Shown here piece after piece: positions 1-64,000 of a DNA stretch of 64,000 bases. Each line of letters begins with the position of its first letter. The stretch's first letter is position 1. The notes under the pieces are model-generated. The model saw nothing but the letters and a program-made list of their open reading frames with translations, made no database searches and was not told where the DNA came from. Position numbers and translations under genes: made by a program. Source of the DNA: Nereocystis luetkeana (taxonomy: Eukaryota > Sar > Phaeophyceae > Laminariales > Laminariaceae). The DNA lies in the NCBI GenBank assembly GCA_031213475.1, contig JARUPZ010000006.1, positions 2,757,501-2,821,500 on the forward strand. The letters are read 5' to 3'.

Positions 1-65
1 GTAGGGAACCTTGCGCGGTCCGGCTGGTGGCCTGCTCGCTTTAAGGACCGCGTGGGGTGGTGGTG

Positions 66-3000
66 ATGTTTTTTCTTCTTAACCCCGACGCCGAGGAGTT
101 CATCCCTCAGGCGGGACGGGTACATCACCACAGCAGAGAGCGCTACGTGGGCAGCCGGTGGAGTGGAGAGGCTGGCCACAGCGTGGGTATGCATGCACGA
201 CAGGAAGGATGGGATTGTCGGCGTGGGTTGGGACGGCTGCACCCAGCCAACGGGAACCAAGGCGCGTACCGGGCTACGAAACGGAGAGCCACTTTCGCCA
301 TAGCGAAAAAAAAGAAACAAAAAAAGAAAAAAAGAAGGCGGGGACGAGCCTCACGTCGGCTGGCAAAGAAAGCAGCACGCGAGGCTCGTAAGAGACAGAA
401 GGAGGCACTTGTGACGGTAGCGACCTACAATGTGCGCACCCTGGCTGTAAAGGGGAAGAACGGGTACGGACATGACGAGCGGGTACTGGCGAAGGGACGG
501 CAACTCGGCTGTGACTTCATTGGCCTGCAAGAAACTCGGAGGTCCGGCAGCACGACGTTCCGTGCGGCAGGGTATCGTGTTTTCTGTTCAGGACAGGAAA
601 CAACAGCCACCAGGCAAGGGCTGTACGGAGTAGGCCTAGCTGTCAAGGAATCGTTGTGCAGTAAGTCTGTGTATACTCATCAGTTCGTTGACGAGCGGCT
701 AATGTCTATGCGCTTTGAGCTGGCTGGCAAATGCGAGGCAGTCAATTTCGTCGTTGCGTATGCTCCAACTGATTGTACCAAGGACGCCGAACTGAAAGGT
801 ATCTTCTGGCAGAAGCTGGAGTACTTGGTGAAAAAAATCCCGACGAAAGAGTGTCTGTTTGTACTGATGGATGCCAACGCGCGAACTGGACAGAGGAAGG
901 AAGGGTGCGGTGATGATGAAAGCAGAGTGCTGGGAGTGTATGGACGTGATGTTCGTAACGATAATGGCAGACGGCTCCTGTCGTTCGCCACCAATTGCAA
1001 GTTGGCTCTCACCAACACGTTTTTCAGCACGCGCAAGGGTGGGATATCGCATACTTACAACGGCACCGGCCCGAATGACCGTAAGCGGATTGACTACATC
1101 CTAACCCGTCAAGTCCATCGACCTAGAGTACAAGATGCGAAAGTCGTCCCACAGCCTCCTGCCCCAGCTAAGGCTGACTCAGACCACAACATCTTGTATA
1201 TTAAAGTCCGACTCGGTGGTCGTTTTGCGCCCAACAGACAAATACGTAGACCGACGAAACGCCGAGAGTTCGACAGGCAGCTTTTTATGTCCGATGGAAA
1301 TTGTCGTGAACGAGTAGTCTCCAGGATCATCTCCACTCTCAACCAGCCTATCCAGCCCCGTAATACGTCTGGTATGGTTGAGATTTTCACTGCGGCTGTT
1401 ATTGATGCGGTCGAAAAAGAGGTACCACCCCCTGCACGTCGCCACCGCAGACATGGATGGTGTGAGTCTGCCGAAACCTTGGCCGCATTCATGCCAGCAT
1501 GGACAGCGAGGGAGGATGCACGACAATTCTTGCGTGCCCACCCCCGGGACAGAACCGCGTGGAAGACCCTGAGATCTGCGTGTGCGAACCTGCAGAAGGT
1601 GATTGCCGCAGGACTGCATGCGTACTTCGAAGCGTACCTTGCCGAAACCGAACGACTCCTAGCGAACAACGACCAAAGAGGCTTTTACAAGCACCTTAAG
1701 AGTACGGTAGGATTGGAAGGGACTAAAGCGAGGAGCGAACAGTTCATTAGGGACGAGGATGGCACGATCCTACGGGATAAGGTGCGAATTCGTGAACGAT
1801 GGGCGGGGTTTTATCACAAACTCTTGAACACGAAGTCGCTGAAACTCGATCCCACGATCATCGACCTCTTGCCACCGCGACCGCCTAAACTGTCGCTTGA
1901 AGATGAACCATCCATAGACGAGATGACCGAAGCACTGAAGGGGATGTCGAATTGGAAAGCTGTCGGGCCAGATGGTCTCCCGGTCGAACTCCTAAAAATC
2001 GACCACCCGGCATTCGCCCAGCGCTTTCACAACATCCTTGTCAATGTTTGGTTAACAGGAGAAGTCCCTCAGCAATGGAAAGATGCGATCATCAAGGTCC
2101 TTCACAAAAAGAAGGATCGAACTGACTGCAACAACTATAGAGGGATCTCGCTTGTTGCCCACGCAGGCAAAGTGTTGTTGAAAATCGTCGCGTCCCGCCT
2201 CAGCAACTACTGCGAGACCGAGGAACTACTCCCCGAGGAACAGTGCGGCTTCCGCCCCGCACGATCAACGATTGATATGTTGTTCGTCGTGCGCCGGCTG
2301 CAAGAGCTCGGACGACAGAGGAAAATCCCCTTATACGTGTGCTTCATCGATCTGCAGAAAGCGTACGACTCTGTCGACCGAGAGCTGTTATGGAAGGTAC
2401 TCACACGCTTTGGCGTACCAACCAAGATGCTGAGAATTATCCGTAATTTCCACGATGGCATGCGGGCTCGCGTGCGTACTGATGACGGCGAGCTCTCGGA
2501 ATGGTTTGATGTCACGCAGGGGCTGCGGCAAGGCTGTGTACTGTCACCGTTACTGTTCAACGTGTTCTTCGCTGCTGCGTTACACGTCGTACTAGTACGC
2601 TTCAGCCAAGACGAAGCCATTGTAAGGGATTTGGTCCAACTCTTGGAAGCTGGAGTAGTTCGAACAGGGAAGGAGGAGCCATTGGCGTGCGTGCGAAGGT
2701 CTGTATGGGGCATGTTGTACGCCGACGATGCAGGAATTGTCTCGAAGTCGGCTGAAGGGCTCGCAAAAATGATGACAGTCATCGTGACTGTCTTCGAAGC
2801 AGCAGGCCTCACGGTGTCGGAAAAGAAGACTGAGACAATGGTCCTACAAACACCAGACCGGACAACCCTCGCACCACCGCTCGTCATCGAAGCGGCAGGT
2901 CAGAGGTATAAGCAGACGACCCAGTTCTTATACCTAGGCGGCGTTATCCACGAAAACGCTGACCTCTCGCTCGAAATCGACCGACGGATCCGCCTCATGC

Positions 3001-3797
3001 GAGCATGCTTCAAACGGTTCGGCCCGGAGTTGTATGATAGGACGACCGCCCCCCTTAGCCTTAAAGTCCGAATGCTGAAGGCCGAGGTGATTGAGACCCT
3101 GCTGTACGGGTGTGTGACGTGGACCCTCAGAGCGGAACACTTTGCCAAGCTTCGAACGGCTCACCACCAAGTCCTGTTGCGAGTCATTGGCTTCCAGCGC
3201 CGACTTCGTACTGACCATGCCACCCTCTCGTACGCGAAGGCCCTCAAGATGACACGTTGCGAGAGCATCGAAACGACCATTCGCAAACGGCGGCTCTTCT
3301 TTGCGGGGGGCGTGGCACGGCAAAGCAAGGAGCGATTACCCAATCGGGTAATGCTCGGGACGATAGCTGGTGGGGAGAACCCGAGACCAGGCGGACAGTG
3401 TAAGACTTGGCATAGATGCATAGTCGAAGACCTTAGGGAGTTCCGAGCCACCGAAGGGTCAACGGAAGTTGCCCCCTTGGTGTTTGGAGTTGAGACCGCG
3501 TTGTGGTCCACAGCAGCCAAAAAGGCGGGGAAGTGGTACCGGGGGATCCTTGAAGCAGCCGAACGGTTCATGGTGAGGTGGCACGAGGCTGAGGCTGAGA
3601 TGAGTAGACAGCGCCGCGCATCCGCCGTGGATGGTGCCCAAAGGAACGGGGGGGGAGGGGGCAACAGGAGAAGTGGCATAAAGCCCGACCGAGTGAATGC
3701 GGAGAGGGGGGGGAACAGGAGGGGTAGAAGGGAAACGGCGGTAGACGAAAGTAGGAAGGAGATGGCAGACAGGGTAGCAAGGCACCAAGTCGACTAG
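66..3797 (+). CDS. LINE polyprotein: AP-endonuclease-like plus reverse transcriptase
   Basis: The 1243-residue protein would nick target DNA and copy the element's RNA at the nick (target-primed reverse transcription). After a very basic lysine/arginine-rich stretch (about residues 70-115) comes an exonuclease-endonuclease-phosphatase domain (about 118-380) with the family's hallmark motifs: TYNVRT, GLQETR, MDANARTG and SDHN. Reverse transcriptase follows (about 625-890) with [35 protein letters not shown] and catalytic LYADDAG. The C-terminal 350 residues contain [10 protein letters not shown] and RRRLFFAGGVAR blocks also found in family B, and a glycine-rich tail. An in-frame stop at 42-44 bounds the ORF; the first ATG is at 66, and the preceding GTG codons are unlikely starts in a eukaryote. 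No RNase H domain is evident. Confidence 0.88.
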   Translation: MFFLLNPDAEEFIPQAGRVHHHSRERYVGSRWSGEAGHSVGMHARQEGWDCRRGLGRLHPANGNQGAYRATKRRATFAIAKKKKQKKKKRRRGRASRRLAKKAAREARKRQKEALVTVATYNVRTLAVKGKNGYGHDERVLAKGRQLGCDFIGLQETRRSGSTTFRAAGYRVFCSGQETTATRQGLYGVGLAVKESLCSKSVYTHQFVDERLMSMRFELAGKCEAVNFVVAYAPTDCTKDAELKGIFWQKLEYLVKKIPTKECLFVLMDANARTGQRKEGCGDDESRVLGVYGRDVRNDNGRRLLSFATNCKLALTNTFFSTRKGGISHTYNGTGPNDRKRIDYILTRQVHRPRVQDAKVVPQPPAPAKADSDHNILYIKVRLGGRFAPNRQIRRPTKRREFDRQLFMSDGNCRERVVSRIISTLNQPIQPRNTSGMVEIFTAAVIDAVEKEVPPPARRHRRHGWCESAETLAAFMPAWTAREDARQFLRAHPRDRTAWKTLRSACANLQKVIAAGLHAYFEAYLAETERLLANNDQRGFYKHLKSTVGLEGTKARSEQFIRDEDGTILRDKVRIRERWAGFYHKLLNTKSLKLDPTIIDLLPPRPPKLSLEDEPSIDEMTEALKGMSNWKAVGPDGLPVELLKIDHPAFAQRFHNILVNVWLTGEVPQQWKDAIIKVLHKKKDRTDCNNYRGISLVAHAGKVLLKIVASRLSNYCETEELLPEEQCGFRPARSTIDMLFVVRRLQELGRQRKIPLYVCFIDLQKAYDSVDRELLWKVLTRFGVPTKMLRIIRNFHDGMRARVRTDDGELSEWFDVTQGLRQGCVLSPLLFNVFFAAALHVVLVRFSQDEAIVRDLVQLLEAGVVRTGKEEPLACVRRSVWGMLYADDAGIVSKSAEGLAKMMTVIVTVFEAAGLTVSEKKTETMVLQTPDRTTLAPPLVIEAAGQRYKQTTQFLYLGGVIHENADLSLEIDRRIRLMRACFKRFGPELYDRTTAPLSLKVRMLKAEVIETLLYGCVTWTLRAEHFAKLRTAHHQVLLRVIGFQRRLRTDHATLSYAKALKMTRCESIETTIRKRRLFFAGGVARQSKERLPNRVMLGTIAGGENPRPGGQCKTWHRCIVEDLREFRATEGSTEVAPLVFGVETALWSTAAKKAGKWYRGILEAAERFMVRWHEAEAEMSRQRRASAVDGAQRNGGGGGNRRSGIKPDRVNAERGGNRRGRRETAVDESRKEMADRVARHQVD

Positions 3798-3877
3798 GAA
3801 GTAGAATATGACCATACTACTAGTGCTACCAACTGGTGCAGCTGGCTCGAACGTGGTCTTCCCTTGTCTTCTCTTTT

Positions 3878-3879
<2 letters not shown>

Positions 3880-3920
<41 letters not shown>
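3880..3920 (+). repeat. 41-nt poly(T) tract inside the LINE A 3' UTR
   Basis: Uninterrupted T run that splits a 3' UTR block which is contiguous in the copy at 7278-7660 and is represented by a mixed T/C-rich stretch in the copy at 13646-15620. It could be replication slippage or a poly(A)-tailed insertion remnant on the minus strand. Confidence 0.9.
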
Positions 3921-4683
3921 CTCTCTTGCGCTGACTCTCCGTGATTTTCATTTCATTTTTTCTCTTCCTCTTCCTTTTCTGATTGATAAGCCGTACTCAA
4001 GGAGCCGTGTGGCGTGGTTGGAAGACGAACCTGCTCTGCTCGGCTCGTATTGTCTGACGCCAAGGGGCTGGGCATAGTTGACGAACGCAGGGCGGAGACG
4101 GCAGTCTGGGTAGCAAGGTACCAGGCGGATTAGCAGGGAGAACCTGGCTATACTACTCGTACCACAAGCTGCTGCCGCCACCTAGAAGGTGCTTTGGGCT
4201 TTGGTCTGCCTGTTATTTCCCCTTTGTTATTTTTCCTTGTTACTTTCTCCTTGGTTCTTTGTCTTACTCTGTTCACAAGCAGTGGTGTCTTTTGTTATTT
4301 CTTCTTTTTTCCAGCTCGTTCTTTTTCAAGTGTAGGCCACCTCGCCTGCGGGGGGGGGGGCACGACAGATTGTTTCTCTTAGATTTTGCTTTCATTTTTC
4401 TTCTTTTTCTTTTTCGACTTGTCTACCTTGTTTTGTTTTCTCTTTGATTGTTTCTTTTCGTTTCACTATTTCATAGATTGCGTATGTCGTGCCTGTCGTA
4501 TCTAGTATGATGACATGGCTTTGCATTGCCCACTGCAGTTCACACTGCACACGTGGCAACGTAGTATCTCTGTGGCGTAGCTTTGTGACCACAGAACTTG
4601 TATCTCTTCTAGGATGGAAGAATCGGCACGGACACTGGTTGTGCTGGATGTCGACGGGTAGAAAGAACGGTTTAATGTGAAGA

Positions 4684-4702
4684 ACACACACACACACACA
4701 CA
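4684..4702 (+). repeat. (CA)n tail of LINE A copy 1
   Basis: Dinucleotide run directly after the conserved 3' terminus TTTAATGTGAAGAA. The same junction, with a similar CA/GT run, recurs on the minus strand at 6402, 13646 and 31186, so it is the element's terminal tail and not a random microsatellite. Confidence 0.85.
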
Positions 4703-5001
4703 TGATAGTTGAGGGAATAATATTGATTTGGTATTCGACTGATATGGATGAATTTCAGAGTCTTTCATTTTTGAGATTATATTGAGATTGGTACTGAAAT
4801 CTGGAAGGCCAATCTACTATTTTTCCTATTTCATGCAGTTGAACCTACCATAGGGAAGGCTGTATGTTGATTACCGGAAAGAGGTTAGAGTAAGGCCAAT
4901 ATTTTGTTTCACCTTGATTGAATTGGTTTGAGTCTGGGTTTTGGAGGTTTTGGTGTTTTGACAGCAGGGAGGCAGCTGTTTGGTTCTATAGTGGGTTTTG
5001 G
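4703..5001. other. AT-rich spacer with no gene
   Basis: Lies between the LINE A tail and the 395-bp MITE. I see no long ORF, RNA gene or repeat shared with the rest of the window. Confidence 0.6.
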
Positions 5002-5005
5002 AATT

Positions 5006-5400
5006 AACAGACAAAACGGAAAAATGGGAACGAAACAAAAAATGGGAACGGACGTTTTTTTTTAGAAAGCAAACCAATTGTGTACAACTCCAAGAAAAAA
5101 AGTTGACAGTCCTGTGGGGCTGTACAGCAGCCTTCGAATGAGCTGTCGCTCAGGCTGGAAGTCCTCGGCATCGCCGCGGTAGCCAGCATCTAGAGAAATC
5201 ACAATAGAGCCAGCGTATATCGCTTTTTGCGCCCACCCGAAGGCACGAGATGGAGCATGACCGTTCTGACGAGCTCCTCGCTCAGGGCTGGTCAAGGGGT
5301 TTCGCAGGATCATTTTGGTTCTCTGATACACCACATGGTTCTGGAGATACGGCTTGGTTCTCATTTTAGGCTTCGTTCCCATTTTTCAGATTTGTCTGTT
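5006..5400 (+). mobile_element. 395-bp MITE, copy 1
   Basis: Starts AACAGACAAA and ends TTTGTCTGTT, with about 29 bp of nearly perfect terminal inverted repeat (A-rich, including AAAAATGGGAACGAA) and weaker similarity further in. It is flanked by the 4-bp direct repeat AATT (5002-5005 and 5401-5404). A second copy of exactly the same length lies inverted at 9362-9756 with a different 4-bp duplication (TTTA). It has no transposase, so it must be mobilised in trans. The superfamily is uncertain; Sola-type elements are one group known for 4-bp duplications. Confidence 0.85.
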
Positions 5401-5404
5401 AATT

Positions 5405-5906
5405 TCTGTTTTTGGGGTGAATACACTGCTACTTGTAGTGTCACGACAAGAGGATTTTAATGTGTTGGATGAGTGTGGACCTGGTACGGAATAGGCACAA
5501 TTATCCTGACAGTGTGCTACGTCTAGGAAGGCTGTCGGACATGGTCGTATGATGTAGCCGTACACATGTCTGATACGTGTCATTGTCGTATTAGTTCAAG
5601 TGTCTTGAGTAACTGTTGTGTCACTGCAATCCATTTACGGAGATTGTGATGATAACTATGTTTCCCCGAGGGGTTGCATAAAATTGTGTTTGACCTGCTT
5701 TCAGGGGTCTTCTAGAGTCTAGGGGAACTTGGCCCCCTTGCTCTCAGTACGATAAAGGATAAAACATATATTTCTCGTCTCTCCTTCCACCGCCTTATGG
5801 CGCGAATGCTCCCGATCGACCGCTCTCCGTGAGCAAGGCTCTCCGCCCCAGGGCAAGCCTCACCCGCGCATCACCCAAGCGCACCCGGTGCTCGAATTGA
5901 TCCCTT
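5405..5906. other. Non-coding stretch, possibly an old LTR fragment
   Basis: No ORF of note. A TGTTGGATG at 5461, a TATA-like GATAAAACATATAT near 5754 and a pyrimidine-rich stretch after it resemble parts of an LTR, but no matching CA end or second copy is visible, so this is only a suggestion. Confidence 0.25.
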
Positions 5907-6047
5907 ACTTTCTTCGTCTCGTGTATTTTGAGGCAGCCTAATTTTCGATTTTTATTTGTTTTTCGGATCTTCCTAGGGCTCCAGCACCTTCGTGTGACCA
6001 CGGACTCCTTCATCAGGGAGTTTAATGTGAGAACAACATTAACAACA
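5907..6047 (+). mobile_element. Family C retroelement 3' end, copy 1
   Basis: About 140 bp matching the 3' ends at 12215-12509 and 31377-31748: a CTCGTGTATTTTGAGGCAGC block, the GACCACGGACTCCTTC block and the terminal AATGTGAGAACAACA followed by AAC repeats. It is joined directly to an antisense LINE A 3' UTR block at 6048, a junction that recurs at 31749. No coding sequence is present; family C may be a SINE or a very 5'-truncated LINE. Confidence 0.7.
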
Positions 6048-6279
6048 ACTAGATACGACAGGTATGACATAAGCAATCTATGAAATAGTGAAACAAAAAG
6101 AAACAATCAAAGATAAGACGAAAAAAAAGTAGACAAATCGAAAGAGAAAAAGAAAAACAGAAGCAAAATCTAGGAGAAACAATCTGTCGTGCCCCCCCCC
6201 GCAGGAAGTATGAAGGAAATGGCAGACAGGGTAGCAAGGCACCAAGTCGGCTAGGAAGTAGAACATGACCATACTATTA
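6048..6279. mobile_element. Rearranged LINE A fragments joined head to head
   Basis: 6048-6200 is the LINE A 3' UTR in antisense (reverse of about 4350-4495), ending in its poly(C) tract. 6205-6279 is in sense orientation and covers the last codons and the stop region of LINE A (matching about 3755-3820). The orientation switch falls at the C-run, suggesting rearrangement at the homopolymer. Confidence 0.7.
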
Positions 6280-6340
6280 CGGGGGACCATAGTTAATAGG
6301 ACCAAATATTGTTATTTAAGAGTAAAAATGGTCAAATATA

Positions 6341-6349
6341 TACCAGGTA
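6341..6349 (+). repeat. TACCAGGTA scar in MITE copy A
   Basis: Compared with MITE copy C, which reads AAATATATAGGATTTT, copy A has exactly seven extra bases giving AAATATATACCAGGTAGG. Copy B shares the gain (7215-7223). The flanking segments on each side are the same length in A and C. Confidence 0.75.
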
Positions 6350-6373
6350 GGTTTTTATGTATACCATGGGTCC

Positions 6374-6382
6374 TACCAGGTA
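6374..6382 (+). repeat. TACCAGGTA scar in the right TIR of MITE copy A
   Basis: The left arm of the element reads TTAATAGGACC, while the right arm (reverse complement) reads TTAATACCTGGTAGGACC. The two arms differ by one inserted heptamer at a TA. Confidence 0.7.
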
Positions 6383-6401
6383 TTAATTATGGTCCCCCGT
6401 C

Positions 6402-6835
6402 ATGTGTGTGTGTTCTTCACATTAAACAGTTCTTTCTACCCGTCGACATCCAGCACAACCAGTGTCCGTGCCGATTCTTCAGTCCTAGAAGAGATACAAG
6501 TTCTGTGGTCACAAAGCTACGCCACAGAGATACTACGTTGCCACGTGTGCAGTGTGAACTGCAGTGGGCAATGCAAAGCCATGTCATAATACTAGATACG
6601 ACAGGCACGACATACGCAATCTATGAAATAGTGAAACGAAAAGAAACAATCAAAGAGAAAACAAAAACAAGGTAGACAAATCGAAAAAGAAAAAGAAGAA
6701 AAATGAAAGCAAAATCTAAGAGAAACAATCTGTCGTGCCCCCCCCCCCGCAGGCGAGGTGGCCTACACTTGAAAAAGAACGAGCTGGAAAAAAGAAGAAA
6801 TAACAAAAAACAGTACCCCTCTTCTGACCAAAGCA
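6402..6835 (-). mobile_element. LINE A 3' UTR fragment, antisense
   Basis: Reverse complement of about 4290-4702, starting with the GT/CA tail and running through the GTCGACATCCAGCACAACC block, the poly(C) tract at 6739-6748 and the AAAGAACGAGCTGG block. The small ORFs here are antisense readings of a non-coding UTR. Confidence 0.8.
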
Positions 6836-7164
6836 ACCAAAGTAAGTACGTTTCATACGTACACCCAGCTGGCGGCCTTCCTGCATACCACTCTGCCCAT
6901 GAGTATAAGCACTGTTTGTAGATTAATATTCGATCAAAAAGGTCCTTATTTTTAAAGACAGAGTGGTACCGAGAAAATAAATAAATGAAAACACAACCAA
7001 TCGTGAAGCAGTCTTCATTTTTTATTTTTTTCTGTACGCACTTGTCAGGGGCGGTACCGAGTCAGCTCCACGCTTACCAAGTAAGTACCAGGTACGCATT
7101 TGCCAAGCGACACACAGGCATTGAACACATAAAGTGCAGGCTCCCGCCACTATTACTACTATTG
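6836..7164. other. Non-coding spacer between inverted MITE copies
   Basis: No gene or recognised repeat seen except a TACCAGGTA at 7086-7094. It lies inside the inverted arrangement formed by MITE copies A and B. Confidence 0.5.
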
Positions 7165-7277
7165 CGGGGGACCATAGTTAATACCTGGTAGGACCTATGG
7201 TACACACAAAAACCTACCTGGTAAATATTTACCTATTTTCACTAACAATATTTGGTCCTATTTACTATGGTCCCCCG
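7165..7277 (-). mobile_element. ~115-bp MITE, copy B
   Basis: Inverted relative to copy A, with the same ends and both scar heptamers (7182-7190 and 7215-7223). Its right flank, TAATACTAGTGCTACC, continues the LINE A 3' UTR interrupted at copy A's left flank, so A and B frame an insertion or rearrangement within one LINE A 3' UTR. Confidence 0.8.
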
Positions 7278-7735
7278 TAATACTAGTGCTACCAACTGGT
7301 GCAGCTGGTTCGAACGTGGTCTTCCCTTGTCTTCTCTTCTTTCTTGCGCTAACTCTCGTTGATTTTCATATATATTTTTTTCTCTTCCTCTTCCTTTTCT
7401 GATTGATAAGCCGTACTGAAGGAGCCGTGTGGCGTGGTTGGAAGACGAACCTGCCCTGCTCGTTTCGTATTGTCCGACGCCAAGGGGCTGGGCACAGTTG
7501 ACGAACGCAGGGCGGAGACGGCAGTCTGGGTAGCAAGGTACCAGGCGGATTAGCAGGGAGAACCTGGCTATACTACTCGTACCACAAGCTGCTGCCGCCA
7601 CCTGGAAGGTGCTTTGGGCTTTGGTCTGCTTGTTATTTCCCCTTTGTTATTTACTTTGAAAAGTACACCACTGCTTGTAAAAGTAACGAGGAGAAATAAC
7701 AAAAGGGAAAACGCAGAGTAAGAAAGTGTACGCTT
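7278..7735 (+). mobile_element. LINE A 3' UTR fragment with a short inverted end
   Basis: 7278-7660 matches 3820-4240 in sense orientation, without the poly(T) run. After about 7661 the sequence switches to the antisense version of a neighbouring UTR block (CACCACTGCTTGTA onwards, to about 7735). Non-coding. Confidence 0.7.
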
Positions 7736-7839
7736 AACGGGAGGAGGTATTAGAGCTGCCACCCTGGACTGCTACTGGCTCGCTATACATACAGCAGGAG
7801 GAGGACTGGACTTTTTCAAGATCAAGAAACCTGCTGCTA

Positions 7840-8670
7840 CGTACGACGAATGCGCGGTGCTGCCTACTCATCTCAGCGTCAGCCTCGTGCCACCTCATCA
7901 TGAACCGTTCGGCTGCTTCAAGGATCCCCCGGTACCACTTCCCCGCCTTTTTGGCTGCGGTACCACTTCCCCGCCGTTTTGGCTGCAGTGGACCACAACG
8001 CGGTCTAAACTCCAAACACCAACGGGGCAACTTCCGTTGACCCTTCGGTGGCTCGGAACTCCCTAAGGTCTTCGACTATGCATCTATGCCAAGTCTTACA
8101 CTGTCCGCCTGGTCTCGGATTCCCCCCACCAGATATCGTCCCGAACATTACCCGACTGGGTAATCGCTCCTTGCTTTGCCGTGCTACGCCCCTCGCAAAG
8201 AAGAGCCGCCGTTTACGAAAGGTCGTTTCAATGCTCTCGCAACGTGTCATCTTGAGGGCCTTCGCGTACGAGAGGGTGGCATGGTCAGGCCGAAATCGGC
8301 GCTGGAAGCCAACGACTCGCAACAGGACTTGGTGGTGAGCCGTTCGAAGCTTGGGAAAGTGTTCCGTTGTGAGGGTCCACGTTACACACCCGTACAGCAA
8401 GGTCTCAATCACCTCGGCCTTCAGCATTCGGACTTTAAGGCTAAGGGGGGCGGTCGTCCTATCATACAACTCCGGGCCGAACCGTTTGAGGCATGCTCGC
8501 ATGAGACGGATCCGTCCTTCGATTTCGAGCGAGAGCGCACCGTTTTCGTGGATAACGCCTAGGTATAAGAACTGGGTCGTCTGCTTATACCTCTGGCCTG
8601 CCGCGTCGATGACGAGTGGTGGTGCGAGGGTTGTCTGGTCTGGTGTTTGTAGGACTGCGGCCTTGGCGGA
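7840..8670 (-). pseudogene. LINE A reverse-transcriptase C-terminal fragment
   Basis: The minus strand encodes the region from just after the catalytic YADD block to the glycine-rich C terminus of the family A protein, in two overlapping frames (8709-8005 and 8030-7734). Recognisable blocks include [19 protein letters not shown] and RKRRLFFARGVARQS. Compared with the intact copy it has a frameshift near 8010-8030 and a small duplication near 7935-7980, and it lacks endonuclease, palm domain and 3' UTR. It is a dead fragment, part of the rearranged mosaic. Confidence 0.8.
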
Positions 8671-8814
8671 CTGGCAGACATAACTCGCCTCTTCCCCTGC
8701 ACGATACATTCGTGGCTATCTGTCCTCCTCCTTTTCCATCACGAATTATGAAACTATTCAAGAAGTTCGACTTGGACTAGAATTCGGTGGAAAAAACTTC
8801 CTAAAATAATAGAT

Positions 8815-8872
8815 GCCCCCTTGGTGTTTGGAGTTGAGACCGCGTTGTGGTCCGCTGCTGGCAAAAAGGCGG
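8815..8872 (+). mobile_element. 58-bp LINE A coding fragment
   Basis: Matches about 3471-3528 of the intact copy (block encoding FGVETALW). Both flanks diverge abruptly. Confidence 0.6.
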
Positions 8873-9357
8873 TCATTCTCATCGGAGAGTTTTCTTTCAA
8901 TGTTTTTTGACATTTTTTTCGCGCAATTTTTCAAACTTCCATATTTTCCTGGTTTTTCTTTCTTCCAAATATTGGAATGTTAACGAACTTGAAAAATATA
9001 TTGAGTAGGTTTAGCAGTCTGGGAGAAGGGATATTTAGGGATGTTTTTTACTTGAAAAATGTGTAGCGTGGTCTGCACTTCGGAATCTTCGTCCGCATCT
9101 ATCTGAGAAATTTCCTGGTTTGATGCAAACTCGGCGGAGCCGCGTTTATAGCAAGTTTTGGCCCTTTTCGGCTGCGGTTTGGTGTCAGGGTTAGGGTTAG
9201 ACTCCGGGGTTGGGTTGGGTCTTCGCCCGTGCCTTCATCCCAAGCCTCCCTCGGAAAAGCGACCTATCAGGATGTACCACACACACCGTATGTACACGAG
9301 TATCTGGTATTCATACGGGGCATACTACGGTGATGAAGCGGGGGAGAAATGACGAGT
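8873..9357. other. AT-rich non-coding stretch with a telomere-like motif
   Basis: No gene seen. Positions 9187-9200 contain two tandem TTAGGG-type units, followed by degenerate GGGTTGGGTTGGG. Confidence 0.5.
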
Positions 9358-9361
9358 TTTA

Positions 9362-9756
9362 AACAGACAAATCGGAAAAATGGGAACGAAGCCTAAAATG
9401 AGAACCAAGCCGTATCTCCAGAACCATGTGGTGTATCAGAGAACCAAAATGATCCTGCGAAACCCCTTGGCCAGCCCTGTGAGAGGAGCTCGTCAGAACG
9501 GTCAAGCTCCATCTCGTGCCTTCGGGTGGGCGCAAAAAGCGATATACGCTGGCTCTATTGTGATTTCTCTAGATGCTGGCTACCGCGGCGATGCCGAGGA
9601 CTTCCAGCCTGAGCGACAGCTCATTTGAAGGCTGCTGTACAGCTCCACAGGACTGTGAACTTTTTTTCTTGGAGTTGTACACAATTGGTTTGCTTTCTAA
9701 AAAAAAACGTCCGTTCGCATTTTTTGTTTCGTTCCCATTTTTCCGTTTTGTCTGTT
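9362..9756 (-). mobile_element. 395-bp MITE, copy 2
   Basis: Exactly the length of copy 1 (5006-5400), in reverse orientation and nearly identical over its whole length. It is flanked by TTTA at 9358-9361 and 9757-9760. The 82-residue ORF inside is a shadow reading that is also open in copy 1 by similarity, with no known domain. Confidence 0.85.
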
Positions 9757-9760
9757 TTTA

Positions 9761-10217
9761 GTCGACGGCGACATATAATACGTGGAGGATGTATCCACAG
9801 TATATACAGTATTCATACGACTATCAATCTAATCGTTCATGGGACTGAAGGTCGCACGGCAAAAACTCTCTAGATCCTTGGGTCCATCGCTCCTCTTGTT
9901 TTCACAAGCGTGGAGACGTTTAACTTTGGCCCCACACATCCCTACACACGTACGGGATGAGTGTCCCCTAATATCGGAGCAAAAGTAATGTTGTTGGGAA
10001 GCCGTGCAGCTGTGCAGTGTACGGCAGGTTACTATTCGGGGGTAGATAAAATCTACGTGGAAACAACTGAGGGCGCACAACGAGATTGATAGCGGGTTGC
10101 TATGGTCTCCAAGTACCCGATACGTTTAAATTCCACTTGTTTTCACCCGTTCGGGTCTTCTTACCCGGTACGTGGGCGTTTCACTGGCTTCCCTTGGCCA
10201 TATACTCATTAGCTTCC
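9761..10217. other. Non-coding spacer
   Basis: No ORF with recognisable content, no RNA gene and no repeat shared with the window. Confidence 0.5.
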
Positions 10218-10218
10218 A

Positions 10219-10503
10219 CGCACAAAATTAGTCCGTCAACTATAGGAAATAAGAACGGACAACCTAGGCGATGGGAATGTTTGCAAAACTGTTATATGAT
10301 GTGATCGTGTTCTTAGTATAATCCCACGTTTTATTTTTTTATACTATGTTATAGATCCCGCGCACATAATTAGTCCGTCAATTTGAAGAAATAGGAACGG
10401 ACAACCCAGCGATGGGAATGTTTGCAAAACTGTCATATGAGGTGAGCGTGTTATTTCTATAATCCCACGTTCCATCTTGCATACCAGGTACTATGTTATG
10501 GGG
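10219..10503 (+). repeat. Tandem duplication of a ~140-bp unit
   Basis: Unit 1 is 10219-10359 and unit 2 is 10361-10503. Both share ATTAGTCCGTCAA, GAACGGACAACC and CGATGGGAATGTTTGCAAAA blocks at the same spacing. Near their ends unit 2 has TACCAGGTACTATG where unit 1 has TACTATG. Confidence 0.8.
10482..10490 (+). repeat. TACCAGGTA scar in tandem unit 2
   Basis: The paralogous unit 1 has only TA at this point (ATACTATGTTAT near 10341). The flanks align on both sides, leaving a 7-nt gain. Confidence 0.75.
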
Positions 10504-10828
10504 TACTCGTTATATGCATACATCCACATGGTTTTGATGTTGCCTGCCTTGTAGGAGGCTGATTCGTGTGATATGCTGTGATTTATTCACGCTGCCGATG
10601 GTGTTCTGCCTGTTTGTTTCGTCAGGCTTTGGGACGATACTTGTCTGGTCAATGCATGCCGGCATACTCGTTGCTCGTGCTCCGTTTGCCTGTCGCTCGT
10701 GCTCGTATGTTCGCTCGTCTTTCATGATCGCACACACATGCATGTTTGTTAATAAATGACTGCATGCGATTGACCACATAGTGTCTTCAAAACCAAATGC
10801 AACCGACAGGTGTCGATACTACTGTTAC
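10504..10828. other. Non-coding spacer
   Basis: No convincing gene. The short ORFs on both strands here have no recognisable domain. Confidence 0.45.
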
Positions 10829-11261
10829 GATTCGGTTGACCGTTTCAGGAGTTATGATGACATAGAGGCGTTTTCATATTGTAGCTCCATTCCGGACGGA
10901 AGGTTTCATCCCCTTTCCGTCTCACTCAGTTCCCGCGACCATCGCCACGGTCACGGAACAAGCAATCACTTACCATCTAGCCATCTCCAGTTTGAGCCTC
11001 TTCAAAGAAGAACCACAAGCTCGCCCTACTCTCCTCGAGACCTAGGAGCGCACCTCTCGACTCGGTCGGACTCAAGCTCTGCTCTGTCACTGAGGTTGGT
11101 CATTCATGTCTCGTCTTTGTGTTCTCCTTTCGGGTTATGCATCTCTGAGTGGTAACCTGTGGTCCACAGCTGGCACTCCTACCAACTATTGGAGAACCCT
11201 ACATGTGTTGCCTTGAGACAATGACTTGAGACCTCTGCCCAGGCAGCCAGCATCCGTTTCA
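10829..11261 (+). repeat. Dispersed repeat E, copy 1
   Basis: About 430 bp that recurs in the same orientation at 56289-56725. A reading frame ending in ..SEW-stop is open in both copies. However, most of the base differences I read between them change the amino acid, so I see no sign of protein constraint and treat it as a non-coding repeat. Confidence 0.75.
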
Positions 11262-11548
11262 CTACCTCCGTTCCCCTCGCTGCCTCGGCAAGGAATGCTG
11301 CGAGGCATGCCCTATCAGGCTAATAGGGAGTGGGGTAGGTCTTCCTGGCGGGTGTAAGGCCGGACTCACCCTCAAGAAGTGATACCTTCTTGCTGCTGCC
11401 TGTGGCCGCGAGGCTCAGGCGGCAGTAGAGTTGGGTCGTACGTGGTGCGTCAGGCACGGAGACCTACGATTGGCGCGTCTTTTTTAGGCAGCTGCGGCAG
11501 AGCAGCAATGCTAAATCGCGGTGTCTGTGCGCGGAGGCAGGAGCAACC
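11262..11548 (+). repeat. Dispersed repeat E', copy 1
   Basis: About 285 bp that recurs at 42425-42705 (shared blocks GCTGCCTCGGCAAG, GAGTTGGGTCGTACGTG, GGCAGCTGCGGCAGAGCAG). Here it abuts repeat E, whereas each occurs alone elsewhere, so the two may be halves of one element. Confidence 0.7.
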
Positions 11549-12214
11549 ACAGGCCACACTACGGCACAGTCTTTTGCGCCGGTAGGAGGCTGGATTCAAC
11601 GACGAGGGAGGAGGGAGACTGAGCGTCGACGTGCGGGGAAGAGACGGATTGACCTCCCCCTCTTGCGCGAGAATGTTTATTTTCCAGATTAGAACCGCTA
11701 GTGCGAGGAGCTTTTTGTTTTTCAGGATGACAGAGAAAGGGAATCGACTGGAGGGGAATGGCAACGAGTGCACGCGCGAAGTAGCGGGTGGATCGGGCCA
11801 AGGCTATGAGGCGGCCATGAAGAGCGGCAGGAAGGCGGTGCATGGAGACCCATGATCTGCGCGCACACTTTCATCACGAGAAAAGCAGTCATAGTTTGTT
11901 TTTTCCTGGTATTGTTTTTCACGAGGCAGAATAGTATCTACCCGTACTTGTTATAAACGTCGTCACTGGTCTTGTAGTTTAACGAGTTGTATACCCTTCA
12001 TGGGGAATAGCCTACGCAATTATCAGGGACGTGGTATCATAACTGTGCTGCACCTTTTTCTGTCAGACAGTCCCGCAAGAGATGGCGATCGTTGATATTC
12101 GTGTGGTAGTAAGGTTCGATTGCTCCTTTTTTCACTGCTTATCCGCGAGTCTTCACTCTGACAGCACTCCAGATAGCAGGCAGGTGTGTTCCCATTTCGT
12201 TTTCACGACTACCG
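11549..12214. other. Non-coding stretch
   Basis: Several short overlapping ORFs on both strands but no domain, no splice-supported model and no shared repeat. Confidence 0.45.
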
Positions 12215-12509
12215 GGCGTTTCGTACGGTGCAGGCAGCACTTCAGACAGCATCCGCTGTAGTCGGCAGCCACGAGTTGGTTAGTGGTGGGAACGGTACTC
12301 TATGTTATAGTCGAGAGGATATACCCGCGGCCATGTTAGTTCAGTTTTGCACATTTGTTTTATCTTGTGTGCGCTTTTTTCGTCTCGTGTATTTTGAGGC
12401 ATCCGAATTTTCGTTTTATTTTTTTTTCGGATCTTCCCAGGACTCCAGCACCTTTGTGTGACCACGGACTCCTTCGTCAGAGAGTTATTAATGTGAGAAC
12501 AACAACAAC
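12215..12509 (+). mobile_element. Family C retroelement 3' end, copy 2
   Basis: Close match to 31377-31748 (GTGCAGGCAGCACT, CATCCGCTGTAGTC, ATATACCCGCGGCCATGTTAG, GACCACGGACTCCTTCGTC). It ends TTAATGTGAGAACAACAAC. A 5'-truncated family B LINE starts immediately after the AAC tail. Confidence 0.8.
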
Positions 12510-13457
12510 AACGTAAGACGACGGTACGCAGACGTAGGCTCTTGTTTGCGGGCTTTGTGGCACGCATGGGACAGGAGCGTCTGCCGAAGAGGGTGATGTT
12601 TGGGGAAATGGGTGGGGGTAAGGGTTACTCCGGAGGACAAGAAAGGGAATGGATGAGGGACCTTGAGGAGGACCTCAAGGAGTTCGGCATCAAGCTCGAA
12701 GGGTGAGGTGAGGCAGAACAGAAAGCCGGCAGATGGTTCCGAGGGGTCGAAGAAGGGGCGGAGGCCTTCATGCGGAAAAGGCATACATATGAGAAGGAGG
12801 CATCGGCAGAACGGCATAGAATAGCGGCAACCACGACCACAGCCGTTGACGCTAACGCGAGTGCGCAGCACGGCAGGGAAGAGGGGGGGGGCAAAGGGGG
12901 ACGAGGGGGAATGGGGGAGGGAGGGGGGGGAAGCGGCTTCCCCAACAGACTGAAGCCTGGTCATGGCCATCATCGTCATGATGCACTCCCTTCTATGGGA
13001 CTCGAATAACTAGCATGGTGCCACCTGGGCAACTTTGCGTGTCTGTATGCTCCAGTGCCTGCCTTTCGTATTTGCTTTCCCCCCAACCCGTGATTATCGC
13101 TTTTTTGTCCCTTCTTTTTTTCATATTTCTTTCATTCCCGTTCGTACCTCTTTGTGTCTCTGCTCGTATGGTCCGGTTTGCCTTCTGTGCGTTTTTTTAT
13201 CTGTTTCTGTTTTTTTTGTTTTTTGTTTTTTTTGCTTCGCTCCATCTTCATTTTTTTTTGTTTTTCTCTGCTTTTAAAACTTTCCTTTTTGCTTCCCTGG
13301 TGTCCGCAGTGGTGGAGTGCGTATACTAGTTTCTTGTTTTTTCCTCTGTTTTATATGAAGTATTTATTCCACTCCAGAGTGATTGGAGCCTGTCCTGCGA
13401 CCACGGACTGCATTGTATTGTGAGTTAAGGGGAGGGTAACAACACAAAACAACAACA
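12510..13457 (+). pseudogene. LINE family B, copy 3 (C-terminal fragment plus 3' UTR)
   Basis: Begins within the coding block [15 protein letters not shown] and continues through the C-terminal part of the family B protein to about 12940, then the 3' UTR with TGCGACCACGGACTGCATTG and a short AAC-type tail. An in-frame TGA at about 12703 replaces a sense codon of the other copies. 5' truncation is the usual result of incomplete reverse transcription; the insertion point is the AAC tail of the family C element. Confidence 0.8.
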
Positions 13458-13479
13458 CGCCAACGGTGCAGTACGTACT

Positions 13480-13640
13480 AATACACGCAGGCTCTCGTGG
13501 AACGTTTGCTCGGTTAGGTGATAACGGAAACTAACAATGTCGAGCCTTACGTAGTTTGGGCATACATAACCACACTATGAAACGATGAACCCCTGGAAAC
13601 CACGTGCATTGTCGGCTGGCAAACATGGAAGTTTCAAGAA
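13480..13640 (+). repeat. Repeat also found inverted at 63825-63990
   Basis: Shared blocks include CTCGTGGACCGTTTGCTCGG-like and TAACGGAAACTAACAATGTC. In both loci the segment flanks a LINE A-type 3' end, so it may be part of a related element. Confidence 0.6.
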
Positions 13641-13645
13641 ATCCA

Positions 13646-15620
13646 CGTGTGTGTGTGTGTTCTTTACATTAAACCGTTCTTTCTACCCCTACCCGTCGAC
13701 ATCAAGCACAACCAGTGCCCGTGCAGATTCTCCAACCCTAGAAGAGATACAAGTTCCATGGTCACAAAGCTACCTACAGAGATACTACGTTGCCACGTGT
13801 GCAGTATGCACTGCTGTGGGCAATGCAAAGCTATGCCATCATATTATTATTAGATACGACAGGGACGACATACACAATCTATGAAATAGTGAAACAAAAA
13901 GAAACAATCAAAGATAAAACGAAATAAAGTAGACAAATCGAAAGAGAAAAAGAAAAACAAATGAAAGCAGAAGCTAGGAGAAACAATCTGTCGTGCCCCC
14001 CCCCGCAGGCGAGGTGGTCAACACTTAAAAAAAAAGGAGCTGGAAAAAAAGAAAGAAAACAACAAAAACACCACTGCTTGTAGACAAAGTATGACAAAGA
14101 CCCGAGGAAAAAAATAGCGAAGGAAAAATAACAAGGGGGAAATAACAAGCAGACCAAAGCCCAAAGCACCTCCTAGGTGGCGGCAATAGTTTGTTGTACG
14201 AGTAGTGTAGCCAGGTTCTCCCTGCTAATCCGCCTGGTACCTTGCTACCCAGACTGCCGTCTGCGCCCTGCGTTCGTCAACTATGCCCAGCCCCTTGGCG
14301 TCAGACAATACGAAACGAGCAGAGCAGGTTCGTCATCTAACCACGCCACACGGCTCCTTCAGTACGGTTTATCAATTAGAAAAGAAAGAGAAAAAAACGA
14401 TATATATAAAATTCACGGAGGGTCAGCACAAGAAAGAAAAAATACAAAACAAAGAGAGAAGACAAGGGAAGACCACGTTCAACCCAGCTGCATCAGTTGG
14501 TAGCAATAGTAGTATGGTCATGTTCTACTTCCTAGTCGACTTGGAGCCTTGCTACCCTGTCTGCCATCTCCTTCCTGCTTTCGTCTACCGATGTTTGCCT
14601 TCTACCCCTCCTGCCCCCCCCCCCTCTCCGCATTCCCTTGGTCGGGCTTTATGCCACTTCTCCTGTTGCCCCCTCCACCCCCATTCCCTTGGATACCATC
14701 CACGGTGGATGCGCGGCGCTGCCTACTCATCTCAGCGTTAGCCTTGTGCCACCTCACCATGAACCGTTCGGCTGCTTCAAGGATCCCCCGGTACCACTTC
14801 CCCGCCTTTTTGGCTGCAGTGGACCACAACGCGGTCTCAACTCCAAACACCAAGGGGGCAACTTCCGTTGACCCTTCGGTGGCTCGGAACTCCCTAAGGT
14901 CTTCGACTATGCATCTATGCCAAGTCTTACACTCTTCGATCTCGGGTTCTTCCCACCAGTTATCGTCCCGATCATTACCCGACTGGGTAATCGCTCCTTG
15001 CTTTGCCGTGCTACGCCCCCCGCAAAGAAGAGCCGCCGTTTACGAATGGTCGTTTCGATGCTCTCGCAACGTGTGATCTTGAGGGCCTTCGCGTACGAGA
15101 GGGTGGCATGATCAGTACGAAGTCGGCGCTGGAAGCCAATGACTCTCAACAGGAATGAATGGTGGCGAGCCGTTCAAAGATTGGCAAAGTGTTCCGTTGT
15201 GAGGGTCCACGTCACACATCCGTACAGCAGGGTCTCAATCACTTCGGCTTGCGGACTCTAAGGATAAGGGGGGCGGTCGTCCTCTCATACAACTCCGGGC
15301 CGAACCGTTTGAGGCATGCTCGCACGAGGCGGATCCATCGGTCGATTTCGAGCGAGAGCGCAGCGTTTTCGTGGATAACGCCGCCTAGGTATAAGAACTG
15401 GGTCGTCTGCTTATACCTCTGGCCTGCCACTTCGATGACGAGTGGTGGCGCGAAGATTGTCTGGTCTGGTGTTTGTAGGACCATTGTCTCTGTTCTATTT
15501 TCCGACACCGTGAGGCCTGCTGCTTCGAAGACAGTCACGATGACTGTCATCATTTACCCGAGCCCTTCAGCCGATTTCGAGACAATTCCTGCATCATCGG
15601 CGTACAACATGCCCCATACC
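13646..15620 (-). mobile_element. LINE family A, copy 2, 5' truncated and decayed
   Basis: Carries the GT/CA tail (13646-13660), a full-length-type 3' UTR (to about 14530) and the coding region back to the catalytic [13 protein letters not shown] block, where similarity stops at about 15620. The C-terminal coding part is broken into at least four reading frames (14853-14602, 15149-14907, 15553-15239, 15790-15554). It abuts a tRNA-derived SINE at its truncated 5' edge. Confidence 0.85.
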
Positions 15621-15740
15621 AGCCGGTCGCCCCGGTGGTTCAAGTGGTTAACCTTGAATTCTACTTGTTTGAGTCCTGGGTTCGAGCCCCAGGTGGGTCG
15701 GACTTTGACTTTATTTGCAAAAATAAAAAAAGGTTTCAAT
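15621..15740 (+). mobile_element. tRNA-derived SINE-like element 1
   Basis: Has a Pol III A box (TGGTTCAAGTGG, 15636-15647) and a canonical B box (GGTTCGAGCCC, 15679-15689) at tRNA-like spacing. A CTGGG/CCCAG T-arm is intact and an A-rich tail follows (15717-15733). The acceptor stem does not pair properly, which argues against a working tRNA gene. A second element with the same AGCCGG start lies on the minus strand at 30112-30242. Confidence 0.6.
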
Positions 15741-15773
15741 CGTTGAGAGCGCCTTGCAGCGTGGGTAGGCACA

Positions 15774-15964
15774 ATTCGATGCGAGTCCACGAGGGAAGAA
15801 ACGGCTGAAATCTTCTCGCGATAAAAATCAAGGCACGTACCGTAGCGGGAAGGGGGGAGAAGAGCCTGCTATGTAACCCCGGATCTGAGTTACGAGTTGG
15901 AAGGAGAGAGAGGAGAAGATGTGCGAAGATAATGAATGGGATGAGAAAAAAAAAAGAATAAAAG
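15774..15964 (+). repeat. Dispersed repeat R, copy 1
   Basis: Matches 33055-33230 in the same orientation (ATTCGATGCGAGT, ATCTTCTCGCGATAAAAAT, CCCCGGATCTGAGTTACGAG). No coding content recognised. Confidence 0.7.
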
Positions 15965-16447
15965 ATACATATGTTGCGATGACTGTGGTGTAGTTTGTGA
16001 CCACAGGAAAATCTCTCTTTAGGACCAAATAAAGGGCACGGACACTGGTTGGGTTGGATGTCTACGGGTAGAAAGAATGGTTTAAGGTGAAGAACACATA
16101 CACAGTACGTGCAGAGTACGAGCGGAACACATACGGCCGCATTACCGTATTCATCCCGACTGCTGTAAAGTATGTATAGTATATTCAGCATACCAAGCTG
16201 GTATGACGTCACACTGGATACGGTTGGCACGACGCACACATTCCGTCCAAGAGCGGAGAGAGATAGCAATGCGACACCAACGGATAATAAAAACCTATCA
16301 ACCTAGTGGCACCGGGCATATTTGTACTGGTAGTTACAAACCACCCGTCACTAGATTATCGATTACCAAGATGTCAACACAGATGTTTGTATCACCGAAT
16401 CGGGGATCACACACAAAAAGAGTTGCAATCCCATGCCGCACAGCAAA
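15965..16447 (+). repeat. LINE A-related 3' end plus flank, duplicated at 63337-63805
   Basis: 15965-16100 is a diverged relative of the LINE A terminus (TGTGACCACAGG, GACACTGGTTGG, GGTAGAAAGAATGG, then ACACATACAC). The next 350 bp also match the inverted copy at 63337-63680, so the duplicated unit extends past the LINE end. Confidence 0.65.
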
Positions 16448-17191
16448 AAAATACAAGTCCGCAAGGGCGACCCAGCCTACCCCCCCATTGTTTTGCTAGA
16501 GGAGTACCCCACAGCAAGAAAATAACCGGCCGCACATTAAACACAGACGAGATGTGAAGTGGTCGAAAATAGAAAAATTCGAGAGTCACGCCTGAGGCGA
16601 AGAACGGCCGCAAACAAACGAGAGTCACACCTGAGGCGAAGGCCGGCGGCAAACAACCGTCAAGGCGTGCGCGGGAACGAAAAATAAATCGGGGGTCAGG
16701 ACGGAGAGATTCGTGGCCTTCTTTTCGTTTTTGGTTCTGCCTTATCGCGAGTCTGTGATGGTGGCTACCTGTCGTGACTACTGTCTCCTGATAAGTTATG
16801 CATGGTTACTGCTGTAAACGGCAGTAATGCTACCAGAATATATGTACTCTATCGTAGTTTCTACGTGTATCCCTCGCCGCTGGTACCCATCAGACTCCAT
16901 CATAACGGACAGAACTCGGGGCTTGATACTTAGCCACCCACCATATTCCATCAAGGATGAGCTCGGGCAGAGACACTGATGCCCCCCAGGGAAAACCTCG
17001 GGCCCCGATGCTTGGGCCCCATTCCGCCCAGGAGGACTGTCGGCACCAGTTATTCGGAATTTCGTTCCGCCCGGGAGAAAACACGGGCCCACGTGCTCGG
17101 GGCCGAACAAATTCCCTGGTTACCGATCTCTCGTGTCCCCGCCAGACCTCATGACCTTTGTTCTCCAATTTCCCCCTCTCTCTGTCATCTG
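16448..17191. other. Non-coding stretch with a short direct repeat
   Basis: 16580-16650 contains two copies of a ~38-bp unit (GAGAGTCAC.CCTGAGGCGAAG). Otherwise overlapping ORFs on both strands with no recognisable domain. Confidence 0.45.
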
Positions 17192-17530
17192 CCTGGGTTC
17201 ATCATGTTACAGCTGACCTCCTCTTGTGTGCCACTATCGCCTCGGTCTCACCTCGATAGCCAGCTGTTGTCGGTCGTTGAGAGAGTCCTTGTGAGGATTT
17301 CCTCCGTACCTCGCTCCTGAACCCTCTCTGGCCACGGGGTGGCCAGGCGCCACGAGAGTTGAGTGTTGATATTGCTCAGCGAATGGGTGGTGGGCAAGCA
17401 GCAGCAGCAGCCGTCGCCGAAGCCGAAACAGCAGCAACGCCCGGCAAAAGGAGAACCGGCAGGTGTAGGAGACGCGTCACGAGAATCAGGGATGCCCGTA
17501 CCTGGCCGAAGCTCGTTCAAGTTACTTAGT
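17192..17530 (+). repeat. Composite repeat matching two parts of 60.3-61.1 kb
   Basis: 17192-17390 matches 60268-60449 directly (CACCTCGATAGCCAGCTGTTG, CTCTGGCCACGGGGTGGCCAG). 17395-17525 matches 60962-61092 in inverted orientation. In that second part both loci can encode an alanine-rich stretch followed by (V/A)RTWPKLV. Confidence 0.65.
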
Positions 17531-18179
17531 TTTCGTGGAGCATTATTCGACACCACAAAAACTGGGGGGTGATGTTAATGTCAGGTCCCCTGTACCAACA
17601 TGCCAAACATATATATATGGGGAAACCCCTTGGTCACACGTCACACGTTACCAACTTCAAGGCGTCCGTCCCCTCAAAAGGGACTCCTGTTGTTGTTGTT
17701 GTTTCGTTTTGTTTTTTGTTCTCACATTAACTCACAATTCAATGCAGTTCGTGGTCGCAGGACAGGCTCCAAAATCTCTGGAGTGGAAGAAATACCTCAA
17801 GTAAAAACAGAGGCAAAAACAAAAAACAAGCATACGCACTCCACCACTGCGGACACCAGGGAAGCAAAAAGGAGACTATTAATAGCAGACAAAAACCTAA
17901 AAAACGAAGATGAAGCTAAGCAAAAAAAAACAAACCAAAACAAAAACAGACGCAGATAGCAAAACGCAAAAAAAAAGGCAAAACGGACCATACTAACAAA
18001 GTCACAAAGAGGTACAAACGGGAATGAAAGAAAAATGAAAACAAAGAAGGGACAAAAAAGCGATAATCACGGGTTGGGGGGGGGGGGAAATACGAAAGGC
18101 AGGCACTGGAGCATACAGACACGCAAAGTTGCCCAGATGGCACCATGCTAGTTACTTGGATCCCAAAGAAGGTAGTGCA

Positions 18180-20436
18180 TCATGACGATGATGACCATAA
18201 CCAGGCTTCAGTCTGTTGGGCAGACCGCCTCCCCTCCCCCCCCCCGCCATTCCCCCTCGTCCCCCTTTCGCCCCCCCCCTCTTCCCTGCCATTCTGCACA
18301 CTCGCGTTAGCGTCAACGGCTGTGGTCGTGGTTGCAGCTATTCTATGCCGTTCTGCCGATGCCTCCTTCTCATCTGTATGCCATTTCCGCATGAAGGCCT
18401 CCGCCCCTTCCTCGACCCCTCGGAACCATCTGCCGGCTTTCTGTGCTGCCTCGCGCCAACCTTCGAGCTTGATGCCGAACTCCTTGAGGTCCTCCTCAAG
18501 GTACCTCATCCAGTCCCACTCCTGTCCTCCGGAGTAACCCTTACCCCCAACCATCTCCCCAAACATCACCGTTTTCGGCAGACGCTCCTTTCCCATTCGT
18601 GTCACAAAGCCCGCAAACAAGAGCCTACGTCTGCGTACCGTCGTCTCAACGCTTTCAGATGTTGCCCTGAGAAGCGCGCTAGCATAGGATAGAATGTGGT
18701 CTTCGCGCTTTCGTTTTCGCCACCCGATGCATCGGAGGAGCATCTTGTGGTGGACCTCCCGTGGCCTACCGTAATCAGTATTGCTCGGGCTCCAAGTAAC
18801 GCAACCGTAGAGCAACGTTTCGATCACCTCGGCTCTCAGCATTCGCACCTTCAGGCGTAGGCGCACACCCGGGCAGTCATAAATTTCCATCTTATACCGT
18901 CCGAAGCATGCCCATGCCCTCTGGAGTCGATGCGTTACCTCGACACTTCTGCCCGTCCAATCTGCGCTGATAGCCCCGCCCAGATAAACAAACTCGGTCG
19001 TTTGTTTGTACACTTGGCCGGCGGCGGTGACTGTGAACGGCACGTTCCCCCCATCTTTCGTTTGCAGACACATTATCTCCGTCTTGGCCTCCGAGACCGT
19101 CAGGCCGAAAGCGGCACATGCAAACACGATCACCGTCATCATCCTCTCCAGGCCGTTGGGTGATCTCGATACTATGCCTGCATCGTCAGCATAGAGCATA
19201 GCCCACAGTGTCTGGGCCTCTTTATCATTCCCCTGTCTGTCGGCGTGCCCGACCCGTCCCTTCCCCCTCTTCTTTTTCTTCTTCTCCTGCTTTTGTTGGA
19301 GTTGCACCAAGCTGTCCGTGATTGCTTTATCAGCAGCGAAACGTTTCTCCGCCACACGCAGCACCGCTGTAAAAAACATGTTGAACAACAATGGCGCGAG
19401 CACACACCCTTGCCGTAGGCCCTGTTTCACGTCGAACATATCTGAGCACTCGCCGTCATCCAGCCGCACGCATGCTCGCATGCCGTCGTGGAATTGGCGG
19501 ATAACGGTGAGCATTCTAGGGGGCACCCAAAGCGAGCCAAGACAGCCCACAGGAGGGTTCGGTCGACGGAGTCATAGGCTTTGGTGAGGTCGACAAAGCA
19601 CATGAACAGCGGAGTGTCCTTCATCCTTGCCAATTCCTGCAAGCGTCGCACCACGAACATCATGTCGGCCGTCGATCGTTCGGGCCTAAAGCCACACTGC
19701 TCCTCCGGCAGGATGCCTTCCCGTTCGCAATAGTCGCTGAGTCGGCGCGCGATGACTTTGAGGAGTACTTTGCCGGCATTCGCGACAAGGGAAATGCCAC
19801 GATAGTTACCACACTCCGTCCTGTCTTTCTTCTTGTGCAGCACCTTAATCGTTGCATCCCTCCATTGCTGCGGCACGACCCCTCCCCTCCACATAGCGAC
19901 GATAATCTCGTAGAAGCTCCCAAGGTGTCCGAGTCTCCCTCGTCGGCCAGGACCTTCAGAAGTTCAGCTGGGAGACCATCAGGCCCAACCGCCTTGTGGT
20001 TCGCCATCGCCCTGATCGCGTCTTCCACCTCGTATCTAGACGGGACGTCATCCAGCGGACTGCCCGAGGGCCAGACCTTGATCTCATCGACGATAGTCGG
20101 GTCGAGGGTCGATGACCTTGTGTTTAAGAGCTTATGGAACCACCTTACCCATCGTTCCCGGATGAGGCCTATGTCTCGTAGTAATCTACCTTCCTCGTCC
20201 CTGATGTACTGCGAATGGAAAGTCCTCTTTCCTTGCACATTCATCCCCTTAAGGTGCTTGTAGAACCCAAACTGATCACCTTCTTGGATACGCCTTTCGA
20301 GTTGATGGACGTATTCCTCGAAGAACTTCTGCACTCCGTCCGTCCTCGCACGTTTGAGCTGTTTAGTGGCAATCTTCACAGCTTTTCGCAGATTTTTGTC
20401 TTCTGGGTTAGCACGTAGTTGCTTCCTCGCATTTTC
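18180..20436 (-). pseudogene. LINE B reverse transcriptase and C-terminal region, frameshifted
   Basis: Three overlapping frames (20379-19660, 19894-19427, 19550-18180) together cover the reverse transcriptase and C terminus. Palm motifs are visible: [43 protein letters not shown] and [11 protein letters not shown]. The C-terminal part holds [11 protein letters not shown] and [15 protein letters not shown], as in family A, and ends in a glycine-rich tail. The breaks are single-base deletions by comparison with copy 2. An insert rich in [11 protein letters not shown] sits between the palm blocks and is absent from family A. Confidence 0.85.
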
Positions 20437-21966
20437 CTACTCCTGACATCGTGATCTTGAGTGCACCTCTGCTTTTACCTCTTCGGGCGTACACCAGCCC
20501 AGCGGCCCTTGTTTTCGACTGGTATGAGGTGCTAGTTTAGCAGCAGTCGACAGCACGGTCTCCACTAGAGCAGTTGCCTTATCATCGATACTCCCAATTG
20601 TACCAGGCGGTGGGGGGGTAAGTTCGGTTATCTCCCTATTATTGAGGTCCGCTAGGAGACCGGGGTCTGCCATCAACCGTTGTAGATAAATAGCTCGTTT
20701 TCCGCTGCCTGCTTTTACCCTCCGATTCATCGCGAACCGACCCAACAGGCGAATATTGCAAACCACGAGGTTGTGGTCAGATTCATGCCGATCCTCTGGG
20801 GGTTTCCGTACTGTCATGTTGCGGACCAGGCGTCGATCAACTTGCCGAGTAAGGATGTAGTCTAGCCTACACTGACCCTTCCCGGAGTTTGGAGATTGGA
20901 AAGTGTGCGACACTCCGCGAGTAGGTGTGGCAAAGAACGTGTTGAGGAGCGCAAGCCTGTTGTCATCTGCGAGGAGGAGTAGTCGCTCTCCGTTGTTGTT
21001 CAATTCATCGCGCCCGTATTTACCCATCACCTTACTGCCGGCACATCCGCTCTTTCGCTTGCCGGTGCGAGCATTTGCATCCAAGAGCACAAGTAGGTGA
21101 TCCCCACTTGGGACCCCCGAGACGAATTTGTTCAGTTCGTTCCAGAAGTGATCTTTCTCGCGAACGGGTGCACCCAGTATCGGCGCATAGCCGACAACAA
21201 AAGAAACAGCATTTGATTTTCCCTCAAGTTGAATGCGAACTTTCATCAGTCTGGCACTAACGCACTCCACCTCGAGACCATCCTTGCCCACACCTGCCAC
21301 AATAGACTCCCTGACAGCTAGTCCTACACCATGGGTGCCCTTCCTCTCGTATTTGCTGCCGTCTGCTCCAGAGCAAAAAATCGTGTATCCAGCTGCTGTG
21401 AACGTGCTATGCCCGTTTCCCCTAGTTTCTTGGAGACCTACGACATCGCATCGTAGTTCCTGGCGTACCTTCATGATGACCTCGCTGTGGCCGATGCCAT
21501 TTTTGCCGTTGAAGGTGAGTGTGCGAACATTGAACGTACCCACGACGAGTTCCCCAGCTCTGTACCTAGCCCTAGCATCTGAGCGTAACCTTCGAGCTTC
21601 TCTGCGACCTTTCCGACCTTGCCTCCTCTTCTTCCGTTCACCGTGTTTTTTCTCCTCTACCCTGCGCTTTTCCCAGGCGGTGGGTTTCTTCCGTTCCGTG
21701 TTTTTTCGCCCGGCCCGGTTCGTGCCGAGGTTCCGACGTGCTGGGGGCAGCAATCCCAACGCGCCTCGACGCCCCTCATCTCCTAGATGACGTCGAATGG
21801 GGTGCTTACTCACGTGGATCCTAGCCTCTCTTCTCCGTTCGCTACGAGTTCCACGCTTTCCGCGACGGTGATACGACACGTCTACCGCAGGCAATACTGC
21901 CGCGTGGAAAAACTCCGCGAGAAAAAAATCCGCCCTATCGCTGGCCATCACCGCCGGCTCGACCAT
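20437..21966 (-). CDS. LINE B N-terminal endonuclease part, truncated by a stop codon
   Basis: 509 residues starting at an ATG, with stop codons upstream in frame. A basic region (about residues 75-135) is followed by an endonuclease-exonuclease-phosphatase domain with TFNVRT, GLQETR, LLDANARTG and SDHN, the same catalytic set as family A. It ends at a TAG where copy 2 has AAG, in the linker before the reverse transcriptase. In the intact family the protein would be one endonuclease-RT polypeptide that nicks DNA and primes copying. A truncated endonuclease could be made, but retrotransposition from this copy is unlikely. Confidence 0.8.
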   Translation of the reverse strand: MVEPAVMASDRADFFLAEFFHAAVLPAVDVSYHRRGKRGTRSERRREARIHVSKHPIRRHLGDEGRRGALGLLPPARRNLGTNRAGRKNTERKKPTAWEKRRVEEKKHGERKKRRQGRKGRREARRLRSDARARYRAGELVVGTFNVRTLTFNGKNGIGHSEVIMKVRQELRCDVVGLQETRGNGHSTFTAAGYTIFCSGADGSKYERKGTHGVGLAVRESIVAGVGKDGLEVECVSARLMKVRIQLEGKSNAVSFVVGYAPILGAPVREKDHFWNELNKFVSGVPSGDHLLVLLDANARTGKRKSGCAGSKVMGKYGRDELNNNGERLLLLADDNRLALLNTFFATPTRGVSHTFQSPNSGKGQCRLDYILTRQVDRRLVRNMTVRKPPEDRHESDHNLVVCNIRLLGRFAMNRRVKAGSGKRAIYLQRLMADPGLLADLNNREITELTPPPPGTIGSIDDKATALVETVLSTAAKLAPHTSRKQGPLGWCTPEEVKAEVHSRSRCQE

Positions 21967-22030
21967 GCTCGAACGCTAGTTAGACGCGCAAGCAAGGTCA
22001 AGGCCGCGCTCCACTGGGAGCTCTAGCACG

Positions 22031-22350
22031 TGTTGGGGAAGCCGCAGACCGGAGCTCCACCCCGGCCGGGGAGCAGCCGAGGGAGCCTAGTATTATGTAT
22101 GGTATCGCCACAGGGCTAACACCCCGAGGGGCTTTTGTCCTTGTCTCTTTATCCTCTTAGGGCGTAGTGTCCCCTACTATAACGCGGACCACCATGTCGA
22201 CGCAGTGAGTTGGCGCGCGGGTGTGCTTGATCACCCACCCTGGTTACTCTCTTTTCTCTGTCCCCTCCCATTGTCCAAGCTACACCGCTTGCCCATCCTT
22301 TTCCTTTTACACGTGTTGCTCTCGTATCGCCGAAGGCCGGGGTGCTCGTA
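22031..22350. other. Spacer between LINE B copy 1 and the copia element
   Basis: May include the 5' UTR of the LINE. It ends in the copia target sequence TCGTA (22346-22350). No gene seen. Confidence 0.5.
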
Positions 22351-22800
22351 TGTTATTGGTATTGTGTGGCTATACCCTGGCAATGTAGGCGAAGGCTGTG
22401 TCCTCAGCGTAAGCCGAGTGATGACACCGGTCACGCAGTGACCAGGAGTGCGATACTCCGGTGTGGTAGTGAGAAAAAGACGTGATAACACGTAAACACT
22501 GGCGCTTAGTTGGCCAACACACACAGATGAATTCCACAGAGAATGCAGGAGTCCATATGACGGCAGCTTCCAGAGATGAACAGGCAGCTAGGTTACCATC
22601 ACGATTCGTCGAGATCAACACGAGAGAGTGAGGTACTCGGTCCTACCAGCTCGGTCCTACCAGCAGATATAATACGAATGCTATTCCTCCGCATAATATA
22701 CGTTACATGCCGAAACGGTACATAGACTACGATCTACGATACAGTGCAGTGCTACTGAACATTGACTCATACATGGTCATGTGCTAACATTTCCATAACA
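22351..22800 (-). repeat. 3' LTR of the copia element
   Basis: 450 bp, nearly identical to 28905-29354. Shared features include a CTACCAGCTCGGTC short duplication and the AT-rich ATATAATACGAATGC block. Confidence 0.93.
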
Positions 22801-22812
22801 CTCCCCTTCAAT
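22801..22812 (-). promoter_or_regulatory. Polypurine tract of the copia element
   Basis: On the minus strand TTGAAGGGGAG lies immediately before the 3' LTR, the expected position for priming plus-strand DNA synthesis. Confidence 0.75.
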
Positions 22813-23258
22813 GAAAATTGCCCTGAATTGTATCAAACTATAATTTTGACAAACAAACCTAGAAAACGAATCCAATTCGATGTTGAAACAATAAAGTCCA
22901 GAAAACAATCAAGTGGGTGATAATAGAAGTAGTTCAAGAGACCACTCCATTCGATGCAATTAAGCAGTTCATTCGATGCTTTAACCAGTATAAATTGTAA
23001 CGATGTTTTGTGCCCTATGTGCATACATTTATGTGCTTGCAAAAGTACTGCTATTGTATCTTGCACAAACCAAATTTACCATAGCCTTCAATCCTACATG
23101 GCTCGTTCAACCAGTGATGGTGCGAGGCCGAATGTTGACTATTGAAATAGCAAACTGATTCACACAAATAACAGTTTCACAAAACAACCACACAAACACA
23201 AAACACAGATGTTGATGACACAAACATATAACACACGATGTTGACAACGACTTTTACA

Positions 23259-26200
23259 TCAGAAGTTGTTGATGATGTCCAGTAGCTGCTGGAAACGCGG
23301 CTTGGCAAAATGCTTGGTCCCTATGTCGGCGGGGTTGTCGTTGGTGGGGATGTAGTGCGTCGAAATCTTCCCCTCGGTGACCAGCTCGCGGATGTAGAAG
23401 TAGCGGAGAGCAATGTGCTTGGTGCGAGAGCTGAACGATCGGTTCCCGAGCGCATGCAGAGTTGCAGTGTTGTCGCAGTGAAGTGGCACTTGAACGAACT
23501 GCTCCCCAAACCCAAGCTCCGTCATCATGTTCATGCAGAACACGGCTTCTTTCATCGCGAGTGCCGATGCAACCAGCTCAGCCTCCATGGTGGACATGGC
23601 AGTCAGGCTTTGAAGGCCCGACTTGAAGCTAATTGGTGCTCTGGCCAACATCATGATGTAACACGACGTCGACTTGCCGTTGTCCGGGTTGTTAGCCCAG
23701 TTAGCGTCCGAAAAGGCTGTGAGCTTAAAACCTCCCTTCTTGTACACTATGGTGAAGCTGGTGGACCCCGCCAGGTACCTCAGAATGTGCTTGGCCGCGA
23801 CCATGTGCACCTTCGACGGTTTTGACATAGCACGAGAGAGCTGGCTCGAGCTGTACATTATGTCATACCTGAGGACAGAAGACAGGTACATGACCGTGCC
23901 GGCGATCGCTTGGTACCGTTGCGTCTCCTCGGCGTTGAGCAGTGTCTCCTCCGGCTGCTTAGTGGAGAGCTCGGGTCCGTAACCAGGGGTCAGCGTTGGC
24001 TTGCAGTTCGCGAAGCCGAACCGCTCCAAGGCGGACTTGGTGTATTCCTCCTGGTCTATTGTGAGTGTCTTCTCCGCCCGGTTCCGGGTGACCTGTAGCC
24101 CAAGTACACGCGACACATCGCCCATGTCGGTCATCTTGAACCGGTCCATTAGTTGTGTCTTGATCTTCTCGATCACTTCGATGTTACCACCAATCACGAG
24201 TAGATCGTCCACGTAAAGTGTGAGGATGATGGTGACATCGTTGTGCCTGTAAATGTATACGCACGTGTCAGATTTCAGCGGGACGAAACCGATGATCTTG
24301 AGGACGGGGTCAATGGTGTGAAACCAGTTCCCGGGGCTTTGTGCTAGCCCGTAGAGGCTTTTCTCCAGCCTCATGACTAGAGGACCTCCATCCTTGTCCT
24401 TGGTCTCATATCCAGGGGGTTGCGCGACGAACACTTCCTCTTCAATGTCCGCATACAGGAAAGCTGTCTTGACATCAAGCTGAATGACTTCCCAGTCCAT
24501 TTCCACAGCTATAGCAAGCACCATCCGAACACTCTGCAGCCTGCAAACCGGAGCGAACGTGTTGCCGCTGTCTAGCCCATGTACTTGGTTCCAGACTTGC
24601 GCGACCACCCGCGCCTTGTAGGAATTATCGGCCTTACGCTTCAGAACCCACTTTGAGTTGATGATCTTCTGTCCCGGAGGAATAGTAGAGCGCGGAACGA
24701 GCTTGTAGACCTTGAGTTCATGCAGGCTGTTCATCTCCTTATCCGCAGCAGCGCGCCAAAATGAAGCTTCCGGTGTTTTCATGGCGTCGTAGAACGATTT
24801 AGGGATTCCCGGCTGCATAGTCTGCACAGCATATGCGTACTCTGCGAACCGAGGCATGTCGTCCTTGTGGGCGACGTCCTGATACTCCCCCATCGTGGAG
24901 TATGCGAAATTTAGGCGTCGGAGTTTGCTGACAGTCCTGGCGTTAGGTGTCATAGCAGTAGCTCTGGTAACAGCCGGTGTAATCGCGCGGCTTCCGCGCG
25001 ACGCAGACCCACCTCGCGAAGAACCACCACGCGAAGCAGATCCGGAAAGCAAAGATCCCGATGGCGAAGCACCCGATGGCGAAGCACCCGATGGCGAAAC
25101 ACCGGATGGCGAAGCACCGGATGGCGAAGCACCGGATGGCGGAGGACCCTGCTCGGCAGGGCTTACTCCCCCAGGCGGAATAGATGGAGTAGTGGCTGCA
25201 GTATCAATGCCAATGTCGCGGTTGGTGACATCATGGATTTGCCCTATAAGTGTAGTTACTAACGGATCTGCAGCGTCTATGTTAGGAGAAGGCCCATGGA
25301 TGTCTGTGTTAGACGTGTGGTCGCGCACATCCCTTACCAGGTCGTCTCCTTCGTCATACGTAAACTCTCCGTCGTCAAAGCCACCGACCTCCAGGCGAGG
25401 CAGTGCTGAGGGCGTCTCAATGAAGACGACGTTTCGACTCTCCCTCACACGCTTCGTCGCCGGGTTGTAGATCCGGTAAGACTTGCTGTCCGTGCTGTAC
25501 CCAACCAGGCGTCCTTCCCAAGCACGCGACTCCAATTTCTTGGTGTGGGTTTCTACATGCACAAACGACCTAGCCCCGATCACCCGAAGGTTCCCGAGGT
25601 AAGCATCCTTGCCGTAGAGTGCCTTGTAAGGCGTACCGTTGCTCAACGCCGCATGTGGGACCCGGTTGCTTAGGTAGACTGCCGCCTGCATCAACTCCCC
25701 CCAGAGAAAACTCGGGAGATCCGAATCAGTAAGTAGACAGCGTACGATGCTAGCAAGCGTCCGACCTGCCCGCTCGTTCGCGCTGATCTGCCGTGGGGTG
25801 TTGGTAGACGCAACCTCCAACTGGATTCCAATGTCGACACAGTACTGGCGGAACTCCGAACTCGTAAACTCTGTACCTTTGTCCCCCTTCAGCCGGACCA
25901 AGCGCTCTTTGGACCGAATCACAACGGCCTTGTTGAACAGCTCGAGGGAGTCAACGGTGTTTGTCTTGCTCTTGATGAGGAATATCTCCTTCCACTTCGT
26001 CAGTTGGTCAACAAACTTGGTGACGAAAGCGTAACCGCCCAGTGCTAGAGGGCTGATAGGCCCCATGGTGTCTACGGTGACAAGCTCAAAAGGTCGCTCC
26101 ACGTCATATAATGCTCGCTTCGGGTGGGGTTGTTGCTCACTTTTGCCGAAGGGGCAGACGTCGCACGGCGTCAGGTCACCTTTGTAGTCAACGCCGCTGC

Positions 26201-28016
26201 ACGGTGTCTGCCGCAGAACATTCATGCTGTTGCGATTGACATGCCCCATGCGCCGGTGCCACAGGTTGGCCGATACCACCTTCAAGGCAGCACCGCCGTT
26301 AGGCTTCACGGAGACCCCTGCACGGCCCTCCAGCTCAACTTCGATGGAGCACATGGTCTTCCTGGTCGCTTCGTCAACACCCAGGTTCTTCATCGGCAGG
26401 ACAAGGTCGTCTTTCTCCAACCGCGGGTTGTCCGGGTAGAACAGCGAAGCCATTCCTCCCAGCATTGCCTGAGAGACGGAGAAGAGGTTCGTCCCCAGCC
26501 CAGGCACGACGATTGCTCGGAAGGAGAAATCCCGCTTGTTCCTACCGTCATCGGCAATGGCGCCGTTGATAGTGCCGGCAGCTACCCCGTGCAGGATGTG
26601 CTGGCCAGCCGCGACGATTTCGTGGGGAACCTGAAGAGATTCGTAATCTCGCATCAAGGCAAGCAGTCCTGGAGTAAGCTCCGGGTCTACGAAGTTGTAG
26701 GACGCTCCGCTGTCCACCAGCATACGGATGACGGAACCATCGGTGAGAAGCCCACCCCCACCATACAGGTCGGGAGTGGTCGCCATGAGCGCTTGGAAGA
26801 TCCCTTCCGACAGACGGTGGTTGGTCGGTGACTCCGCCGGAGCAGACGCAGGCGCCGCCGGCGCGACGGCGAGCCCCGCGGTGATCACCCCAGTACAGGG
26901 GGGCGGCGCGGCCGCCGCTGACACCGCGTGGAACGAGTACCCGAAAGTGTTCTGTGCCGGAGAAGAAAGTGGGGCCATGTGGGCGCTCCCGACGTGAGCG
27001 AAGCTAGCGTCGCTCACCGGTTGTTGAGGGGCTGCACCCAGGTGTGCGCTCCCGACGGGAGCGAAACCACCATGGCCCGGTGTCTGCAGAAGCGCCAGGC
27101 GCGCAGATAGCGACTGGATCTCCTTTTGCGCCTTGCACTCGTTGTCGCTGTGCGTGACGGTCTTGTGGTAGGAGCACCATTTTGGAGAAGGGTCGCTGCC
27201 GCTACCCTTCTTGCCCTTCTTTTTCCACGACGACTTTCCTGTCTTCGGCCTAATTTTCTTGGCCGGGGCAGGGCAGTCTCGCTGGAAGTGACCGTAAGCC
27301 TTGCAGTTGTGGCAATGATCCGTACTTGTTGCAGCCATCGCCGCTCCGCGGCCGACCACCGCAGGACCCGACGATTTCCTCGACTGCGCGTCGATGAAGT
27401 AGTTTGTAGCCGTCTTCTTCAACGCCTCCACGTCCGGAAACGGGCTCCGGTAGTGCATGTCCTGGAGGAATCGGTACTCCGAGGAGTGCGTAAGTGCACT
27501 AAGCACCAAATCCTCGTAAGATTCATCGGTGGTGGGCTCCCCCATGTCGTCGAGGCGAAGCTTGAGGTCGTCCATGTTAGCCAGGAAGTCGATGACGTTC
27601 TGGCCAGGCCGGAGCTTCGCGGCGTGGAGCTGTGTCTTGCAGACCCGACGGGATTCCTTTGTGTTGCCGTCGAAACGCTCCTTGAGAGCCGCCCACGCCG
27701 CTGCCCCGTCACCCATCTCACCCCCAGACTTCGCTTGGAAAGGCCTGGTGGTGATGTTTGCCGACCCGGTAGTGGAGAAGTAAACCAGCGAGTATAGCTG
27801 GTTGTTGCAGGCTTTCCATGTTGCCGTTGCTGCAACAGCATCAGTGTCCGTACCCACGGGGCACGGCTCCCCGTCGAGGATCTTGAGAAGTTCCTGTGAA
27901 TGGAACCCCACTGCCTGGCGAAACTTCGCCTGCCATTCCCTGTAATCCCGTTGCTCTTTGCAAAGGCCCACGGATTCAAGGGTGCGTTTTAACGCGTTGA
28001 ACGACGATTCCGCCAT
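23259..28016 (-). CDS. Copia gag-pol polyprotein
   Basis: A single 1585-residue ORF starting at an ATG, ordered as in Ty1/copia: protease, integrase, RT, RNase H. Gag occupies about residues 1-230 and is followed by a CCHC knuckle CHNCKAYGHFQRDC (about 236-249). Aspartic protease has MLVDSGAS (about 433). Integrase has an HHCC finger (LWHRRMGHV, CDVCPFGK; about 584-622) and a D-D-E core (TVDTMG, KGDKGTEF, NERAGRT; about 648, 712, 750). Reverse transcriptase has QLDVKTAFLY (about 1176) and TLYVDDLLV (about 1268). RNase H has FSDANWANN, MEAELVA and CDNTATLHAL (about 1434-1520). A hydrophilic PSGAS-type repeat lies between integrase and RT. No frameshift or stop is present, so the element may be active. 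Confidence 0.95.
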   Translation of the reverse strand: MAESSFNALKRTLESVGLCKEQRDYREWQAKFRQAVGFHSQELLKILDGEPCPVGTDTDAVAATATWKACNNQLYSLVYFSTTGSANITTRPFQAKSGGEMGDGAAAWAALKERFDGNTKESRRVCKTQLHAAKLRPGQNVIDFLANMDDLKLRLDDMGEPTTDESYEDLVLSALTHSSEYRFLQDMHYRSPFPDVEALKKTATNYFIDAQSRKSSGPAVVGRGAAMAATSTDHCHNCKAYGHFQRDCPAPAKKIRPKTGKSSWKKKGKKGSGSDPSPKWCSYHKTVTHSDNECKAQKEIQSLSARLALLQTPGHGGFAPVGSAHLGAAPQQPVSDASFAHVGSAHMAPLSSPAQNTFGYSFHAVSAAAAPPPCTGVITAGLAVAPAAPASAPAESPTNHRLSEGIFQALMATTPDLYGGGGLLTDGSVIRMLVDSGASYNFVDPELTPGLLALMRDYESLQVPHEIVAAGQHILHGVAAGTINGAIADDGRNKRDFSFRAIVVPGLGTNLFSVSQAMLGGMASLFYPDNPRLEKDDLVLPMKNLGVDEATRKTMCSIEVELEGRAGVSVKPNGGAALKVVSANLWHRRMGHVNRNSMNVLRQTPCSGVDYKGDLTPCDVCPFGKSEQQPHPKRALYDVERPFELVTVDTMGPISPLALGGYAFVTKFVDQLTKWKEIFLIKSKTNTVDSLELFNKAVVIRSKERLVRLKGDKGTEFTSSEFRQYCVDIGIQLEVASTNTPRQISANERAGRTLASIVRCLLTDSDLPSFLWGELMQAAVYLSNRVPHAALSNGTPYKALYGKDAYLGNLRVIGARSFVHVETHTKKLESRAWEGRLVGYSTDSKSYRIYNPATKRVRESRNVVFIETPSALPRLEVGGFDDGEFTYDEGDDLVRDVRDHTSNTDIHGPSPNIDAADPLVTTLIGQIHDVTNRDIGIDTAATTPSIPPGGVSPAEQGPPPSGASPSGASPSGVSPSGASPSGASPSGSLLSGSASRGGSSRGGSASRGSRAITPAVTRATAMTPNARTVSKLRRLNFAYSTMGEYQDVAHKDDMPRFAEYAYAVQTMQPGIPKSFYDAMKTPEASFWRAAADKEMNSLHELKVYKLVPRSTIPPGQKIINSKWVLKRKADNSYKARVVAQVWNQVHGLDSGNTFAPVCRLQSVRMVLAIAVEMDWEVIQLDVKTAFLYADIEEEVFVAQPPGYETKDKDGGPLVMRLEKSLYGLAQSPGNWFHTIDPVLKIIGFVPLKSDTCVYIYRHNDVTIILTLYVDDLLVIGGNIEVIEKIKTQLMDRFKMTDMGDVSRVLGLQVTRNRAEKTLTIDQEEYTKSALERFGFANCKPTLTPGYGPELSTKQPEETLLNAEETQRYQAIAGTVMYLSSVLRYDIMYSSSQLSRAMSKPSKVHMVAAKHILRYLAGSTSFTIVYKKGGFKLTAFSDANWANNPDNGKSTSCYIMMLARAPISFKSGLQSLTAMSTMEAELVASALAMKEAVFCMNMMTELGFGEQFVQVPLHCDNTATLHALGNRSFSSRTKHIALRYFYIRELVTEGKISTHYIPTNDNPADIGTKHFAKPRFQQLLDIINNF

Positions 28017-28890
28017 CGCTTCCCGACCCTAACCAGGGACCGGGGCTACGCGCAAGGCGCGCAGGCTTTACCCACACGTAGAACGCCCCGAGTACCGGAG
28101 TGAGCTCGACGCGCAAGGGACAGTGCAGGGTGTTAATTTGCTACACGGATGTAGGCTTTGCAGGATTGCAGCCCTGAAGCTCACAATCCACGTCTTCCGG
28201 ACACTCTCCAGTATCCGCCCAGACTTCTGTGCTCCGCGAGACACAGGTACAACCTACCACAGTTGACTAAGCTGCGGTGTGTGGCGTCGGAGGCGTCAAC
28301 TCCGGCCACGTCCTGCAGGCACACGGGTCAGATGCACTGCTCAGACTTGTCGAATCCTCAATCTTACACACGCACCGCGAACCGGTACGAGAAAAATGGT
28401 CTTGGATGTAGACAGCACCTCGCGTGACGCCGCACGCGCAGGTAACGTGATGCGATTCACGTTGTATGGGACTGCCGCACCGGATTCAAACAGCCCAGTC
28501 AGATCCCCACCCTTAACACACGCTACCAAGTCGGCACTCAGCAGGTGGAAGGTGTCTTGGACAGACTACGCCTCGCGATACGACACGCGCAGGCGATTTA
28601 GGGAAATCGATTTGAACACACGCGGAACACCAGAGCGGTGCTCTGCACGCGCAAACCAACAACCCTGCACAACTCTATTCGCCGACCGGAATCAACGCCT
28701 AGATGTTATGCTCCCGAATGCTTTACACACAGCAGTATCGTACCGAATGTGCAGCCGAGAACCCAGGTGATCAATCCGGATCCAAACAGCAGCCGGGTTG
28801 ACTCAGTGTAGACCTCCAACAGGAAGCAGACTCCAGCAGAAGAGACCTTCGCGAAAAAAATGTGTATGCACACTACTCGCCACGCTCACG
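28017..28890 (-). other. Untranslated leader of the copia element
   Basis: Some 870 nt between the primer-binding site and the gag ATG, long for a copia element. I see no ORF with meaning and no splice-supported extension; it may hold packaging signals. Confidence 0.5.
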
Positions 28891-28904
28891 AGGCTATCAT
28901 AACC
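28885..28904 (-). promoter_or_regulatory. Putative primer-binding site, half-tRNA type
   Basis: Directly after the 5' LTR the minus strand reads GGTTATGATAGCC. GGTTATGA is complementary to the TCATAACC of the initiator methionine tRNA anticodon loop region. Copia-type elements are known to prime from an initiator-tRNA fragment cut in the anticodon arm, so this internal match is credible, though beyond 8 bases the pairing is imperfect. Confidence 0.55.
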
Positions 28905-29354
28905 TGTTATTGGTATTGTGTGGCTATACCCTGGCAGTGTAGGCGAAGGCTGTGTCCTCAGCGTAAGCCGAGTGATGACACCGGTCACGCAGTGACCAGG
29001 AGTGCGATACTCCGGTGTGGTAGTGAGAAAAAGACGTGATAACACGTAAACACTGACGCTTAGTTGGCCAACACACACAGATGAATTCCACAGAGAATGC
29101 AGGAGTCCAGATGACGGCAGCTTCCAGAGATGAACAGGCAGCTAGGTTACCATCACGATTCGTCGAGATCAACACGAGAGAGTGAGGTAGTCGGTCCTAC
29201 CAGCTCGGTCCTACCAGCAGATATAATACGAATGCTATTCCTCCGCATAATATACGTTACATGCCGAAACGGTACATAGACTACGATCTACGATACAGTG
29301 CAGTGCTACTGAACATTGACTCATACATGGTCATGTGCTAACATTTCGATAACA
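28905..29354 (-). repeat. 5' LTR of the copia element
   Basis: 450 bp with TGTTAT..ATAACA ends, followed by the target duplication TCGTA at 29355-29359. It would carry the element's promoter. Confidence 0.93.
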
Positions 29355-29371
29355 TCGTAACACCCGCGCAG

Positions 29372-29766
29372 CATGTTGTTCTCATTGTTCTCACGTTAAC
29401 CTGCGTTAACTCACAATACAATGCAGTCCGTGGTCGCAGGACAGGCTCCAATAACTCTCGAGTGGAAGAAATACATCAAGTAAAATAGAGGCAAAAACAA
29501 AAAAAACAAGCATACGCGCTCCACCACTGCGGACACCAGGGAAGCAAAAAGGAGACTAATACTAGCAGACAATAACCTAAAAAAGAAGATGAAGCGAAAC
29601 AAAAAAAACAAAACAAAACAAAAACAGAAGCAGATAGCAAAACGCGAAAAAAGTCAAAACGGACCATGCTAACAAAGACACAACAAAGAGGTACAAACGG
29701 GAATGAAAAAAAAAATGAAAAAAAGAAGGGACAAAAAAGCGATAATCACGGGCGGGGGGGGAAGAA
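29372..29766 (-). mobile_element. LINE family B, copy 4 (3' UTR only)
   Basis: Antisense 3' UTR matching 17700-18090: CAATGCAGTCCGTGGTCGCAG, CTCCACCACTGCGGACACC and the G-run near 29753. It is truncated there, next to a TACCTGGTA at 29773. The copia element sits just outside its 3' end. Confidence 0.75.
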
Positions 29767-30111
29767 AATATATACCTGGTACGGAGTATTGAAGCTTAGG
29801 CCCTACTAAGAAACACCCCTATAGTAGTTGATACACTCAATTTTCAAATATTTTTGCAAGCTGCGCAATACGCTTGTGTACAACTATTTACTCTTAGTTT
29901 TGTTGGGCACGTTTCATTACTTTTACTTTCTAGCCTACTAACTCGTAGGAGGTTTTACCCTCAACGAGCTTCTGGGCAAGCCGTGGTCACAGGTGTCTAC
30001 CCTTTTCCCCCCCGGTATGTGACTTGATTGTTTATCGCGCAAAAGGTTCAGCATTCCCATTGCTCGTCGATTTTCATCGATTGTAGCTAACTCACGCTCT
30101 CGCGCTTTCCG
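29767..30111. other. AT-rich non-coding spacer
   Basis: No gene or shared repeat seen apart from the TACCTGGTA at 29773-29781. Confidence 0.45.
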
Positions 30112-30242
30112 CTAATCTATTTTTAATGCAAGAAAAAGCCCCAAACAAACAGCAAAGAGCATGCACACGGTGAGGCTTGAACCCACGAAATTGACTTTGA
30201 TAGGCACGCGGACAACCTACCAAGCCACCAGGGACGCCGGCT
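30112..30242 (-). mobile_element. tRNA-derived SINE-like element 2
   Basis: The minus strand begins AGCCGGCGTCCCTGGTGG like element 1. It has an A-box-like TGGCTTGGTAGG (30216-30227) and B box GGTTCAAGCCT (30173-30183) about 44 bp apart, and a T/A-rich 3' part. The T arm pairs with one wobble. The anticodon arm is poor, so a functional tRNA is unlikely. Confidence 0.5.
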
Positions 30243-30540
30243 ACTCTGTTCTATACGTATTTCATTTTTTTTGTTTTCGTGTTTCGTTCATAGTAAGTAG
30301 TATGTGGGAGTTGTGTACCTGGTATAATTTATGAGAACATGTATTCATAGTACCCCGTAGTTTTATAGGAATTTTAGTAATTGCTAGTGAAGTTTAGTAC
30401 AACTCGATTTTAATTTATTAATTTCGTGATTCTTGGTGGGAATTGATGGGAATAGACGAACAGACCATCACGAATAAATGCATCTCGCGGGGGAAGAAGA
30501 GGCACGTTGTGTCCGCCGAAGGCAGCCAAAAATTCGCGGG
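30243..30540. other. AT-rich non-coding spacer
   Basis: Contains TACCTGGTATAATT at 30316, a flank that recurs at 57180. No gene seen. Confidence 0.45.
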
Positions 30541-30839
30541 AGAGACTTTATCGGCGGGACGGGACGGTAATGTTTCGGTGTCACTTCGGGGCGGGACGGT
30601 AACTGTTCGGTGTCACGGCGGGACGGGACGGTAATTGTTCGATGTCACAGCGGGACGAGACGGTACTTTTCAACGGGAGAGATTTTATCGGCGGGACGGG
30701 ACAATATGTGACGACGGTAAGCGAAATTGTCGGCGGGACCGAACGGAACGGGACGGCGGGACCATTTTGACGGCGGTTTTACCGTCCGGTCCCGCCGTTA
30801 CCACCGTTACCGTCCCGCAGAAATACCGTGATAATCCCT
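30541..30839. repeat. GGCGGGACGGGACGG-type array with an inverted end
   Basis: Six or more degenerate copies of GGCGGGACGGGACGGTAA. The right end carries the motif inverted (GGTCCCGCCGTTACC.. ACCGTCCCGC) and closes with TGATAATCCCTG, which read from outside starts CAGGG. Such GC-rich subterminal arrays with CAGGG ends occur in hAT DNA transposons, but I cannot find the opposite terminus. Confidence 0.5.
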
Positions 30840-31185
30840 GATATTATTAGAGATCGGGGACCGATGGACCGATATAATACAAATCTGCAGTTTGTTGTTG
30901 TAGAGAGAATTAGGCGTTGGTGTTCACGTTTTCTTGCTGAGTACGTATCAGTAGTACGTAGCTTACTTCGACAGCAAGCAGCAGCAGGCACTGTTTGGTT
31001 GGTCGCGCTCTTGAGACTACCAAGTGGATACCGCACGGAACGGTGCTGGCAGACGGGTAAAACACGCGAACAGACAGGGCCCGTGGCTTGCACCTACCTG
31101 GACAGCGGTCGCTCGCTGGGCCAAGTATTCGTGATTTCCCCCGCCCACCCACCCTTTTTCTTTCAGAGGTGAGGGGATGGAGAAG
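30840..31185. other. Non-coding spacer
   Basis: Short ORFs on both strands overlap one another; none shows a known domain. Confidence 0.4.
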
Positions 31186-31376
31186 TGTGTGTGTTCTTCA
31201 CATTGAACCGTTCTTTCTACCCGTCGACATCCAGCGCACCCAGTGTCCGTCCTGATTCTTCAATCCTAGAAGAGATACAAGTTCTGTGGTCACAAAGCTA
31301 CGCCACAGATATACCACGTTGCCACGTACCAGGTATGCAGTAGGCACAGCAGTGGGCAATGCAATGCCATGTCATC
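31186..31376 (-). mobile_element. LINE A 3' terminus fragment
   Basis: Antisense match to about 4510-4700, starting at the GT-rich tail. Interrupted by family C at 31377 and resumed at 31749. Contains a TACCAGGTA gained relative to the other copies. Confidence 0.8.
31327..31335 (+). repeat. TACCAGGTA scar inside a LINE A 3' UTR
   Basis: Other copies read GCCACGTGTGCAGT (6540, 13793); here GCCACGTACCAGGTATGCAG. The segments after the insertion keep the same length, so exactly seven bases were gained. Confidence 0.75.
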
Positions 31377-31692
31377 ATACGTGCGTTTCGTCCGGTGCAG
31401 GCAGCACTCCAGACAGCATCCGCTGTAGTCAGCAGCCACGAGTTGGTTAGTGGTGGGAACGGGGGTACTCTATGTTATAGTTGAAAGGATATACCCGCGG
31501 CCATGTTAGATCAGTTTGCACATTGGTTTTAGCTCGTGTGCGCTCCTCCCCTCTCCTCTCCTTCCTCCTCTGTTCGCTTTCTTCGTCTCGTGTATTTTGA
31601 GGCAGCCGAATTTTTTATTTTTACTTGTTTCGGATTTTCCTAGGGCTCCAGCACCTTCTTGTGGCCACGGACTCCTTCGTCAGAGAGTTATT

Positions 31693-31725
<33 letters not shown>

Positions 31726-31748
31726 CCAACAACAACAACAACAACAAC
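31377..31748 (+). mobile_element. Family C retroelement 3' end, copy 3, with (CAA)n tail
   Basis: Longest copy of the family, ending in about 19 CAA-type units (31691-31748). It is inserted in an antisense LINE A 3' UTR: LINE A sequence precedes it and resumes after it as TACGACAGGCCCGACAT. TACGT on both sides may be the target duplication. Confidence 0.75.
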
Positions 31749-31823
31749 TACGTACGACAGGCCCGACATAGACATTTTTTGAATTAGTGAAACGAAACGA
31801 AGAAACACAATAGTGTACGAGGA
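31749..31823 (-). mobile_element. LINE A 3' UTR fragment continuing after family C
   Basis: Antisense match to about 4440-4495 (ACGACAGG.CCGACATA, TTAGTGAAACGAAA), lying between two family C ends in tail-to-tail orientation. Confidence 0.65.
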
Positions 31824-32007
31824 TGTTGTTGTTGTTCACACATTAACTCTCTGACGAAGGAGTCCGTGGTCACACAAAAGGTGCTGGAGCCCTAGGAAGA
31901 TCCGAAAAACGAAAAAAAACGAAACTTCGGTTGCCTCAAAATACACGAGACGAAGAAAGCGCACACGAGCTAAAACCAATGTGCAAACTGAACGAACATG
32001 GCCACGG
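31824..32007 (-). mobile_element. Family C retroelement 3' end, copy 4
   Basis: Reverse orientation, with the GTT tail at 31824-31836 facing the tail of copy 3. Includes CACACATTAACTCTCTGACG and GCCTCAAAATACACGAGACG blocks. Confidence 0.8.
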
Positions 32008-32261
32008 GTCGTAAATGCCTGGTAGGTAAGTGTCTCGATGGATATGGCGTAGCCGAGTGTTCATCTACTTCCTTTCATTTATTGTTTCAGTGGCATGCTA
32101 GGCTTTTGTTACCATGATAAAGAACTTCTCGGGGGAGTACAATGGTGTTGAATATTTGGGTGTCTCCGTCGTAAAGAATCACCCAGACAGTGAAGGGAGG
32201 GAAATGCATTTATGAGCAAAGACATGTGGGCATGACACCGAGTCGGATAAGGCGGTAGTCG

Positions 32262-32289
32262 TGTTGTTGTTGTTGTTATTGTTGTGGGT

Positions 32290-32321
<32 letters not shown>

Positions 32322-32452
32322 CTCCACTAAACTCACAATACAATGCAGTCCGTGGTCGCAGGACAGGCTCCAATAACTCTGGAGTGGAAGAACTACCTGA
32401 AGTAAAACAGAGGCAAAAACAAAAAACAAGCCTACGCACTCCACCACTGCGG
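32262..32452 (-). mobile_element. LINE family B, copy 5, split by a later insertion
   Basis: A (GTT)n tail (32262-32321) and 3' UTR up to CTCCACCACTGCGG. The next bases of the family (ACACCAGGGAAGCAAAAA) appear only at 34402-34438, after a 1.94-kb insertion. Confidence 0.85.
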
Positions 32453-33054
32453 TAGGCCTAATCTTCTAAGACGAGCGAATCGAGCCGTAAGTCGGACTGG
32501 GAAATCGAGCGTAGCGAGGTATTAAGACGGCCGCAGGCCGAAGATTTTTCGACTAAGTCGCACGAATTTCAATCGTCTTAATCCCTATTTTGCGTCTTAG
32601 CGCGTCTTGGATACGTCTTAGCGCGTCTTAGCGCGTCTTAGACTCGTCTTAGCGAGCCTTAGATTCGTCTTGGCACGTCTTAGGTTCGTCTTGGCACGTC
32701 TTTGGTTCGTATATAGGCACGTCTAAGCTCTTGGAAGTACCAAAAGAAGAATTATGTCGAAAACTAACAGTTAGCTACTTTAACGAGGCACGGGTACAGC
32801 AATACAGCAACCACACAGCAACGTAGAGCGCCAGGAAATACGTCAATATTCAAAATATCATCAAGCTACCGGTACCTGATAGTGCGATTATTACGTATAA
32901 TGATGGACGAACAGTATTATTACGTACGTGGTACTCCTACGTAGTATAGTTCCTTGTTTGTTGGCATTTTTTTGACGTCACGCACATCAGTACATAATTG
33001 AATACCAGGTATCTATATATATGTGTATTTGTTTGTACATTCATTCGTACATAC

Positions 33055-33230
33055 AATTCGATGCGAGTCGACGAGGGAAGAAAAGGATTAAATCTTCTCG
33101 CGATAAAAATGAAAGCACGTACCGTAGCGGGAAGAGCTGGATATGTGACCCCGGATCTGAGTTACGAGTTAGAACGAGAGAGAAAAGACGATGTGCGAAG
33201 ATAACAAATGGGATGAGCAAAAACAAAAAA
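33055..33230 (+). repeat. Dispersed repeat R, copy 2
   Basis: Matches 15774-15964. It lies inside the hAT-like element, so it was either captured or inserted there. Confidence 0.7.
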
Positions 33231-33289
33231 CAAAAAAACGTGCCCATATTCGAAGTGAAAGCACCGACATCGCATTACGAATAGAAGGC

Positions 33290-33303
33290 ACCAGGTACCT
33301 GGT
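33290..33303 (+). repeat. Double scar ACCAGGTACCTGGT
   Basis: A perfect 14-bp palindrome equal to two TACCWGGTA motifs sharing the central TA, with the outermost T and A changed (flanks C and T). Confidence 0.5.
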
Positions 33304-34401
33304 TTTATTGCGTCGTTTGTTTCTACGAGGACGAATATCATATCGTCAGCAGCCGTGGATACCAACAAACTCAGATATTGGTATAATTTTTCACGTATTA
33401 TTAGTGTTAATATTAATAGTATTATTATTCATATTTAATACTCCGTAGCAACCTACGAAGCCACCAACTTAAAACAGAAAGTCTTAATTAAGAGAAAACA
33501 GCGGTATTTGTTCGGAAAGATTTCGTTCAAAGAACGACACGTTACCGGTGGTAGTGATGCATCCTCCGCGGTGTAAGCATACCAACGGATTTTTCGCAAG
33601 CCACTACCTGGTATTAATATTATAACAATAATAACTGCCCCGCCCACCGAACACAGAAAGAAAACAGTTACTGTTGTTGTCCTATGTTGGGCGTCCCAAA
33701 TAAGGCATTATGTCACCTATATAGTTTTATACTGCTGTACCACGGTATATAGCAATAATCGCAAAAAAACAGAGAAAACGAACAGCAGGAGAGCAGTCGC
33801 CATAAAGTATACCATCAGGATGCAATTCTGTTTTTGCAATACCAAGTACCAGTATATATTACGACATTAACAACCAACACAACTTGAAACAAAAAACAGA
33901 GGTGGTAGAGGTAGCAGTATTCCTCAGGTAGTACGTCGAAATAAATTGGAGAGGCTATATATATATACCCAACTGCCAAGTGGGGAGAGAGGATACAGAT
34001 CATTTTTTTATTTTATTTTAAAAAAACATAATAATGCCATCCTCGAAAATACGGAGAACCGGGTTCGATGTCCCCGGTGCCAGGGAAGAGTGCATGGAGG
34101 CCCGAAAAAAGAAGGTTCGAAAGAAGCAAGTTGATTCAGTCGATTCATCTGCCGTTCTCGCTGTGTTTCCACCTATTGCCACAGCTCGATGTGGTCGTTC
34201 GTGTCGACCCCCTGAGACGCCTCGACCGGCGCCTGGTGCATTCTAAGACGAATCTAAGACGTGCTAAGACGAATCTAAACGTGCCAAGACGAATGTAAGA
34301 CGTGCCAAGACGCGATATAGCGAGTAAGACGGGCCTCTCTCTGAGAAACGGATTAAGACGTATTTTAAGACACGTCTTAGAAGATTGGGCTTGGACTGCG
34401 G

Positions 34402-34438
34402 ACACCAGGGAAGCAAAAATGAGACTATAAATTGCAGT
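34402..34438 (-). mobile_element. Remaining part of LINE B copy 5
   Basis: ACACCAGGGAAGCAAAAATGAG continues the 3' UTR interrupted at 32452, which proves the order of insertion: LINE first, DNA element second. Confidence 0.8.
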
Positions 34439-34770
34439 CATACCAGCCAGCTGTTCTCCCTTCCAAGCCGCATAAAATGAAACTAAACAACTCAACTTGA
34501 AAATACCTGGTATATTTGTTCTTTTTTTTTTCAACCCAGAAATATTGACAATATGAGATGTCATAACACCAACCAAGCTAGCGGGAATACTTGTGACACG
34601 AAACCGTGTAGATACGGTCGTGAGCTGTGCGAAACCGTGCAGAAGCCGTCATGACCTGTGTTAATGTGCCAATACGTGACCCTATTGCACCGTTCTGCGG
34701 CCGATGATACGTCGGTTGTACTACGGTTTCAAGTTAACCGCGCCGATAGATAACCGATCCCACGGTTTTT
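34439..34770. other. Non-coding spacer
   Basis: Includes TACCTGGTA at 34504-34512 and several copies of GAAACCGTG near 34600-34650. No gene seen. Confidence 0.45.
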
Positions 34771-35240
34771 GGGAACGTATCTTGACGCACACGGTGCAGT
34801 GCGATTTCGATGGTATTCCTACGGTGCGGTTCTCTGTGGTTTGATCGAGTCGTGGATCTTACTGTTCGGTTCGGTGCGTTTTTTTTACGTTGTGAAATCT
34901 ACAGCGCGATTCGGTGCTGTGGTGTATCCTACGGTCCAGTTCGGTGCGGTTTTAAAATGTCGTAAACTCTACGGTGCGGTTCCATGCAGTTTGTAGATGT
35001 CGGGAACCCTACGGTGCGGTTCGGTAATATTTGAATTCTTACAGTGCGGTTGGGGGCGGTTATCCTATTCCGTTTAACCTACGGTGCGGTTGGGGGCGGT
35101 TATCGTATTCCGTTCAACCTACGGTGCGGGACGGTGTGGCGCGGTTTTCAGGAGGCAAAACGTCTACGGTGAGGTACGGTGCGGTCAGACCGCACCGAAC
35201 CGCACCGAACCGATAGGAAAAACCCCACCGTAAAGACCAC
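34771..35240. repeat. CTACGGTGCGGTTCGG array with an inverted end
   Basis: ACGGTGCGG occurs six times (about 34818, 34971, 35009, 35080, 35119, 35177) with related GTGCGGTT variants, and closes with the inverted form ACCGCACCGAACCGCACC at about 35193-35212. It resembles the subterminal repeats of hAT-type elements; no transposase is present. Confidence 0.5.
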
Positions 35241-35602
35241 GGATAATTTCTCTCTTGTATCACCGCAAGTTGTTGCTAAATATGTGCTTGGTATGTTATA
35301 TTCTGTATGTTAGGGGTATTGTGAACCGAGGTCATCTTGTTGTCGAACCGATACGCTCTCCCACTTATTTGAAGACGTTATTTTCTTCTGTAAATGTCTC
35401 TAAGAGCTCGCGCACCAAGATATTAGTAATTATGGTCATCGCGTGTGCACTTGTAGTTTCAGAAATGCGTTCGATTTCGTACCCATACTTTGTCCGTTAT
35501 TAAATCCATTTTGAATAACACGTGGCTCATCAAAGAAAAACCACTTCAATGCTGAAAATTCTCAGCTCGAGTGTTTTTGTCCAACACCGAAACCAAGTTA
35601 AA
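35241..35602. other. Non-coding spacer
   Basis: An 82-codon ORF at 35255-35503 has no recognisable domain. Confidence 0.4.
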
Positions 35603-36387
35603 GGCCGGTTCCTATGCGATTCGATTTTTGAGCTTCAGATTCTGACCCGATCGCCTTTTCAGATGTGAAGTTGGCAAATCAAAACAGTCTTCCTATGCGG
35701 AGAAATCAGATTTCTTGTGTGTGGAGAGATGTGACCAATAAACGCCGAGACCATCTGCTGTTTTTGTTGTTTGGCGCCTCGATGAGACGTACGTGCTGGG
35801 TGTGCTGCCCTGCGCGTAGGACCCTAGCGTGCGAGCCAAGGCTGGCGGCCTCATGGCCGGCGGCAATGAGCCGTGGCGAGTGCGCTAGAGCCATCATGTC
35901 TTGGTATTTTGTGTTTCATTGCTGCTGCCTTACAGCCGTGTAGTCTACGAGTCCTCGTACGTATCCATGGAGAGGTGCCTGCCGCGTGCGTTCCTCTTGG
36001 TCTCTAGGTCCAACCCCGCGCCAGGCCACTGTAGTGTGGGCACGGAGAGACGGGACGCTCGCCGCCCGAGCGTCGGTCGCGAAGCAACGTCGTTATACCG
36101 CTCTGTCACCATCCAACTCATCGATCGTTTTGGTGCTTGCTGTTTGCTGTCGTGGATAAAGTCTGGAATTTAAAGAGCATGCCAGTTTTCGATTTCAAAA
36201 TCTATCTGGTGACGACCCAGGTCGTCGGGTTTTGGGTCAAAATCCGACGACTTGGGTCATCGGATTCTCAAATCGAAAAAATTCCGGTCGGACTTGGAAT
36301 AGTTGGACTGCATAAGCAGGGTCATTTGTTTTCAGGATCGAGAAACACAAATCTGAAGTTCGAAATCGAACCGCATAGGAAACGGCC
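35603..36387. mobile_element. 785-bp element with ~42-bp terminal inverted repeats
   Basis: The left end GGCCGGTTCCTATGCGATTC and the right end (reverse complement) GGCCGTTTCCTATGCGGTTC continue to match for about 42 bp, to CTTCAGATT. AAA on both sides could be a 3-bp target duplication. Inside is a further inverted pair, CCAGGTCGTCGG / CCGACGACTTGG (about 36220-36265). No transposase. The size, TIR and possible 3-bp duplication suggest a PIF/Harbinger-like MITE, not proven. Confidence 0.7.
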
Positions 36388-36567
36388 AAAGATATTTTAT
36401 TTTGATGCTTGTCATTTTTTCCCCAATTGTTTTGTCTTCATTAAGTGCGATTTCTATCACCCTTACGTTCTCTTATATTTACTACAAAAAAAGTAATAAT
36501 ATAAACTGCACTTTCAAAAATAATATGAATATTATATATGGAACAACCTTTACAATATTTTAAAAGA

Positions 36568-36860
36568 TTTCCGTTTCCTGACCGGAGTTTTTTTTGTCCG
36601 ATACTGAATTCAAGTAATTGAGTTGTAATTTTTTTCCCGATGCCGGTCAACGTTGGTGCGAGAAAGTACTCAGCTTTCCGTCTCTTAACTCGAGTTATCG
36701 GTCACATACTGAAATCAAGTAAGTCATATTCATTTTTTTGGATGCCGGTCAAGTTTGCAAGAAGGTCCGCAGCTTTTCGTTTCCTAACTCGGGTTTTTTT
36801 GTCCCATACTGAAATGAAGTAAGTCAGATTCATATTGTCGGAGCCCGGCCAACAACTGAT
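36568..36860. repeat. ~100-bp tandem repeat, three units
   Basis: Units begin TTTCCGTTTCCTGACC (36567), TTTCCGTCTCTTAACTC (36674) and TTTTCGTTTCCTAACTC (36773) and share ATACTGAA.TCAAGTAA and GATGCCGGTCAA blocks. Confidence 0.75.
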
Positions 36861-36885
36861 GACTAGTATTGTGGACACAACCGCG

Positions 36886-39698
36886 TGTTGTTGTTGTTGT
36901 TGTTGTTCTCACATTAACTCACAATTCAATGCAGTCCGTGGTCGCAGGACAGGCTCCAATAACTCTGGAGTGGAAGAAATACCTCAAGTAAAAACAGAGG
37001 CAAAAAAAAACAAAAAACAGGCATACGCACTCCACCACTGCGGACACCAGGGAAGCAAAAAGGAGACTATTAATAGCAGACAAAAACCTAAAAAAAGAAG
37101 ATGAAGCTAAGCAAAACAAAAACAAAAACAAAACTAAAACAGACGCAGATAGCAAAACGCGAAAAAAAGGCAAGGCAAAACGGACCATACTAACAAAGAC
37201 ACAAAGAGGTACAAACGGGAATGAAAGAAAAATGAAAACAAAGAAGGGACAAAAAAGCGATAATCACGGGCGGGGGGGAAAGAAAATACCAAAGGCAGGC
37301 ACTGGAGCATACAGACACGCAAAGTTGCCCAGATGGCACCATGCTAGTTACTTGGGTCCCAAAGAAAGGAGTGCATCATGACGATGATGGCCATAACCAG
37401 GCTTCAGTCTGTTGGGCAGACCGCCTCCCCTCCCCCCCCCCGCCATTCCCCCTCGTCCCCCTTTCGCCCCCCCCCTCTTCCCTGCCATTCTGCACACTCG
37501 CGTTGGCGTCAACGGCTGTGGTCGTGGTCGCAGCTATTCTATGCCGTTCTGCCGATGCCTCCTTCTCATCTGTATGCCATTTCCGCATGAAGGCCTCCGC
37601 CCCTTCCTCGACCCGTTGGAACCATCTGCCGGCTTTCTGTGCTGTCTCGCGCCACCCTTCGAGCTTGATGCCGAACTCCTTGAGGTCCTCCTCAAGGTAC
37701 CTCATCCAGTCCCACTCCTGTCCTCCGGAGTAACCCTTACCCCCAACCATCTCCCCAAACATCACCCTCCTCGGCAGACGCTCCTCTCCCATTCGTGTCA
37801 CAAAGCCCGCAAACAAGAGCCTACGTCTGCGTACCGTCGTCTCAACGCTTTCAGATGTTGTCCTGAGAAGCGCGCTAGCATAGGATAGAATGTGGTCTTC
37901 GCGCTTTCGTTTTCGCCACCCGATGCATCGGAGGAGCATCTTGTGGTGGACCTCCCGTAGCCTACCGTAATCAGTCTTGCTCGGGCTCCAAGTAACGCAA
38001 CCGTAGAGCAACGTTTCGATCACCTCGGCTCTCAGCATTCGCACCTTCAGGCGTAGGCGCACACCCGGGCGGTCATAAATTTCCATCTTATACCGTCCGA
38101 AGCATGCCCATGCCCTCTGGAGTCGACGCGTTACCTCGACACTTCTGCCCGTCCAATCTGCGCTGATAGCCCCGCCCAGATACACAAACTCGGTCGTTTG
38201 TTTGTACACTTGGCCGGCGGCGGTGACGGTGAACGGCACGTTCCCCCCATCTTTCGTTTGCAGACACATTATCTCCGTCTTGGCCTCCGAGACCGTCAGG
38301 CCGAAAGCGGCACATGCAGACACGATCACCGTCATCATCCTCTCCAGGCCGTTGGGTGATCTCGATACTATGCCTGCATCGTCGGCATAGAGCATAGCCC
38401 ACAGTGTCTGGGCCTCTTTATCATTCCCCTGTCCGTCGGCGTGCCCGACCCGTGCCTTCCCCCTCTTCTTTTTCTTCTTCTCCTGCTTTTGTTGGAGTTG
38501 CACCAAGCTGTCCGTGATGGCTTTATCAGCAGCGAAACGTTTCTCCGCCACACGCAGCACCGCTGTAAAAAACATGTTGAACAACAATGGCGCGAGCACA
38601 CACCCTTGCCGTAGGCCCTGTTTCACGTCGAACATATCTGAGCACTCGCCGTCATCCAGCCGCACGCATGCTCGCATGCCGTCGTGGAATTGGCGGATAA
38701 CGGTGAGCATTCTAGGTGGCACCCCAAAGCGAGCCAAGACAGCCCACAGGAGGGTTCGGTCGACGGAGTCGTAGGCTTTGGTGAGGTCGACAAAGCACAT
38801 GAAGAGCGGAGTGTCCTTCTTCCTTGCCAATTCCTGCAAGCGTCGCACCACGAACATCATGTCGACCGTCGATCGTTCGGGCCTAAAGCCACACTGCTCC
38901 TCCGGCAGGATGCCTTCCCGTTCGCAATAGTCGCTGAGTCGGCGCGCGATGACTTTGAGGAGCACTTTGCCGGCATGCGCGACTAGGGAAATGCCACGAT
39001 AGTTACCACACTCCGTCCTGTCTTTCTTCTTGTGCAGCACCTTAATCGTTGCATCCTTCCATTGCTGCGGCACGACCCCTCCCCTCCACACAGCGACGAT
39101 AATCTCGTAGAAGCTTCCCAAGGTGTCCGAGTCTCCCTCGTCGGCCAGGACCTTCAGAAGTTCAGCTGGGAGACCATCAGGCCCAACCGCCTTGCGGTTC
39201 GCCATCGCCCTGATCGCGTCTTCCACCTCGTATCTAGACGGGACGTCGTCCAGCGGACTGCACGAGGGCCAGACCTTGAGCTCATCGACGATAGTCGGAT
39301 CGAGGGTCGATGACCTTGCGTTTAGCAGCTTATGGAACCACCTTACCCATCGTTCCCGGATGAGGCCTACGTCTCGTAGTAATCTACCTTCCTCGTCCCT
39401 GATGTACTGCGAATGGAAGTCCTCTTTCCTTCCACATTCATCCCCTTAAGGTGCTTGTAGAACCCAAACTGATCACCTTCTTGGATACGCCTTTCGAGTT
39501 GACGGACGTATTCCTCGAAGAACTTCTGCACTCCGTCCGTCCTCGCACGTTTGAGCTGTTTAGTGGCAATCTTCACAGCTTTTCGCAGATTTTTGTCTTC
39601 CGGGTTAGCACGTAGTTGCGTCCTCGCATTTTCCTTCTCCTGCCATCGTGAGTGCACCTCTGCTTTTACCTCTTCGGGCGTACACCAGCCCAGCGGCC
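36886..39698 (-). mobile_element. LINE family B, copy 2, 5' truncated
   Basis: GTT tail at 36886-36907, 3' UTR to about 37375, coding to 39698. Similarity to copy 1 stops abruptly at 39698 (after CCAGCCCAGCGGCCC), the signature of incomplete reverse transcription. Closely similar to copy 1 throughout. Confidence 0.88.
37376..39418 (-). CDS. LINE B reverse transcriptase and C-terminal region, long open frame
   Basis: Some 616 residues from VEDAIRAM onward, with the frame open further upstream to a one-base deletion at about 39418. All reverse transcriptase blocks are intact: [43 protein letters not shown] and [11 protein letters not shown]. The C-terminal blocks [11 protein letters not shown] and [15 protein letters not shown] and the glycine-rich tail follow. 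No ATG begins the open frame; upstream sequence in another frame (39759-39367) encodes the preceding linker. The endonuclease domain is missing, so this copy is not autonomous, but its polymerase is the best-preserved example of the family here. Confidence 0.8.
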
Positions 39699-40764
39699 CG
39701 TGTACCGATTGTTGGGGGCAATAGAAGCTTCGGCGGTCGTCGAAAAGGGCCATCGACAAGCATCAATCCACCGTGTACAACAGGTGTTTGGCAATAAATA
39801 GCCTATTACGATAACACGCCCAACGGTCTATTGTGGGTGACGATGAGTATTGACGGATAAAATATTGTGTGTATTGCTAGCGGCAATAGACATCGATAGG
39901 CAAACATCGGAGGTCGAGTGTTTAAAGGATATATATATAATATATATATATATCGCGGTTGCTTGACCAACACCTACCTATTATTCCATTGTTGGCATGT
40001 TGTGTCCACTGCCGAAAATATGTTGTTCCCTGACAATATCTATCTACTGATGGACAGTGCTGCCAGTATTTTGTCGTTAACAACTTCTATAGATATACAG
40101 CGTTGCCAGTCCACTGTGCCTAACAGCAGTTGTGAAGGTCTTAGTCCGTTGGGCTAAATGTAATAGGTTTACCAATCGCTTGCCCAATCTAAGCCTCATA
40201 AGACTCTCGCCCCCTGGAACGGACCGGGTTTTATGGGTCGACGCGGCACCACACGCGATTTCAATTTCTGGTGATCGAAAAGCATTTTTCAGATTCTTGA
40301 CACGAGGGAACTCACTTTTATTTCAAAAGCGACATTGATGGCGGTCTGTTGCGTTTTACAATATCTGTCGTTAGAACGTGTTGCCAGTCTGTTGTCGTTC
40401 ACAGTATCGATTGGTACACGATTTTTCGGGGCTATTGTAGTAGTGAAGGCAATGTTATATTTAGAGTATATTGTCTAGGATACATGATACACATCTTACC
40501 TAATCGATGCCATGATGCTGACGGCCCTTTGCTCAGAGTATCACAATATGTTGTTGCCGACAACGTCTATCGATAGACGGTGGCCAGTCAATTGTGGTCG
40601 ACAATGACTATTGGCGAACCCGTTTTCGTAGTCATTTTGTGGCGGCAAAGATCTACCTCGATTTCTCAATGCACGCTCCATATGAAACGCGTAAAACAGC
40701 TGAGGTAACAAAAAAGGTGGAGTTCCACACATACACTGAGGCTTTTTCTGCCTGGGGGGGTAGG
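39699..40764. other. Non-coding stretch with a degenerate short-motif array
   Basis: Variants of CAATATCTATCGATAGACG, GTTGCCAGTC and TTGTCGTTCACA recur at about 39715, 39829, 39868, 40030-40110, 40360-40425 and 40545-40610. An AT dinucleotide run lies at 39930-39952. No gene seen. Confidence 0.45.
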
Positions 40765-41525
40765 GGACACATATGTCTAGACAGTTGGGTTCGCCTTGAC
40801 ACCTGTGTTGCACTGCCCACAAAACACACAAACATATCCCGACAACGAAAATGGCAGTGGAACCACGTCTGCCGCCATTCGTTTCCTGAAGACATTTGTT
40901 TTTTTTGCGCTAGCTCCGAACATTTCCATCGAGGCAAACATTGTCCGGATATAAGCTTCTTGGTACACTCCCGTGAGTGTGGGAAGGCGACAGCACATTT
41001 CGCGTCCTCCTTCAGGGCGGACCTCGTTGCTGAAGCTCGAAAATGTGTTTCCAGGCGCTTAGATTTGCTGATTCTGGTACGGTAAGCGAGTATTTGTTTT
41101 CTAATATATTCCGAGAAGGAGAAAACATACTCAGTCCGACCCCTGGGTTCCTCCTGCTCGTCCCACAGCAAAAACAAAAATACTAGGCTGCAGAGCCAGA
41201 AACCGAGCATTCAAGCGTCTGGAACCACATTTTCAAACTTCAACGACGAGATCGGCCCCGAAGGAGGACACCAAGAGTGCTGTTGCGTTGGCACACCCAC
41301 GGGAGTGCACCAAAGAGCTCATATCCGATCTGCGAAAAATTGGCTCGATGGCAACGTTTGGAGCTGGAGTACAAAAACGAAAAGACTTCGAAAAAAAAAC
41401 GCGGCAGACGTGCTTCCGTAGTCTTTGTTGTCGGGACTCTGGCCATATCATTTGTTTGGCGGGAGGTGTTATCGTACAGCCTTGGCAGACAGACAGCTTG
41501 ACACTGACATGTCTCATCTTGGACG
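40765..41525. repeat. Long foldback (inverted repeat) element
   Basis: The left arm (about 40797-41068) and right arm (about 41212-41470) are imperfect reverse complements of about 265 bp around a ~145-bp loop. Matching blocks include TCCCGACAACGAAA / TCCCGACAACAAAG and CACTCCCGTG.GTGTG. The 185-codon ORF across one arm has no domain and is probably a by-product. A transcript would form a long hairpin. Confidence 0.65.
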
Positions 41526-41978
41526 AAAAGGCAAGCTAATTATATGGTATAATCGTCGAGGGGGGATTCCAAAAATGTTCTAAACAGTAAAAAGGAAGAG
41601 CGAGGGGCACTGTATATTCACGCCCGGGGTACAAGAAACGGGACGAAATCGGGTCGGAATTGTATCGTAAACCCGTCGAAACTTCCTACGCTGAAATTGT
41701 ATCCGTGGAGGGAGTTTCGATGTTAAATCAAGGCGGAGCAGGTGCGGGGCATCGTGGCACTGTTGCGACACGCAGCATGACCCACTTCCAACACACAGCG
41801 CACAGAAAACACACACAGCACGCACATAAAATCCTCAGAGTACAGCACATAATGCACACAGCCCACAGGGAAAACAAGACACACAACAGGCGCACATAAC
41901 GCGGGAAATTGTACGCCGCGCAGAGGGCGTACAACCAATGCAAACCACACACCTATCTTGGCAGAAAGACACAGCGCT
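41526..41978. other. Non-coding stretch with CA-rich low complexity
   Basis: 41790-41950 is built of CACA/GCACA-type words. No gene seen. Confidence 0.45.
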
Positions 41979-42345
41979 GGTATACTACTGGTTCCCTACC
42001 TCTCCAAGTGAGCTTTGAGAATCCTAGACTGGTCGCAAACTACGCTGATATTCTCGTGGGTCGCTAACGTTCCAAGCAAGTCTAGGGAATTCTAAGGCGG
42101 TGGGAAATCGCTGGGATACAGGTGGGTTGCTACAGCTCCAAATCATGTCGGGAATCCCCGAGTGGTGGAACCGCAACAAATGGTATACTGGTAGGTCGCT
42201 GCCTCTCCAAACAGTGTAGGGAACCCTAGACGGGTGGGAACGCGCTGGTACACTGTTGGGTCTCTGCCGCTCCAAATCAGTCTCGGAAATCTTAGGTTTG
42301 GTGAGATATCGCTGGTATACACAGGTGGCAGCAAACCCCAATATG
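41979..42345. repeat. Minisatellite, 66-67 bp unit, about 5.5 copies
   Basis: Units start near 41979, 42047, 42114, 42182, 42247 and 42314, each with GGTATAC.GGT, CTCCAA and AGGGAA..CTA.. GGTGGGAA blocks. The period is close to a multiple of three, which keeps a 216-codon antisense frame open by repetition. Confidence 0.8.
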
Positions 42346-42424
42346 TTAGGTAAGACTTTAAACAAGACCGGGTCCTGAGCACAACTGTTGATAGGCCTGT
42401 AAGAGTATGTAACCAAGCACGTCT

Positions 42425-42705
42425 GTCGTTCCCATCGTTGCCTCGGCAAGCAATGCTGCGAGACACGCCTTATCAAGGTCATAGCGAGTGGGGAAGGTTT
42501 TCCCGCTGGATATAGAGCCAGAGTCATCCTGAAGGATGATTCCTTCTTCCTGCTGCGTCTCACGGTGAGGCTCGGGCGTGGCGAAAGAGTTGGGTCGTAC
42601 GTGATGCACCCAGCACCGATACCTATGATGCGCGCGTTTTGTTTAGGCAGCAGCGGCAGAGCAGTATAACCCAATCGGGATGCCCGTGCGCGGAAGGGAC
42701 GATAT
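42425..42705 (+). repeat. Dispersed repeat E', copy 2
   Basis: Matches 11262-11548 in the same orientation (CCTCGGCAAGCAATGCTGCG, AGTTGGGTCGTACGTGATGC). Confidence 0.7.
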
Positions 42706-42810
42706 TCAAATCACGACTTTGGGGACGTTTTTCAGCAAACCCCGTATGTCCGCCCTCGCGTTTCGAGTTCCAGATAGGGTCGGGGATAGGGTTTGATGTT
42801 GGTGTTTTTG

Positions 42811-42918
42811 CGGGGAACTATAGTCAATACCCCTGGTAGGACCTATGGTGAATTTAAAATCCTATATATTTGACCACTTTGAAAGACAATATTTGGCCCT
42901 ATTAACTATGCCCCCCCG
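42811..42918 (-). mobile_element. ~115-bp MITE, copy C
   Basis: Same ends as copies A and B, more diverged, and lacking the internal TACCAGG heptamer present in both, which makes it the informative pre-insertion state. Confidence 0.75.
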
Positions 42919-44531
42919 TAGTAATTGTCAGTCCCCGGGGCTGTGAGATTCACCGCGACGGGCGTTTACGTGATGTTGACATTTTATGGGTTTAATCAGC
43001 AAGAAATATCCTGCCGCAAGAGCTAAGCTGTTGTTGAACTCTGGTCTGTGGGAGTCGGTGTGGGTGATTTGAACAAAAAATGCGAAACGCAACGCCCTAA
43101 ACCCGGGAATGGCTCTTGCACGTCGCCGTCGTAGTCAATTCATCACATTTCGCTTACGTGGTCGTGACTGTAAGTTCCTAACCTAGACAACAGTCTAGCT
43201 TCGCCGGAAAGAGACTGGTTTCGACGACAAAAAGAGGAGGGAGACGGTAGACATAGCGTCGACTAGCGAGCCAAACGGATTGGGCGCATCCTGCGCGATG
43301 ATTTTGGTTCTTCGGATCGGAACCCCCAACTGCCAAGAACATTTTTTAACCAAAACGGGGAACAAGGGGCACATACTACTGGAAGCGAGTCGCAACGAGA
43401 GCACGTACAAACAGCGGGCTGGTTGCGCTTAGGCGGCGAGGTGGCCATACGCAAGGTCAGTAAGATGGCACATAAAGGCCGACAAACTGCACGCACACAA
43501 TCACGAGAGCAACACTCATTATTGTTAATATTATTTTGCGATGCAGTGGTATATACCAGTGATACAACTGGTGGTCCGGTGTCTGTTGCGCGCATTTCCT
43601 TGCACAAAAGCACTCTTAGTGTGACTTGCACCGGACGAATCCACAAGACACAAATGTTTAGATAACTCGACAGCTGTTAAACAAACATAACTCAGGTCGA
43701 ATTTTTAGCCACAGCCAACATGAAGGCCTATTCAGCGTCAAAGACTTCACGTCATCAACAGCTGTTGGAAGTAGAAGAAAAAGTCAAACATTGTAGATCG
43801 TTGGGCATCTAGGAGTATGGCCACCTGGAAAAGGCCGCGGACTTGAACGCTTTGCGGTGCCGCGGCCTCAAACTCGTGTGAAAGCGGTAGATGTGCCACA
43901 TGTTGAAGGTCCCCACGCAGGAAAATTTTGAAAGTGGTGACGAGTCTTCCCCCAGTCGAGTCATTTGCACCCGATGATATCGACGTAGCCCGTAACAACA
44001 ACGCCGAGCGTAACACAAAAAGGATCATAATATCGCAGTTCAACCCCCCTTGTTTCCTCGGGCGATGATTTATCGTTACTTTTTCGTCCTCCACCGCCCC
44101 CCGCATGTGTCGGCCCCGCGGTAGAATGCGAGGTTGTCGGCTCCCTCCCCGTGGTTGACAAACACATAGGGCCGCTACGGGCGCACAAATCAATGGTGGA
44201 TGCGACACAGAATGCAAGGAAATGTGTGTCAACCACTAAACCGTCGCACAATAAAAAAGTGGGTGGATGTGGAGGTTGGAGAGTCAAGATAAGGTGAACC
44301 AACCAGTAAAACGCGACAACAGTTCCTATTAAATGTCTGCCCTCACCCAAGCCAATTGGTCTCCGCAGGCATGCAGAACAGTCGTGTCATGTCACAGCTT
44401 TACTGAATTGGTTGAAACCCCTAGACGTGGTGAAGTAGAGCATGTGTTGCGGTAATACTGAAATACCTTGTACCTGGTAGTATTCACGAATCCGGTGTGT
44501 ATATGTGGTGTGTTCCGGATACGATACAAAT
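42919..44531. other. Non-coding stretch
   Basis: Overlapping ORFs on the minus strand (for example 43646-43263 and 44232-43747) contain no recognisable domain and have no splice-supported model. One TACCTGGTA at 44471-44479. Confidence 0.4.
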
Positions 44532-44585
44532 TGTACGAGTACCAGGTATATACTGTACGAGTACCTGGTATATAGTGCTCTAATT
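44532..44585 (+). repeat. Short tandem pair carrying two opposite scars
   Basis: TGTACGAGTACCAGGTATATA (from 44532) is followed by TGTACGAGTACCTGGTATATA (from 44564). The units are identical except for the central base of the scar. Confidence 0.7.
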
Positions 44586-47500
44586 GATGCCAGATATACG
44601 CCAATGTTTGGCCTGGGGATATCTTCATGTAAGGCACGGCGAGGTTAGAATCGGTTTCCACTATCCCCACCGTCGTACCTCTCTGATTTTCATTTCCAAT
44701 CAATGCAAAGTTTCTGTCTATCTATGGTGAGAATGCAATTGCCCGACTTCTGTTGTACCAACAGAAAAGGGACGATCATGGATATCACCTAACCCCTGCG
44801 AGAATATCAGTAGGGGTCTGCAAATAGCCCTGCTACTTGGACTCTGCGCCCCGCTCAACGCATACATGCCTGCATCAAAACCATGAACCACTCGCCTCCC
44901 AGGCTACGCTCACCCACGATCAGTCGGAGTCTGCCATCAAGATGTTGCGTTTTCTCAATGGTACCATTGTTTGTTCACCTGATCACATTCCGGAGACCGC
45001 AGCCCCCCACACACACACTCATAGTCGCTTGCCCAAGACATCGACCCCCACTTCTATTAGTTCCAAACTTAAATCGGGTCCTCCATATTCCATCTTACAT
45101 ATACATAGTAAACCTCAACTAAAATCGCATTTGGCGCCCTATCTCCCTTTTTTTTGCATCGTTGCATCGCTAGGTCCTCCCGCGGCTGCGTTTATTTTAC
45201 CGCCGATTCTACGTTGAGCGAGGTGCTCTTAGTATCAGCCCTACACTCTCTATTGCCCCCCTTCTCCGGCATCTAAATTAATATTACAACGTAGCTATTC
45301 CCCTCCTCCGGCGGTTTGCGGCCTAAACTTATAGTCGACAGGTTATATTCCGTTCCATTTGGGGAGAATCGCCTGCTCCGCCCACTCGGGCATCCTCCCC
45401 TCCTGAAAACTACCGAACAACCCCCCCCCCAACAACTCGCTCCAATGCCCTTATTTCTCCTGATGCTTCCCCTTGTGCTCGACCGTTGCCCAGAATCACC
45501 AGCTACGCCCCACTTCTGTTCCATGATCATTTTTCCATCCTTGTATAAAGATGGATGCACCTTGTCCGCCTCTTTTTTCTCGCCCCTTCTCAATTTCTGC
45601 GCCCCCCCGCCCTGGATTGCCCGCGTCACTTGTTTCCTTGTTGTAGTCGATGCCGACATCCCTTATAGTGTTTACATGTGCAACCGAACCTGCTGCTGTA
45701 GACCTCCGCCGCTAAGGAGGTAGCGCCTATTGAGAACGTTTTGGAAGGGCTTTATATCTCATCCAAACAATGACGTAGCCACATCCCGGTTACAGCCCGA
45801 TGCATACGAGGAATGCACGTCATTGTCTTGTTTCGCAACATGCCGTGGCATGTCGCCACCTGTAGCAAACCCTTCCACGGATTGTTCTACCGACTACCAC
45901 GGAATATTCCGTGGTCCTCCACTGCATATCATGGAACCCTGACCCTAATCTAGGTACCGTAGACGCTGGGGCGACTCGGGGGGTGCCATGACATGCCGTG
46001 AGGGTGCCATAGAGTACTGTGACGGCTGCCGGGCCCGTTGCCATGGTACTAACCGTGCCATGATGCGGCATCCCCCACGGCGCCAGATGGAATCGTTTGT
46101 CACGCCATGGCATGCCATGGCATTCCATGGGTTGTACCATGTCCATGCCGCGAGAACGTCAAATAGTGTGAAGCCCTGATGCGTACTCTGAAGGCCTAGA
46201 CTAGGTATACAACATTGTCGTTAGACATTAGAAGAATAACATAACGACGATTGTTGGTTAATAAGCCCCTTTGTTTGTAAGACGAATTTACTCTAGATAT
46301 GCCAAACCTCTATCGTAGGACCCGCCTGCTACTCCCTCACCCCCCCCCCCCCCTCCTCCACCCCGCCACTTCCCTGTAGTGATCAGTAGTGGTACCGTTT
46401 GAATACAGTTCCACTTTTACTTTATCGCCGCGATCGGCTGTCCAGCTGCCCCCAGCTCGTGTTTACCATTGTATCCGTCGTTCCTTTACTGCCTTTGGGC
46501 TCTTTGTGGCGTTCCCAGACTACCGTCGCCTCCCCTCCTTTACTTTTCATGAATATCCCCTCCCAGTAGTAGGCACGAACTCCGATCGGCCCCAGATGTT
46601 CTATAGCTAAGCCTCCAACCCCATCATTGTTTCATGATTCGCTTGTGAAAGAGTTTCGTTCAAATAAAATAGACTTCGCAAAGATTCCGCATCAACAAGG
46701 CCCGGCCACTTCATGGGAGCATCGTTCGGTATTCACGAACACCTTGATTTTGTGGAGGGGAATCACTGTACGTGATCGGGTGTAAGTAGGTTCGTGACAA
46801 TAATGCGATGTTTACTCTTTTTTTCTCCGCCTCCCACTTGATGAAACGCCATCCCCAACCAATGCTCCCTAACCGACCGTAGGATAGGCCAACGATACGC
46901 ACAAGGAAGAACTGTCGAGTGTTTCAGCAACGGCATCAAGCTGTCCGCATTCAAACATGTTGGTTACTCGTTGTGTATAGAGTTATCTCTGCGATATCTA
47001 ATTCCGTCTTCAGAAGACATTGGGAGAAAGCGAGAGACTAATGCCTTGGGTCTCCATACGTCCAAATCAAAGATTTAATCGGTAATCATTCTGCTTTCGT
47101 TTCCAAACTAGGTCCTGCATAGAGTCGCCCGATAGCCGGAATATCTATACACTTTTCTAAAACATCAAGAACACACTTCTCGCTCTGTGTGCCTCCCCTC
47201 TGCCTGCTATGATGAAGGATTGCAGGGAACTTCGATACTCTATCCGACAGGAAGCTTTCACAATGAAACTTTTTAAGATGGTGCTTTCGATAGGCCACGT
47301 GTCGGCGATAACATCCACACCGCTGATACAAACCACAAGCTCGTCGGCAACGCCTTCGGTTTTGTTTCAAGGAGAACCAGGTGCACGCAACGATTGAACT
47401 GAGGATATGTGCAAGCCCCTGCGATTGAAGGTCCCTGCTATTCCTACCCACCAGATGTCTGAATCGCTTCGAAGTTTGGTAAAAATGTTGGGTATCAAGA

Positions 47501-47964
47501 GCAATGCATATAACAATAACGTTGACGAATACCTGGTACAGGGTGTCTTCAACAGTAAGCTGCATTTCTTGAATTTCGTCCGAAGAACTCGTTCCCAGTC
47601 AAGGGTTACCGCAGAACTGGGACTCACATCGCAGAGTCAATACACAACGCTTCGAACGGGATCAGTTTTTCAGTGAGATCACTGCAATGCTAGGCCACCC
47701 TCGAACGCATGAAAGCTGGACCTTTACCGTACTTGATACGGGAACCGGGCACTGTTACGTAGTTCGCCCGCTTACTTTTGTGCGCAAACGCACGATCTTT
47801 GACGTGCTATACGGCGCCTGTAATCATTGACTCAGGACCTTATAGCTTACTCGCGTATGCTCTCAAAAACAAAGTTGTTGGTGGGTACTTGTTTGGCCCT
47901 ATTTTCAACGGATCACACGCAACGTACTCAGGCAACACTCTGATCGCTCGCCTTTAACTGCCCT
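44586..47964. other. Long stretch without a supported gene
   Basis: Contains a C-rich region (45410-45720), a cluster of CCATGGCATG-type words with two 18-bp palindromes (45897-45914 and 46104-46121), a poly(C) run near 46340 and a TACCTGGTA at 47530-47538. ORFs up to about 160 codons (for example 47565-47086 on the minus strand) show no family features. Upstream exons of the gene at 48 kb could lie at its right end but I cannot define them. Confidence 0.4.
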
Positions 47965-50111
47965 TTGTGTGGACTCATTGACTTCAATCTCCGGGTATGC
48001 TCAATAGGCAAACTCCAGTCGCCCAATGCGTTGTCGGCTCAAGACCCGGTCCTTGGATTCAACGCCGTATTCCCCCCTGTACCCTCGTGCCTATCGAGCG
48101 TCATCCTGGTCATCTATGTTCAAAGCTTAGATATGTTGAACCACCGTGAGATGTACGAGGATATGTACGGGCCTTTCGTCGGGGGTATCGACTTTTACGT
48201 GGATGGCACGTGGTGCGACCCTCGTGCGTCAGGTGGAGGGGGGCCGTGCTATGGTCAACCACTCAACAGGTAAGTAGATGAAGGAAGGACGACACTCTGC
48301 CAATTTCAGCTGGGCCGTGACTTGCACCACGTATCATATTTAAGTGGCTTGAGTAGGTATATGCGATTGTGCGCACATCGTTTCGTGGCCGTCACCTACG
48401 GACATTGGGGCGTAATTTACTCAGCGTTGCTAAACTCAGCGCGTATAATCCAACCCTACGTGACATATATGCGTCGGATAAGTCTTGACAGCGGGACACT
48501 TAGGCAAGCGTAATGGGCGTTCGACTAGTACTTTGCAGGTACGCCTTGATGCGGACATGTGTCAATTGAATGCGTTGAATCGACGTTATCCCCGCAGTGT
48601 CGCACGAACGAAACTTGCAATCTCACCCAACCCACTGCTGTGCGGGAGGTCGTCACGATGCCGCACGTGTATACCAGGTGATGTGTAATACCCCGTTTAC
48701 GATCGCCTGGATTGCGCCGTCGCTGAATATGTTGCAGGTCTACCCTGCCGGACTGGGTGAACGTCGTCGACGGAAACGGGGGTGGGTGGATGATGCAGAA
48801 ATCCTTCATCCATGCGACCTCGGTTACTCGAGAAGTTGGGGAGCATGTCGGGTATCTGTTCATGACAGACGATGTCTTGCTTAACATCGGCCAACTTTCT
48901 CGGGCAGTCAATGAGTCGGGCTGCGATGTTATTTGGCGTTCTGCCACGACAAACTGTGAGGACGTTCTAGACGAAAGCCAGCACAACTTAGGAAAACACA
49001 GGCGCGTTGGGATTATGCAACGCTTCCGACATGAAACAAATGTTTTTTTCAAACACTCCGACGAACAATTCCGGGCGCAGCTCACCCAAAATATGGGCAG
49101 TCCGTCGACGTACTGCATGGGCACCCAGAACGACTTCCTCTACATGCCGATGTCGATGGCCGCGAAGTGGTCGAGGGTGTCTCAACAAATGACAGATGCG
49201 GGGCTTATCTTCACGTTCTCTTTCTACACTGCCATTTTTGGGATCGCTCGGATGGAAGATATGGTCGTCTTGCGGTCCAACTACTTGGGCCCTACACGTC
49301 GCTCCACGTCACTACTAAGAGGTGACCGTTCCCCAATAGACGCGTTCTACGATAGAGGGGGGAGGCATTCCGGCAACACTGATTCCTAAACGGCGTGACA
49401 CTACTGTTCGTCTTCGCCAAAGTGTCATTGAGCGAACTGCCGATTTGTTGGCGGTGCGTCGCTGATGACGCGTGGTACGATAAACATAGCACTTGTTCAA
49501 ACGATGGCCCTGAGCGGGCCAAACTAGCGCCCCATACAGTGACACTTCTACCCTAACCTGAGTCTATCGTTGGAACACCATCTGTGGTTTACCCAGTTGT
49601 ATGCGGAGTATAGTTTGGCTCGGGGATGTAAGTTTGTACATTTCCTCGGAATGACGTTTTTGGTAGTGTAAAGCGCTCCTTCAGGTGAGGAGCCTAATAC
49701 GCTTTAGGTGAAAAACCTAGCGTGGCCCTAGTCCTATTCCTATTCCCACGTGTCGGAGAGCAGGTTAAACATTCGCTATTGAATAGTACATGCCACGTCC
49801 AGATCTGTCTAATGTAGTCCCTGCTACCTTCGCCAATCCACCCTCTTGTCCCGATCGTGGACGTCTCAGGTGCCAAGTTCAAGGGTAGAGAACGCCCTTC
49901 TTGCTGGGAAGGCGGCAAGGACGTAAGCAAGCTGCTAGCGATGCACATCATCCACCCGAACAAGATGTCTTCTCATACTGCGTGGAACTTTGCTCAAACT
50001 CTGAACCCACCAGGGTCGCATTTGAACATTGTTTCACGCCCCGGCAACGATACCGTCAACGGCTTCGGCGGGGTTAAACGTGAAACCTCGGCCTTCTGGT
50101 GTGAAACCTGA
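47965..50111 (+). CDS. Putative glycosyltransferase-like protein, at least three exons
   Basis: Proposed exons are (47965 or later)-48269, 48738-49321 and 49870-50111. Intron 1 has a strong AG|GTAAGT donor and a TTGCAG acceptor, and the reading phase matches exactly. Intron 2 (GTGACC donor, TCTCAG acceptor) also keeps phase but is weaker. Exon 1 encodes a hydrophobic strand, SSVILVIYVQSLDML, and YGPFVGGIDFYVDG. Exon 2 encodes HVGYLFMTDDVLLN, whose acidic pair recalls the metal-binding DxD of GT-A glycosyltransferases, and NDFLYMPMSMAAKW. Exon 3 encodes AMHIIHPNKMSSH. By memory this layout resembles poorly characterised algal GT-like proteins. The N terminus is undefined and the product and activity are unproven. 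Confidence 0.5.
48270..48737 (+). other. Predicted intron 1 of the glycosyltransferase-like gene
   Basis: GTAAGT..TTGCAG, 468 nt, phase 2. Contains a near-scar TACCAGGTG at 48672-48680. Confidence 0.55.
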
Positions 50112-51100
50112 CGACCTGCACATCGCCGGCAATCGGTTGGATCGTATTCTCAAAAGGCGTTGGCCTCGGGACACTTGGAGCCTCCGGGTTCATTCAGACG
50201 GCCGAACGACATTGATTGTCGGAAAAAACACGGTGGGAGTTGGTAAATATGGGAGGACGACGTCGTCGAGGACACACTCTTCCGGGACTGACATATTGTA
50301 TTCGTCGTAAGACCTATGCCAATGGGACAACGAAATTTCAATAAAATGTTTGATTTCAAAGATACTCGCCAAAAAACATCCGAACGCGCATCCTACGGGC
50401 CACGTAAAGAAAGAAAGAGGTTCCTCACTTTTGGAAAAACCCGAAAAAAGCGAATTCGGGGCCGATGTTGGGCCAACATCGGCTTGAGAAAAACTCGGGC
50501 CGATCTTTGGTTCGAAGCGGCGAGATTCCGAGTCCTCGACAAACATCGATCAACATAACAAACGATTGCGTCAAGAATTCTTCACGGAGTGCGCTCGTTA
50601 GGGGCTCCGACCCACCCTAGGGTCACGGTCTTGACACCATGGCCGGTGTCCAGTGGCGGGAGTTGACCAGGCGTACGATAGAAACACATATGGCCTCTGG
50701 TTTACACAACACAGAAGACAAAAACTTCTCCATCCGTCTCGAATGGCAGAAAAAAAGACTTTTTTCAGGTTTGGGAGGATACCGTAGGACGCCGCCGGCA
50801 AGCTCTCGCCCCCTAGACCATGGATCTACCTGATATCTTCGAGGTCTTCATCTATATTCGTTGGCCTTGCCACATACCGAGCGGGTTGGCCGTGAGCTGA
50901 GTCTATGTCGAGATCGAGCATCGATCGTCGCACGAGCTGGTTTCGATCACCGTGTTTGCAACCAGAAAAAACAAATTGCGCCGCCTGCAACCGTTGTGTG
51001 GGGGGGGGGGGGCGTACTCATTGGTTCCTTGCCTTAGTCATTTGACCATCGACCACGCATCCCTTTCGAGACAGAGCACCGTTCCTACTCCAAATAGACA
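50112..51100. other. 3' flank of the gene, then non-coding
   Basis: AATAAA at 50340-50345, about 230 nt after the stop, is a possible polyadenylation signal. A G-run lies at 51000-51012. No further gene seen. Confidence 0.4.
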
Positions 51101-54100
51101 TCTCCAACAATTGGAAGCTCATTACGTTGTTTCCATGTATTACATCGCGATTTTTTGCTAAGCTTATCCCCTTCCTTTATGTCCGCCTGTGGCCACCATC
51201 TATCTCCTAGGATAGCGATTGTTTTCTCGCTGCTATCTAGTGTGTCAAGCTTCTCCATGTCACATTCTTATATTTCCCTCATCTCCTCTTTTAACATATC
51301 CCGTTCCTCCTTGTATATTTCACATTCTCCTACTATGTGAGTTCTACTCACTATCGCTTTGCCACACGGGCACATCTGTGCATCTATTTCCTCCTCCACC
51401 CTGCTACTGGTATACCTCTTTCTTCTTTTTGGCAAGTCCAGGTCGCCTACACGAAACCGCAGCTTCAGCGTTTTCGCGAAGTCCATTGGGCCGTGCAGAT
51501 ACGTTTTCATTTATATTCCTTCCCTCAATCTCTCGTATATCTCTAGTTGTTTTCCGATTCCACCTTGTTTCGTAGCGCTAGCCTTTCCCTTCTTTCTATC
51601 CTTTCTTCTACTTCCGCCTTGTACTTGCCAAACTTCCCGGCGAACATCACCTCTTCTTGGTTTCCCCCTATATCCTTCCATACTTTCTCAACTATGCTGT
51701 CCCACCTTATTCCAGCTCGCCCTTTTGTTACTTTCTCCCATACAGCTCTATCAACTATGGCCGGCAACCTCTTTTTAGGCATGTTCCTTACTTTATATTG
51801 CCATTTCAACTTTGTCACATCCCTGTTTGTCTTGAGTTGGTGCATTCCCAGTTCTGCTCTTAATACTGTTTTACTAGTCGTACTTGAGCATCTTGGGATT
51901 TTTTCAGCTGCTGTCATATGTACTGTTTCCAACTGTTTTACGAGTTTCGCATCCCCTTCCCATACTTATCCTGCATATTCTAGCTTTGGTACTATCACAT
52001 TCATCAGGATACATCTCTTTATCCTGGTGTTAAGGTGCGAGTCTGTTAGGATCGCATCCATCTTGCCTATGTGTGATTTACCCTTTCCTATTACTTTTGC
52101 TATATGTGTATCCCAAGAGCAGTCTTTTGAGATCTCTACGCCAACGTACGTATACTGGTCTACGATCGGCATTTCATCTTCTCCCCACTTCCAACTGAAA
52201 TTTATCGGGTTCACCTTATCTTCGTTACAAACAACTACGGCGCATTTCTTGACGTTCGCCGTCACCCTCCATTTCCTAGTGTATTCTAGCGCGTTCTCTA
52301 TTTGTTTCTGCAACCCTTCACGTGTTTCTGATATCCCCACGAAGTCATCAGCAAACATCAATCCCGACAATGTATCTTGCCCTACCGTGACTCCCTTCCT
52401 TGCTGCTTCAACTGCGACTATCAGGTCGTTAATATATATCTTGAATAGGTTGGGTGACAGCGTACATCCCTGTGCAACTCCTTGTAAATATCAACACACT
52501 TCGATATTTCCCCGTCCAGCATCACAGCACTTCTCGCACATTCCGACATATTTTTCATAATTCTCCACATCTTTCCTCTGATTCCTATTTCCCATATATT
52601 TTCCCACAATCCATTTCTCCATACTGTGTCGTAGGCCTTCTGTACATCTAGAAAGAAACAGTACGTTGGTAGTCCCTCGTCTTTCCTACCTTGGATTATC
52701 TTACCTAGAGTGTGCACATGGTCTACGCAGATACGGTTTGGCCTAAACCCTGCTTGCCCTTCGCTTATTTTGTCTTCCTTCTCCATCATCGTTCCCCTTC
52801 TATCAATCAAAATCTTAGCAAATGTTTTGCCTACTGTGCTTAGTAGCGTTATCCCTCTATAGTTCCCCGGGTCAGCCTTATCTTCTTTCTTGGATAAGTT
52901 TACTACTACTCCTTCTCTCCACCTCCTGAGTGCTTACTCGTTTTTCCATATCCAGTTATACAACATAACCAGTATGGTAAACATTCCTTCTGCCCCTGCT
53001 GCTTTTCTATTCTTAAGTTTAGCTACACATTTTTTTACCTCTTCCCTTGTGAACTCTCTCTGTAACCCTTCCGAACCACTGTCTTCCCTTTATTGATGCA
53101 TCTACGTTCGCCTCTGCCCACGAGTTGATTTCCTTCTCGAATTCTGCGTCGAAAACGTTTTGTTGGATGTGGGTGTTCCTCGCTTACGGTAATGCTCGAC
53201 CAGTACTTCCGTTTTTCCCTTCGAACTACTAACCATTTTACCGTTCTGTGCTCTTAAGGTAGCTATTCCCGTGTCAGCCTCTCCTGCTTGTTTACCCAGT
53301 ATCCCTTTTATCCCTACCCACATCTGCTTAATCCCTCCCTCAAAGTCTTCATTCGTTATATTTACTACGTCTTTCCTTATCCCTTTCTTCTTCTTCTCTA
53401 CCATCTCTTTTAAATTATTTCTAGCTACATCATATTCCTCCCATCCTGTCGTAGTTTTGCTCGATGTATACCTTGCGTGTGCCTTTCTCTTTTTTACTGT
53501 TTTAGCCTCTGTTACTTCTTCATCCCACCATTTTACTGCTCTGTTGCATACTACTATCAACTTTTTCCCTATTACTTCACTTGCTGTGGTCTTGACTAAC
53601 TTCTCTTATACTTCTATTATCCTAGCTCCTGCATCATCCCTCTCGATATCTTTTCTTGTTGTAGCTACTCTCTCGAATAGCTCGGAAAGTTGCTCTGCAT
53701 TTTTGGCCATCTCTTTTGTCACTCTTCCCGTTTCTCTTCTACTTCTAGTTTATCTATTTTCCATCTGTGTAATTTCCTACCTCGTCTTTGATAACTCTTG
53801 TCTGTCGACTGTCTGTCCATATTAGACAGTGATCCGTAGTTCCTACGTCCGCTGCGCATACATGTAGTTCTGTTTCCTTCCCACTTCCGTTTTTTACTAC
53901 TATAAAGTCAAGGATAGAGCTTTCTCCTTTTTGTATGCACTGTCTAGTCCATTCCGGTTCTTCTGCCCTTTTTACTCTGTCGTTCAACGTCTTCATCTCG
54001 TTGTGTTTGAGGAACTTCAACATCTCTTCCCCATTCTTATTTTTTGATACTTCCCCATACTGTCCAATAGTCTCATTCAGTTATCTTGCCTTCCCAATTC

Positions 54101-55131
54101 TTGAATAAAATCTCCCACTAGTACTACTTCTCCTTGCCTCTTATACTTCTGTATATCTACTGCTACTTCTCCAAACTTCCTCTGTATATCTTTTTTCGTA
54201 TTCTTCGACTCTGGGGGCATATAGATGTTTCCTAAGAAGTAATATTTCGCTCCCCGCTCCCCTGGTATCTTGATCCAGATGCTTTCGTCGAATTTAGTGT
54301 ATTTGATCACCTCAATTATGTCACACAGGTATTCTTTGACTAGGAACGCCCACGCCCCCCGACCCCCTATTCTTGCTTTTTATTGTGTCTCTTCCTCTTC
54401 TTCCCTATCCATGCGTACTCTCCAACTTTGCATCCTATCTCCCCCCCCTCTTTCTCCCATGACTCTTGAGTTCCCACTATGTCTAGGTCACGCTCAGTTA
54501 CTTGTTCCACAATTTCGATCCTTTTTCGTTCATCCATGGCGAACCCACATACGTTCCATGATCCTATTATCAGCCTCTTTTTCGTTGCGCTATCCGCTCT
54601 AGTCTTACCTGTTCCTTCTCCGTTGTCGCTACGAGTATTTCTGTCATCTCTTCTTTGAGCATTCTTTCCATTTCCATTTCCGTTTCTGTTTTTTTCTTCT
54701 TGTTCTACGCCCCTATGTTTCTCCGCCATTCCCTTAGGGCCACTTGCTGTTTCCTGCCTTCCCTTACCTTCGTTCACCCTAGAGGTACGTCTGAGTTTCG
54801 CTATTCCAATAGCTATACATACTCTTCGTCCCAGTCTTCTAACCCATGCCGACACTTTCTCTGTCTCTATCCTCTGCCACTCCATTCTCGCTTTCGGCTT
54901 TAGCGTGACTCGAAAGTGTTCTCCCTCTCGTTCTACGTTTCCTATTGCAAAGCAGTACAGTCTTACCTCTTCGCACTTCCTCTTGAACTCAATCCTCGTC
55001 ATGTCGCTAGTAACTCCAAATCTCAGCACTATTAGTACTTTACCCTGCCAGTCGTTCTTGCTCCAATCACCCTGCCTCACCGTCTTTCTCCTAATCTCTT
55101 CCGAGAAAATCTCCAGATTCTTTGTGCTCAT
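51100..55131 (-). pseudogene. LINE family D, decayed full-length-type copy
   Basis: The minus strand encodes, in broken frames, a non-LTR retrotransposon unlike A and B. 55131-54367 (254 residues) starts with an ATG and ends inside an endonuclease domain (IGSWNVCG, GTQESWE). 54310-54077 has VVLVGDF and 54023-53754 has GTTDHCLIW, both endonuclease motifs. 53560-53102 is a lysine-rich linker. 52810-52421 and 52370-51966 carry reverse transcriptase (FFLDVQKAYDTVWR and FADDFVG). 51932-51543 and 51510-51268 give the C-terminal region with a CPCG..H..EC cysteine-histidine motif, and similarity continues in another frame to about 51130. At least six frame breaks or stops make it dead. Confidence 0.8.
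54367..55131 (-). CDS. LINE D N-terminal ORF fragment with start of endonuclease
   Basis: 254 residues. About residues 1-115 are of unknown fold, 115-185 are charged and glycine/asparagine-rich, and then IIGSWNVCG and DIVGTQESW mark the beginning of an AP-endonuclease-like domain that is cut by a stop before the catalytic aspartate and histidine. It is part of the pseudogene above and unlikely to be functional. Confidence 0.6.
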   Translation of the reverse strand: MSTKNLEIFSEEIRRKTVRQGDWSKNDWQGKVLIVLRFGVTSDMTRIEFKRKCEEVRLYCFAIGNVEREGEHFRVTLKPKARMEWQRIETEKVSAWVRRLGRRVCIAIGIAKLRRTSRVNEGKGRQETASGPKGMAEKHRGVEQEEKNRNGNGNGKNAQRRDDRNTRSDNGEGTGKTRADSATKKRLIIGSWNVCGFAMDERKRIEIVEQVTERDLDIVGTQESWEKEGGEIGCKVGEYAWIGKKRKRHNKKQE

Positions 55132-55992
55132 AATGGTAGTGGGAAACGTTCAAGTTACTGGGACTTCCCAATCCTAGTACTCGTTGGGGGTGTGGTGTCT
55201 TTCAGTTATTTTGCCGGCGCACCACACTAAATAGTGTCTCCAACACGGGCTCGTAGCCTGGAGCCAAGTTCAACACCCTTAACACATGTACCCTACGTTT
55301 GCGTCAGGCGATCTGCATGGTAACCATCCTGGCGTCCCACGATCGTATCTTCTATCTTCTTGCCCCGCTGCTGTACTGGTTACTTTCCTCCAGGAAGGTC
55401 ATGTTTACCATTCAAGGTTCAAGGACGGCTTGCATAACCTAAAATCTTACTCACACATTGGGATGCCCCGTACGTCTCCTTCTCCGTCATATGTACGTTT
55501 CACCATGGGTAACTACCCCACTAATGCTCCCGAGTAGACCTTCACTGCCGAAAGCTTGGCCAACAATTCCCCCACACTTTGTACCGGCTTCTATCCTTCA
55601 AGATATCAAGACATCTACGTACCGCTTGGTGCTCCTTCTCTTTGGTCATGTGGTCGGTCAAATGCAAGGTGTTTGTTTCATGAGTATAATCGGTCTTGAC
55701 TTAATGTCATGCATCATCCACCCCTCCCCTTCATTTAGCGCTTGGTATGTGCACCAAATGTCGGGGATTTTAGGAATAATGTCAGACCAGACTTCCACCG
55801 CCCAATGGAAATCGGTAAAGTTTTACGGGTATCTTACCACGAGACCCAACCTTCATGTGAATTGAACATGTTGGGGTGACCATGCTGTATCTATGTGTGT
55901 GCATGTGAGGCGATCCACCTTCATGCTAGGTTTTTGGTCTATTTTTTTGTGCCTTTACTACCAGTATTATGGTATACGGGAGAAACTTTAAA
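55132..55992. other. Non-coding stretch
   Basis: A 135-codon ORF at 55458-55865 has no recognisable domain. 55132-55300 may be the LINE D 5' UTR. Confidence 0.4.
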
Positions 55993-56290
55993 CTGTTTTT
56001 ATTCATGTCTATGTCTGATTTGGGTTCGGATATGGGGACAAAAAAATGGTTAGTTAAATTGTTTCAATTTCTAGATCTGGTTTGTGGTTTGGTATGGAAA
56101 AACAAACAAACAAACAAACGAACAAACAATCAAACAAACAAGCGGTTAGGTGAGTAGTTTCATATATACTTCAAAATTTGGGTTTCAGTATCGGGAAAAA
56201 ACATGGTTAGTTCAGTAGTTTCATGCCTGAATCCGGTTTGTGTTATTTTATGGTGAAAAAAAACTGGTCAGTTCAACTGTTTCATTGTTA
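55993..56290. repeat. Minisatellite, 61-68 bp unit, about four copies, with an AAAC run
   Basis: Units contain GTTTCA.., GGTTTG.GTT and AAAAAA.TGGTTAGTTCA blocks. The second unit is expanded by an AAAC microsatellite (56099-56142). Confidence 0.7.
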
Positions 56291-56725
56291 TGGTTCGGTT
56301 GACCGTTTCAGGAGTGATGATGACATAGAGGCGTTTTCATATCGTAGCTCCGTTCCGGACGGAAGGTTTCATCCCCCTTCCGTCTCACTCAGTTCCCGCG
56401 ACCATCACCACGGTCACGGAACAAGCAATCACTTACCATCTAGCCATCTCCAGTTGGAGCCTCGTCACAGAAGAACCACAAGCTCGCCCTACTCTCCTGG
56501 AGACCTAGGAGCGCACCTCTCGACTCGGTCAGACTCAAGCTCTGCTCTGTCACTGAGGTTCATCATTCATGTCTCGTCTTTATGTGCCCCTTTTGGGTTA
56601 TGCACCTCCGAGTGGTAACCTGGGGTCCCCAGCTGCCACTCCTACCAACTATTGCAGAACCCTACATGTGTTGCCTTGTGACAACGACTTAAGACCTCAG
56701 CCCAGGCTGCCAGCATTCCGTTTCA
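56289..56725 (+). repeat. Dispersed repeat E, copy 2
   Basis: Matches 10829-11261. Its left end abuts the minisatellite and repeat E' is absent here. Confidence 0.75.
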
Positions 56726-57929
56726 TGGTGTTCAGTCCCTGTACATGCTGCGCGCTTACTGCACGGGTTTGCATTTCCCGTGCCGGAACGAGCGGCGGCC
56801 TTCGCGCCTCCGACCTGTTCCTTTCGATTTTATTTTTTATCTTGAGTAACTTTTTTGGTAGCTGCGGGTGGCAGCGTTTTATTGTTTTTTTTTTTCGTGT
56901 GTTGCACCTCGCCTTTCCTTTGCCTCTACGGGGGGTACACGCGCTGATAGCGCTCTTCCTGCAAGCAACTCTGACCCACCGCTGACCACATGCAACCATG
57001 GACCACGTGGAAACTCAACCCCACCGGTACCTACTACGGGGTAGGCTGTATCACGGATACAGCAGCAGCAGTACTGCGCGTCCCGCGCGTACGATAACAC
57101 CCATGACTCTGAACGGGTGCTCATTATTTAGGGGGTCTGTACTCAATTAATTATTTTATTTCGGTGGGGAATGCCTGAGTACCTGGTATAATTCATGATG
57201 CATGACACAACCAGGAAGCGACTTGCTCCCTGGCGCGTGTCCACATCGTTGATTCTCACTCTGGTACCCTGAGTTTGCGTGCTTGGCTCGACGTGTATTG
57301 AACAAATGGCGCAGGTGGGAGCTGGCAGCGCACTTGTCAAACCCCCATCACATTTTCCACACAGCAGCCAAAATAAAGAATGAATGAAAAATAAGCGTAA
57401 GCCTGACGATGACGCGGGGTTTGAGAGCGCGAGTGTCCAAGTGCGCTCGCTGAGACTCTCAGGCTCGTGTTCCACAAGCCAGCTGCTGTCACATACGTCG
57501 TTACTGCCGCGGCTTGCCGTCACGTGCTTGTGTGCTGCCCTTACCACGTGCGTGTATGTTGCCGCTGCCGTCGCCGCTTCGCCACGTTTCGTTGCTGCTG
57601 TTATCTGTGAAATAAAAATGCCTCACGGCTAACGCAACATACTAATTTAAGGCACGTCCTTTTCCATCCCCCTTTCTTAGTTATTGTTCTGGCAAGTTAG
57701 AGGTCGATAAGCATCCCTGCAAACCTTGCAAGCCACGTTTTTCATTTTCATGTGTCTTGGTAATAAGGGTATAACTGTGTGAGTCAGATCATTTTTAATA
57801 GACTACAGCAGTAGGCAAAATTACGTACGTACGAGTATACACTGTGGTATTGCATGTCGACCTCTCTATCTCTCTTCAGTAGGTTCACGGTACCGACCTA
57901 CCGCTGTTGTACGGCGATGTTACTGCTGT
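56726..57929. other. Non-coding stretch
   Basis: Short ORFs only. TACCTGGTATAATTCATGA at 57180 shares flanks with 30316. No gene seen. Confidence 0.4.
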
Positions 57930-58995
57930 ACTGCGTTTTGGCCACCACAACCGCTGCTGTACTGCGATTTTGCGGCTGCACTGCGATTTTGCTTTTTCGT
58001 TTGCCGCCGTTGTTATTTTTTTTTACTCTGATCATTATTTATTTTTGTTCACTTTTGCTATTCATTTTAATTGTCTTAACAAAACCGTGTGCGCTGCTGT
58101 ACTGCGATTTTGCTACCGCCCGACTGACTACTGCTGTGCCGTGATTTCGCGCCACTGCCCTAGTACGGTTATGCGTGGTTTTCTCGCTGATCCTATGCTA
58201 ATTTCCTGTACTGCTGTACTGCGGCGTGTCTGTTAACGTCATGTTCTTTCGTCTTCTGCACGTTTTGCCGCTGTTGTTATTTTTTTTCACTCTGATCATT
58301 ATTTATTTTTGTTCACTTTTGCTATTCATTTTAATGTCTCAACAAAACCGTGTGCGCTGCTGTACTGCGATTTTGCCGCTGTACTGCGATTTTGCTACCG
58401 CCCGACTGACTACTGCTGTGCCTTGATTTCGCGCCACTGCCTTAGTACGGTTATGCGGAGATTTCTCGCTGATCCTATGCTAATTTCCTGTACTGCTGTA
58501 CTGCGGTGTGTCTGTTAACGGTATGTTCTTTCGTCTTCTGCACGTTTTGCCGCTGTTGTTATTTTTTTTACTCTGATCATTATTTATTTTTGTTCACTTT
58601 TGCTATTCATTTTAATGTCTTAACAACACCGTGTGCGCTGCTGTACTGCGATTTTGCTGCTGTACTGCGATTTTGCTACCGCCCGACTGACTACTGATGT
58701 GCCGTGATTTCGCGCCACTGCCTTAGTACGGTTATGCGTGGTTTTCTCGCTGATCCTATGCTAATTTCCTGTACTGCTGTACTGCGGTGTGTCTGTTAAC
58801 GGTATGTTCTTTCGTCTTCTGCACGTTTTGCCGCTGTTGTTTTTTTTTTACTCTGATCATTCTTATTTTTGTTCACTTTTATTATTTTTTCACTTTTGAT
58901 TTTTCGCCACTGTACTACTGTGCCGTGATTTCACGCCACGGTAGTACGGTTATGCGGAGATTTCTCGCTGATCCTATGCTAATTTCCTCACTCTT
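57930..58995. repeat. 281-bp tandem repeat with an inner TGTACTGCG sub-repeat
   Basis: The landmark GTTAACG.TATGTTCTTTCG occurs at 58233, 58514 and 58795, exactly 281 bp apart; partial units lie before and after. Within each unit GCTGTACTGCGATTTTGC recurs one to three times. The ORFs of 60-110 codons here are repeats of one another and not genes. Confidence 0.85.
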
Positions 58996-59006
58996 GTCGT
59001 AATAAA

Positions 59007-59215
59007 TGGGTCTGCACTTAAACGACATCCAAGTCTATTGAGTCTGCGCCTGTCCTGGTTACATTACTGTACTACTGTGCCGTGATTTTACGCCACTGTC
59101 GTAATAACCGGATGGGTCTGCGGTCGAAGGACGACCACGTCTTTTGAGTCTGCGCCTTTCCCGGATGCATTACGGTACTGCTGTGCCGTTTTGGTCTTGA
59201 ACCGAGCCTCCACAA
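59007..59215. repeat. ~107-bp tandem repeat, two units
   Basis: GGGTCTGC..GAGTCTGCGCCT..CTGTGCCG blocks recur at 59007 and 59114. A looser GGTCTGTGCCT motif continues to about 59470. Confidence 0.6.
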
Positions 59216-60267
59216 GGTCTGCCCCTATCCTACCTACTACCTAGCATGCGTTCTGTTTTATTGGAGATGGGTCTGTGCCTTGTGGGGACGTGGTTACGGT
59301 CTCTGATCCGAGCCTCCATAGGGTCTGTGCCTCCCCTACCTGTATTTGTCAAATATAGTATAGAAGAGATAGATATGTGCCTCGTGGGAGCGGTGTTGTC
59401 TCTTCACCCGTCGTGGAAGACAGAGACGAAGTTCCACGAGGTCTGTGCCTGTCCTACCTACACGGTCTGTTAGTATGCTGACTACAATTTTACTTCGTTT
59501 ATTTTGTGGGCGTACAGCTGCTGAGCGTATCCAGTGTATGCACTTGCCACCTGGAATACAATTCGTTGTCGATCCGCTTATTCATTACAGGTGTGAGTCG
59601 CACTCAACATCTTACTCTGCTTCAGTTGGTTATACTGATTTTCACGCTTGTATCGGTGCTGATATCTGCGCTTATCTCATTATGCTGCTCTGCTGCTGGT
59701 TGTACTGATTTTCCCGCTTTTATTGGAGTTGATATTTGTACTATTTTCTACGCTCCGTCATCGCAACATGTTCCTGCAACGAAGGGCGAGCGGGAGACAG
59801 AAACGGCCGGATGCATTATGATTTTCCTATCTCACCTTGTTGGCGCATGCATAACATATATATGGGTTTGTCTGAGCCTGAGAGGACCATTGTTGCCGTC
59901 TCCATCCGGCAGAGAGATAACAACGAGGTCTCTCTGGAATACTAATATGTTCGGCTGATCTGTACCGCCGATTTCAACACGCTGTGCGGGCAGCAGGAGA
60001 TTAACACACTCTCGTATACCGCGTACATGTATATATGTGCTTACCGGCAGCTATTCTGCTGACGTCCCGTGTTCCACTGCTGCTGTACTCGTACTATATC
60101 TTATCTTGACATTCGCTTATCATTTGCCTGTCTGCGTATCGGCTGCCCTCGCCGTACGCCGCTCGTCAAACCCGCGACGCTTTGCTCTGCGTCGCTGGGA
60201 ACGCAGCACATCATGTTGTATGTTTTGTGTTCGTTGTGTTCGCTTCATTTCTCGGATAGAGAGTGGA
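59216..60267. other. Non-coding stretch
   Basis: A 150-codon ORF at 59506-59958 contains a hydrophobic run but no known family features. Confidence 0.4.
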
Positions 60268-60449
60268 TGTTACAGCTGCCTCCTCTTGTGTGCCGCTATC
60301 GGCTCGGTCTCACCTCGATAGCCAGCTGTTGTCGTTCGTTGAGAGAGTCCTCATGGGGATTTCCTCCGTACCTCGCTCCTAAATCCTCTCTGGCCACGGG
60401 GTGGCCAGACGCCACGAGAGTTGAGTGTTGGTATTGCTCAGCGAATGCG
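60268..60449 (+). repeat. Dispersed repeat matching 17192-17390
   Basis: Shared blocks CCTCTTGTGTGCC, CACCTCGATAGCCAGCTGTTG-type and TCTGGCCACGGGGTGGCCAG. Confidence 0.7.
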
Positions 60450-60759
60450 ACGTGGGATTGACTGACATGCACGTTATGGGCAACTGACATGAACGTGGTG
60501 GGCCAGACTCATGTACGGTGTGTGAACAGGATATGGTTTGACTTGTTTCTTTCGTTCTTTGGTGGGATTGACTAACTCCAGGTAGGGCCAGAGAGCACCC
60601 GTATCGACCATTACAGCCGATACGGGGTTTCCATGACCCAGACAATGGCCTCCCCCGCCGGGGACACTCCATTGTATACCTACATCGATATGACAGCGAG
60701 CCATCCTACGGCTTTATCGCTGCCTTACACGATGCACCCTCCGTGCGTCACTGGTCAGG
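60450..60759. other. Non-coding spacer
   Basis: No gene or shared repeat recognised. Confidence 0.4.
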
Positions 60760-61308
60760 TCAGTCAACGTACATCACAGAATACCCTGTCGCCCACCTGG
60801 GCGACTCCTGAAGCCCGTAGCGCAGCAACACCCCCCCTGCCCGACGCATAACTATCGTCGGTGCACAGCGGGTATCCCGGCCACTACCCGGTAGCAGCGT
60901 GGGCAACTCCTCCTCCATATCCCCGACGAACCGGCTGCCGCGTCCTTCCTTATCCATTCGACGATTAACGAGCTTCGGCCACGTACGGACATCCCCGATG
61001 CTCGTGACGAGGCTCCTACGCCTTCCGCTTTTCCTTCTGACGGTCGCTGCTGCTGTTTCGGCTTCTGCGGCGGCTGCAGTTGCTGCTGCTGCTGATGATG
61101 ACACAGTTGCTGCGCCTGATGCTGTTCCACCTCTTCCTCCTTCTCCTGCTGGGCCGGCTGTTTGCGCTCCCTCCGCGGCGGCGGAGGTGGTGGACCTGAT
61201 TGCCCCCCCGTCCTGCCGGTTCCCGTTGCCGTGCTCAGTTGCGGCTACTGCGGTTGCGCTCCTGCGTGGCACTCCTGCTACGGCGGTGGTGGCTGCCACG
61301 GCGGTCAC
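60760..61308 (-). CDS. Alanine-rich hypothetical ORF, function unknown
   Basis: 182 codons from an ATG. The N-terminal half is low-complexity alanine/threonine/glycine. Then come AEAETAAATVRRKSGRR and VRTWPKLVNRR, which have a partial counterpart encoded at 17395-17525 in the opposite orientation. That partial conservation suggests a fragment of a mobile-element protein or a repeated gene family. No known domain is recognised, and the GC-rich composition alone could keep the frame open. Confidence 0.3.
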   Translation of the reverse strand: MTAVAATTAVAGVPRRSATAVAATEHGNGNRQDGGAIRSTTSAAAEGAQTAGPAGEGGRGGTASGAATVSSSAAAATAAAAEAETAAATVRRKSGRRRSLVTSIGDVRTWPKLVNRRMDKEGRGSRFVGDMEEELPTLLPGSGRDTRCAPTIVMRRAGGVLLRYGLQESPRWATGYSVMYVD

Positions 61309-61903
61309 GACTGCGACTGCGGCTCCGTGCGTCTAACTTGAAAATGGTACGATGCTTTAGCATCCTTTGCCGCTTATGTAACGGGGTACACACAAACCTA
61401 CCCGACCCCTGATCCGGCATCCTCTCATAGACGCTTGATAGCTCAGACCGGGCTGCTCGACGGAAGTGATTCGCTACCCCCCGGTCCAATGCTCGTGCGC
61501 CCGATTCGCGTGGATGCCTTCCCTTCCGCGTTTGCTGGCCGCCTCCTTGATCAAGACTCTGTTAACCCCCAGCGTCTGCTCACCCGAGGAACTCCTCTGA
61601 GTTGCCGCGTCGTCCCGCGCTCTTCTGGGGCTCTTTTTCCCCTGCCGTCTCTTGAGTATCCCTCTCAGCCTCCAGAACATCTGCTGCCTCTCCGCCACGA
61701 AATTGGACGAATTCACATTCGAGCCTCATGTGGTTCGGTCGCTCATGGAAGATCTTGAGTTTGGCTGCCAATACCCCAACACCAGCTGTGCAATCGAGGA
61801 TTTCGTCGAAACTCATCTTTGCAAGCTCTGTGTGAAACTTCGCTCGGGAACGTTTGGTGCACCCCTAGTGTGGTCTTTTGAAGATACTGACGTTTGACTC
61901 TAA
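61309..61903. other. Non-coding or undetermined stretch
   Basis: Overlapping ORFs on both strands of 80-107 codons, none with recognised features. Confidence 0.4.
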
Positions 61904-62392
61904 GAAAGTAAGTCGTTTGAAGGTTCAGAAGTTCACGCCACCCCGTCAAGTACTGACGTGACTCCGAGTAAGCAGATCGGTTGAGGGCCCTGACATTCAC
62001 GCCACGTTAGAAGGTCCTGACGTGACTCCGAGTAAGTAAGTCGTCGGAAGGCACTGACGTTCACGCCACGTTTGAAGGTACTGACACGACTCCGAGTAAG
62101 TAAGTCGTTTGAGGGCACTGACGTTCACGCCACCTTCACTGACGTGCCTCCGAGTAAGTAAGTCGTTTGAAGGCACTGACGCGCCTCCGAGTAAGTAAGT
62201 CGTTTGAAGGCACTGACGTTTACGCCACGTTTGAAGGTACTGACATGACTCCGAGTAAGTAAGTCGTTTGAAGGCACTGACGTTCACGCCACCTTCACGC
62301 CACCCCCCCCCAGTACTGACGTGACTCCGCGTAAGTAAGCCGTTTGAAGGCACTGACGTTCACGCCACCTTCACGCCACCCCCCCAGCCCGA
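61904..62392. repeat. Minisatellite, ~64-bp unit, seven copies
   Basis: CCGAGTAAGTAAGTCGTTTG-type landmarks recur near 61956, 62028, 62092, 62150, 62187, 62251 and 62328, joined by CACTGACGTTCACGCCAC. Spacing varies from 37 to 77 bp. It is not a CRISPR array, because the inter-landmark sequence is itself repeated. Confidence 0.8.
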
Positions 62393-63336
62393 ACAGTGTC
62401 CACTGGTGAGACCCTTTCGTTCTAAAACTAATTCATGAGTCCTCAAACGTCATTCATCCACCACCACTTCAAGATCGTACCCCTTGTATAACGGTTTTCG
62501 TGAAAGTAGTTGTAGAAAGGTGGTGACAAACACCCCCCCAGCACGGAAACTACCTACTGCTTATTGGCATCCCAATCCCACCTTTCGCTTCGTGTCTCCA
62601 ACACTGGGCCACTAATCTTGGATAGTCAAATAGAGGTATCCTGCTCGGTTACACCATGCCTACATCATGTTTTCCAGCATTAGTCATGCAATCTAGAATT
62701 CCTACAACCGTTCTTCTCCGATCAGGCGGATCGCCCGATGCTTGGAGACGGACGACACAACAGGTGCGTGGTACGCTCAACTACTTCACGATCGCGTTCG
62801 CAAATGAAGGGAACCTTTAGTTTGGGCATTGGGCATATGTGGCCTCGCCTTTTTAGAACTGCCCTCCCCATGCGGGGACGAAGCACTTGGAAACTAGGGT
62901 CAACCTTATGTACATGTACAGCAGTGCAGTACTCAAACGGTGAAGATGCCCAATCGTCATTGGGAACCATGTCAGATACTTGAACAAAGTCAAGCTCGTT
63001 TGATTCTCCGTTCACTGCGTCAGCGACTAAGACGGCGCGTGAGTATGCGCGCTGGGGAGGGGCTTTGTTTTCCTATCGGAAACTACCAGGTTTTCTATCC
63101 TCAGTTTGATTTGCATTGTGTATCTCGTATCCACTGCTTAGGATGCATGTATTTGATCTGGAAGAGCAGACACCCTTGCTACAGGCTAAGCGCTCCGGAT
63201 AGAGGCCAGCGCTCCGAGGTCCTTTCAGCACGAATGTAAAACAAAAGCCTGTTTTCACGGTTTTCAAATATTCGTGCATGATACTATCGAGTAACTGTTC
63301 ACGCATCCCTCAGTATTCGGGCGTTGTGATCACGGG
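62393..63336. other. Non-coding stretch
   Basis: Antisense and sense ORFs of about 80-100 codons without domains. Confidence 0.4.
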
Positions 63337-64000
63337 ATTGCAACTATTTATGTGTGTGATCCCCGATTCTGTGACACAAACTGCTGTGTCGACATCCTGG
63401 TAGTCGATAATCTAGTGCCGGGTGGTTTGTAACTACCAGTACTAATATGCCCGGTGCCACTAGGTTGATAGGTTTTATTTATTCGTTGGTGTCGCACTGC
63501 TATCTCTCTCTGCTCTTGGACGGGATGCGTGCGTCGTGCCTGCCGTATCCAGTGTGAAGTGATACCAGCTCGGTATGCTGAATGAAGATGATATACATAC
63601 CTTACAGCAGTCGGGATGAATAAGGTAATGCGGCCGTATGTGTTCGACTCGTACTCTGCACGTATTGTGTATGTGTTCTTCGCCTTAAACCATTCTTTCT
63701 ACCCGTCGACATCCAGCACAACCAGTGTCCGTGCCCTTTATTTGATCCTAGAGAGAGATTTTTCCTGTGGTCACAAACTACACCACAGTCATCACAATAT
63801 ACGTGGATTTCTCGAAAGTTCCATGTTTGCCAGCCGACAATGCACGTTGTTGTCCAGGGGTTCATCGTTCTAAAGGGTGGTTATGTACGCCCAAACAGCG
63901 TAAGGCTCGACATTGTTAGTTTCCGTTATCACTTAACCGAGCAAACGGTCCACGAGAGCATGCGTGTATTAGTACGTACGGCACCTATGGCTTGTATCGA
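63337..64000 (-). repeat. Inverted copy of the 13.5 kb and 16.0-16.4 kb repeat segments
   Basis: Read on the minus strand, it starts with the segment found at 13480-13640, continues with a LINE A-like 3' end (63660-63800: TTTCTACCCGTCGACATCC, TGTGGTCACAAACTACACC) and then the flank found at 16100-16447. It shows that those separate pieces once formed one unit. It continues past the window edge. Confidence 0.65.

What the first reader, a model, noticed from the sequence alone, without database searches (positions are those of the whole stretch)
6341..57188. Recurrent TACCWGGTA scars: precise TA -> TA-CCWGG-TA insertions scattered through the window
The exact 9-mer TACCAGGTA or its complement starts at 6341, 6374, 7086, 7182, 7215, 10482, 29773, 30316, 31327, 33003, 33605, 34504, 44471, 44540, 44572, 47530 and 57180: 17 sites, where chance would give about 0.5 in 64 kb on both strands. 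In four independent alignments of paralogous repeats (10482; 31327; 6341 versus MITE copy C; left versus right TIR of the same MITE) the motif is a clean 7-nt gain at a TA. In the 31327 case the TA also needs one substitution. Known Tc1/mariner elements duplicate TA on insertion and on excision leave TA-(few terminal bases)-TA footprints whose core is palindromic except for the middle base. CCWGG fits a 5-nt version. I infer an abundant TA-targeting transposon that excises often, or an undescribed micro-insertion process.
Basis: partly seen in the sequence, partly recalled or inferred. Interest (0 to 1): 0.92.

Follow-up and report, generated by a model that had tools for sequence, protein, structure and literature searches.

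The report
Kelp-like genome riddled with transposon scars
A 7-letter insertion (TA becoming TA-CCWGG-TA) is scattered about every 2.5 thousand bases through a brown-alga genome, most likely because a TA-seeking mobile element has jumped in and cleanly out again very many times, although the element itself was not found.

Summary
In detail: 17 TACCWGGTA in the window (shuffles mean 0.29; one reported coordinate is off by 10). The 465-Mb genome (brown alga; psaB nearest giant kelp) has 182,395 copies against 1,744 of the reversed control. Paralogs show a gain at TA, not a loss: 11 of 12 scars with a spanning paralog have a relative with the bare TA. Flanks form a palindromic target site, WANNNNR-TA-YNNNNTW; held-out flanks recognise scars (AUC 0.856; control 0.534). 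Trimmed or extended cores (CCGG, CCAG, CCAGGG) share that target signature, as imprecise repair would leave. Best reading: excision footprints of a TA-specific cut-and-paste element with 5-nt self-complementary ends, accumulated over a long time. A second word, TATTAATA (93,112 copies), also looks like a TA-TTAA-TA scar. The parent was not found: no CCWGG-ended element in about 0.3 Mb held, no DDE_3 match in the genome, 28 DDE_1 matches, none linked to such ends. TA footprints are a known kind of thing; the 5-nt core, near-uniform repair and this number are unusual. The middle base is not random in tandem doubles, which simple mismatch repair does not explain.

The parts
6341..6349 (.). TACCAGGTA scar in a ~110-bp MITE copy
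   Evidence: 17 spanning paralogs = 13 bare TA, 2 another dinucleotide, 2 filled
6374..6382 (.). TACCAGGTA scar in the same MITE copy, next to its terminal inverted repeat
   Evidence: 15 spanning paralogs = 9 bare TA, 5 another dinucleotide, 1 filled
7086..7094 (.). TACCAGGTA scar
   Evidence: no spanning paralog
7182..7190 (.). TACCTGGTA scar in the second, inverted MITE copy; equivalent position to 6374
   Evidence: 18 spanning paralogs = 11 bare TA, 6 another dinucleotide, 1 filled
7215..7223 (.). TACCTGGTA scar in the second MITE copy; equivalent position to 6341
   Evidence: 17 spanning paralogs = 11 bare TA, 3 another dinucleotide, 1 indel, 2 filled
10482..10490 (.). TACCAGGTA scar in one of two tandem copies
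   Evidence: neighbour copy 10246-10352 has bare TA, clean 7-nt gap
29773..29781 (.). TACCTGGTA scar
   Evidence: no spanning paralog
30316..30324 (.). TACCTGGTA scar
   Evidence: no spanning paralog
31327..31335 (.). TACCAGGTA scar in a dispersed repeat
   Evidence: 9 spanning paralogs = 3 bare TA, 4 another dinucleotide, 2 indel
33003..33011 (.). TACCAGGTA scar
   Evidence: no spanning paralog
33605..33613 (.). TACCTGGTA scar sharing its right TA with a TATTAATA at 33612
34504..34512 (.). TACCTGGTA scar
   Evidence: no spanning paralog
44471..44479 (.). TACCTGGTA scar
   Evidence: no spanning paralog
44540..44548 (.). TACCAGGTA scar inside a 22-bp tandem duplication
44562..44570 (.).
47530..47538 (.). 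TACCTGGTA scar
   Evidence: no spanning paralog
57180..57188 (.). TACCTGGTA scar
   Evidence: no spanning paralog
17877..17884 (.). TATTAATA, candidate second scar type (TA-TTAA-TA); 37068-37075 is the paralogous copy
   Evidence: the class as a whole is supported, this site was not shown empty elsewhere
33612..33619 (.). TATTAATA adjoining a CCWGG scar

Best explanation
Each TACCWGGTA is, in the main, the repaired excision site of a TA-specific cut-and-paste DNA transposon. Inferred steps: (1) a transposase inserts an element at a TA inside a palindromic site (WANNNNR-TA-YNNNNTW), duplicating TA; (2) on excision it cuts 5 nt inside the element on one strand at each end, leaving flanks TA-CCAGG and CCTGG-TA with self-complementary (or nearly so) 5-nt overhangs; (3) the overhangs anneal and are ligated, giving TA-CCWGG-TA. 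Occasional loss of the middle base or of an end base gives CCGG and CCAG; an added base gives CCAGGG. Scars are permanent and accumulate, so a few active elements can leave far more scars than copies. Shown: the gain at TA, the target site, the dominance of one core, trimmed variants with the same target signature, the number, and partial decay. Inferred: the element, its transposase, the overhang and the repair steps.
For: 182,395 sites against 1,744 reversed controls. Gain at a bare TA: 11 of 12 scars with a spanning paralog (of 106 queried); 133 pairs = 92 bare TA, 30 another dinucleotide, 8 filled, 3 indel (a few of these pairs are weak alignments). Stricter scan: CCWGG 9 of 13 spanned, against 1 among 490 occurrences of other 5-nt cores that had any spanned member. 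Of 12 seven-nt gains readable as TA to TA-X-TA, 8 are CCWGG. Palindromic target logo, sites oriented by the middle base: W at 7 .83/.81, A (T on the right) at 6 .55/.55, R/Y next to TA .85/.84; half-site matches of 3: left 2.23, right 2.20, against 1.38 for 14,065 TA. Held-out AUC 0.856 (66 test flanks counted on both strands), against 0.534 for 342 other TA-N5-TA with G/C-rich cores. Filled share .0005 at 2 matching features to .1415 (15 of 106) at 6 of 6 (features chosen on the same sample). Share with at least 4 of 6 features: CCWGG .83 of 94, CCGG .73 of 11, CCAG/CTGG .61 of 28, CCAGGG .62 of 8; all TA .26 of 14,065; CCSGG .23 of 13. Doubles (15,917) need no second mechanism: a scar's own TAs fit the target, 14 doubles expected in the sample, 4 seen. 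TA footprints of 0-4 bp are established for Tc1/mariner and pogo elements (PMC7913693, PMC9976928; passages).
Against: No parent element: none with CCWGG ends in about 316 kb; no shared sequence beyond the 9-mer except in one MITE family and weak matches; DDE_3 absent; Transposase_1 silent, with silent control; PF13359 did not complete. 5 nt exceeds the 2-4 bp cited for Tc1/mariner. In rice only 8 of 94 excisions were perfect (PMC4423477, passages), so such uniform repair is unusual. The middle base is not random in doubles: A..T 4,522, T..A 1,856, same base 9,539 of 15,917. CCSGG sites in the sample (13) lack the target signature although some mutated scars were expected among them. In the stricter scan TAA (2 of 10), ATAA (2 of 4) and an 8-mer repeated in L023 (7 of 8) also show bare-TA relatives, so a bare-TA relative alone is not proof.
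Confidence: 0.76

Rival explanations
1. A direct micro-insertion process: a transposase-like or nuclease/ligase activity adds CCWGG plus a copied TA at TA sites without a longer element ever being there.
For: No element seen; the product is nearly uniform; target choice is transposase-like.
Against: I know of no activity that supplies an untemplated palindromic 5-mer (recalled knowledge); trimmed and extended variants with the same target signature look like repair of cut ends; a second TA-TA word behaves alike.
Confidence: 0.11
2. Programmed or life-cycle-linked removal: germline elements bounded by TA-CCWGG are excised in the sequenced tissue, leaving scars, somewhat like ciliate internal eliminated sequences.
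For: Scars abound while no element was seen in the sequence held.
Against: Many scars appear mutated (102 one-mismatch sites beside 94 exact ones in the sample, chance matches included, 49 of the 102 with at least 4 target features; 10,882 TACCSGGTA against 1,899 control), so they are old and inherited; doubles need repeated rounds. No germline/soma comparison was possible here.
Confidence: 0.06
3. A functional or selected motif (protein-binding site, or a modification site such as CCWGG) spread or maintained for its own sake.
For: Very high copy number of one palindrome.
Against: Copies arise as exact 7-nt gains at TA in repeats and MITEs, with a TA target preference and trimmed variants; selection for a binding site would more readily act through substitutions.
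Confidence: 0.03
4. Ordinary dispersed-repeat content: the 9-mer is part of an abundant repeat family or microsatellite.
For: Several scars lie in one MITE family; triples exist (e.g. C1:2158057-2158079).
Against: Flanks of 216 oriented sites give 33 pairs at 15 of 24 or better against 7.8 (largest 13) for random RTAY flanks; the 7 pairs above 17 of 24 are all MITE copies. In the 264-kb sample 99 runs are single and 4 double.
Confidence: 0.03

Closest known systems
Excision footprints of Tc1/mariner elements (Sleeping Beauty, ZB)
   Same: TA target, A/T-rich palindromic target preference, footprint between two TAs
   Different: Footprints 2-4 bp in general and 0-3 bp for ZB (PMC7913693, passages); here a 5-nt core, very uniform, in 182,395 copies; parent and transposase not found. 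That the Sleeping Beauty core is CWG is recalled, not from a call
pogo-superfamily element Passer (DDE_1 type)
   Same: Element of the pogo superfamily leaving short footprints; DDE_1 matches exist in this genome (28, a lower bound)
   Different: Passer footprints 0-4 bp (PMC9976928, passages); the one DDE_1-associated end seen here begins TA-CAGTGGGGGG, not CCWGG
Mariner-Tc1 families of the brown alga Ectocarpus (TcMar-1, TcMar-2 and MITEs)
   Same: Brown-alga Mariner-Tc1 elements, almost 12,000 copies, most of them MITEs (PMC12477816, section 5 read)
   Different: That paper's main text has no occurrence of 'footprint' or 'excision'; termini were not compared
Paramecium internal eliminated sequences
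   Same: TA-bounded excision on a genome scale
   Different: Excision leaves a single TA with no added core (recalled; the paper was seen only in a search listing)

Membership tests
Tc1/mariner (IS630-Tc1-mariner) excision footprint | Insertion at TA with TA duplication | tested here: met
   Bare TA in paralogs, two TAs in filled sites
Tc1/mariner (IS630-Tc1-mariner) excision footprint | Palindromic target context around TA | tested here: met
Tc1/mariner (IS630-Tc1-mariner) excision footprint | Footprint core of 2-4 nt | tested here: not met
   Main core 5 nt; minor 4-nt cores CCGG and CCAG
Tc1/mariner (IS630-Tc1-mariner) excision footprint | Parent element with TA-flanked inverted repeats beginning with the footprint bases | tested here: inconclusive
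   None in about 316 kb held, under 0.1% of the genome; elements longer than a locus not testable
Tc1/mariner (IS630-Tc1-mariner) excision footprint | DDE/D transposase of this superfamily in the genome | tested here: inconclusive
   DDE_3 none, Transposase_1 none with silent control, DDE_1 28 matches; none linked to CCWGG ends
PIF/Harbinger | 3-bp TNA or ANT target duplication | tested here: not met
   Only TA is duplicated; outer neighbours differ, R on the left and Y on the right. The transposase family PF13359 was not searched
piggyBac / precise excision | Excision restores the original site | tested here: not met
   7 nt remain
Ciliate-type IES elimination | One TA left after excision | tested here: not met
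   Two TAs plus CCWGG remain
Ciliate-type IES elimination | Developmentally programmed, somatic | not testable with these tools
   No germline/soma data

The most novel reading that the evidence does not exclude
Cohesive-ended transposons as genome-wide odometers: in this lineage at least two TA-specific elements evolved self-complementary terminal overhangs (CCWGG, with A at one end and its partner T at the other, and TTAA). Host ligation then reseals almost every exit with a uniform scar, and scars outnumber resident copies by a large factor. The middle base would then record element orientation, which could explain why it is not random in tandem doubles (A..T 4,522, T..A 1,856, same 9,539 of 15,917). 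With scars at 15 of 106 fully matching target sites in the sample, the genome would carry a countable, datable record of past jumps.
Probability: 0.3. Interest if true: 0.82.

Novelty: new variant of a known kind. Interest (0 to 1): 0.66.

Why it matters
Excision is normally hard to see in genomes. A 5-nt footprint in 182,395 exact copies, with a measurable target preference, would make lifetime numbers of insertions and excisions countable, give a datable marker of TA-transposon activity in brown algae, and show that a scar load can build up even when the element is rare or gone. Each scar adds 7 bp and would shift the frame if it fell in an exon.

Tried and rejected
Element hunting. (a) TA-flanked inverted repeats starting CCWGG (up to one mismatch) in about 316 kb (L001-L036 and window, some loci overlapping): of the 25 best shown, the six at 17-19 of 19 are MITE or LINE copies in the window, the others (12-14 of 19) are scar clusters or weak matches. 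(b) Insertions between collinear paralog pieces: none of those printed is bounded by CCWGG, by eye. (c) Target-signature sites with TACCWGG not followed by TA: 25 listed, no shared downstream sequence seen by eye. (d) DDE_1 loci: C2, C809 and C1378 are identical duplicate contigs, not mobile copies; L029 and L031 share an end beginning TA-CAGTGGGGGG; no CCWGG-ended inverted repeat seen. (e) A MITE with TTAACCC ends as parent of the TTAA scar: of 15 ends listed only the two in L022 are visibly flanked by TA, dropped.

Other scar cores. TACWGTA (84 sites) and TACCGTA/TACGGTA (60) are above dinucleotide or Markov expectation but lack the target signature (.15 and .20 against .26 for all TA); TACWGTA may in part come from repeat ends resembling CAGTAGTGG. 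TAGGWCCTA (8 sites) has the signature but appears to be part of the MITE (contexts). CGAC (6 places) did not recur in the stricter scan.

Organelle control is weak: 0 scars against 5.6 expected in about 7.7 kb of readable plastid-contig sequence, much of it psaA/psaB coding sequence. A middle-base effect in the flanks could not be judged with 94 sites.

Literature: (listings) showed no paper describing TACCWGGTA as a scar; two searches listed only 20 of 119 and 15 of 117 papers, and the library holds only open-licence PMC papers. psaB was used only to place the organism.
Full report
Observation. TACCWGGTA occurs 17 times in the window, against a shuffle mean of 0.29 (largest 2 of 100 shuffles). 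All listed coordinates are right except 44572, which is 44562. The 465,085,209-base genome holding the window has 182,395 places (with W the motif is its own reverse complement, so the forward count counts each place once), against 1,744 for the motif read backwards. The S-centred form TACCSGGTA has 10,882 (control 1,899), so the centre is A or T in about 17 of 18 cases. The window is below the genome's mean density. The assembly contains duplicate contigs, so these counts include some duplicates.

Organism. The assembly holds plastid contigs (63 PsaA_PsaB matches). Its 734-aa psaB scores 1,723.7 bits against PDB 9ygv_B and 1,619.6 against the next chain. [quoted passage not shown] I take the source to be a brown alga near kelps; the species is not determined, and the tool states that the genome has no relatives held.

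Sample. Most statistics use 264,000 bases: the window plus twenty 10-kb stretches at 1.0 Mb of contigs C1-C20, holding 94 scars. Among all TA-N5-TA words, CCTGG (55) and CCAGG (39) stand far above the next, TATATAATA with 11. Paralog tests use 320,870 bases (further loci added; overlapping or duplicate loci L005, L006, L008, L038, L039 left out).

Direction of change. For each of 106 scars with enough flank I joined the flanks at one TA and searched for paralogs. Twelve had a spanning paralog; 11 of the 12 had one with the bare TA. Of 133 spanning pairs, 92 show TA, 30 another dinucleotide, 8 are filled and 3 have another indel; some pairs are weak alignments. The twelfth scar (L016:8093) has GA or CA in all three relatives. 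A stricter scan of every TA-X-TA with X of 2-10 nt gives 9 of 13 for CCWGG and 4 of 13 for TTAA, and 1 among 490 occurrences of other 5-nt cores with any spanned member. TAA (2 of 10), ATAA (2 of 4) and an 8-mer repeated in L023 (7 of 8) also pass there; the last looks like repeat-unit variation. Several CCWGG cases sit at two equivalent sites of one MITE family, so the 11 scars stand for about seven distinct places, nine with 10482 and L009:5266. The tandem pair at 10246/10482 shows the clean gap directly.

Target site. With sites oriented by the middle base, so that symmetry is not forced, both sides show the same preference: W at 7, A (T on the right) at 6, R (Y) next to TA. Left and right half-site scores are 2.23 and 2.20 of 3, against 1.38 for all TA. 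A matrix trained on half the loci separates scars from TA sites in the other half with AUC 0.856 (66 flanks, each scar counted on both strands); 342 other TA-N5-TA with G/C-rich cores give 0.534. The filled share by number of matching features (0 to 6) is 0.0006.0005.0029.0122.0373.1415, the last being 15 of 106. These features were chosen on the same sample, so this gradient is partly circular; the held-out AUC is not.

Variant cores. At least 4 of 6 target features are present in .83 of 94 CCWGG.73 of 11 CCGG.61 of 28 CCAG/CTGG and .62 of 8 CCAGGG sites, against .26 of 14,065 TA sites; CCSGG (.23 of 13), CWG (.15 of 84) and CCG/CGG (.20 of 60) do not show it. Trimmed and extended cores with the same target signature are what imprecise joining of the same cut ends should leave. 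The variant numbers are small.

Clusters and doubles. Among the first 100 places on C1, 8 of 99 neighbour distances are exactly 7 bp (Poisson 0.3) and 19 are within 200 bp (7.0); in the sample, against random RTAY sites, 20 are within 200 bp (mean 8.5, largest 18 of 1,000 draws). Genome-wide there are 15,917 doubles. A scar's own TAs match the target, so 14 doubles would be expected in the sample if they were ordinary targets; 4 are seen. Nested targeting therefore suffices for doubles; local hopping may add to the wider clustering, though uneven gene density could too. In doubles the middle bases are A..T 4,522, T..A 1,856, equal 9,539 by subtraction. Independent random repair predicts 25, 25 and 50%; observed are 28.4, 11.7 and 59.9%. 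Either the base records element orientation (ends truly complementary), or repair depends on context, or some doubles are unit duplications. I cannot decide.

Age. Each scar shows TACCAGGTA on exactly one strand: 94 exact sites. Beside them stand 102 one-mismatch sites outside the centre, chance matches included, 49 with at least 4 target features. The genome-wide excess of S-centred sites is about 5% of the W-centred ones. The scars are therefore of mixed age and many are inherited.

Second scar. TATTAATA occurs 93,112 times against 10,689 for the reversed word. In the sample it occurs 56 times, mostly in unrelated contexts with a preferred flank C-TA-G. The filled share rises from .0002 to .048 with target match, then is 0 of 11 at the full match (features again chosen on the sample). 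Four of 13 spanned sites have a bare-TA paralog in the majority. It looks like a 4-nt footprint of another TA element; its parent is also unknown.

Parent. DDE_3 has no match in the genome while 3 of 14 control genomes ring. Transposase_1 has none, but its controls are silent too. DDE_1 has 28. PF13359 was asked for and not answered. No CCWGG-ended element was found in about 316 kb, nor any shared sequence beyond the 9-mer outside the MITE family and weak matches. Zero in that amount bounds short, intact copies at roughly 5,000 genome-wide (three over the sampled fraction, an inference); rare or giant elements are not excluded.

Mechanism and literature. Tc1/mariner footprints are 2-4 bp, ZB 0-3 (PMC7913693), Passer 0-4 (PMC9976928); in rice 8 of 94 excisions were perfect (PMC4423477); these are passages read. 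Ectocarpus has 17 Mariner-Tc1 families with almost 12,000 copies (PMC12477816, section 5 read; its main text has no 'footprint' or 'excision'). The kelp-like genome fits the same kind of process with a longer, more uniform core; I found no report of a comparable count in the listings seen. Because a scar is permanent and an element is not, scars can outnumber elements; that is inference. That self-complementary ends are why these two scars dominate is a hypothesis.

Noticed in passing
window 17877, 33411, 33612, 37068; genome-wide: TATTAATA is about 9 times its reversed control (93,112 against 10,689) and behaves like a second TA-TTAA-TA scar with its own target context.
   Followed up: partly
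genome-wide doubles, e.g. G000:C1:20016-20031: Middle bases in TACCWGGTACCWGGTA are strongly non-random: A..T 28.4%, T..A 11.7%, equal 59.9% of 15,917.
   Followed up: partly
window 44532-44574: A 22-bp tandem duplication carries the scar in both units, with A in one and T in the other, one of only two differences between the units.
   Followed up: no
window ~6276-6397 and ~7164-7281; L016:9058-9180: A ~110-bp palindromic MITE (ends TTACGGGGGACCATAG, TA-flanked); the 40 genome copies scored are 97-100% identical to the query (the best of 2,350 first-look candidates), so part of the family is young.
   Followed up: partly
L029:37, L031:1221: Two DDE_1 (pogo-type) loci share a segment that begins TA-CAGTGGGGGGCCC; one holds a 1.3-kb insertion with a 6-bp repeat at the junction.
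   Followed up: partly
L012:3400-5200: An array of palindromic units built on GCTGCGCAGCTAGCTGCC with nested inverted repeats.
   Followed up: no
window 58093-58880 and 61885-62385: 281-bp tandem repeats (2.8 copies) and a 64-bp-based array near the right end of the window.
   Followed up: no
window 23259-28016 (-), 57-3797 (+): A Copia-type polyprotein frame of 1,585 aa and a LINE-type endonuclease/RT frame of 1,246 aa, both uninterrupted; neither carries a TACCWGGTA.
   Followed up: no
G000 small contigs (C62, C85, C809, C1378 and others): The assembly keeps many plastid contigs (63 PsaA_PsaB matches) and duplicate contigs identical to parts of large ones, so genome-wide counts include some duplicates.
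   Followed up: partly
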